Part shown: positions 1 through 32,221 of the stretch, piece by piece
Layout: each line of letters begins with the position of its first letter
How positions within the stretch are numbered: the stretch's first letter is position 1
Source: Dokdonia sp.
GTDB lineage: Bacteria > Bacteroidota > Bacteroidia > Flavobacteriales > Flavobacteriaceae
DNA: 32,221 bases
Direction: 5' to 3'
Assembly (NCBI GenBank): GCA_020628615.1
Contig: JAHDEV010000001.1
Location: 1 to 32,221 of the forward strand
Made by a program: the position numbers and the translations under genes
Notes under the pieces: model-generated
The model's database searches: none
What the model saw: only the letters and a program-made list of their open reading frames with translations
Told to the model about the DNA's origin: nothing

Positions 1-38
1 TAAAAAAAACCTTACAATCATATGATTGTAAGGTTTTT
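1..38 (-). terminator. Rho-independent terminator of tRNA-Arg
   Basis: Bases 5-38 form a perfect inverted repeat with arms of 17 bases. Read leftward it lies directly after the tRNA and runs into a T-tract (the A-run at 2-9 on the plus strand). The stem is AT-rich apart from the CCTTAC/GTAAGG part. Confidence 0.8.
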
Positions 39-39
39 G

Positions 40-113
40 TGACCTCGACAGGATTCAAACCTGTAACCTCTTGAGCCGTAATCAAGTGCGCTATTCAGTT
101 GCGCCACGAGGCC
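40..113 (-). tRNA. tRNA-Arg (anticodon ACG)
   Basis: The reverse complement folds into a 74-base cloverleaf. The acceptor arm GGCCTCG pairs with CGAGGTC with one G-U pair. The anticodon stem CTTGA/TCAAG encloses the loop TTACGGC, giving anticodon ACG (arginine, read as ICG after deamination). The T-arm contains the expected GTTTGAATC-like loop, here GGTTTGAATCC. The discriminator base is A and no CCA is encoded. A terminator follows directly. Confidence 0.95.
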
Positions 114-149
114 GTTTAGAAACAATAATTACTTGTTTGTTTCGGGGTG

Positions 150-181
150 CAAATATACAATCATTTTATTGTTACACACAA
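150..181 (-). promoter_or_regulatory. Promoter of tRNA-Arg
   Basis: On the minus strand TTG (181-179), a 21-base spacer and TATATTTG (157-150) match the Bacteroidetes -33/-7 promoter pattern TTG...TAnnTTTG. The start would lie about 30 bases upstream of the mature tRNA. Confidence 0.6.
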
Positions 182-190
182 GAAAAAGAT

Positions 191-217
191 AAAAAAAATG
201 AGATTGTTTTAATCTCA
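191..217 (-). terminator. Possible leftward terminator hairpin
   Basis: TGAGATT (199-205) and AATCTCA (211-217) form a 7-bp stem with a 5-base loop. Read on the minus strand it is followed by a T-run (A-run at 191-198). It lies between the apt start and the tRNA promoter and could shield the tRNA from leftward readthrough. The stem is short, so this is tentative. Confidence 0.35.
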
Positions 218-313
218 AAACGATAGTTGTCATTCACTCAGCGTTTTACAATATAGATTAATTTAGAGCATAAACTTTTGTATATCTTAGTACTATAAAT
301 ACTCGCTTTATCT

Positions 314-826
314 ATGCAAATTTCAGATTACATAAGAGACGTTCAAGACTTTCCTAAAGAAGGAATTATTTTTAAAGATATAACACCTTTGCTGGGAGAT
401 AAGACCGCTTTCGCGAAAGCGGAAGAAATTCTATACACCCTAGTGCCAGAAGTTGCAATAGATGTTGTGGTAGGAATTGAAGCGAGAGGTTTCTTTTACG
501 GACCGCTGCTTGCAAAAAGACTCAATGCCGGATTTGTACCCGTACGCAAGCCAAATAAACTACCTTATACTACCATTAAGAAAGAATATGATCTTGAGTA
601 TGGTACAGATGTGCTAGAGATGCACAGTGACGCTATAAAGCCGGGAGATAAAGTGTTATTGCACGATGATGTACTCGCCACGGGAGGAACGGCTGCTGCG
701 GTAGTTGCAATGATTGAGGAACTAGGGGGAGAGGTAGTACAGTGTAATTTTATTATAGAACTCGATTTCTTAAATGGTAGAAGCAAGCTGCCAGGTAAAC
801 ACGTTGTAGCTGCTATAACTTATTAA
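314..826 (+). CDS. apt: Adenine phosphoribosyltransferase
   Basis: This 170-residue cytosolic enzyme joins adenine to PRPP to give AMP in purine salvage, and its length is normal for the family. The type I phosphoribosyltransferase PRPP loop is visible as VLLHDDVLATGGTAAA near residues 114-129. The N-terminal part carries the family pattern DFPKEGIIFKDITPLL, and GIEARGF lies near residue 55. A perfect copy of the 16-bp palindrome is read in frame as AFAKA near residues 31-36 without lengthening the protein against what I recall of E. coli Apt. The gene faces the TonB-dependent receptor gene and their stop codons interlock by 4 bases. No good -7 box is visible upstream; AACTTTTG at about 273-280 is the nearest. 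Confidence 0.95.
   Translation: MQISDYIRDVQDFPKEGIIFKDITPLLGDKTAFAKAEEILYTLVPEVAIDVVVGIEARGFFYGPLLAKRLNAGFVPVRKPNKLPYTTIKKEYDLEYGTDVLEMHSDAIKPGDKVLLHDDVLATGGTAAAVVAMIEELGGEVVQCNFIIELDFLNGRSKLPGKHVVAAITY
405..422. repeat. Palindromic repeat copy 1, inside apt
   Basis: This is a perfect 16-bp core CGCTTTCGCGAAAGCG at 406-421, extended by one C/G pair to an 18-bp perfect palindrome. It is read in frame as AFAKA. Confidence 0.95.
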
Positions 827-3114
827 AAACTATACTGAAGACTAAAATTAGGCGTGATACCTAAAGATTTTACCGTGATTTTTTGAATTTCATCTTCGCT
901 ATTTATGAGATAATAGGTATTGAGTATATTATTGTTGTCTAGTAAATTCCATATAGAGGCTCCTACTTGTACGTCTTTATCAAAAAGTTGAAACTTGTAT
1001 ATGGCAGATATATCAAAACGTAAGAAACTATCTGAAAGATTACTATTCGGTAAATTGTAAATAATTTCTCCATCTACAATAGGGTTTTCTTCTCTTGGGC
1101 TAGTGAGAGGTGTACCTGTACGCCAGTTAAAGCCTAGTGAAAATTTGAAATCGTTAATAGTATACGTAGAGCCGTAGGTGAGTGAGTGCCTTATATCTGT
1201 ATTATTAGGGAAGCGTCTACCATTATTTAAACTCTCAAACTCAAAATTATTCTTACTAAAAGAGTAGGAGAGCCAGGTTCCAAATTTTTGAAACTGTTTA
1301 TTTACTAAAAAGTCTATACCCATCACATCATATGAGCCTACTGCATTTGTAAATTGAAACTGATTTTGAAATCCTTGACTACGTGAAGAAATTCCATCTA
1401 CATTTTTTATGTATCCTTCTACACTTAACAGCCATTTACTCTTTGTATAATCGAGGCTTACAGAAGCTTGTTTACTTTTTAAAATAGGAAACGAATCATC
1501 ATTTGCCGCAATCCAGCGGCTACGTTGCAATCCTAAAAAGTCATTAGGTTGATCAATTATTTGAAAAATAGACTGACTTTTAAACTCTCCTAAAGCACTT
1601 ATTTTTAAAAAACTCAAAAACCGCTGGCTAAAGCGTACTCTAGGCTCTATAATAAGGGTATTAAAAGTATCGAGATAATTACCTCTTACTCCCGTTATAA
1701 ATTGTGTCCCTTTAGAGGGAGAGAGGTAAGAAAGTTCAGAGTACAGGCTGTGTGTACGTATCACATTGCGCTCATTACTAAAAAAGATGGGCCTATTAGT
1801 TTGTGCAAGGTTACGAGCGCCCACCTCTGTAAACTGATAGCCATTATTCCAGATAAAGGTATCGGAGAGTTTACTGCTTAGCTGAAATTTTGCTCCTATA
1901 TCCAGCACTTCATTTTCTTGATCTAGTTGCTGTCCATTCTCTAAGTTAAAATTACGAGCATTGAGATTGTAATTTGATAGGTAAAGCTCTACATCTGTCG
2001 TGTGTTTTTTGTTCCAGTTTCTGGTGTAAAGGAGTCTTGCACCATTGTTACTCTGGTTAATACCGCTACGCTCATTTATTTCTAAGGCTCTAATGGTCTC
2101 ATCATACCCTAACTTATTATAGATTGTGGTTGCACTAAGCTTAAGTTTGTCTTTTTTTGAAATATCATAAATAAGATTTGTGCTTAGATCATAAAAGTAA
2201 AAATTGAGATCTGAGACTTGTGATTCTTTATCACTATTTATACTCAAGTCTGTATCTTGAAAAATACGATCGGTATAACTAGTATATGTGGGGCTCTCTA
2301 TAAAATCTGTATTAGATCGTCTTGCAGAGAGAGAGAGCGTAAGTTTTTTTGACAGGGGAAGTGTGGCAAATCCTTTAAGATGAAGCAAGTTTGCACTCAC
2401 ACTTCCTTCATAATCTGTAGCAACTTTATCATCTAGTTCAATATTTATGGTCCCAGACACTCCGTCTCCATATCTTGCGCTTGTGCCATTTTTAATAACT
2501 TCTACACGCTTTGTTAAGTAAGGATTAAAGGCAGATATGAGACCAAAAAAATGTCCAGATTGATACATTTTAATGCCGTCCCACAAGATAAGATTTTGAT
2601 CATTTGTGCCTCCGCGTATATTTACATCAGATACGGTTTCTTCTGTACTAAAAATACCGGGCAATGCCTGTACAGCTTGTAAAACATCAGGTTCTATGAT
2701 GCCTGGTAGTATTCCAAATTGTTCTGGGATGATACGCGTGATTCCAGATCTGGATTTTGAAATTCCCGTTGTAAGCAGGTTAGAGATGTAAATCTGGTCA
2801 AGTTCTTGTACCTCATTAATGATATTTTCTGTAATGACTATAAAACGTTCATTAAGAAAGTCAAAGCTTAGATCTGTATTGTTCTCAATATATTCTAGTG
2901 CTTGCGTGAGTGTAGACCCTTCAGATATATCTTTTATATATGTGGGAGCTACAATATGATCTGCATAAGAAAAGCTTACATTAAAAAGAGCCTCTAGATT
3001 ATTTAAAACTGTAGCTAGCGGAAGCGTTGCTGTATTTTGTTCTTGAGATTTTAGTTCAGAAAAAAATAAACAACAAAGTAAAGTGAAGAATGTAAGTACA
3101 CTTTTTTTAGTCAC
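823..3114 (-). CDS. TonB-dependent outer-membrane transducer (FecA-like, STN domain)
   Basis: This 763-residue outer-membrane receptor probably imports a ligand with TonB energy and signals its presence to the adjacent anti-sigma factor. A signal peptide (residues 1 to about 23) is followed by a secretin/TonB short N-terminal (STN) domain at roughly 30-95, with the pattern TLPLATVLNNLEALFNVSFSY near its start. A plug domain follows at about 115-235, containing NIRGGTNDQNLILWDGI and ending RYGDGVSGTINIEL. The rest is a beta-barrel of alternating strands ending in F, as expected for Bam insertion. The ATG overlaps the end of the FecR-like gene by 8 bases, so the two are translationally coupled. 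The STN domain marks a transducing receptor; the substrate (siderophore, glycan or other) cannot be told. The plug lacks the CarboxypepD-like extension of SusC proteins. Confidence 0.9.
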   Translation of the reverse strand: MTKKSVLTFFTLLCCLFFSELKSQEQNTATLPLATVLNNLEALFNVSFSYADHIVAPTYIKDISEGSTLTQALEYIENNTDLSFDFLNERFIVITENIINEVQELDQIYISNLLTTGISKSRSGITRIIPEQFGILPGIIEPDVLQAVQALPGIFSTEETVSDVNIRGGTNDQNLILWDGIKMYQSGHFFGLISAFNPYLTKRVEVIKNGTSARYGDGVSGTINIELDDKVATDYEGSVSANLLHLKGFATLPLSKKLTLSLSARRSNTDFIESPTYTSYTDRIFQDTDLSINSDKESQVSDLNFYFYDLSTNLIYDISKKDKLKLSATTIYNKLGYDETIRALEINERSGINQSNNGARLLYTRNWNKKHTTDVELYLSNYNLNARNFNLENGQQLDQENEVLDIGAKFQLSSKLSDTFIWNNGYQFTEVGARNLAQTNRPIFFSNERNVIRTHSLYSELSYLSPSKGTQFITGVRGNYLDTFNTLIIEPRVRFSQRFLSFLKISALGEFKSQSIFQIIDQPNDFLGLQRSRWIAANDDSFPILKSKQASVSLDYTKSKWLLSVEGYIKNVDGISSRSQGFQNQFQFTNAVGSYDVMGIDFLVNKQFQKFGTWLSYSFSKNNFEFESLNNGRRFPNNTDIRHSLTYGSTYTINDFKFSLGFNWRTGTPLTSPREENPIVDGEIIYNLPNSNLSDSFLRFDISAIYKFQLFDKDVQVGASIWNLLDNNNILNTYYLINSEDEIQKITVKSLGITPNFSLQYSF

Positions 3115-4009
3115 GTGATAAAGTTACCTTATTTCCCTGTTTTTTATGGGATAAATTAAATGGTAAGCTTATTGACTTTAAAGCAATCTCCATATTAAGA
3201 TGTGTAAATGTACCAGTAAAGAGTAGGTTTTCTACTTCTTTATCTAAAGATACAGTTACGTTATAATGTCTCTCAAATTCTTTAAGTACTTCACCTAGTG
3301 GTGTTTTTTCAAACGAGGTTTCATTAACTATCCAAGAGGGTTGAGATAGCGCAGTACTTGTATTAGTACTAGCTATTTTTACGCTTTCGCGAAAGCGGTC
3401 TCCAGGTTTTAAAATCACAGTTTTTGTAGCTGTTTCTACTTGTACAGATCCCTCGTAGCAGTATACTTCAAACTTATCATCTCTATTGCGCACATTAAAC
3501 TGGGTCCCTAGTACTGAAATCACACCATTAGAAGTCTCAACGCTAAATGTAGCACCCTTTGCCACCTGAAAGTAGGCTTCGCCATCTAGTGTCACAGCTC
3601 TAAACTCATCCCAAGTCGCTGGGTCATAATATAAATCAGACATTGCATTAATCGTAACAATAGAATTATCTGGTAAAGTCACAACCTCTTTTTGAGCAAT
3701 GGTAGTTGTTATCTCAACAGTTTGTTGCGATAATGTAGTAGCATAATAAATACCTGCAAACAAGATGAGAATTGCCGCGACTTTAAGAAATGGCTTGAGA
3801 TATATTATTCCAGATTTTGTCTTCGTATCTATGCTAGTCTGTAATCTCTCATACTCTTGTGTAGCTTTATATGCAGGAGGCACAAGCTGCTTTGTGGTCT
3901 CTGCGATACGCACGAGATCTTCATAATCTCCAAGACGCTTAAACTCCTGAAGCTCTGCTTCAGACAGCTCGTTGTCTAACCACTTTGTTATTAATTCTTC
4001 TCTTTCCAT
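3107..4009 (-). CDS. FecR-family anti-sigma factor / transmembrane sensor
   Basis: This 300-residue inner-membrane protein should hold the neighbouring ECF sigma factor inactive and receive the signal from the TonB-dependent transducer in the periplasm. A cytoplasmic anti-sigma part spans about 1-70 (starting EREELITKWLDNELSEAE). One membrane helix lies at about 74-92, followed by a FecR domain at about 105-205 (LPDNSIVTINAMSDLYYD, LDGEAYFQVAKG, VLGTQFNVR). The C-terminal DUF4974-like region covers about 225-298. A perfect palindrome copy lies at 3382-3397 and is read as RFRES. It sits 40 bases after the sigma gene and overlaps the receptor gene, so the three form one operon. Confidence 0.9.
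   Translation of the reverse strand: MEREELITKWLDNELSEAELQEFKRLGDYEDLVRIAETTKQLVPPAYKATQEYERLQTSIDTKTKSGIIYLKPFLKVAAILILFAGIYYATTLSQQTVEITTTIAQKEVVTLPDNSIVTINAMSDLYYDPATWDEFRAVTLDGEAYFQVAKGATFSVETSNGVISVLGTQFNVRNRDDKFEVYCYEGSVQVETATKTVILKPGDRFRESVKIASTNTSTALSQPSWIVNETSFEKTPLGEVLKEFERHYNVTVSLDKEVENLLFTGTFTHLNMEIALKSISLPFNLSHKKQGNKVTLSRD
3382..3397. repeat. Palindromic repeat copy 2, inside the fecR-like gene
   Basis: This is a perfect 16-bp core. On the coding (minus) strand it is read as RFRES, a different frame from the apt copy. Confidence 0.95.
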
Positions 4010-4049
4010 AGTATTACCTGTGTATATAACAGTGAGTATTGAGAAAGTC

Positions 4050-4568
4050 CTACTTAAGTTCTGTAATTTCTTTTTTAAGCTTTGCTAGCGCCCCATAAAT
4101 GCGCTTTTCTACAGCCTTTTTTGAGATGCCTAGCATCTCTGCTATTTCTTTATGTTTTTTACCTTCTATTCTGTTTAATAGAAATGCGCTGCGTTGTGCC
4201 TCACTTAGTTTTGCAATGGCCTTTTGTAGTCTTGCATTGTATTCTTGTTCTTCAAGCACAAACTCTGGCGACTCATTTGTATAATTTTGAGGTTTTGTTT
4301 TCTGAAACTTTAAAACAACCTTTTGATGCGCATAGGCATTTAACGTTAGATTATTTGCAATGGTAAAAAGGTAACTTTTTGCTTTTTCTTCAGGAACTTT
4401 TGAGCAATTTTCCCATAACTTCACAAATGCTTCTTGCACCTTATCTTCAGGGCTGTAGAGGCTCCCGTACTTGTAATATAGAAAATTAAAGAGGTTTTTA
4501 GAATGCGCCATAAAGACTCTGTTATAAACAGTTTCCTTACATACGCCTTCTGTGTTTTTTGTGCTCAT
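4050..4568 (-). CDS. ECF RNA polymerase sigma factor (FecI/RpoE-like)
   Basis: This 172-residue protein has the two-domain layout of ECF sigma factors. Region 2 lies at about 22-85, with FNFLYYKYGSLYSPEDKVQEAF and LWEN. Region 4 lies at about 115-170, with a helix-turn-helix around EGKKHKEIAEMLGISKKAVEKR. It should direct polymerase to the promoters controlled by the transducer/FecR pair encoded just downstream. The ATG at 4568 is the only good start. The upstream sequence TACGTTTA (4594-4587, minus) is one base off the housekeeping -7 box, so the operon is probably expressed at a basal level by the main sigma factor. The divergent lipoprotein gene is the nearest candidate target. Confidence 0.92.
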   Translation of the reverse strand: MSTKNTEGVCKETVYNRVFMAHSKNLFNFLYYKYGSLYSPEDKVQEAFVKLWENCSKVPEEKAKSYLFTIANNLTLNAYAHQKVVLKFQKTKPQNYTNESPEFVLEEQEYNARLQKAIAKLSEAQRSAFLLNRIEGKKHKEIAEMLGISKKAVEKRIYGALAKLKKEITELK

Positions 4569-4586
4569 TAATAGTGCAATATTAAA

Positions 4587-4594
4587 TAAACGTA
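4587..4594 (-). promoter_or_regulatory. Possible -7 box of the sigma/fecR/receptor operon
   Basis: TACGTTTA on the minus strand matches TAnnTTTG in all but the last base and lies 19 bases before the sigma-factor ATG. No clear -33 TTG is seen. Confidence 0.35.
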
Positions 4595-4644
4595 CATAAT
4601 TACTGCGGTAAGGTAGGAGTTTTTTAAATCTAGATGTTCTATAA

Positions 4645-4668
4645 TTGTAATCATAGATTCGATTACAA
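4645..4668. promoter_or_regulatory. Inverted repeat before the LamG lipoprotein gene
   Basis: TTGTAATC (4645-4652) and GATTACAA (4661-4668) are perfect inverted arms 8 bases apart, ending 4 bases before the preferred ATG at 4673. TATAATTG at 4640-4647 is one base off a -7 box and overlaps the left arm. The repeat could be an operator or a leader hairpin that hides the start codon. Confidence 0.4.
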
Positions 4669-4672
4669 AATT

Positions 4673-6676
4673 ATGTGTACTAAAAAACTGTCTTTTCATT
4701 TTATCACTACAAGCCTTCTTTTACTAGGAGTGCTTTTAGGTACCTCTAGTTGTCAAGATGACTTATCTCAAGATGAAGACTTTGTTGATGTTATAGACGA
4801 GGCAAATGCAAGCGCACAGTTATTACAGTATATTAATAACGTAGCACTAAATGATGGATCTGTAGATAATATCATAGACAGAGCTAGCTGTCTCGAGATG
4901 GTACTGCCTATGACTATAGAGTTAGGACCATCTACGTTTACAGTAGAAAGTGAAGACGATCTTATTACGGTAGAGGAGTATCATTATGAAAACCCCGCAG
5001 ATTCTATTACTATAAACTATCCAGTAGATGTAATTTTAATGAATCACGAGGTGGTGACCGCTAGCTCACAAGATGAAATGGATGCGCTTGTAGCAACTTG
5101 TAGTGATCCTAGTATTGCAGATATAGATATAGAATGTGTAGACTTTGATTACCCAATCACGTTTAATACGTTTGACCCAGAGTTTCAAGAAGCAACGACT
5201 GTTACCGTTACGAGTGACGCAGAGATACTTGAGTTTATAAGCACATACACAGGCACAAGTACGGTGATAGGACTTACGTTTCCCATCACACTTATTAACC
5301 ACGACAGTACAAATACAGAAATAGTAGATTATAATGAACTAGAAGAGGCACTTGCTACTGCTATCTCAAGTTGTGATGAAGATGATGGCATAGACTTCGA
5401 GACACAACAAGGCTGCCCAGAAGAGCAAATAAATCAATATCTCACAAGCTGTTACTGGCAAATCACATCATATAATGATGAAAACACATTAAGTAATTAT
5501 ACCTTTTTCTTTAGTGTAGATAATGGTTATATGTTCTTTTATGATGTAAATACATTTGTTGAGTCTACCTGGTCTACTTCACAGTCTAATCAAGGAGGTG
5601 TACTCTCATTTCCTAGTATCGCGGTGCTTAGCCAGGAGTTACAAGGCGACTGGACAGTTACAGAGTGCAGCGCCACCACTTTATTAATGCAACGAGGTGA
5701 CGATACACTAGTTTTTGAACGTAATTGTTTTAATGAACCACTTGATTGTTTTACAAGTTCCATACTGGGTGTTTGTGATGATGGTACTACAAATGAAGCC
5801 AGCCTAGATCTTGAAGCAGCTCTTTTAGGTTGTGATACCACAGAGGTAAATGTAGACTACTACATTTCTGAAGCAGATGCAATGGCAGAGATAAATGCTA
5901 TTCCAAATCCAGAAACGTATGAGTTTACTGGTGATATAGTAATCTGGTCACGTATAAGTTTACTTAGTGATTCTAGTACGTATAAAATTATATTCTTAGA
6001 CCTCACCGTGGTAGATTGTTGTGATAATCCACAATTATACTTGGAAGATGCTATTATATATATGCCACTTTCTGAGTATCCACTTGAGCTTATAAGTGGT
6101 TATTACAATGAGAATGCTCTTAATGAGTGCGTGGTAGATAGAGATGGTAACGACCACTGTTCTATCGCTTTCTCACAAGACGACTTTACTATACCAGTGA
6201 CAGATGAAAATATGCTTGTGCAAGGAAATGCATATTCTATAAGCATATGGTTTAAAATGCAGAATGAAATTGCAGGAGATTACGAGGTGTTTTTTCAAAA
6301 AGGAACCACAACGGGAGAAGGCTTTCAGCTGGGAGTATATGACTTAAACACACCTTTGTTTTCATCTGGAAACTTTAGTATTTGGGATGAAGACTGGGCA
6401 AACGAGACAGATGTTGCTTGGAATAATACAGACTGGCATCACCTAGTTGTTACCGTAGACGAGGGTAACACTGTAAAGCTTTATAGGGATGGCATTTTAC
6501 GTAATGAGGTAGTAAATGCAACACTAGATATAGGCAACACAGCACTTAATGTATACACACTTGGACAGGGCTTTCAAGGTCATCTAGATGACCTTAGAGT
6601 TTATAACAGTACTTTAAATCCTACTGAAATCAATCAACTCTATGCTTTAGAGGGAGATTGTTACACCTGTCTATAG
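4673..6676 (+). CDS. Large lipoprotein with internal duplication and C-terminal LamG-like domain
   Basis: The preferred start is the ATG at 4673, which gives 667 residues and a lipoprotein signal MCTKKLSFHF...LLGTSSC with the lipobox cysteine at about residue 27; an earlier ATG at 4634 only adds 13 residues before the signal. Residues about 65-240 hold two related units of about 85 residues. Each has a Cys near the start, an FPITLINH/YPVDVILMNH strand and an ALAT..C end. A middle region of about 240-360 has the look of a small beta-barrel (TSCYWQITSY, LQGDWTVTEC, LVFERNC). The last 210 residues form a concanavalin A/LamG-type domain (YSISIWFKMQ, WHHLVVTVDEGNTVKLYRDG, GHLDDLRVYN). Domains of this type usually bind glycans or protein. 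The protein is probably surface-exposed and may be regulated by the divergent sigma factor; that link is inferred from position only. Confidence 0.8.
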   Translation: MCTKKLSFHFITTSLLLLGVLLGTSSCQDDLSQDEDFVDVIDEANASAQLLQYINNVALNDGSVDNIIDRASCLEMVLPMTIELGPSTFTVESEDDLITVEEYHYENPADSITINYPVDVILMNHEVVTASSQDEMDALVATCSDPSIADIDIECVDFDYPITFNTFDPEFQEATTVTVTSDAEILEFISTYTGTSTVIGLTFPITLINHDSTNTEIVDYNELEEALATAISSCDEDDGIDFETQQGCPEEQINQYLTSCYWQITSYNDENTLSNYTFFFSVDNGYMFFYDVNTFVESTWSTSQSNQGGVLSFPSIAVLSQELQGDWTVTECSATTLLMQRGDDTLVFERNCFNEPLDCFTSSILGVCDDGTTNEASLDLEAALLGCDTTEVNVDYYISEADAMAEINAIPNPETYEFTGDIVIWSRISLLSDSSTYKIIFLDLTVVDCCDNPQLYLEDAIIYMPLSEYPLELISGYYNENALNECVVDRDGNDHCSIAFSQDDFTIPVTDENMLVQGNAYSISIWFKMQNEIAGDYEVFFQKGTTTGEGFQLGVYDLNTPLFSSGNFSIWDEDWANETDVAWNNTDWHHLVVTVDEGNTVKLYRDGILRNEVVNATLDIGNTALNVYTLGQGFQGHLDDLRVYNSTLNPTEINQLYALEGDCYTCL

Positions 6677-6678
6677 AG

Positions 6679-6744
6679 CAGCTCAATTTTTAAGGTTATT
6701 GAGCTGTATAAAGGGCTATCTTCTCAGATAGCCCTTTATTTTTG
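6679..6744 (+). terminator. Double hairpin terminator after the LamG lipoprotein
   Basis: A first hairpin, CAGCTCAAT/ATTGAGCTG (6679-6687 and 6698-6706), is followed at once by a second and stronger one, AAAGGGCTATCT/AGATAGCCCTTT (6710-6721 and 6726-6737) with a 4-base loop. ATTTTT follows. The second is a typical Rho-independent terminator. Confidence 0.85.
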
Positions 6745-6759
6745 ATGGCTCTTATAGTA

Positions 6760-6781
6760 TTACGCTTTCGCGAAAGCGTAA
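6760..6781. repeat. Palindromic repeat copy 3, intergenic
   Basis: A perfect 16-bp core at 6763-6778 is extended by TTA/TAA on either side to a perfect 22-bp palindrome. It lies between the terminator of the LamG gene and the stop codon of the MFS gene. Confidence 0.95.
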
Positions 6782-6794
6782 CTATGAGCATTTC

Positions 6795-8123
6795 TTAATT
6801 AGTATCTCCTGTGGTTTTTTCTACATTAGGTAATCTATAGCTTTTTACAGCTCCCAGAAGTCCTATCATAGATAGTGCAAGTATTACACTCTCTACAGAG
6901 ATAAGTGACAAAAGAGCACTTATCCCACCGGTTACGAGAAGTATAAGACCTATGATAGTATTGCTTACAGAGACGTAGTTTGTTCTATCATCACCAGTGG
7001 CCATATCTATGACATAGGTTTTTCTCCCTTGACGCACGCCACTATGTGCGATACCCAATATAAAGAAAGCAATAGGGTATAACCATAGTTGCGTTTTGAG
7101 GTCCTCACCAAAAGAGATAATAAAAAATAGCACAAGCCCGCAAATAGATGCAATAGTAATCGCATATGTCATAGTGTTTTTACTAGACTTATCTGCCAGT
7201 TTACCCCAATATGGCGAGCTTACAATTGATGCCAGCCCGTTAGATATGATGAGTAAACCTAGAAGGTAACTCGTGTCTTTTACATTAGTTTGTGCCGCCG
7301 TCACATAAAATGGTGCAGATAGGGCAGAGCATAATAAGAGAGACCTAGCGATTACAAAATCTCTAAGATGTGTATCATCTTTTAATAGTTTAAGATTATC
7401 TGCTATACTGTTTTGCTCGCCAGCCTCATTTTCAATAGGAGTGGGAAACTCTTTTACAGAAGCATATATCACAGAAGCAATAATCCACATAGAAGCCGCA
7501 AAAAAGATTAAGTTAGTATAAAACTGTATGTTTTCTGTGGTTTTTGAAGTATAGGTGATATATAAACCTGCTATGAGTACGAGTATACCAGAAAAGGAGG
7601 AGGTATAGCCACCTAGTCTTCCTCTACGAGTTTTTGGAATGGTTTTACCCTTAATATCTTTAGAACTTACTGAGGCTAAACTGCGTGCAAGGCTAAATAT
7701 AACTAAGCAAAGTATTATTAACCATCCTGCTACCTGTTTATCAAAATGTAATGCCACAAGACCTATACCTGCGATGGCAAGCCCTTGTATAACAGATCCA
7801 GCTACCCAAATGTATTTACGTATAGGTTTTTTCTTTACGTAATTTGAGATCGCTACCTGCGGGATAAGAGCGCCAGACTCGCGTATGGGTACAATAAGAC
7901 TTATAAGAAACACAGGAGCATTTACATAATTCATTAACCAAGTGAGTACAGTTTTTGGGTTACTGAGCGTGTCTCCTAGTTTTGTAAATGTGTGAGTAAA
8001 GAGTATGGCAAAAAAGTTTTTTGCAACGTGATCACACGCCTCATCTGTTATGCCTTTACATACACGGTCTTTACTTTCATTATTGAGATAATCATAAAGT
8101 TTATTAAAAGTAGATGTAAGCAT
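6795..8123 (-). CDS. MFS transporter of unknown substrate
   Basis: This 442-residue integral inner-membrane protein has about 12 hydrophobic segments in two halves, with a hydrophilic central loop (about residues 225-245, FPTPIENEAGEQNSIADNLK). The half-proteins carry MFS-like cytoplasmic loops such as ISNYVKKKPIRKYIW near residue 95 and SPYWGKLADKSSKNTMTY near 305. The first 60 residues are an unusual soluble-looking extension containing two cysteines. The substrate cannot be told. No partner gene is adjacent. It is bracketed by two of the longest intergenic palindrome copies (6760-6781 and 8219-8242). TATATTTA (8172-8165, minus) is one base off a -7 box. Confidence 0.8.
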   Translation of the reverse strand: MLTSTFNKLYDYLNNESKDRVCKGITDEACDHVAKNFFAILFTHTFTKLGDTLSNPKTVLTWLMNYVNAPVFLISLIVPIRESGALIPQVAISNYVKKKPIRKYIWVAGSVIQGLAIAGIGLVALHFDKQVAGWLIILCLVIFSLARSLASVSSKDIKGKTIPKTRRGRLGGYTSSFSGILVLIAGLYITYTSKTTENIQFYTNLIFFAASMWIIASVIYASVKEFPTPIENEAGEQNSIADNLKLLKDDTHLRDFVIARSLLLCSALSAPFYVTAAQTNVKDTSYLLGLLIISNGLASIVSSPYWGKLADKSSKNTMTYAITIASICGLVLFFIISFGEDLKTQLWLYPIAFFILGIAHSGVRQGRKTYVIDMATGDDRTNYVSVSNTIIGLILLVTGGISALLSLISVESVILALSMIGLLGAVKSYRLPNVEKTTGDTN

Positions 8124-8218
8124 ATGGTATGACTAAGTGGGAGGTATGTTTCTTATACTGTCTTTAAATATACGTTATTTTAAAAGGCGTTTATGAAGGA
8201 TGATAGTTAAGTGTGGTG

Positions 8219-8242
8219 TTTACGCTTTCGCGAAAGCGTAAA
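8219..8242. repeat. Palindromic repeat copy 4, intergenic
   Basis: A perfect core at 8223-8238 is flanked by TTTA/TAAA, giving the longest perfect palindrome of the family in the window (24 bp). It abuts the A-run of the next terminator and lies upstream of the MFS gene. Confidence 0.95.
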
Positions 8243-8276
8243 AAAAAAAAGAAGACCTTACGATCTTCTTTTTTTT
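8240..8276 (-). terminator. Terminator of the fahA / small membrane protein unit
   Basis: AAAGAAGA and TCTTCTTT arms (about 8248-8255 and 8264-8271) enclose an 8-base loop and are flanked by long A and T runs, so the structure can work in both directions. It overlaps the last codons and stop of the 59-residue membrane protein read leftward. Confidence 0.75.
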
Positions 8277-8437
8277 AATTGTACTCTTACTACCGTTATA
8301 CCTATAAGGACAAGCAATATGCTTGCGGCGGCTATTTTGCCAAAAATAAGCCATAGTAACCAGTAGGCTAGTAGCAGTGCACTAGCATAAAAAGAGACTG
8401 CTAGTAGCATTACAAGGTATAAGGCTATTGTTTTCAT
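8258..8437 (-). CDS. Small membrane protein (59 residues)
   Basis: The reading frame starts MKTIALYLVM and ends VRVQLKKRRS. It has two hydrophobic stretches, at about residues 4-32 and 34-51, and a strongly basic tail, suggesting a two-helix membrane hairpin with the C-terminus in the cytoplasm. The ATG at 8437 is 13 bases after the fumarylacetoacetase stop, on the same strand, so the two probably share a transcript that ends at the terminator overlapping this gene's stop. I do not recognise the family. It fills what would otherwise be a 327-base gap. Confidence 0.6.
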   Translation of the reverse strand: MKTIALYLVMLLAVSFYASALLLAYWLLWLIFGKIAAASILLVLIGITVVRVQLKKRRS

Positions 8438-8450
8438 TTACTCGGTATTC

Positions 8451-9743
8451 TTATTTTGTCTTAGGCTCAAAAACTGGTAATAGCTTAGTTGATACTTCGC
8501 CAAAACCTATGCGCGGGTAATCCTTAGACTTAGAGTAACCACGTATAATTACCGTATCATTATCTTCTATAAACTTGCGGTCACCGCCTTCTTTAAGTTT
8601 TATTGGTTTCTCACCTCTCCACGATAACTCAAGCATAGAACCATATGAGTCTGGTGTAGATCCAGATAGAGTACCACTACCCATCATATCTCCAGCATTA
8701 ACCGGACAACCATTTACTGTATGGTGTGCAAGTTGCTGGCTCATATTCCAGTACATATATTTAAAGTTAGACTTACAAATGGTAGTTTCTTGCATACCTT
8801 CTGGTTGTAGTGCAACTTCAAGGTTTATGTCAAAACTCTTTTTACCTTCAAACTTAAGGTATGGTAAAAGCTCTTTTTTAGGTGCTGGGCTTTCTACTCT
8901 AAAAGGCTCTAGCGCATCTAGTGTAACTATCCAAGGTGAGATAGAAGAGGCAAAGTTTTTTGCAAGAAAAGGACCTAGTGGCACATATTCCCATTTTTGA
9001 ATATCACGTGCACTCCAGTCATTAAAAAGCACAAGTCCAAAAATATTTTCTTCGGCATTTTCTGTAGAGATAGATTCTCCCAGATTATTTGCATCTGTTG
9101 TTATAAAAGCCATCTCAAGTTCAAAATCTATAAGTCTTGATGGGCCAAATATTGGGTTTGTCGCTCCGTTAGGTAACTTTTGTCCTTGAGGTCTGTGTAC
9201 AGGTATCCCAGATGGTATTACAGAAGAGCTACGGCCGTGATATGCTACAGGTAGGTGTAACCAGTTAGGCATAAGTGCGTTCTCCTCCCCGCGGAACATT
9301 GTACCCACATTAGTCGCGTGCTCAATGCTTGAGTAAAAGTCTGTATAATCACCTATTTGTACCGGTAGTTGCATTTCTACTTCATCCAGTTTAAAGATTA
9401 CTACGTCGCGGTCTTTTGCATTGTCACGTAGTGCTGCGTTGCTCTCTTCAAATATTTCAGAAATACGGTTACGTACGAGTCGCCACGTCTTGCGACCATC
9501 TGCAATAAAGTCATTAAGCGTGTCTTGTAAAAAGATATCATCTGTAAGAGGTATACCCTCAAAATATCCTAGTTGGTGTAGCGCACCTAGATCTATTGCA
9601 TAATCGCCTATGCGTGTACCTATTGTGATTACATCATCACGAGTTAAGAATACCCCAAAAGGAATATTCTGTATGGGAAAGTCCGTATTCTTAGACGTGT
9701 CTAACCACGTTTTTCTAGAAGGATCGTTTGCAGATAGAGGCAT
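8451..9743 (-). CDS. fahA: Fumarylacetoacetase
   Basis: This 430-residue cytosolic enzyme hydrolyses 4-fumarylacetoacetate to fumarate and acetoacetate, the last step of tyrosine degradation through homogentisate. The N-terminal domain ends near residue 115. The catalytic domain shows the family motifs SSIEHATNVG (catalytic His), YHGRSSSVIPSG, the metal ligands in DFELEMAF and the NDWSARDIQKWEYVPLGPF signature, followed by NGCPVNAGDMMGSGTLSG. Length and motifs are complete. The other genes of the pathway are not in this window. It is divergent from glyA and has its own -7 box. Confidence 0.95.
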   Translation of the reverse strand: MPLSANDPSRKTWLDTSKNTDFPIQNIPFGVFLTRDDVITIGTRIGDYAIDLGALHQLGYFEGIPLTDDIFLQDTLNDFIADGRKTWRLVRNRISEIFEESNAALRDNAKDRDVVIFKLDEVEMQLPVQIGDYTDFYSSIEHATNVGTMFRGEENALMPNWLHLPVAYHGRSSSVIPSGIPVHRPQGQKLPNGATNPIFGPSRLIDFELEMAFITTDANNLGESISTENAEENIFGLVLFNDWSARDIQKWEYVPLGPFLAKNFASSISPWIVTLDALEPFRVESPAPKKELLPYLKFEGKKSFDINLEVALQPEGMQETTICKSNFKYMYWNMSQQLAHHTVNGCPVNAGDMMGSGTLSGSTPDSYGSMLELSWRGEKPIKLKEGGDRKFIEDNDTVIIRGYSKSKDYPRIGFGEVSTKLLPVFEPKTK

Positions 9744-9781
9744 TCTATATGTTTTAATAAGTTGTTTGTAAATCTCTTCCT

Positions 9782-9789
9782 CAAATATA
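9782..9789 (-). promoter_or_regulatory. -7 box of fahA
   Basis: TATATTTG on the minus strand is an exact TAnnTTTG match 39 bases before the fahA ATG. No clear -33 TTG is present at the usual distance. Confidence 0.55.
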
Positions 9790-9821
9790 TGATTTATAGC
9801 ATTCTTAAAAAGAGATTGTAG

Positions 9822-9829
9822 TATTTTTG
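9822..9829 (+). promoter_or_regulatory. -7 box of glyA
   Basis: TATTTTTG matches TAnnTTTG and lies 26 bases before the glyA ATG. Confidence 0.55.
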
Positions 9830-9854
9830 TATCACTTTAACAAACATCTTAAAT

Positions 9855-11129
9855 ATGCAACGAGATACCGCCATTTTTGACCTAATACAAGAAGAAAAAG
9901 AACGCCAACTTAATGGCCTTGAGCTTATTGCTTCAGAAAACTTTGTGAGTGACCAGGTAATGGAAGCTGCAGGATCTGTACTAACTAATAAATATGCAGA
10001 GGGGTATCCCGGTAAGCGTTATTATGGTGGTTGTGAAGTAGTAGACGAGGTTGAGACACTAGCTATAGAGCGTGCAAAAGAGCTTTTTGGAGCAGCTTAT
10101 GCAAACGTACAACCACACTCAGGTTCTCAGGCAAACACGGCTGTTTTTCACGCTTGTTTAAAACCAGGAGATAAATTTTTAGGTTTTGACCTTGCTCACG
10201 GTGGTCACTTAACACACGGGTCGCCAGTAAACTTTTCTGGTCGTTTATATACACCAGTGTTTTACGGAGTAGATAAAGAAACGGGACTACTTAACTATGA
10301 TAAAATACAAGAAATCGCGACTGCAGAGCAGCCTAAAATGATTATTGCAGGTGCCTCTGCATACTCTCGTGAGATAGATTATAAACGCTTTCGCGAAATA
10401 GCAGACTCTGTAGGAGCTATCCTTCTAGCAGATATTGCTCACCCAGCGGGTCTTATTGCCAAAGGAATCATAGCAGACCCTATACCACACTGTCACGTAG
10501 TGACAACTACCACACACAAAACACTAAGAGGGCCACGCGGCGGAATGATACTTATGGGTGAAGATTTTGAAAACCCTTTTGGAATCACACTTAAGAGTGG
10601 AAAGAAACGTATGATGTCTTCATTGTTAGATAGTGGTATTTTTCCTGGGAACCAAGGAGGACCATTAATGCACGTGATAGGAGCAAAGGCAATCGCCTTT
10701 GGAGAAGCACTTACAGATGAGTTCTTACACTATATGGTGCAGGTTAAGAAAAATGCAACTACACTGGCAGATGCACTTGTGCTTAAAGGGTATGATATCA
10801 TATCTGGTGGTACAGATAACCATATGATGCTTATAGACCTACGCAACAAAGATGTAACAGGAAAAGCTGCCGAAGAAGCACTAGGTAAAGCAGATATCAC
10901 TGTAAATAAGAATATGGTACCGTTTGATGACAAGTCACCATTTGTTACCTCTGGTATACGTATAGGTACTGCGGCAGTGACTACGCGTGGTCTTGTAGAA
11001 GGTGATATGCACGAGATTGCAAACTTTATAGACAAGGCAATCCAGCACCACGATAATGATGAGGTGCTAGAAAACGTTGCAAAAAGTGTGAACGAAATGA
11101 TGGGACACAGACCATTATTTAAAGCATAA
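9855..11129 (+). CDS. glyA: Serine hydroxymethyltransferase
   Basis: This 424-residue PLP enzyme converts serine and tetrahydrofolate to glycine and 5,10-methylene-THF, the main one-carbon supply. The family signature [14 protein letters not shown] is present, with the PLP lysine at residue 222. The substrate-binding motifs IASENF (about 26-31), [13 protein letters not shown] (48-60) and HSGSQAN (about 88-94) are intact. Length is normal. Residues 178-182 (RFREI) are encoded by a left-arm copy of the palindrome, but KRFREIAD is also a common family sequence, so this copy may be coincidental. The gene is monocistronic, with its own promoter and terminator. Confidence 0.97.
10386..10398. repeat. 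Palindromic repeat copy 5, partial, inside glyA
   Basis: CGCTTTCGCGAAA matches the left 13 bases of the 16-bp core; the last three bases differ. It is read as RFRE(I). Confidence 0.6.
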
Positions 11130-11145
11130 TAAATCGCATATATCT

Positions 11146-11178
11146 AAAAAGCCAGTAATCATATTACTGGCTTTTTTT
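11146..11178 (+). terminator. Terminator of glyA
   Basis: GCCAGTAAT (11151-11159) and ATTACTGGC (11163-11171) form a 9-bp stem with a 3-base loop, extended by A/T pairs and followed by seven T. Confidence 0.9.
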
Positions 11179-11185
11179 ATGTTTG
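11178..11185 (+). promoter_or_regulatory. -7 box of the 139-residue membrane protein gene
   Basis: TATGTTTG is an exact TAnnTTTG match at the tail of the glyA terminator. It places the transcript start near 11192 and argues for translation starting at 11236 rather than at the ATG inside this box (11179). Confidence 0.5.
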
Positions 11186-11235
11186 TTTGTAACAAACTCT
11201 CAAAAGCTGATACCTATTCTAAGAAATATACTCCT

Positions 11236-11655
11236 ATGAAGCGCATACATTTTAATAAGACTAATTGGTTCTGGGTTACACTACTAGTACTTTCTCTTGT
11301 ATGTATACTTGCTGGCACTTTTGAGTTTTATGAATTTGAAAACGCTGGCATAAACAAGAAGATTGCCGCGGCTGGTTTCTTGCTACAAGTGATATATTTT
11401 TTTCGATTTTTTATCTACAAGAATGATGTACAGGTTACTAAAAATGTAATTATGATACGTCTCAACTCGTGGAATGGTATGAGCATATATTTTGACCACA
11501 TTGCCAGTACAAATCTTACAGAAAATACCCTTATAGTAACAAAAACCAATGGTGAGCAAATCACTATTGATACAAAAGGGATACACCTAGATGATTTACA
11601 AGAGTTAAACGGGCTTCTATTAAGTAAGTTAGAAAACCCTGCAACGGTAGGGTAG
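11236..11655 (+). CDS. Two-helix membrane protein with PH-like C-terminal part, unknown function
   Basis: From the ATG at 11236 the product has 139 residues and begins MKRIHFNKTNW. Two membrane helices, about 12-31 and 42-60, are followed by a soluble domain of short beta-strands (VQVTKNVIMIRLN, ENTLIVTKTNGEQITI). This layout resembles bacterial PH-like (YdbT/DUF304-type) membrane proteins, but the match is by shape only. The longer reading frame from 11179 would begin inside the terminator and -7 box of the previous region and is less likely. The gene stands alone and converges on a 62-residue membrane protein gene 43 bases away. Confidence 0.65.
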   Translation: MKRIHFNKTNWFWVTLLVLSLVCILAGTFEFYEFENAGINKKIAAAGFLLQVIYFFRFFIYKNDVQVTKNVIMIRLNSWNGMSIYFDHIASTNLTENTLIVTKTNGEQITIDTKGIHLDDLQELNGLLLSKLENPATVG

Positions 11656-11698
11656 TCACACATTTTTTGGGACGTGGCTATGTAGGTTACGTAAGTTT

Positions 11699-11887
11699 TT
11701 AAGGTTTTAAAACCAGTTTAATTAAAAACAGAAGCACCACAAACCCTATAAAACCAAGCAATACCCATTTACTTCCTTTGTATTGCTTTTTATGCAGGTT
11801 AAGATCTTTGCGATAACTCCATATAATGAGTGTTAAGAAAGCAATCACAAAAAAAAGTACGAATATAACCTGACCAGTGCTAAACAT
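11699..11887 (-). CDS. Small conserved-looking membrane protein (62 residues)
   Basis: The protein begins MFSTGQVIFVLFF and has two hydrophobic helices, at about 7-24 and 42-60. A basic loop between them reads YRKDLNLHKKQYKGSKW. I recall very similar small proteins in many Flavobacteriia but know of no assigned function. TATTTTTA (11914-11907, minus) is one base off a -7 box and lies 20 bases before the ATG. The intergenic region shared with the MazG-like gene holds a perfect palindrome copy. Confidence 0.75.
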   Translation of the reverse strand: MFSTGQVIFVLFFVIAFLTLIIWSYRKDLNLHKKQYKGSKWVLLGFIGFVVLLFLIKLVLKP

Positions 11888-11922
11888 TTGGAGTATTTTA
11901 GAAGTGTAAAAATACGTATGAG

Positions 11923-11942
11923 TACGCTTTCGCGAAAGCGTA
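11923..11942. repeat. Palindromic repeat copy 6, between divergent genes
   Basis: A perfect core at 11925-11940 is flanked by TA/TA, giving a 20-bp perfect palindrome. It sits in the divergent region between the 62-residue membrane protein gene and the MazG-like gene, close to where both promoters must be. Confidence 0.95.
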
Positions 11943-11960
11943 ATAAAACAAATTTAACTT

Positions 11961-12347
11961 ATGAAAAATAAAATAGCAGCGGTAACCCTTTTTCACGATA
12001 CTTATGGGCTGGATAGAAAGGCTACTCCTACAGCTCAACTCTCTAAAGCCAAAAATGAGTTACGTTATAACTTGATGAAGGAAGAAAATGAAGAGTATCT
12101 AGAAGCGGCAAATAATGGAGATCTCGTTGAAGTGGCAGATGCGCTAGGGGATATGCTGTATATTTTATGTGGTACTATTATAGAGCACGGTATGCAAGAT
12201 AAGATCGAGGAGGTTTTTAATGAGATACAACGTTCTAATATGAGTAAGCTGGGTGAAGATGGGAAGCCTATCTATAGAGAGGACGGTAAAGTGCTTAAAG
12301 GGCCTAACTATTTTAAGCCAGACATTGCAAGTATACTTAACAAGTAA
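11961..12347 (+). CDS. MazG/PRA-PH-like nucleoside triphosphate pyrophosphohydrolase
   Basis: This 128-residue all-alpha protein has the metal-binding pattern of the MazG/HisE superfamily: EENEEY near residues 42-47, then VEVADALGDMLY near 61-72, giving the E-x-x-E plus E/D-x-x-D arrangement that holds Mg2+. Enzymes of this group cleave NTPs or dNTPs to the monophosphate and pyrophosphate, often to clear damaged nucleotides. It resembles the phage and bacterial HisE-like single-domain type rather than two-domain MazG. The exact substrate is unknown. The gene stands alone, with a palindrome copy just upstream and a terminator downstream. Confidence 0.8.
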   Translation: MKNKIAAVTLFHDTYGLDRKATPTAQLSKAKNELRYNLMKEENEEYLEAANNGDLVEVADALGDMLYILCGTIIEHGMQDKIEEVFNEIQRSNMSKLGEDGKPIYREDGKVLKGPNYFKPDIASILNK

Positions 12348-12356
12348 AAACTATAA

Positions 12357-12393
12357 AAAAAAAAGCCGCTCTCTTAAGAAAGCGGCTTTTTTT
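12357..12393. terminator. Bidirectional terminator between the MazG-like gene and the ompH-like gene
   Basis: GCCGCT (12365-12370) and AGCGGC (12381-12386) form a GC-rich stem flanked by an A-run on the left and a T-run on the right, so it can end transcripts from both convergent genes. Confidence 0.85.
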
Positions 12394-12410
12394 ATGAAGT
12401 AGTAAGGTTT

Positions 12411-12923
12411 TTACTCCTCTACTTTGATACCCATTTTTGCAAGTACAGCCATCGTGATGTCTGATGCAGGATCTGCATATGCAAAGTTGTTATTGTTACC
12501 TATAGTAAGGATGTGTGAGAAGCCTTGCTCTTTTGCCACTGTAGTTACAACTTCACCTATTTTTTTATAAAGTGGTTGTACTACTTCAGATTGTTTAAGC
12601 TGTAAAAGCTGTGCTCCGTTCTGACGAAATTTTGAAATATCATCTTCTAGAGCAATGATTTCTCCTTGCTTAGTTTTTCTTTCTTCGTCTGTAAAGCCTG
12701 CTTGTCCCGCTTGGTATAGTTTTACTTTTGCTTCATAATCTTCAATCTTTACTTTCATTTGAGACTCAAGATCAAGATTGTATTTTTTTACTTCTTCATT
12801 TGCAGCAGTAAGCTCTGGCATTTTTGTAAGGATAAAATCTGCATCTACAGTTCCTACTTTACTTTGTGCAAAAGCTGTTGCTGTAAATAGCACGACTAAC
12901 ATTGCGAGTACGAGTTTTTTCAT
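12411..12923 (-). CDS. OmpH/Skp-family periplasmic chaperone
   Basis: From the ATG at 12923 the product has 170 residues. Its signal peptide MKKLVLAMLVVLFTATAFAQ should be cut before SKVGTVD. The mature part starts with the family strand KVGTVDADFIL. A long charged coiled-coil at about 40-115 (ANEEVKKYNLDLESQMKVK...) then returns to a C-terminal strand region, matching the jellyfish-like Skp trimer subunit. Skp holds unfolded outer-membrane proteins in the periplasm. An earlier in-frame ATG at 12962 would put translation inside the -7 box, so 12923 is preferred. Confidence 0.88.
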   Translation of the reverse strand: MKKLVLAMLVVLFTATAFAQSKVGTVDADFILTKMPELTAANEEVKKYNLDLESQMKVKIEDYEAKVKLYQAGQAGFTDEERKTKQGEIIALEDDISKFRQNGAQLLQLKQSEVVQPLYKKIGEVVTTVAKEQGFSHILTIGNNNNFAYADPASDITMAVLAKMGIKVEE

Positions 12924-12959
12924 TGTATGTGTTTTGTTAAGGTTTATCATTTGCGCGTG

Positions 12960-12967
12960 CAAATATA
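12960..12967 (-). promoter_or_regulatory. -7 box of the ompH-like gene
   Basis: TATATTTG on the minus strand is an exact TAnnTTTG match. It puts the transcript start near 12953, leaving a leader of about 30 bases before the ATG at 12923. Confidence 0.55.
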
Positions 12968-13004
12968 TGTGATTGAAGACAATATCTGTGCCAAGGGTGC
13001 TTTT

Positions 13005-13238
13005 TTAAGTAAAGAGCTGTCCTCTGTGAGGTTTTAAGTCGTCTCTCACTGGTTTCATTGCTTCCTTGTCTACTACAAGGTAAGCAAGGGCAAAGTCTTC
13101 AGATTGTTTTTCTACTCCTGTAATAGGGGAGGCTAGGTCTTTTGCACTGGCATACTCCTTTAAGTGTATCTCGTGGTGAAGAGCAATCTTCTCTGCGTCT
13201 GGACCTCTAAAGTCCCATATAAGTTTAAGTCTTTCCAA
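13005..13238 (-). CDS. Conserved-looking hypothetical protein (77 residues)
   Basis: This small soluble protein begins MERLKLIWDFRGPDAEK and contains HHEIHLKEY near residues 21-29. It has no signal peptide or membrane segment. The pattern of a strand, helix and histidine-rich segment suggests a compact fold, but I cannot name a family. It has an exact -7 box upstream and lies between the ompH-like gene (downstream, same strand) and the divergent PPIase operon. No terminator separates it from the ompH-like gene. Confidence 0.7.
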   Translation of the reverse strand: MERLKLIWDFRGPDAEKIALHHEIHLKEYASAKDLASPITGVEKQSEDFALAYLVVDKEAMKPVRDDLKPHRGQLFT

Positions 13239-13264
13239 TGGTGATGATCTTAATATTCTTATGC

Positions 13265-13272
13265 CAAAAATA
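13265..13272 (-). promoter_or_regulatory. -7 box of the 77-residue protein gene
   Basis: TATTTTTG on the minus strand matches TAnnTTTG exactly, 27 bases before the ATG at 13238. Confidence 0.5.
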
Positions 13273-13332
13273 TATAATATGCTTCTTACTCAAGGGTATA
13301 TATGTACTAAAGATTACTTAAAACCGTTGGTA

Positions 13333-13362
13333 TTGCACAGTAGTTGATTATGCCTATTTTTG
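13333..13362 (+). promoter_or_regulatory. Promoter of the PPIase operon
   Basis: TTG (13333-13335), a 19-base spacer and TATTTTTG (13355-13362) form a good Bacteroidetes promoter. The expected transcript start is about 13 bases before the ATG at 13382. Confidence 0.65.
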
Positions 13363-13381
13363 CAATTATCTAAACCCTCAT

Positions 13382-15313
13382 ATGCGTTATCTTTTTATAG
13401 TATGTTTTTTATTTTCTTTTCCTTTAACGGGGCAAGAAAAAGTGCTACTTAAAGTAAATGATGAAGAAGTAAGTACAGAAGAATTTATACGTGTTTACGA
13501 GAAAAACTTATCACTTATTAAGGAGGTAGAGCATAACTCTCCAAAACAGTATCTTGATCTCTTTATAGACTATAAGCTTAAAGTGCAAGAGGCATATAAG
13601 CAAGGGCTTGATAAAAAAGAGGCTTATCAAAAAGAGATTGCATCATATAGATCACAGCTAGCAAAGAATTACCTTAATGATGTACAAGTAACAGATGATC
13701 TTGTAAAAGAGGCATACTTTAGGAGTAAAAATGAGCTTCGTGCTCGACATATACTTATACGACTTCGTCCAGATGCATTGCCTAAAGACACTCTCATAGC
13801 CTATAATAAACTTATAGCTGCTCGTGATCGTATCATTAATGGGGAGGATTTTAATAAGATTGCCCGTATTTATAGTGAAGATCCATCTGCAAAGCAAAAT
13901 GGTGGAGACCTAGGTTGGTTTAAGGCTTTTAAAATGGTTTATCCATTTGAAAATGCTGCGTACAGTACAGGGATAAATGAAGTCTCAATGCCTTTTAGAA
14001 CAAATTTTGGGTATCACATTGTACAACCTACAGCGACAAGAATATCACAAGGAACTGTACAGGTAGCACACATTATGGTTTCTTTAAATCAAAAGGATAG
14101 TACAGTCTCACCAGCTGCTAAGATTACTAAAATAAAAAAACTCCTAGATTCTGGAGCAGATTTTGAAACGCTAGCTCTCAATTACAGTGATGATAAGAAT
14201 ACAGCAAAGAAAGGCGGTGTAATCAATGCTTTTGAAAAAGGACAACTTAGTAGTGAAGTTTTTGAAAAGACAGCTTTTAATCTCAAAAGCATAGGAGAAA
14301 TTTCTGAGCCTTTTAAAACAAAGTTTGGCTGGCATATCCTTAAGCTAGTAAAGAAAAATCCGTTACAGCCATTTAAAGAGATAGAAGCTTCATTAACACA
14401 AAAGGTTACAAGAGATGCCAGAGCACGTGTTTTATCTGAAGCTCTTTATGAAAGACTACGTAAGAAATATAATGTAACAGAAGAGGTAGCTATTGTAGAA
14501 TACTTTACAAGTGCTTTGCCAGAAGTGTATAACAAAAAGGAACAATTATTTACAGATAAGAGCGCATTATTAAGAACAGCCTTTACCATAGGTGATGAGA
14601 CTTTTTTATACAGTGATATAGCAAAAGCGATTGATAATAATCTTAAGCGAAAAAAATATACATCACGTGCATATTTTGTAAAAAATGAGGTGGCAAATTT
14701 TATAAACGACGCGCTTACAACATATCATCTAGCACATTTAGAAGAAGAAAACTCTGGGTTTAAGTCTCTTATTAATGAATATAAAGAAGGATTGTTGCTA
14801 TTTGATCTTTTAGAAAGCCAAATTTGGAAGAAAGCCCAAAAGGACTCTGTTGGGTTAAGAGCTTTTTTTAATGCAAATGCACAAAACTATAAAACTCCTA
14901 AAGTCTATAACACACGAGTATTTACTACAAAACAGAAGGAAATAGCAACCAAGTATAAAAAGCGTATACTTAAGGGAGAAAAAAGTGAGACAATTATAGA
15001 GGCACTTAAATTGAAATATAAATCACCATTAATTGTTTCTTACAGAGAGATTGTTGAAGAAAATTTACCATTTATGGGAGATAATAATCTTGGTATAAAA
15101 AAAGTAATAACAGAAGGAGATAATTATATCTTGTACGAGGTTTTGAGTATAGATGAAGCAAAGTTTAATACCCTGGCAGAGTCGCGAGGGGCTGTAATGA
15201 GTGATTATCAAAAGTACTTAGAGACTAATTTTGTAAAAGAATTGAGAAAAAAGAGTGAGATCAATGTTAATACAGCGATCTTAAACAACCTTGAAAAAAG
15301 ATATGATGAGTAG
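13382..15313 (+). CDS. Periplasmic peptidylprolyl isomerase with two parvulin domains
   Basis: This 643-residue exported protein starts with a signal peptide (MRYLFIVCFLFSFPLTGQ). A SurA-like N-terminal helical part follows at about 20-115. The first parvulin domain, about 118-222, has RARHILIRL, GGDLGWF and FGYHIVQ. The second, about 225-325, has QVAHIMVSL, KKGGVINAFEKGQ and FGWHILKL. A long C-terminal region of about 330-643 has no recognised motif. Parvulins isomerise X-Pro bonds and serve as chaperones for outer-membrane proteins. It is the first gene of a four-gene operon with another two parvulin-type proteins and a MoxR ATPase. Confidence 0.9.
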   Translation: MRYLFIVCFLFSFPLTGQEKVLLKVNDEEVSTEEFIRVYEKNLSLIKEVEHNSPKQYLDLFIDYKLKVQEAYKQGLDKKEAYQKEIASYRSQLAKNYLNDVQVTDDLVKEAYFRSKNELRARHILIRLRPDALPKDTLIAYNKLIAARDRIINGEDFNKIARIYSEDPSAKQNGGDLGWFKAFKMVYPFENAAYSTGINEVSMPFRTNFGYHIVQPTATRISQGTVQVAHIMVSLNQKDSTVSPAAKITKIKKLLDSGADFETLALNYSDDKNTAKKGGVINAFEKGQLSSEVFEKTAFNLKSIGEISEPFKTKFGWHILKLVKKNPLQPFKEIEASLTQKVTRDARARVLSEALYERLRKKYNVTEEVAIVEYFTSALPEVYNKKEQLFTDKSALLRTAFTIGDETFLYSDIAKAIDNNLKRKKYTSRAYFVKNEVANFINDALTTYHLAHLEEENSGFKSLINEYKEGLLLFDLLESQIWKKAQKDSVGLRAFFNANAQNYKTPKVYNTRVFTTKQKEIATKYKKRILKGEKSETIIEALKLKYKSPLIVSYREIVEENLPFMGDNNLGIKKVITEGDNYILYEVLSIDEAKFNTLAESRGAVMSDYQKYLETNFVKELRKKSEINVNTAILNNLEKRYDE

Positions 15314-16163
15314 ATATATTACGGTCTTACTATATAGCTGTGTTGCTCTGCTCATATCTAGTTGTAGCTATTTTCAAAAAACTGAAGAAGAGACTGTCAT
15401 TGCTAGAGTAAATGACCATACACTTACAGAAGAAACATTAAAAGATATTCTATCATCAAACACGATTACAGATAGTGCATCTTTTGTGCAAAACTACATA
15501 AACAATTGGGCGACAGACCAGTTATTGCTTGATGGAGCAATGCGTAATTTACCCAAAGATGACCAAGAAGAGTTTGAAGCACTAGTGGCAAATTACAGAA
15601 AGGATTTATACATACGTTACTATAAAGATGCGCTTATTAATAAGCAGCTTGACAGTGTTGTTTCAGATGCAGAAGCTAAAACCTTTTATGAAGACAATAA
15701 GCAGAATTTCTTGCTCAATGAGCCCTTATTGCAGTTTAAATTCATACAAGTAGAAGAGGACTATAACGGTTTAAACGATTTAAAAAAGCGGTTTAGAAGT
15801 TCAGATTATGAAGATGCAAAAATATTAGACTCTCTAAAGTTTCAATATAAAAACCATTTTCTCAACGACTCTATATGGGTAAAAGAACGGATTGTCATAA
15901 ACCAAATAAATATTATTAACAACGAAAATTCAAAACAGTTGTTAAAAAAAACAAATTTCATACAGCTACGAGATTCATTAGGATTATATTTGATCGCTGT
16001 AAAAAATACGTTAGGTCGCAATGATATCGCACCATTAGAATATGTGCGCCCTACTATCAATCAGATTATTAATAACAAAAGGAAGTTAGCCCTTATAAAA
16101 AGGCTTGAAAAGGAGATTAAGGATGATGCTATTAAAAACAAAAAATTTGAAATTTACAACTAA
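15303..16163 (+). CDS. Parvulin/SurA-N-like lipoprotein without a catalytic domain
   Basis: I place the start at the ATG at 15303 (286 residues; ATG 15306 is equally possible); a TTG at 15291 is also in frame. The signal MMSRYITVLL...LLISSC ends in a lipobox cysteine at about residue 21. The mature protein begins like the SurA N-terminal chaperone domain (VIARVNDHTLTEETL) and continues as a charged, largely helical chain. I do not see the parvulin HxL and GYHI motifs, so it is probably a chaperone-only member anchored to a membrane. It overlaps the end of the preceding gene by 11 bases and the start of the next by 41 bases, which indicates coupled translation. Confidence 0.78.
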   Translation: MMSRYITVLLYSCVALLISSCSYFQKTEEETVIARVNDHTLTEETLKDILSSNTITDSASFVQNYINNWATDQLLLDGAMRNLPKDDQEEFEALVANYRKDLYIRYYKDALINKQLDSVVSDAEAKTFYEDNKQNFLLNEPLLQFKFIQVEEDYNGLNDLKKRFRSSDYEDAKILDSLKFQYKNHFLNDSIWVKERIVINQINIINNENSKQLLKKTNFIQLRDSLGLYLIAVKNTLGRNDIAPLEYVRPTINQIINNKRKLALIKRLEKEIKDDAIKNKKFEIYN

Positions 16164-17577
16164 CATATTAGTCCTACTTTTTGCTATACAAATAGGTTTT
16201 GCACAAACTACAGATGTAACATCAGAGCCTGCAACTACACAGGTTGAAGAAGCACCGGTAGCAAAGAAAGATACCGTAAAAGTGTCTTATGATAAATTTA
16301 AGGTAGACGGAGTAGCAGGTGTAGTAGGTGAGTACCTTATACTTGAGAGTGATATAAATAAATTCCTTTCAGATATAAAAAACCAAGGGCAAGCAGCTTC
16401 AGAGGTTACACCTTGTCAAGTAATGGGTAATTTACTTGAGAGTAAATTACTTGCACACCAAGCTGTACAAGATAGTCTTATAGTACAAGATGCTAGAGTA
16501 AACGGTGAGGTAGATCAAATTATACAACGTTTTTCGAGCCAGTTAGGTTCAGAACAAAAGGTTGTAGAATTCTACAAGAAAGATAATATGGCAGATCTAA
16601 GAGCCGAACTTTTTGCAATTAGAAAAGACATTATCTTATCAGAATTAATGAATGATAAAATCATTGAGACGGTAGATGTTACTCCAGACGAGGTTAAGAC
16701 ATTCTTTGAAAGTATTCCAGAAGATCAAGTACCTACGGTAGGTGTAGAGTTAGAAATATCAAGAATCGTAATTGAGCCTAAGGCTTCAGAAGAAGAGCGT
16801 CAGAAGGTGATAGATCGCCTTAAAGGTTTCCGTAGGGATATCCTTGAGAACGGTAGTAGCTTTGCGACAAAGGCTGTACTATATACTCAAGACCCAGGTT
16901 CAAGATCAGAAGGTGGTCTTATGGTAATAGACCGTAGCACACCGCTTGTAAAAGAGTTTAGAGATGTAGCATTCAGTCTTCAAGATGGAGAGATAAGCGA
17001 GCCGTTTGAGACAGAGTTTGGTTTTCACATCGTGTATGTAGAAAAAACAAGAGGAGAACGTAAAGATATACGTCATATACTACTTGTACCAGAAATTAAA
17101 GAGGCACAAGAAGAAGAAGCAAAAGATCTAATAAAACTTGTAAGAAAGCGCATAGTAGACGGTGAGTTAACTTTTGAGGAGGCTGCAAAAGAGTTTTCAG
17201 ATGAGGAAGAAACAAAGTATGATGGAGGGTTACTTACGATACCACAAACAGGTAGTAGACGTTTTGAACTTACTAAAGTAGATCCAGACATTTACTCTAA
17301 AATAGATGACCTTGAGGATGGTGAGGTATCACTTGTTTTTACAGATCAAACTAGAACAGGGCAAAAGCAGTATCTTTTGTACTCAGTAAACAATAGGCTA
17401 GAAGAGCATAAGGCAGACTATGTAAATGACTACATAAAAATTAAAGAACTTGCCTTACGCCAAAAGCAAATTAAAGCCATAGAGAAGTGGCAAACAGAAA
17501 AAATTGCAGAGACTTATATCAAAATCAATGGAGAAAACCGTGATTGTGATTTTGTAAGTAACTGGTTAAAAAAATAA
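16123..17577 (+). CDS. surA: SurA-like peptidylprolyl isomerase
   Basis: The start at 16123 gives 485 residues or fewer and a signal peptide ending IGFAQ. It is chosen because AAGGAG (16110-16115) lies 7 bases upstream, one of the few good Shine-Dalgarno sequences in the window, and sits inside the preceding gene. A SurA N-terminal domain (about 45-195, VDGVAGVVGEYLILESDINKF) is followed by two parvulin domains. The first has ISRIVIEP, SEGGLMVID and FGFHIVYVE, and the second RHILLVPE and YDGGLLTIP. The second lacks the usual FG-HI end and may be structural only. It should chaperone outer-membrane beta-barrel proteins in the periplasm. Confidence 0.88.
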   Translation: MMLLKTKNLKFTTNILVLLFAIQIGFAQTTDVTSEPATTQVEEAPVAKKDTVKVSYDKFKVDGVAGVVGEYLILESDINKFLSDIKNQGQAASEVTPCQVMGNLLESKLLAHQAVQDSLIVQDARVNGEVDQIIQRFSSQLGSEQKVVEFYKKDNMADLRAELFAIRKDIILSELMNDKIIETVDVTPDEVKTFFESIPEDQVPTVGVELEISRIVIEPKASEEERQKVIDRLKGFRRDILENGSSFATKAVLYTQDPGSRSEGGLMVIDRSTPLVKEFRDVAFSLQDGEISEPFETEFGFHIVYVEKTRGERKDIRHILLVPEIKEAQEEEAKDLIKLVRKRIVDGELTFEEAAKEFSDEEETKYDGGLLTIPQTGSRRFELTKVDPDIYSKIDDLEDGEVSLVFTDQTRTGQKQYLLYSVNNRLEEHKADYVNDYIKIKELALRQKQIKAIEKWQTEKIAETYIKINGENRDCDFVSNWLKK

Positions 17578-17585
17578 AGAAATAG

Positions 17586-18539
17586 ATGTCTGACGTAGCA
17601 GCCATAAAGAGTCTCGTGCAAAAACACGGATTACTCAAAACAGAAATATCAAAAATAATAGTAGGTCAAGAAAAAGTAATAGATGAGATTCTCCTCTCTA
17701 TTTTTTCTGGTGGCCACGCATTGTTAATAGGTGTTCCTGGGCTTGCAAAGACATTAATGGTAAACACTATTGCGACTACCTTAGGTCTTGATTTTAAACG
17801 TATACAGTTTACCCCAGACTTAATGCCTAGTGATATATTAGGATCAGAGATACTAGATGAGTCTAGACAGTTTAAGTTTATAAAAGGCCCTATCTTTTCG
17901 AATATCATTCTTGCAGATGAGATTAACCGTACACCACCTAAGACACAAGCAGCCCTTCTAGAGGCAATGCAAGAGCGCGTGGTTACAGTTGCCGGACAGA
18001 GATACCCTTTATCTTTACCATATTTTGTACTAGCTACTCAAAACCCTATCGAGCAGGAGGGTACCTACCCACTGCCAGAGGCACAGCTAGACCGCTTTAT
18101 GTTTTCTATTAATCTTGATTACCCATCTTTTCAAGAAGAGGTAGATGTTGTAAAAGCAACCACATCAGATAGTAAGCCTACCGTAGGCGCATTGTTAAAC
18201 GCAGCTCAGATTATAGAGTTTCAGCAACTAGTGAGACGCATCCCTGTTGCAGATAATGTAATTGAGTATGCAGTAAACCTAGTAAGTAAGACGAGACCTA
18301 AGACAGAAAAGGCAGCTCAGATTGTAAATGATTACATAGACTGGGGAGCTGGACCACGTGCATCTCAAAATTTAATACTAGGAGCAAAGACACACGCCGC
18401 TGTAAATGGTAAATTCTCGCCAGATATAGAAGACGTGCAAGCCGTAGCTACAGGTATCCTTAGGCACAGAATGATTAAAAATTATAAAGCAGAAGCAGAG
18501 GGGCTCACTATAGAGTCTATTATTAAAGATCTTTTTTAG
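17586..18539 (+). CDS. MoxR-family AAA+ ATPase
   Basis: This 317-residue cytosolic ATPase has Walker A GVPGLAKT (about 43-50), Walker B IILADEINR with the MoxR-typical NRTPPKTQAALLEAMQE, sensor ATQNPIEQEGTYPLPEAQLDRF and a C-terminal lid with GPRASQ (about 261-266). MoxR proteins act as chaperones, often for complexes whose VWA-domain and DUF58 partners are encoded beside them. No such partner follows here: the gene ends an operon of periplasmic folding factors, 8 bases after the surA-like gene. That location suggests, without proving, a role in envelope biogenesis. A partial palindrome copy begins two bases after its stop. Confidence 0.92.
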   Translation: MSDVAAIKSLVQKHGLLKTEISKIIVGQEKVIDEILLSIFSGGHALLIGVPGLAKTLMVNTIATTLGLDFKRIQFTPDLMPSDILGSEILDESRQFKFIKGPIFSNIILADEINRTPPKTQAALLEAMQERVVTVAGQRYPLSLPYFVLATQNPIEQEGTYPLPEAQLDRFMFSINLDYPSFQEEVDVVKATTSDSKPTVGALLNAAQIIEFQQLVRRIPVADNVIEYAVNLVSKTRPKTEKAAQIVNDYIDWGAGPRASQNLILGAKTHAAVNGKFSPDIEDVQAVATGILRHRMIKNYKAEAEGLTIESIIKDLF

Positions 18540-18541
18540 TG

Positions 18542-18554
18542 CGCTTTCGCGAAA
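18542..18554. repeat. Palindromic repeat copy 7, partial, after moxR
   Basis: CGCTTTCGCGAAA matches the left 13 bases of the core and starts two bases after the moxR-type stop codon. The right arm is lost (TTT instead of GCG). Confidence 0.75.
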
Positions 18555-18686
18555 TTTTATTTTCTATTTCTTTATTAATATTTAAATAATTGATAAGCAT
18601 TCCAGGTTTATTGCACGGTTTTGTGTTACCATAACTTTTCTATAAGTCACATATATTTAAGTATTTGATAATTTAATCAAAAATGC

Positions 18687-18726
18687 AATATTTGTGTATT
18701 TCATCGAATATTTGTGTTTTTCAGCG
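18687..18726 (+). promoter_or_regulatory. 20-bp tandem direct repeat upstream of a lipoprotein gene
   Basis: AATATTTGTGTATTTCATCG (18687-18706) and AATATTTGTGTTTTTCAGCG (18707-18726) are adjacent and differ at two positions. The embedded ATTTG recurs at 18690, 18710, 18730 and 18750, exactly 20 bases apart, with the last inside the -7 box. An inverted pair TCATCG (18701-18706)/CGATGA (18725-18730) overlaps the second unit. This looks like a set of regulator sites on one DNA face. Confidence 0.55.
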
Positions 18727-18746
18727 ATGATTTGGAGTGTTTGTCA

Positions 18747-18754
18747 TACATTTG
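18747..18754 (+). promoter_or_regulatory. -7 box of the 169-residue lipoprotein gene
   Basis: TACATTTG matches TAnnTTTG exactly, 24 bases before the ATG at 18779. There is no TTG at the usual -33 distance, consistent with activator dependence. Confidence 0.5.
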
Positions 18755-18778
18755 ACTTATACGCCCCAAATCATAAGT

Positions 18779-19285
18779 ATGATGAAGAAATATATATACT
18801 ATGCAGCGCTAAGCTGTTTACTAGCTTTTACTTCTTGCTCAGTAGAAGAAACAGTACCTAATAATACACTGGGTAATGAGAATGGATTTCAGTACAATAG
18901 CATTGCTTACATCACAGATATGGTATATGTGACGCCAGAGGGAGATGTTATCCTCACTAGTAATAACCTTTCTGATAATGGATCTGCAAATGATGTTGAT
19001 GTGGCTGTCTTTAAAACCATAGAAAGCACGCTAGTAGAACGTTCTTATTATGTGGGAGGAGATCTTACAAATTATATCACAGTTGCAAACGGAGATCTTA
19101 ATCAAGGCGAAGTGATTGATGGAGAGTTTATACTTGAAGAGAGTATCGTATCAAGTGGTTTTTTTAGAATCGTATCTGTAGACAGAAATAAGAAAGAAAT
19201 ACATCTCATATTTGAATTTCAGCGCACAGATGGTGAGCTGGTAGCCGGTTCTTTTAATGGAAACTACGCATTGAGTACATTTTAA
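18779..19285 (+). CDS. Hypothetical lipoprotein
   Basis: The start is placed at the ATG at 18779 (or 18782), giving about 168 residues. MKKYIYYAALSCLLAFTSC is a clear lipoprotein signal. An upstream in-frame ATG at 18737 would lie ahead of the -7 box and is rejected. The mature protein is acidic and made of predicted beta-strands, such as DVDVAVFKTIESTLVERSYYVGG and GELVAGSFNGNYALSTF near the end. I do not recognise the family. Its promoter region is unusual (20-bp phased repeats), which suggests condition-dependent expression. A one-mismatch palindrome and a terminator follow. Confidence 0.75.
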   Translation: MMKKYIYYAALSCLLAFTSCSVEETVPNNTLGNENGFQYNSIAYITDMVYVTPEGDVILTSNNLSDNGSANDVDVAVFKTIESTLVERSYYVGGDLTNYITVANGDLNQGEVIDGEFILEESIVSSGFFRIVSVDRNKKEIHLIFEFQRTDGELVAGSFNGNYALSTF

Positions 19286-19290
19286 TACAA

Positions 19291-19306
19291 CGTTTTCGCG
19301 AAAGCG
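19291..19306. repeat. Palindromic repeat copy 8, intergenic, one mismatch
   Basis: CGTTTTCGCGAAAGCG differs from the core at the third base only. It is followed by TAA, the flank seen in other intergenic copies, and lies between the lipoprotein stop and its terminator. Confidence 0.9.
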
Positions 19307-19329
19307 TAATTACCAACATAGAGATTTTA

Positions 19330-19372
19330 CCCCCTTAAATTATTAATATGATAATTTGAGGGGGTTCTTTTT
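19330..19372 (+). terminator. Terminator after the hypothetical lipoprotein
   Basis: CCCCCTTAAATTAT (19330-19343) pairs with ATAATTTGAGGGGG (19351-19364) through 14 pairs including one G-T, with a 7-base loop, followed by TTCTTTTTT. Confidence 0.9.
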
Positions 19373-19531
19373 TGGAAATACGTAAAATGAGATATAAATT
19401 TTATACACCTTCATAAATCTCATATTCTCTATGCGATGGCGCTTCTGTACTATTGCTATTGAGACGGGTATTTTGTATTTTCGTAGACCGTTTTTAGAAC
19501 GGAATTATTTAACAACCTAATACATAAATAT

Positions 19532-21805
19532 ATGGCATTTGATATTGATATGATCAAGAAGGTTTATGCAAGTATGGCAGAGCGTGTAGACGCGGCTCGT
19601 GATCTTGTAGGTAAGCCCCTTACACTTTCTGAAAAGATTTTATATTCTCACCTTTGGGATGGGAAGCCTTCTACGGCATTTACACGTGGTAAAGACTACG
19701 TAGACTTTGCTCCAGATCGTATCGCTTGTCAAGATGCTACAGCGCAAATGGCGCTATTGCAGTTTATGCAGGCTGGTAAGGATAAAGTAGCTGTGCCTAC
19801 AACGGTGCACTGTGATCACCTTATACAAGCAAAAGAGGGTGCGGCAACAGATCTTAAAAATGCAAACAATGTCTCTAGCGAGGTTTTTAACTTTCTAGAA
19901 TCGGTTTCAAATAAATATGGTATTGGTTTTTGGAAACCAGGAGCAGGTATCATACACCAAGTAGTTCTTGAGAACTATGCATTCCCAGGAGGAATGATGA
20001 TAGGTACAGATTCTCACACAGTAAACGCTGGTGGTCTAGGTATGGTCGCGATAGGAGTAGGTGGAGCAGATGCTGTAGATGTTATGGCAGGTATGGCTTG
20101 GGAGCTTAAATTCCCAAAGCTTATAGGTGTAAAACTTACAGGTACCATTTCAGGATGGACAGCGCCAAAAGACGTTATCCTTAAAGTAGCAGAGATTCTT
20201 ACTGCAAAGGGTGGTACAGGTGCTATTGTAGAGTACTTTGGCCCTGGGGCAGAGTCTTTATCTTGTACTGGTAAGGGTACTATCTGTAATATGGGAGCAG
20301 AGATAGGAGCAACCACTTCTACATTTGGATATGATGCTTCTATGGAGCGTTATTTACGTGCTACAGATCGTGCAGATGTTGCAGATGCTGCAAACAATGT
20401 AAAAGAATACCTTACTGCAGATGCAGATGTATATGCAAATCCAGAACAATATTTTGACCAAGTAATTGAGATTAACCTTACTGAGCTTAACCCATTACTT
20501 AACGGTCCTTTTACTCCAGACCTTTCTACAGCTGTAGGGTCTGATATGACAGAAAAGGCAACAAAAAATGAGTGGCCACTAGAAGTAGAGTGGGGACTTA
20601 TAGGTTCTTGTACAAACTCTTCTTATGAAGATTTATCTAGAGCTTCATCTATTGCTCAACAAGCACTAGATAAAGGAATAAAAATGAAAGCAGAGCTTGG
20701 TATCAACCCAGGATCTGAGCTTGTACGTTATACAACAGAGCGTGATGGTATCTTAGATATTTTTGAAAATCTAGATGCTAAGATATTTACAAATGCTTGT
20801 GGACCTTGTATCGGGCAGTGGGCTCGTTACAGCGATCCTAAAAATGCGCCAAAAAACAGTATCGTACACTCGTTTAATAGAAACTTTGCAAAGCGTGCAG
20901 ATGGTAACCCTAATACACACGCTTTTGTAGCATCACCAGAGATTACTGCTGCTATAGCAATTGCTGGTAGACTAGATTTTAACCCAATGACAGACACTCT
21001 TCTTAATGAAGACGGTCAAGAGGTTAAATTTGACGAGCCTACAGGATGGGAATTACCTCCTAAAGGATTTGAGGTACAAGATAACGGGTACCTAGCCCCA
21101 GTAGAGGATGGTAGTGGTGTCGTTGTAAATGTATCTCCAGATTCTGAGAGATTAGAGCTCTTAACTCCGTTTACACCTATACAAGATAGTGAGATGCAGG
21201 GTATGAAGCTTCTTATCAAAGCATTTGGTAAGTGTACAACAGATCACATCTCTATGGCAGGGCCTTGGTTACGTTATAGAGGACACTTAGATAACATTTC
21301 TAACAACTGTCTTATAGGTGCTGTAAACGCATTTGGTAAAAAGACAAACTTTGTAAAAAATCAACTTACAGGTGAGTATGGTGGAGTGCCAGATACACAG
21401 CGTGAGTATAAAAAGGCAGGAATTAGAACTGTAGTTGTAGGAGATCACAACTATGGAGAAGGTTCTTCTCGTGAGCACGCGGCAATGGAGCCTCGTCACC
21501 TTGGTGTAGCTGCAGTGATTGTAAAATCTTTTGCACGTATACACGAGACAAATTTAAAGAAGCAGGGTATGTTAGGTCTTACCTTCCAGAACGAGGCAGA
21601 TTATGACCTTATTCAAGAAGACGACACTTTTAACTTTGTAGATATTGCAGATTTTGCACCAGATACTCCACTTACAGTTGAGATTGTACACGCAGATGGA
21701 AGCAAGGATACTATTAAAGTAAACCACACCTACAACGATGCACAAATTGCTTGGTACCGTGAAGGAAGTGCTCTTAACTTAATTAAAAAAGAGAGCGCGG
21801 CATAA
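19532..21805 (+). CDS. acn: Aconitate hydratase (mitochondrial-type)
   Basis: This 757-residue TCA-cycle enzyme interconverts citrate and isocitrate. The three [4Fe-4S] cysteine ligands are visible in [14 protein letters not shown] and [11 protein letters not shown]. Substrate-binding segments include [24 protein letters not shown] and, in the C-terminal swivel domain, [22 protein letters not shown]. Domain order and length match mitochondrial-type aconitases, which Bacteroidetes commonly use. The gene stands alone, with terminators on both sides. TATTTTCG near 19471-19478 may be its -7 box with one mismatch, and CCGTT/AACGG (about 19489-19503) forms a small leader hairpin. Confidence 0.97.
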
Positions 21806-21830
21806 GCACATCTCTTTTTAATAAATAGAA

Positions 21831-21860
21831 AAAAACTCCGCTAGTAATAGCGGAGTTTTT
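21831..21860. terminator. Bidirectional terminator between acn and the VOC gene
   Basis: AAAAACTCCGCTA and TAGCGGAGTTTTT form a 13-bp stem with a GTAA loop and run into T (right) and A (left), serving both convergent genes. Confidence 0.92.
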
Positions 21861-21865
21861 TTTGT

Positions 21866-22387
21866 TTATGCTGGTTTGCCTGTGTAGGCACCAGAAGAGT
21901 AGGTTAACTCATAACTATGGGTGTATACCTCAAATACAATCCCAAAGGGATCTTCTACATAGCACATTTTAAATGGTTTTTCTTTTGGGTAATACTCGCG
22001 TATGGGCATTCTCTGTTTTCCGCCGTGCGCTACTATTTTATCTACGAGTTCTTCAATATGAGGATCTTGTATACAAAAGTGAAATAACCCAGTATTAAAA
22101 GGATTAAAAGCAGGAGCTTCTTTTATTACGTGAGGAAATGAAAATAACTCCACACCTATACCGTCTGATGTTGCTAGGTGCGCAATTTCAAATTCTTCCC
22201 AGTCTGTGCCAAAAACGTCTATACACATTTGCCCTATCGCAGTATCTGTTTCTTTTTTTACGGTAGATGGTTCCATAATAATATACCATCCCATAACCTC
22301 TGAATAAAATTTTACTGCGGCTTCAATATCTGGAACGGTGAGTCCAATGTGGGAAAATGATTTCGGATAATTATTTTCTGTTTTCAT
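21866..22387 (-). CDS. VOC-family (glyoxalase/dioxygenase-like) protein
   Basis: This 173-residue protein has the two beta-alpha-beta-beta-beta modules of the vicinal oxygen chelate fold. Likely metal ligands are His13 (FSHIGLTVPDIEAAVKFY), Glu in IGVELFSF (about 92), His in GLFHFCIQD (about 112) and Glu in GIVFEVYTH near residue 158. The final DPFGIVFEV is a common glyoxalase-family ending. The substrate cannot be deduced. It is divergent from an HxlR-type regulator, and its promoter is overlapped by an inverted repeat. HxlR-family proteins often sense electrophiles, so detoxification of a reactive carbonyl is a reasonable guess, not shown. Confidence 0.85.
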   Translation of the reverse strand: MKTENNYPKSFSHIGLTVPDIEAAVKFYSEVMGWYIIMEPSTVKKETDTAIGQMCIDVFGTDWEEFEIAHLATSDGIGVELFSFPHVIKEAPAFNPFNTGLFHFCIQDPHIEELVDKIVAHGGKQRMPIREYYPKEKPFKMCYVEDPFGIVFEVYTHSYELTYSSGAYTGKPA

Positions 22388-22405
22388 AGATTGTTATTTT
22401 AAAGT

Positions 22406-22436
22406 CAAAATTAGAGTATATTGTGCCTTAAGACAA
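22406..22436 (-). promoter_or_regulatory. Promoter of the VOC gene
   Basis: On the minus strand TTG (22436-22434), a 20-base spacer and TAATTTTG (22413-22406) form an exact Bacteroidetes promoter 19 bases before the ATG at 22387. Confidence 0.65.
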
Positions 22437-22438
22437 TA
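22419..22438. promoter_or_regulatory. Candidate HxlR operator
   Basis: TATTGT (22419-22424) and ACAATA (22433-22438) are perfect inverted arms 8 bases apart. They cover the -33 element and most of the spacer of the VOC promoter, and lie 62 bases before the hxlR-like ATG. Binding here would block the VOC promoter. Confidence 0.5.
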
Positions 22439-22500
22439 ACGCACCATTAAGTATGATAGTTACTAAAAGGTGTAAATTGCTGATTTTCAATTTTATAAAA

Positions 22501-22824
22501 ATGAAAATTTTGGAAAATAATAACATTTGCCCACTTCATTATACGATGCAACTTATAGGTACTAAGTGGAAACCGCTCGTGCTTTTTCACCTGCTAGACC
22601 AGCCGCTTAGGTCTGGTCAACTCCAAAAACACATTGATGGGATATCAAATAAAATGTTTACACAAACAGTGAGAGAGCTCGAGAGAGATGGCCTGGTTTT
22701 TAGAAAAGTATTTCCTGTTGTGCCTCCTAGGGTAGAGTATGGTCTTACTAAGAGAGGAGAAACTTTGAGAGATATACTACTCAGTTTAGATAAATGGGGA
22801 GTAAATGATGCTGGGGGTAGCTAG
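22501..22824 (+). CDS. HxlR-family transcriptional regulator
   Basis: From the ATG at 22501 the product has 107 residues. It shows the family layout: an N-terminal cysteine (Cys10 in NICPLHYTMQLIGTKWK), then the winged helix with LRSGQLQKHIDGISNKMFTQTVRELERDGLVFRK, and the wing VPPRVEYGLTKRG. Homologues such as YodB sense quinones or aldehydes through the equivalent cysteine. An earlier ATG at 22453 adds 16 residues that do not belong to the family pattern. It is divergent from the VOC gene and probably represses it through the inverted repeat between them. Confidence 0.9.
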   Translation: MKILENNNICPLHYTMQLIGTKWKPLVLFHLLDQPLRSGQLQKHIDGISNKMFTQTVRELERDGLVFRKVFPVVPPRVEYGLTKRGETLRDILLSLDKWGVNDAGGS

Positions 22825-22863
22825 TAGTTATAAGGTGGTTTTGTGTTTATAATAGTTTCTAGT

Positions 22864-22881
22864 ACGCTTTCGCGAAAGCGT
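22864..22881. repeat. Palindromic repeat copy 9, intergenic
   Basis: A perfect core at 22865-22880 is extended by one A/T pair. It lies between the hxlR-like gene and the Crp/Fnr-like gene. Confidence 0.95.
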
Positions 22882-22964
22882 TATTTATCTCGTAATATCT
22901 ATTATAGTTGTAAGAAAATGTTAAAATGCTCGACATAGCTTATAATCACTAACTTCATAATGCG

Positions 22965-23630
22965 ATGTCAAAAATTTGGTTTTTAGAAGATGTAAATGTT
23001 TTTGGAGCCTTATGCCCACACAAAACAAAAAGATATAGAGAGCGTAATCATTTTTGCCAGTATGGGAAGCAAGATTATATCTACTTTGAAGAAGATGCGG
23101 CCACAAAGGTTTACCTTATAGAAAAAGGTAAAGTAAAGCTAGGTTATTATGCAGAAGATGGTAAAGAAGTAGTGCGTGCTATACTTACAAAGGGAGAATT
23201 ATTTGGCGAAAAAGCAATACTAGGTGAGGAGTCTCGCAGTGAGTTTGCACAATCGTTAGATGCTCAAACTACAGTATGTCCCGTCCCGGTAGGTCAAATG
23301 CAGGAGTTAATGCGATCTAATAGAACCTTTAGTCTCAAAGTATATAAGTTTTTAGGAATGCGTTTTAAAAAATTAGAACGTCGCTTAGATTTATTGCTTT
23401 TTAAAGATGCTACGACTCGTGTAAAGGAATTTCTTGAAGAACTTGCCGAAGATTTTGGCTATTGCTGTCCCAATACTGGAGACACAGTAATAAAACATCC
23501 ATATACACAAAAAGATATTGCTAGTCTTATAGGAACCTCACGTCCTACTTTAAATGCTATAATGAATGATCTTAAGGCAGTAGATTTTTTAGACTTCTCG
23601 CGCAATGAAATTAGACTTAAAGTCGCATAA
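22965..23630 (+). CDS. Crp/Fnr-family transcriptional regulator
   Basis: This 221-residue protein has an N-terminal cyclic-nucleotide-binding-like beta-roll at about 35-125 (YIYFEEDAATKVYLIEKGKVKLGYY, GELFGEKAIL). A long dimerisation helix spans about 125-155. The C-terminal winged helix at about 165-221 has its recognition helix in YTQKDIASLIGTSRPTLNAIM. The canonical FNR cysteine spacing is absent, though Cys17, Cys31 and a Cys-Cys pair (about 166-167) exist. The ligand cannot be told. A perfect 22-bp palindrome of Crp-site form lies 7 bases after its stop and ahead of the next lipoprotein gene, a likely target. Confidence 0.92.
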   Translation: MSKIWFLEDVNVFGALCPHKTKRYRERNHFCQYGKQDYIYFEEDAATKVYLIEKGKVKLGYYAEDGKEVVRAILTKGELFGEKAILGEESRSEFAQSLDAQTTVCPVPVGQMQELMRSNRTFSLKVYKFLGMRFKKLERRLDLLLFKDATTRVKEFLEELAEDFGYCCPNTGDTVIKHPYTQKDIASLIGTSRPTLNAIMNDLKAVDFLDFSRNEIRLKVA

Positions 23631-23637
23631 TTTTTCC

Positions 23638-23659
23638 AAATGTAAGCTAGCTTACATTT
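23638..23659. promoter_or_regulatory. Perfect 22-bp palindrome, candidate Crp/Fnr operator
   Basis: The sequence AAATGTAAGCT is followed at once by its reverse complement AGCTTACATTT. Its centre contains GTA-N8-TAC, the form bound by some Crp-family proteins (NtcA type). No T-run follows, so it is not a usual terminator. It lies 52 bases before the lipoprotein ATG. Confidence 0.55.
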
Positions 23660-23710
23660 AAAGATAATAGATGGTAATAGTTTTACAGTATAAAAACAAA
23701 TTACTATCAA

Positions 23711-24787
23711 ATGAAAAAACAATTGCTATTAGGATGCTTAGCTCTAGGAGCTTTATTTGCATCTTGTGAGTCTGATGATGACAACACAAACACAATCACT
23801 CCAGAGGCAGGTATGCTAGAAGGAGGTCCATTTACATTTTTTGTAGACGGTATGCCAGATATGGTAACAGGAGTCTCAGTGAGTGGTGAACTTGCTGGTG
23901 ATGTTACTACATTTGTGGTAACAGATGCAGATCGTAATATTTTAGGAATCCCACCTACAATTGATGCCCTAGAGGGAGTAAACTTTGATGATGCCGGAGT
24001 AGGTGCTTGTTATGTGTACCACCTTGCATATCAAGACGGTCTAGCTGGACTTGCAATGGGTGAAAATCTAGATGACTTTTCTGGAGATTTTGATTTATCT
24101 AACTTTATTATCGTAAATCGTAATGCAGGACCTATGGCTGCAGAGATTGTAGGAGGACCTTTTGAGTTTTGTGTAGATGGAACACCAGATATGGTGAGTG
24201 GTTTATCACTTACTGGAGATTCTGTAGGGTCTGAGAGAACGTGGGTAATCACGTCAGACACAGGTGAGATTTTAGGATTACCACCTACACTAGATGCAGT
24301 ACAAACTGTAGTAGATTTTGACGCTGCAGGACCTGGTATATGCCTTATATGGTATATGCGTTATGAAGAAGGCGTAGAGGGTCTGGAAGTAGGAGGGAAT
24401 ACAAATGATCTCACTGGACCTTTTGATCTTTCAGAACCTGTAGAAGTTGTGCGTAACCAAACCCTAGCTGCCGAAATTACGGGAGGTCCATTTACCTTTA
24501 CTGTAGATGGCACGCCAGATATGGTATCTGGTTTAGGTCTTACCGGTGACAGTATGGGATCTCTTAATAGTTGGGTAATTACATCAGATACTGGCGAGAT
24601 TTTAGGATTGCCACCTACGCTTACAGCTGTAGAGGGCGTAAACTTTGACGATGCAGGTACAGGCGTTTGTCTTATCTGGTACCTACGTTATGAAGATGGT
24701 CTTGAAGGTCTAGAAGTAGGAGGTAATACAGGAGCGCTAGAAGGATGTTATGATCTTTCTGAGCCGGTTACTGTAACTCGTAACTAG
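23711..24787 (+). CDS. Lipoprotein of three tandem 110-residue repeats
   Basis: This 358-residue lipoprotein has the signal MKKQLLLGCLALGALFASC (lipid on Cys19) and a short acidic linker. Three repeat units start near residues 33, 143 and 253, an exact spacing of 110. The shared pattern is GGPF-F-VDG-PDMV-G near the start, W/FVIT-D-ILG-PPT in the middle, V-FD-AG-G-C-(I/V)WY--Y-DG--GL--G-N near the end, and DLS-PV-V-RN at the boundary. Units 2 and 3 are the most alike. Each unit has one conserved Cys (100, 211 and the matching one in unit 3), with extra cysteines at 154 and near the end of unit 3. I recognise no named domain. It follows the Crp/Fnr-like gene and the 22-bp palindrome and precedes a TlpA-like thioredoxin. 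Confidence 0.85.
   Translation: MKKQLLLGCLALGALFASCESDDDNTNTITPEAGMLEGGPFTFFVDGMPDMVTGVSVSGELAGDVTTFVVTDADRNILGIPPTIDALEGVNFDDAGVGACYVYHLAYQDGLAGLAMGENLDDFSGDFDLSNFIIVNRNAGPMAAEIVGGPFEFCVDGTPDMVSGLSLTGDSVGSERTWVITSDTGEILGLPPTLDAVQTVVDFDAAGPGICLIWYMRYEEGVEGLEVGGNTNDLTGPFDLSEPVEVVRNQTLAAEITGGPFTFTVDGTPDMVSGLGLTGDSMGSLNSWVITSDTGEILGLPPTLTAVEGVNFDDAGTGVCLIWYLRYEDGLEGLEVGGNTGALEGCYDLSEPVTVTRN
23807..24784 (+). repeat. Three in-frame 330-bp tandem repeats
   Basis: Units at about 23807-24136, 24137-24466 and 24467-24784 encode the 110-residue repeats. Units 2 and 3 share long nearly identical stretches, for example around GGTGAGATTTTAGGATTACC and its unit-3 counterpart, pointing to recent duplication or gene conversion. 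Confidence 0.8.
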
Positions 24788-24823
24788 AGGACACCTCACA
24801 TAAATAATAAAATATGTAAGTTT

Positions 24824-24863
24824 AATGCGTGTATACGACTCTTGTATACACGCATTATTTTTT
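24824..24863 (+). terminator. Terminator hairpin abutting the TlpA-like start codon
   Basis: AATGCGTGTATAC (24824-24836) and GTATACACGCATT (24844-24856) form a perfect 13-bp stem with a 7-base loop, followed by ATTTTTTT. The T-run ends directly at the ATG (24864) of the next gene. TAAGTTTA (24816-24823), one base off a -7 box, lies just before the hairpin, so the stem could also be part of the leader of the TlpA-like mRNA. Confidence 0.75.
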
Positions 24864-25436
24864 ATGAAAAAGCAAAAAAAGTTTACCTGGCAAAATGTTC
24901 TATTTATAGTAGTGATATTGTTGTTACTTATACCAAAAACTAGAACGCCTATACAGGTGGCCTTAAATAAAGTTAAGGTGGCAATTTTTTCTCCTTCCGC
25001 TTTCGCGAAAGCAGACCAGCAACAACTTAAGCCATTTACATATAGTCTTACATCACTAGATGGAGTGCCCAAAGAAGTATCTATAGGAACAGGAAAAGTA
25101 ACCTTTATAAGTTACTGGGCTACCTGGTGCCCGCCTTGTATTGCAGAGCTACCATCTATAGAAGCTTTATATAAAGATTATGGCGACAAAGTAGAATTTT
25201 TACTTATCACAAATGAAAATCCAGAAGTAGTAGCCCAGTTTATGGCAAAAAAAGATCACAAACTACCAGCAGTCTTACCGGCTATGGAAACTCCAGAACA
25301 ACTCTTTGAGCGTTCTATACCTACAACATATATTATAGATAAAACAGGTCATATCATTATAAAAGAAAAAGGAGCTTCAAACTGGAACAGCGATGCTGTG
25401 CGCACTACGCTAGATGAGCTTATCACGGAAGATTAG
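24864..25436 (+). CDS. Membrane-anchored TlpA/thioredoxin-like protein
   Basis: From the ATG at 24864 the product has 190 residues. One membrane helix (about 11-23) is followed by a linker and a periplasmic thioredoxin domain from about 58. The active site WCPPC is at residues 88-92 and the cis-proline loop at SIPTTYIID. Such proteins reduce or resolve disulfides in exported proteins or in cytochrome c maturation. A one-mismatch palindrome copy encodes AFAKA in the linker (46-50), a place where extra residues would be tolerated. The preceding terminator hairpin touches the start codon, and the stop interlocks by 4 bases with the convergent lipoprotein gene. Confidence 0.88.
   Translation: MKKQKKFTWQNVLFIVVILLLLIPKTRTPIQVALNKVKVAIFSPSAFAKADQQQLKPFTYSLTSLDGVPKEVSIGTGKVTFISYWATWCPPCIAELPSIEALYKDYGDKVEFLLITNENPEVVAQFMAKKDHKLPAVLPAMETPEQLFERSIPTTYIIDKTGHIIIKEKGASNWNSDAVRTTLDELITED
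24998..25013. repeat. Palindromic repeat copy 10, inside the TlpA-like gene, one mismatch
   Basis: CGCTTTCGCGAAAGCA differs from the core at the last base only. It is read as AFAKA, the same frame as the apt copy. Confidence 0.9.
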
Positions 25437-25897
25437 TCTTCCATTCTCCAGAAGATAAATGGAATCTCTGTATCCTCTGCAGAGATGGTCGCTGTGAGCA
25501 CGTCATCAAAGTACGAGTACGTAATTACCTTTGGGAACTCATTATCAGGATTTACAGCTGTAAATGCACTGTTTGTATGTTGAGTGATTTTAAAAAGTGT
25601 AGGGTTTTCATTAGGACCATTTATAGAAAGCATCCACTGTTCTTGTTTTTTGTAAATGCGCATACGTTCATTAAAAACTGTATCCTCATCTTCTATAGTA
25701 TAACCGTGACCTCTTAAGTCTTCGCTAGTTACCGCCCTCCAGTGTTCTGACGTTGCACTACCACCTTTACTGTTAGTACGTTCCCAATCACCTATGAGAT
25801 AATCAAACTCGGTAGTAACAGGAGGTTGTTTTACCTTCTCCTTACAAGAACAAAGAAGTAGTACAAAGCTTGACAAGAGAATTAGTGCTGTGCGCAT
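25433..25897 (-). CDS. Lipoprotein, DUF6265-like
   Basis: This 154-residue protein has the lipoprotein signal MRTALILLSSFVLLLCSC. The mature part starts with FDYLIGDWERTNSKGG and continues with EHWRAVTSEDLRGHGYTI. That start (L-G-W, then E-W) and the run of beta-strands recall the DUF6265-type lipocalin-like proteins, whose function is unknown. It lies 15 bases after miaE on the same strand and probably is the last gene of the dnaX-miaE unit. Its stop codon interlocks with that of the TlpA-like gene. Confidence 0.7.
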   Translation of the reverse strand: MRTALILLSSFVLLLCSCKEKVKQPPVTTEFDYLIGDWERTNSKGGSATSEHWRAVTSEDLRGHGYTIEDEDTVFNERMRIYKKQEQWMLSINGPNENPTLFKITQHTNSAFTAVNPDNEFPKVITYSYFDDVLTATISAEDTEIPFIFWRMED

Positions 25898-25912
25898 AGT
25901 TTTACGATTATA

Positions 25913-26518
25913 TTATCCGTGCATAGTTTCCTTAACACTTAGATCTTTCATTACTTGCTTTTCAAAATCAAGTAATTCTTGCCACTTGGCATCGACCTTT
26001 TTACGATCTCCATATTGACGAGCAAAATTTAAGAACATTGTGTAATGTCCCGCCTCACTTATCATAAGCTTACGGTAAAACTTAGCGAGCTTTTTATCTT
26101 CTAGCTGTTCTGATAGCAGTCTAAAACGCTCGCAACTTCTTCCCTCTATGAGTGCTGCTACAAGTAATCTATTTATTAAGCTTTCTACTCTTGAGCCACC
26201 TTTTGGGAAGTAAAAACGTAGTTTATGTACATATTCATCTTTACGCTCTCTACCTAAGTGTAAACCTCGTTCTACCATAAGGTCGTGTACCATTTTAAAA
26301 TGGCTCATTTCTTCGATAGCCAGATCACTCATTGCAGCTACAAGCTCTGAGTATTCTGGAAAACCTATAATAAATGAGATTGCGCTAGAGGCTGCCTTTT
26401 GCTCACAATATGCGTGATCTGTAAGGATTTCTTCTATGTTTTTTTCTACAATATTTACCCACCTTGGATCTGTAGGTAGTTTAAGATGTAGCATTTGTAT
26501 TGCTTCTTTATTTTCCAT
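25913..26518 (-). CDS. miaE: tRNA-(ms2io6A)-hydroxylase-like di-iron protein
   Basis: This 201-residue protein shows the ferritin-like four-helix ligand set of MiaE: HAYCEQKAAS, then LAIEEMSHF, then ALIEGRSCERF and SEAGHYTMF. The EEMSH and EAGHY segments supply the Glu-x-x-His pairs. MiaE hydroxylates the isopentenyl group of 2-methylthio-isopentenyladenosine at position 37 of tRNAs reading UNN codons, using O2. Length fits. The gene begins 11 bases after dnaX on the same strand, so it is probably co-transcribed with it. Confidence 0.88.
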   Translation of the reverse strand: MENKEAIQMLHLKLPTDPRWVNIVEKNIEEILTDHAYCEQKAASSAISFIIGFPEYSELVAAMSDLAIEEMSHFKMVHDLMVERGLHLGRERKDEYVHKLRFYFPKGGSRVESLINRLLVAALIEGRSCERFRLLSEQLEDKKLAKFYRKLMISEAGHYTMFLNFARQYGDRKKVDAKWQELLDFEKQVMKDLSVKETMHG

Positions 26519-26529
26519 AGCAAAGGTTT

Positions 26530-28461
26530 TTATAAATCTAGATCAAAAGTCTTTCTCAATATATCTAGAGCAGGATTCTGCTCTCTTAATTTATCGTATT
26601 TTTCTTGAGGAGTGTAGGCATATTTGCGCTGTACCTCTTCATTTACAGTGATATCAAGGGTGATATCATAGTTTTTTAAAGTTCTTTTTAAATATTCAAG
26701 TAGTGGTCCCTGTGCTCGTTCTACCTCTATTTTCATTGTTTCGTTAGGGTATTCTAGTTCTATGGTAGTTCCGTTAAGAGTAGGTTGGTCTGCTTCAAGA
26801 TTTGAAGCGATGATGCGCTCTCCTTTTTGTAGTAGTTTTTTCACGTAAGAAGCCCAAGCGGCTTGCATTGCGATTTCTGTAAAGGGTTCTGATGGCAGGT
26901 TTTGAACATCTACTTTTTTATCTGCCTTTTGTTGTTCAAGTTCTTTTTTGCGTTGTAAGCCTTTTAGAGAAAGCCCTGATACTCTGTCCTTGCGTATAGA
27001 TAGGCTTGGTGTTGCCTGTGTAGTGGGTGAACCTTGAGCAGGTACAGGTTGCTCTGGTTGAGCAGGAGTAGCTGGACTTACTTGTTCTGTTACTGGTGCA
27101 GTTGCATTAGCTTCGGCGCTAATTGGTGAGACTTGCGTAGTCACTTGGGACTCGTTATCGCTTACTGGAGTAGCTATATTGTGATTTACGGGCTGCTTTT
27201 CTGTAATAGCTGGTTCTTGCGCCTGTTGTACAGGTGATGTTTGTTGAGCTTGTGTAGAGCTATGTGCGGCTTGCTCTTGTGAAGTTTGGGGTTGTGCTAC
27301 CTGTTGTACGGCTGGAGTGTTAACTTGAATTTGTGCTGTTTGTGTAGCATCTACCTTATAATAAGATGGCGGAACTATGAATGGACCGTCATTTTTTTTT
27401 TCTCCATCAAAAGTGATAGAGGCAAGTTGCATAAGGCTTAGTTCTACCAGTAATCTCTGGTTACGACTGGTTCTAAATTTAAGATCACAAGTGTTTGCTA
27501 TTTCTATAGCTTCCATTAAGAAAGGCATAGAGGTTTTTTGTGATTGCTCGTAATATTTTTTCTTAGTGCTGTCACCTACTTCTAGTAAATGTATTGTAGG
27601 TGGGTTTTTACAAACCATTAGGTCTCTAAAGTGTGATGCCAGACCTGCTATAAAATGATGCCCGTCAAAACCTCTTGCCAGGATATCATTAAACTGTACC
27701 AGTACCTGCGGGATATCATTTGCCAGTAAGAGATCTGTAGTTGTAAAGTAGGTGTCGTAGTCTAATACGTTTAGATTTTCGGTTACCGCTTTTCGCGAAA
27801 GCGTTTTCCCACTAAAACTTACTACTCTATCAAAAATAGATAATGCGTCACGCATTGCTCCATCTGCCTTTTGTGCGATAATGTGCAGTGCTTCTTCATC
27901 TGCTTCTATACCTTCTTCGGCAGCGATTTGTACTAGGTGCTTGCGCGCGTCTGCTACTGTGATACGTTTAAAGTCAAATATTTGACAACGAGAGAGTATA
28001 GTAGGTATAATTTTATGCTTCTCTGTGGTGGCAAGTATAAATATAGCGTGCTTAGGTGGTTCTTCTAGTGTTTTAAGAAAAGCGTTAAAGGCTGCTGCAG
28101 AGAGCATATGGACCTCATCTATAATATAGACTTTGTATTTACCTACCTGAGGAGGGATACGTACTTGATCTATAAGGCTTCGTATATCATCTACAGAGTT
28201 ATTTGAAGCGGCATCTAGCTCAAAAACATTGAAGGCAAAGTCTTCATCTGGGCTAGTATGTTCGTCTGTGTTTATCTGTTTTGCTAGTATACGGGCACAA
28301 CTCGTCTTTCCCACTCCTCTAGGACCACAAAAAAGTAATGCCTGTGCAAGGTGGTTGTTTTGAATCGCATTTTCAAGCGTGTTAGTAATAGCTTGTTGTC
28401 CCACAACATCTTTAAAGGTGGTAGGGCGATATTTTCGAGCTGATACTATGAACGGTTCCAT
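26530..28461 (-). CDS. dnaX: DNA polymerase III subunit gamma/tau
   Basis: The product has 643 residues from the ATG at 28461. A GTG two codons earlier lies inside the -7 box and is rejected. The clamp-loader AAA+ domain shows VGQQ, Walker A GPRGVGKTSCARIL (about 47-60), Walker B YIIDEVHMLS and the SRC arginine finger. The zinc-binding cysteine loop found between Walker A and ELDAASNN in many bacteria is absent, which I recall as normal in Flavobacteriaceae. A Gln/Pro/Thr-rich linker (about 370-480) precedes a C-terminal tau-like domain. A palindrome copy with one extra T (27787-27803) is read as LSRKA near residue 222. I see no obvious slippery site for the short gamma form, though I did not examine this exhaustively. 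Confidence 0.95.
   Translation of the reverse strand: MEPFIVSARKYRPTTFKDVVGQQAITNTLENAIQNNHLAQALLFCGPRGVGKTSCARILAKQINTDEHTSPDEDFAFNVFELDAASNNSVDDIRSLIDQVRIPPQVGKYKVYIIDEVHMLSAAAFNAFLKTLEEPPKHAIFILATTEKHKIIPTILSRCQIFDFKRITVADARKHLVQIAAEEGIEADEEALHIIAQKADGAMRDALSIFDRVVSFSGKTLSRKAVTENLNVLDYDTYFTTTDLLLANDIPQVLVQFNDILARGFDGHHFIAGLASHFRDLMVCKNPPTIHLLEVGDSTKKKYYEQSQKTSMPFLMEAIEIANTCDLKFRTSRNQRLLVELSLMQLASITFDGEKKNDGPFIVPPSYYKVDATQTAQIQVNTPAVQQVAQPQTSQEQAAHSSTQAQQTSPVQQAQEPAITEKQPVNHNIATPVSDNESQVTTQVSPISAEANATAPVTEQVSPATPAQPEQPVPAQGSPTTQATPSLSIRKDRVSGLSLKGLQRKKELEQQKADKKVDVQNLPSEPFTEIAMQAAWASYVKKLLQKGERIIASNLEADQPTLNGTTIELEYPNETMKIEVERAQGPLLEYLKRTLKNYDITLDITVNEEVQRKYAYTPQEKYDKLREQNPALDILRKTFDLDL
27787..27803. 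repeat. Palindromic repeat copy 11, inside dnaX, one extra base
   Basis: CGCTTTTCGCGAAAGCG is the 16-bp core with one additional T in the left arm. On the coding strand it is read as LSRKA, the third possible frame. Confidence 0.88.
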
Positions 28462-28466
28462 ACTCA

Positions 28467-28474
28467 CAAATATA
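28467..28474 (-). promoter_or_regulatory. -7 box of dnaX
   Basis: TATATTTG on the minus strand ends 5 bases before the ATG at 28461. The predicted transcript start falls on or next to the ATG, so the mRNA may be leaderless. Confidence 0.5.
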
Positions 28475-28519
28475 AAGGGGTATATAAAATTATACTAGTG
28501 AGTATGGCCTCTTTCTTGT

Positions 28520-28693
28520 TTACTTATTAACAGTAAGGGCAGATACTTTTTGATCTATGACCTTTACCATTATTTGATAGCTGTGACTTGCCATCTCGTC
28601 TGTACCGTTCCATTTTTTTGCATTTGAGATTGCTTTTTTACGGTACGCCTTTAAGCGCCTCAGTTTTTCTGAGGAATAGAATAGGGATTTCAT
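28520..28693 (-). CDS. Small basic protein (57 residues)
   Basis: The reading frame begins MKSLFYSSEKLRRLKAYRKK and ends VSALTVNK. It is soluble, rich in Lys and Arg in the first half, and probably helical. It lies between the Lacal_2735-like gene and dnaX on the same strand, with 58 bases to the dnaX ATG. I do not recognise a family. Support is the clean open frame with ordinary codon use in a stretch that otherwise has no gene. Confidence 0.5.
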   Translation of the reverse strand: MKSLFYSSEKLRRLKAYRKKAISNAKKWNGTDEMASHSYQIMVKVIDQKVSALTVNK

Positions 28694-28776
28694 ATAAGAG
28701 TGTTTAAGGTTTGCGGTTGTAAAATAGAAAGAATCTTACAATACTTAGTAGAAAATCAAAACATTATGTTAAAAAT

Positions 28777-28941
28777 TTATGAATGTCGTGATATCTCTTT
28801 TTCTATTTCGGCAGCTTCTGCATATAGCTTATCGCTCGCACTTCGGTCACTCTTAGATAGTTGGAAGGCTTGTTCTAGTATCTTTTTGTGTTTTTCTTGT
28901 AGTTTTTCAACTGGGCTTTTCTTTTTAAATAATCCAAACAT
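28777..28941 (-). CDS. Lacal_2735-like small protein
   Basis: From the ATG at 28941 the product has 54 residues, starts MFGLFKKKSPVEKLQEKHKK and ends EIEKEISRHS. It matches my memory of the small Lacal_2735 family of Flavobacteriia: a MFGLFKKK start, a helical coiled body with LSKSDRSASD in the middle, and a final EIxKxI helix. Function is unknown. A longer in-frame start at 29019 would add 26 residues outside the family pattern. TATCTTTA (28963-28956, minus) is one base off a -7 box. Confidence 0.75.
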   Translation of the reverse strand: MFGLFKKKSPVEKLQEKHKKILEQAFQLSKSDRSASDKLYAEAAEIEKEISRHS

Positions 28942-29102
28942 TTCTTTTTTTCTTTTAAAGATACGGCTTGAAGCGGTCTTTTTCAAGGCTATATATGTCT
29001 GTTTTACAATTGAGGGCATATTTTCTACAATTCGGTAAGTACTACTTTAAAAACAAGCTATTTGATATGATATTTACACCATCAATCAATAACAAAGTAA
29101 TT

Positions 29103-29387
29103 ATGAGAACTTCAGATCAAGAAAACAAATATCAAAGAGCACAAGCAAGAGTAGGAGAACTTAAAGAGTTTTATAACCATCTAGGCATTTATTTAATTTT
29201 TGTCGTATTCTTTCTATCGCTTAACTATTTTACGAGCGGTTATTTTTGGGCAATCTTTCCTATATTAGGTTGGGGACTTGGTATATTAGGCCACGCAGCA
29301 AATACCTTTAGATGGAATCCTTTTTTCTCAAAAGAGTGGGAGCAGCGCAAGATAGATGAGTACTTACGTAATGATGATTTAAAATAA
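29103..29387 (+). CDS. 2TM-domain protein 1
   Basis: The start at 29103 gives 94 residues beginning MRTSDQENKYQRAQARV; upstream in-frame starts lack the family pattern. The 2TM domain is a charged helix with KYxRAxxRVxxxKxFYxHL, two membrane helices (about 28-45 and 50-66), and a cytoplasmic tail ending FSKEWEQRKIDEYL. In Bacteroidetes this domain is found alone or at the N-terminus of LytS-type histidine kinases. It is the first of three consecutive 2TM genes. Confidence 0.85.
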   Translation: MRTSDQENKYQRAQARVGELKEFYNHLGIYLIFVVFFLSLNYFTSGYFWAIFPILGWGLGILGHAANTFRWNPFFSKEWEQRKIDEYLRNDDLK

Positions 29388-29393
29388 TAGCAT

Positions 29394-29705
29394 ATGGAAA
29401 CGCCACAAGAAAAATATCAAAGAGCAGTGGCTCACGTACAAAAGGTGCGTAAGTTTTATGGTAAAATTATAAATGCTATCATCGTTTGTGCCGTTATCGC
29501 GGGGATAAATTATTATGTAAATGAGTTTAGAAACCCTTGGGTACTGTGGGTAGTAGGATTCTCACTTCTAGGTATTGTGATAGACGGTCTCAAGCTGTTT
29601 GGTCTAGGTATCTTTTTAGGAAAAGGATGGGAACAGCGTAAAATACAAGAACACCTAGAGAGAGATGAAAGAGAAAATTCTTCAAACCCTATAATAAGAA
29701 AGTAA
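29394..29705 (+). CDS. 2TM-domain protein 2
   Basis: This 103-residue protein has the same layout as its neighbours: EKYQRAVAHVQKVRKFYGKIINAI, two membrane helices and a tail with LGKGWEQRKIQEHLERDE. Six bases separate it from the first 2TM gene, and its stop overlaps the start of the third by one base (TAATG). It is the most divergent of the three in the membrane part (NYYVNEFRNPWVLWVVGFSLL). Confidence 0.85.
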   Translation: METPQEKYQRAVAHVQKVRKFYGKIINAIIVCAVIAGINYYVNEFRNPWVLWVVGFSLLGIVIDGLKLFGLGIFLGKGWEQRKIQEHLERDERENSSNPIIRK

Positions 29706-30040
29706 TGGAGTATAGTAAAGAAAAATATGAACGCGCAAAAAAACGCGTAGCAGATGAGAAAGGTTTCTATAATCACCTTACCGTCTATCTCGTCATAAAC
29801 ACCTTACTACAGCTGTTTTATTCAGGCATCTTTTTTGACTTACATATCGGTGAGTATGCGCCGTGGTGGGTGCGATTTACAACACCTTTTTTTTGGGGAT
29901 TGTCTCTATTTATACACTGGATTTATGTTTTTAAAGGCTTTAGATTTTTAAAAGGCATACGTAAGTGGGAAGAGCGCAAGATTAAAGAGTTTATGCAAGA
30001 AGAGGAGGAAGAGTTTTCTTCACGCTTTCGCGAAAAATAA
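29705..30040 (+). CDS. 2TM-domain protein 3
   Basis: This 111-residue protein starts MEYSKEKYERAKKRVADEKGFYNHL, has two membrane helices (about 28-46 and 57-77) and a tail KWEERKIKEFMQEEEEEF. Its last residues SRFREK are encoded by a partial palindrome copy running into the stop codon. The start overlaps the previous stop (TAATG). The next gene, an amidohydrolase, begins 5 bases after the stop. All three 2TM genes, the amidohydrolase and the LytTR regulator are on one strand with short gaps. Confidence 0.85.
   Translation: MEYSKEKYERAKKRVADEKGFYNHLTVYLVINTLLQLFYSGIFFDLHIGEYAPWWVRFTTPFFWGLSLFIHWIYVFKGFRFLKGIRKWEERKIKEFMQEEEEEFSSRFREK
30023..30035. repeat. Palindromic repeat copy 12, partial, at the end of the third 2TM gene
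   Basis: CGCTTTCGCGAAA matches the left 13 bases of the core. It is read as RFREK immediately before the stop. Confidence 0.7.
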
Positions 30041-30045
30041 AAACT

Positions 30046-31182
30046 ATGAAAACACTACTACTTACACTCCTGCTAGTTATAACTTCTATAACTAGCGCTC
30101 AAGGAGATTTTGTTATAAACAATGTAACACTATTTAATGGAGAAGAAATTTTAGAAAACCGATCTGTAGCAGTAAGTAACGGGACGATAACTAAAGTATC
30201 TAAAAGACCCCAAAAAGCCGAAACCATCATAGACGGTCGAGGTAAATTCTTAATGCCAGCTCTTACAAATGCACACGTGCACACCTGGGCATTACCACAA
30301 CTTAAAGAAGCAGCTCAAGCAGGAGTGCTTAACCTACTAGATATGCACGGTATGGAACCTATGCAAAAAGCAATGGTAGATGCCAGAACCTCTCTAGATG
30401 GTGCTAGATTATACAGAGCAGGATATGCTGCCACCACAGAGGGCGGTCACGGTACACAATATGGATTTCCTATTCCCACTTTAAGTAAACCCGCAGATGC
30501 TGAACCGTGGGTGAATGACAGAGTAGCTGCAGGTGTAGATTATATTAAAATCATAGTAGAGCCGTGGAAAAAGACACTGGATAAAGAAACGGTAGCACAG
30601 ATTATAAAAGAAGCACATAAAGCAAGTAAAATAGCAGTCGTACACGTTTCAAATGAAGAAGATGCTTATAATTCTTTAATTAGTAATGCAGATGGACTCG
30701 TACACATCTATCACGATAAACCTATGACAGATGCCCACTTACAAGCGCTAGTAGGAGAGAAGGACTTCTTTGTAATACCCACCATACTTACCACGGTGTT
30801 GATACAGCCTTTGTACTTTAATAAAACCACAGAGGAGACAGCCCTTATAGAAGCAAATCTTTTAAAAGAGGTAAAACGTCTGTATGACGCTGGGATTCCT
30901 ATACTGGCAGGTACAGATCCACCTAATGCAAATATTAACATAGGAAGTGATTTGTATAAAGAGTTGGCTTTTTTCGCGAAAGCGGGATTACCCATAGAGG
31001 CTGTACTAGCAAGTGCTACGTCACTACCTGCAGAGAAGTTTTCTCTAGAAGGAGTAGGATACATAAAGAAAGGCTATAAAGCAGATTTGCTATTGCTGGA
31101 GCAATCACCAGTAAATGATGTAATGAAGCTCAATACATTATCACATATCTGGAAAGAAGGTACCCTTGTCGAGCAAGAATAA
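30046..31182 (+). CDS. Exported amidohydrolase-family metal enzyme
   Basis: This 378-residue protein has a signal peptide ending TSAQ (about residue 19). The amidohydrolase barrel contains the metal motif AHVHTW (His77 and His79), a lysine in DYIKIIVEP that may be carbamylated, the later ligands VVHVSN and LVHIYH, and AGTDPP with the catalytic Asp. Relatives include imidazolonepropionase-like and peptidase-like (Xaa-Pro/Xaa-Arg) amidohydrolases, so the substrate may be a small peptide or cyclic amide. A palindrome right-arm copy is read as FFAKAG near residues 309-314. Its place between 2TM genes and a LytTR regulator is probably operon hitch-hiking, though a sensing role is possible. Confidence 0.85.
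   Translation: MKTLLLTLLLVITSITSAQGDFVINNVTLFNGEEILENRSVAVSNGTITKVSKRPQKAETIIDGRGKFLMPALTNAHVHTWALPQLKEAAQAGVLNLLDMHGMEPMQKAMVDARTSLDGARLYRAGYAATTEGGHGTQYGFPIPTLSKPADAEPWVNDRVAAGVDYIKIIVEPWKKTLDKETVAQIIKEAHKASKIAVVHVSNEEDAYNSLISNADGLVHIYHDKPMTDAHLQALVGEKDFFVIPTILTTVLIQPLYFNKTTEETALIEANLLKEVKRLYDAGIPILAGTDPPNANINIGSDLYKELAFFAKAGLPIEAVLASATSLPAEKFSLEGVGYIKKGYKADLLLLEQSPVNDVMKLNTLSHIWKEGTLVEQE
30972..30984. repeat. Palindromic repeat copy 13, partial, inside the amidohydrolase gene
   Basis: TTTCGCGAAAGCG matches the right 13 bases of the core; the left arm is T-rich instead. It is read as FAKAG. Confidence 0.7.
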
Positions 31183-31218
31183 GAATTAGTATTTTTACGT
31201 AAATCAAAGCATAAATAA

Positions 31219-31977
31219 ATGAATGTACTCATCATAGAAGACGAAAAACCATCTGCTAGAAGACTTAATAGAATGCTAGCCGAACTAGGAGTAACTGTAA
31301 ACGAAATGCTACACTCTGTAGCAGAAGCAGTGGCTTGGTTTAAGTCTAATGCGCATCCTGATTTGATTTTTTTAGATATCCAATTATCTGATGGCTTGTC
31401 TTTTGAAATATTTGATGAGATAGAGGTTAAGAGTGCTATTATATTTACCACAGCCTTTGATGAGTATGCGCTACAAGCTTTTAAACTTAACAGTGTAGAT
31501 TATTTACTTAAACCCATAGATGACGAAGATCTTGTGAAGGCGGTAAATAAGTTTAAGGAGCGCGCACCTAAGCCGCAAGATGTGGCACTTAACTTTGAAG
31601 ATATACGTAAGCTTCTAGGTGCTACGCCGGTAGAGCGAGAGTATAAAAAACGTTTTACCACTAAGATAGGGCAGCATATAAAAATGATTCCTATAGACGA
31701 GATAGAATGCTTTTATAGTGAAAACAAAGGGACTTATGCAGGCACTATAGAGGGGCGTAATTACTTGCTAGATACTACGCTAGAGCTTCTAGAAAATGAT
31801 CTTGAGCCTGAGACATTCTTTCGCGTAAGCAGAAAGTATTATGTAAATATTAATGCCATAGCAGATATTATAGCATACACAAATTCTAGACTTAAGATAA
31901 AGCTTAATAACTGGGATGAGCAAGAAATAATTGTAAGTCGCGAGCGTGTAAAAGATTTTAAAACCTGGATTGCTTAA
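31219..31977 (+). CDS. LytTR-family response regulator
   Basis: This 252-residue protein has a receiver domain (1-120) with acidic pocket EDE (7-9), phospho-acceptor Asp53 in LIFLDIQLSDG, and the switch lysine in YLLKPID. It ends in a LytTR DNA-binding domain (about 145-250, KIGQHIKMIPIDEIECFYSENKGTYA). LytTR regulators bind pairs of short direct repeats about two turns apart. They usually pair with a LytS-type histidine kinase encoded next door; none is present upstream, where three 2TM proteins occur instead, and downstream the strand changes. It begins 36 bases after the amidohydrolase. Its stop interlocks by 4 bases with the convergent LETM1-like gene. Confidence 0.93.
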   Translation: MNVLIIEDEKPSARRLNRMLAELGVTVNEMLHSVAEAVAWFKSNAHPDLIFLDIQLSDGLSFEIFDEIEVKSAIIFTTAFDEYALQAFKLNSVDYLLKPIDDEDLVKAVNKFKERAPKPQDVALNFEDIRKLLGATPVEREYKKRFTTKIGQHIKMIPIDEIECFYSENKGTYAGTIEGRNYLLDTTLELLENDLEPETFFRVSRKYYVNINAIADIIAYTNSRLKIKLNNWDEQEIIVSRERVKDFKTWIA

Positions 31978-32221
31978 TCTTCAAGGTTTTCATTAAAGGC
32001 GCTAGGTAGCATTTTTGGGATAAGTCGCACGAGTATAGGTAATAACAAACCACCTCCAGGCAGTAAAAACACTGCTAGTGACGGTATACTTTTACATATA
32101 TCTAGCAACTGATTTTTTACCAGTTTACGTTCGTCTTTAGATAGATCGCGCGTGGTAGATTGCCCTAGTAATATGACCAGATCGCGGCTCTCACGTATCT
32201 CTCTTACTAGTCTTTTACTAT
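31974..32221 (-). CDS. LETM1-like protein, C-terminal part (cut by the window edge)
   Basis: The open frame runs leftward from the right edge and ends at 31974. The visible 81 residues include SLAVFLLPGGGLLLPILVRL and then PKMLPSAFNENLED at the end. The hydrophobic stretch with PGG and the ending IPKMLPSAF are typical of the LETM1-like proteins of Bacteroidetes, relatives of the mitochondrial cation/proton exchanger LETM1. The N-terminal part and start lie outside the window. Its role in bacteria is not established. Confidence 0.7.
   Translation of the reverse strand, partial: SKRLVREIRESRDLVILLGQSTTRDLSKDERKLVKNQLLDICKSIPSLAVFLLPGGGLLLPILVRLIPKMLPSAFNENLED

Follow-up and report, generated by a model that had tools for sequence, protein, structure and literature searches.

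The window, by which we mean the whole analysed stretch of 32,221 bases from a Dokdonia genome, carries the 10-mer TTTCGCGAAA at 13 places, where dinucleotide shuffles give a mean of 0.04 and none of 100 shuffles reached 13. A preliminary description of the sequence had named these 13 core positions, all of which were found again within a few bases, and its estimate of about 0.04 chance occurrences in 32 kb agrees with the shuffles. Searched with up to three mismatches, the palindromic 16-mer CGCTTTCGCGAAAGCG has exactly 13 places in the window (0.03 expected), all with an intact 10-bp core and all retaining at least one full CGC/GCG arm. Six copies are perfect, as first described; the three single-change copies of that description proved to be two (19291 and 24998), with one copy having two changes (10386) and four having three. 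The copies are listed below together with their state in Dokdonia isolate 3-709 (G209). The SHMT of the own genome is 99.5–100% identical to that of G209, which, with the alignment of the whole window to it, identifies the genome as a Dokdonia.

406..421: perfect 16-mer in a 170-aa phosphoribosyltransferase-like ORF (314-826); core kept in G209
3382..3397: perfect 16-mer in a FecR-like ORF (3107-4009, minus strand); core kept in G209
6763..6778: perfect 16-mer, intergenic between convergent ORFs, with a separate terminator-like hairpin at 6708-6739; kept in G209
8223..8238: perfect 16-mer, intergenic; core kept in G209
10386..10401: one-arm copy CGCTTTCGCGAAATAG in the SHMT gene (9855-11129), encoding RFREI by synonymous codons, common to G190; core kept in G209
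11925..11940: perfect 16-mer, intergenic between divergent ORFs; core kept in G209
18542..18557: one-arm copy directly after the stop of ORF 17586-18539; core kept in G209
19291..19306: one-mismatch copy directly after the stop of ORF 18737-19285, with a separate terminator-like hairpin at 19329-19365; core kept in G209
22865..22880: perfect 16-mer, intergenic; core kept in G209
24998..25013: one-mismatch copy in a redoxin-like ORF (24825-25436); perfect in G209
27788..27803: one-arm copy in a DnaX-like ORF (26530-28467, minus strand); core kept in G209
30023..30038: one-arm copy at the 3' end of ORF 29705-30040; core kept in G209
30969..30984: one-arm copy in an amidohydrolase-like ORF (30046-31182); core kept in G209

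Counting in the own genome (G000), a draft of 2.72 Mb in 252 contigs that is 77% complete, revealed 590 perfect copies of CGCTTTCGCGAAAGCG in 2,716,266 bases, against none of the reversed control. The 13-mer TTTCGCGAAAGCG occurs 707 and 710 times on the two strands (control 1 and 0). Chance or base composition as a cause is ruled out by the shuffles and controls, and a repeat limited to one segment by the genome-wide counts. The palindrome is thus a chromosome-wide motif, as had been suggested from the window, its count neither near a Markov-like expectation nor confined to this segment.

Across 21 stretches of the own genome that total 282 kb and include the window, we found 90 cores, or 0.32 per kb, of which 55 have both arms, 31 one arm and 4 none. 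The corresponding numbers are 23, 44 and 9 of 76 cores in Dokdonia isolate 1128 (G211), 24, 31 and 19 of 74 in G190, a third dense genus represented by one contig of 3.16 Mb, and 18, 2 and 1 of 21 in six stretches of the Nonlabens group. Core densities range from 0.17 to 0.32 per kb, with 0.19 per kb in the Nonlabens stretches. Perfect cores far outnumber cores with a single deviation in the own genome (90 vs 16, with 6.5 one-off cores expected by chance), in G211 (76 vs 21, 13.5 expected) and in Nonlabens (25 vs 3, 5.0 expected); the consensus of G190 is loose (74 vs 75, 19.8 expected), and this lineage may be gaining, losing or differently using the motif. Among copies of G211 with one or two mismatches, 49 of the 65 substitutions counted are C>T at the outermost base. 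The sequence 5' of the copies is rich in T and G and that 3' of them in A and C, most strongly as TTA/TAA in intergenic Dokdonia copies and weakly in G190. A longer hairpin formed by covarying flanks was rejected: pairing beyond the consensus showed no consistent excess over shuffles, being above in intergenic copies of G211 and below in intergenic copies of G000 and coding copies of G211.

The distribution of the motif is patchy. Only 6 of 397 Flavobacteriaceae genomes, from 3 of 237 genera (g1, g11 and g191), are dense, with 153–630 copies, and the other 391 hold 0–13 copies each. Of 106 motif-bearing stretches among the matches listed, 91 come from records of Nonlabens or Dokdonia (86) and of Flavobacteria bacterium BBFL7 (5); the remaining 15 are scattered over various taxa. 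Fourteen genomes that were all found through the motif itself (13 titled Dokdonia or Nonlabens, plus BBFL7) hold 378–876 copies of the 13-mer on each strand, compared with 1–7 in Flavobacterium salmonis, F. phragmitis and an Aquimarina. In a tree of 45 SHMT rows, G010 and BBFL7 cluster with Nonlabens and the 17 dense rows require two changes, which speaks against a single shared origin of the dense genera, weakly so as the tree is of one gene with motif-poor rows picked by similarity to Dokdonia. No different iterated palindrome was found in relatives among the best 8 words in 40 kb each of G198 and G076. The few copies in other genera are often clustered, and spacings of 933 and about 2,446 bases recur among them. 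Those inspected in Aquimarina and Flavobacteriaceae lie in ORFs for an outer membrane efflux protein and a CusA/CzcA-type heavy-metal efflux protein, which suggests that they are transferred islands. Two copies seen in Flavobacterium each stand alone in intergenic DNA.

Copies occur in both coding and non-coding DNA. ORFs of at least 150 aa contain 45 of 90 copies in G000, 45 of 75 in G211, 57 of 74 in G190, 20 of 40 in four other Dokdonia (40 kb each, one syntenic with the window) and 15 of 21 in the Nonlabens group, whereas 38, 26, 12, 12 and 5, respectively, are intergenic and the remainder lie in small ORFs. Since non-ORF DNA makes up only about 8% of G000, 10% of G211 and 9% of G190 (ORF share about 89–92% by a greedy caller without a start-site model), intergenic DNA is over-used, weakly in G190. 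The preliminary view that copies ignore operon is therefore only partly right; the 13-mer counts show no strand excess. Coding copies occupy all three frames. Dokdonia copies lie nearer to the 3' than to the 5' ends of genes (median 29–33 vs 79–84 nt), a closeness not seen in G190 (60 vs 48 nt) or the Nonlabens stretches (103 vs 86 nt). Avoidance of divergent promoters was seen in G000 only (2 sites in 5,875 bp vs 10 in 2,386 bp of convergent DNA), was absent in G211, G190 and other Dokdonia, and was discarded as a general feature.

The copies are also spaced more evenly than expected. The coefficient of variation of the gaps, compared with random placement in the same stretches, is 0.60 vs 0.91 in G000, 0.55 vs 0.82 in G211, 0.66 vs 0.88 in the four other Dokdonia and 0.80 vs 0.87 in G190. 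Gaps shorter than 1 kb are fewer than at random throughout (9 vs 22.7 in G000, 1 vs 9.3 in G211, 3 vs 7.9 in the other Dokdonia and 3 vs 10.6 in G190). The variance to mean ratio of counts per 20 kb is 0.10 in G000 (6 stretches), 0.21 in G211 (22), 0.51 in the other Dokdonia (8) and 0.84 in G190 (22), so that evenness in G190 appears only as the deficit of short gaps, its counts per 20 kb being near random. No density gradient is visible along G190, where each of 22 stretches holds 1–8 copies, and its 31 one-arm copies show no replichore polarity (9/5 vs 8/9, where GC skew served to guess the origin and terminus), which gives no support to polarity of the KOPS or Chi kind.

How a copy may arise could be followed in the SHMT gene. 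Across 30 aligned genes the segment KRFREIAD is largely conserved and free of gaps. In the own genome and G190, RFRE is spelled CGC TTT CGC GAA, giving the 13-mer CGCTTTCGCGAAA; the other 28 use at least one other codon. This one traced copy was thus built by synonymous codons without any insertion, and by the genetic code a second arm would require the following isoleucine to become serine. The core is kept in the other Dokdonia compared and in Nonlabens xiamenensis (G203), and not in G199, G205 and G010.

Core positions are partly conserved between species. Over the whole window, at 94.2% identity to G209, 13 of 13 cores are kept though only 61% of 10-mers are. At 73–74% identity, where 6–8% of 10-mers are kept, 3/3 cores are kept from G000 to G202, 4/8 from G000 to G211, 4/5 from G211 to G000, 2/3 from G202 to G211 and 2/3 from G201 to G202; from G201 the numbers are 2/4 to G211 at 78% and 6/6 to G210 at 85% identity (25% of 10-mers kept). 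Between genera, at 68–71% identity and with 2.5–4.5% of 10-mers kept, 3/5 are kept from G211 to G190, 3/5 from G190 to G211, 1/3 from G000 to G190 and 1/1 from G190 to G000, and in the same class the Nonlabens group gives 2/3 to G190, 1/1 to G000 and 1/3 to G211. These counts are small, and the SHMT copy enters more than one of the comparisons, being counted in several pairs. Conservation of position across genera may partly reflect convergence on permissive peptides, with copies made twice independently, and is no proof of common descent. Of the 18 sites not kept, three contain a gap, 1 or 6 bases long, and at no site does the gap span a whole copy; a single 2-base insertion was found elsewhere.

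The motif is furthermore present in some phages. Among 20 proteins from 10 viral loci we found matches to portal, terminase, head and tail proteins, and an integrase in loci L116 and L119. Perfect copies number 4 and 3 in these two contigs with an integrase (23.9 and 30.6 kb, respectively), and 6 in a third viral contig of 37.4 kb that carries genes for phage head and tail. The Nonlabens phages P12024S and P12024L, near relatives counted once, which we take to be lytic, lack the core altogether, and even with three mismatches allowed no 16-mer occurs in their 35.7 kb, where about 7 cores would be expected at 0.19 per kb; no integrase is annotated in either, and both have their own annotated ERF and YqaJ recombination genes. 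By comparison, the temperate Haemophilus phage HP1 carries 17 copies of the uptake signal sequence (USS) in 32.4 kb, with 0.33 expected.

Taken together, we are highly confident that the palindrome is genuinely maintained and that some reader recognises it. As to what reads it, we tentatively favour, by analogy with DNA uptake sequences, the possibility that it could serve as a genome-wide watermark of self-DNA. A sequence-specific receptor would prefer extracellular DNA bearing TTTCGCGAAA, most of all where a GCG arm is present on one or both sides; by homologous recombination, this DNA would then spread and repair copies until the genome was evenly tiled. Host competence, the receptor, biased uptake and the resulting drive are all parts that we infer. 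A high ratio of perfect to one-off copies is noted in PMC1626085 as a puzzle that sets USS and DUS apart from ordinary regulatory binding sites, and Haemophilus influenzae has 1471 perfect against 764 one-off USS (PMC1939737). The excess of perfect cores in Dokdonia and Nonlabens, with hundreds of near-perfect copies per genome, therefore counts for the uptake reading. So do the even spacing, the synonymous SHMT copy and the over-use of intergenic DNA without strand excess or polarity; USS spacing is likewise regular according to PMC1626085 and PMC1939737, USSs come about by substitution, and USS and DUS share with the motif the non-coding preference, biased flanks and absence of orientation bias. 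The presence of the motif in two integrase-bearing phage contigs and its absence from the two Nonlabens phages argue in the same direction, as the temperate phage HP1 likewise bears the USS of its host. The 41 viral stretches were selected by the presence of the motif, some are high in G+C and perhaps match by chance, and their hosts are not established, which weakens this argument.

Several observations count against uptake. Palindromes usually fit a cytoplasmic dimer. At about 13–16 bp the motif is longer than the 9–12 bp of USS and DUS, which are non-palindromic according to PMC1939737, though 31 of 90 copies in the own genome keep one arm only. It also differs from them in occurring in Bacteroidota, and patchily (3 of 237 sampled genera). 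Uptake in Neisseria and Haemophilus uses type IV pili, whereas a profile match above cut-off to the T2SS/T4P ATPase PF00437 was found in only 4 of 16 dense genomes (and 6 of 28 motif-poor ones), leaving 12 dense genomes without one. This misfit is softened by the finding that transformation in Flavobacteriaceae proceeds without pilus homologues, Riemerella being transformable (PMC8459023), and that R. columbina favours its own DNA (PMC7965970). The Riemerella transformation genes named in PMC8459023 encode ComEC, a helix-hairpin-helix protein, a DUF1343 protein and a carboxypeptidase-regulatory-like protein. The k-mer table in PMC7965970 holds only A/T-rich words, so that in that table a self-preferring relative is without such a motif, which again tells against the uptake reading. 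The loose consensus of G190, its 19 armless cores out of 74 and its near-random counts do so as well.

Alternatively, the palindrome may be a chromosome-organising site, bound by a cytoplasmic dimer (nucleoid-associated, condensin-loading or topology-related), with selection holding one site every 3–6 kb; we regard this as rather unlikely, if clearly worth considering. A palindrome with both inner half-sites nearly invariant is what such a protein would bind, and the even spacing, the lack of a visible gradient in the G190 stretches, the conserved positions and the distribution between integrase-bearing contigs and Nonlabens phages are all compatible with it. Ordinary binding sites, however, show many one-off copies, which Dokdonia and Nonlabens do not, and as the dense genera are not one SHMT group the reader would have to have been transferred or repeatedly lost. 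No candidate protein was found. The nucleoid or segregation protein proposed in the preliminary description may be the reader, but the 22 stretches of G190 show no visible gradient, the copy number of ParB_N does not track motif density in 16 dense and 14 motif-poor genomes, and a search for an extra ParB or Noc was negative. The parS and Noc sites share TTTC...GAAA half-sites with the palindrome, their consensus being TTTC-N4-GAAA with four bases between the half-sites. The palindrome fits them poorly, as here the spacer is 2 bp and hundreds of copies lie all round the chromosome.

A third explanation, modelled on HIP1 (PMC4390886), appears improbable: bases of the TCGCGA centre would be methylated or otherwise modified, and this, coupled to mismatch repair, would make and hold the sites. 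The resemblance in appearance, pointed out in the preliminary description, is real: like HIP1 (GCGATCGC, of cyanobacteria) and the alternate HIPs, the motif is a highly iterated palindrome whose deviations fall mostly on the outermost base, as in the outer C>T changes of G211. It is longer than HIP1 and sparser (0.17–0.32 vs about 1 per kb in PMC4390886). The methylation or protection site proposed at the outset so far lacks support, as none of four Pfam methyltransferase families fits the density. In the 16 dense genomes PF00145 occurs in 8, PF01555 in 5, PF02086 in 8 and PF02384 in 15, none in all, and motif-poor genomes have them too (2/7, 3/7 with one below cut-off, 4/7 and 3/3, respectively). 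The dense single-contig G190 has a single PF01555 gene and lacks the remaining three families, so that among these four no cognate methyltransferase is shared. Furthermore, the usual targets of methyltransferases are far shorter than 13–16 bp.

Still less probable is a Chi-like recombination site that, being palindromic, would act on an end-processing nuclease from both sides. Its even spacing of about 3–5 kb and the annotated recombination genes of the motif-free Nonlabens phages would suit such a role, whereas known Chi sites are short and non-palindromic and the one-arm copies of G190 lack polarity.

A copied mobile palindrome of the REP/MITE type, or a transcription terminator, can hardly be upheld: REP elements are palindromic, iterated and near gene 3' ends, and the motif shares these traits in Dokdonia along with intergenic over-use and a 16-mer and TTA/TAA extension foldable as hairpins, but many copies are coding, the one traced copy arose by substitution rather than insertion, one-arm copies retain only a 3-pair stem, terminator-like scores are reached by only two of the 13 copies in the window (better hairpins adjoin the copies at 6763 and 19291), and the flanks are the reverse of a U-tract. 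Rfam at gathering scores detected only a tRNA in the window.

In the literature searched we found no description, as text, of the 16-mer, TTTCGCGAAAGCG or CTTTCGCGAAAG. Judged by their titles, none of the papers containing TTTCGCGAAA as text concerns such a motif, nor, by title and beginning of the abstract, does any of the listed matches on Dokdonia, Nonlabens or palindromes. The motif might be, although we put this forward with more doubt, the first palindromic self-DNA uptake sequence, working through a pilus-independent Bacteroidota machine in Dokdonia, Nonlabens, one more genus and some resident phages, or else a new evenly tiled chromosomal site. Genome-wide recognition sequences that shape every gene in which they lie are known in few groups, to which the motif adds a palindromic one in Bacteroidota, in genera where type IV pili, the usual DNA-receptor machinery, are mostly undetected. 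It might further help to trace DNA that has moved out of Dokdonia or Nonlabens. Should the site prove to be chromosomal instead, it could be used directly as bait for a new nucleoid protein. For the question of how flavobacteria take up DNA and favour their own, the motif makes a direct assay possible with one synthetic 16-mer.

The two-core distance, the core being the central 10-mer of the palindrome, is 4480 bp in three, 4345 bp in two and 4880 bp in one of six similar phage contigs (L124, L125, L129, L136, L140 and L141). The copies therefore seem to be conserved within a phage family. Two integrase-bearing viral contigs, both chosen because they contain the motif, have a core about 10 bp past the integrase stop codon (L116:2736 and L119:10351). 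This core could be a piece of attP, or could simply reflect a placement that is common at 3' ends.

A core also follows the parB stop codon, at a distance of about 40 bp, in two closely related Dokdonia as well as in G190, the dense genome of a third genus (L317:3114, L320:10883 and L316:9057). No core is present at that position in D. sinensis (L321) or in BBFL7 of the Nonlabens group (L319). Among the six Dokdonia searched, isolate 1128 (G211) has the fewest 13-mers (core plus one arm) per Mb, and the substitutions counted in its copies with one or two mismatches are mostly C to T at the outer base, which looks as though this lineage's motif were changing or loosening. Nonlabens tegetincola (G200) has several truncated C-terminal copies of the SHMT gene, spread over contigs C4, C12, C13 and C14, possibly a repeat or assembly effect.

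Small groups of perfect copies were observed in motif-poor genera (G076:C3:32330-82910, G078, G087, G101, G111, G144 and G326). Spacings of 933 and about 2446 bp recur among these clustered copies. Since the two cases opened (L028 and L018) lie inside efflux genes, islands exported from Dokdonia or Nonlabens may be traceable by the motif.
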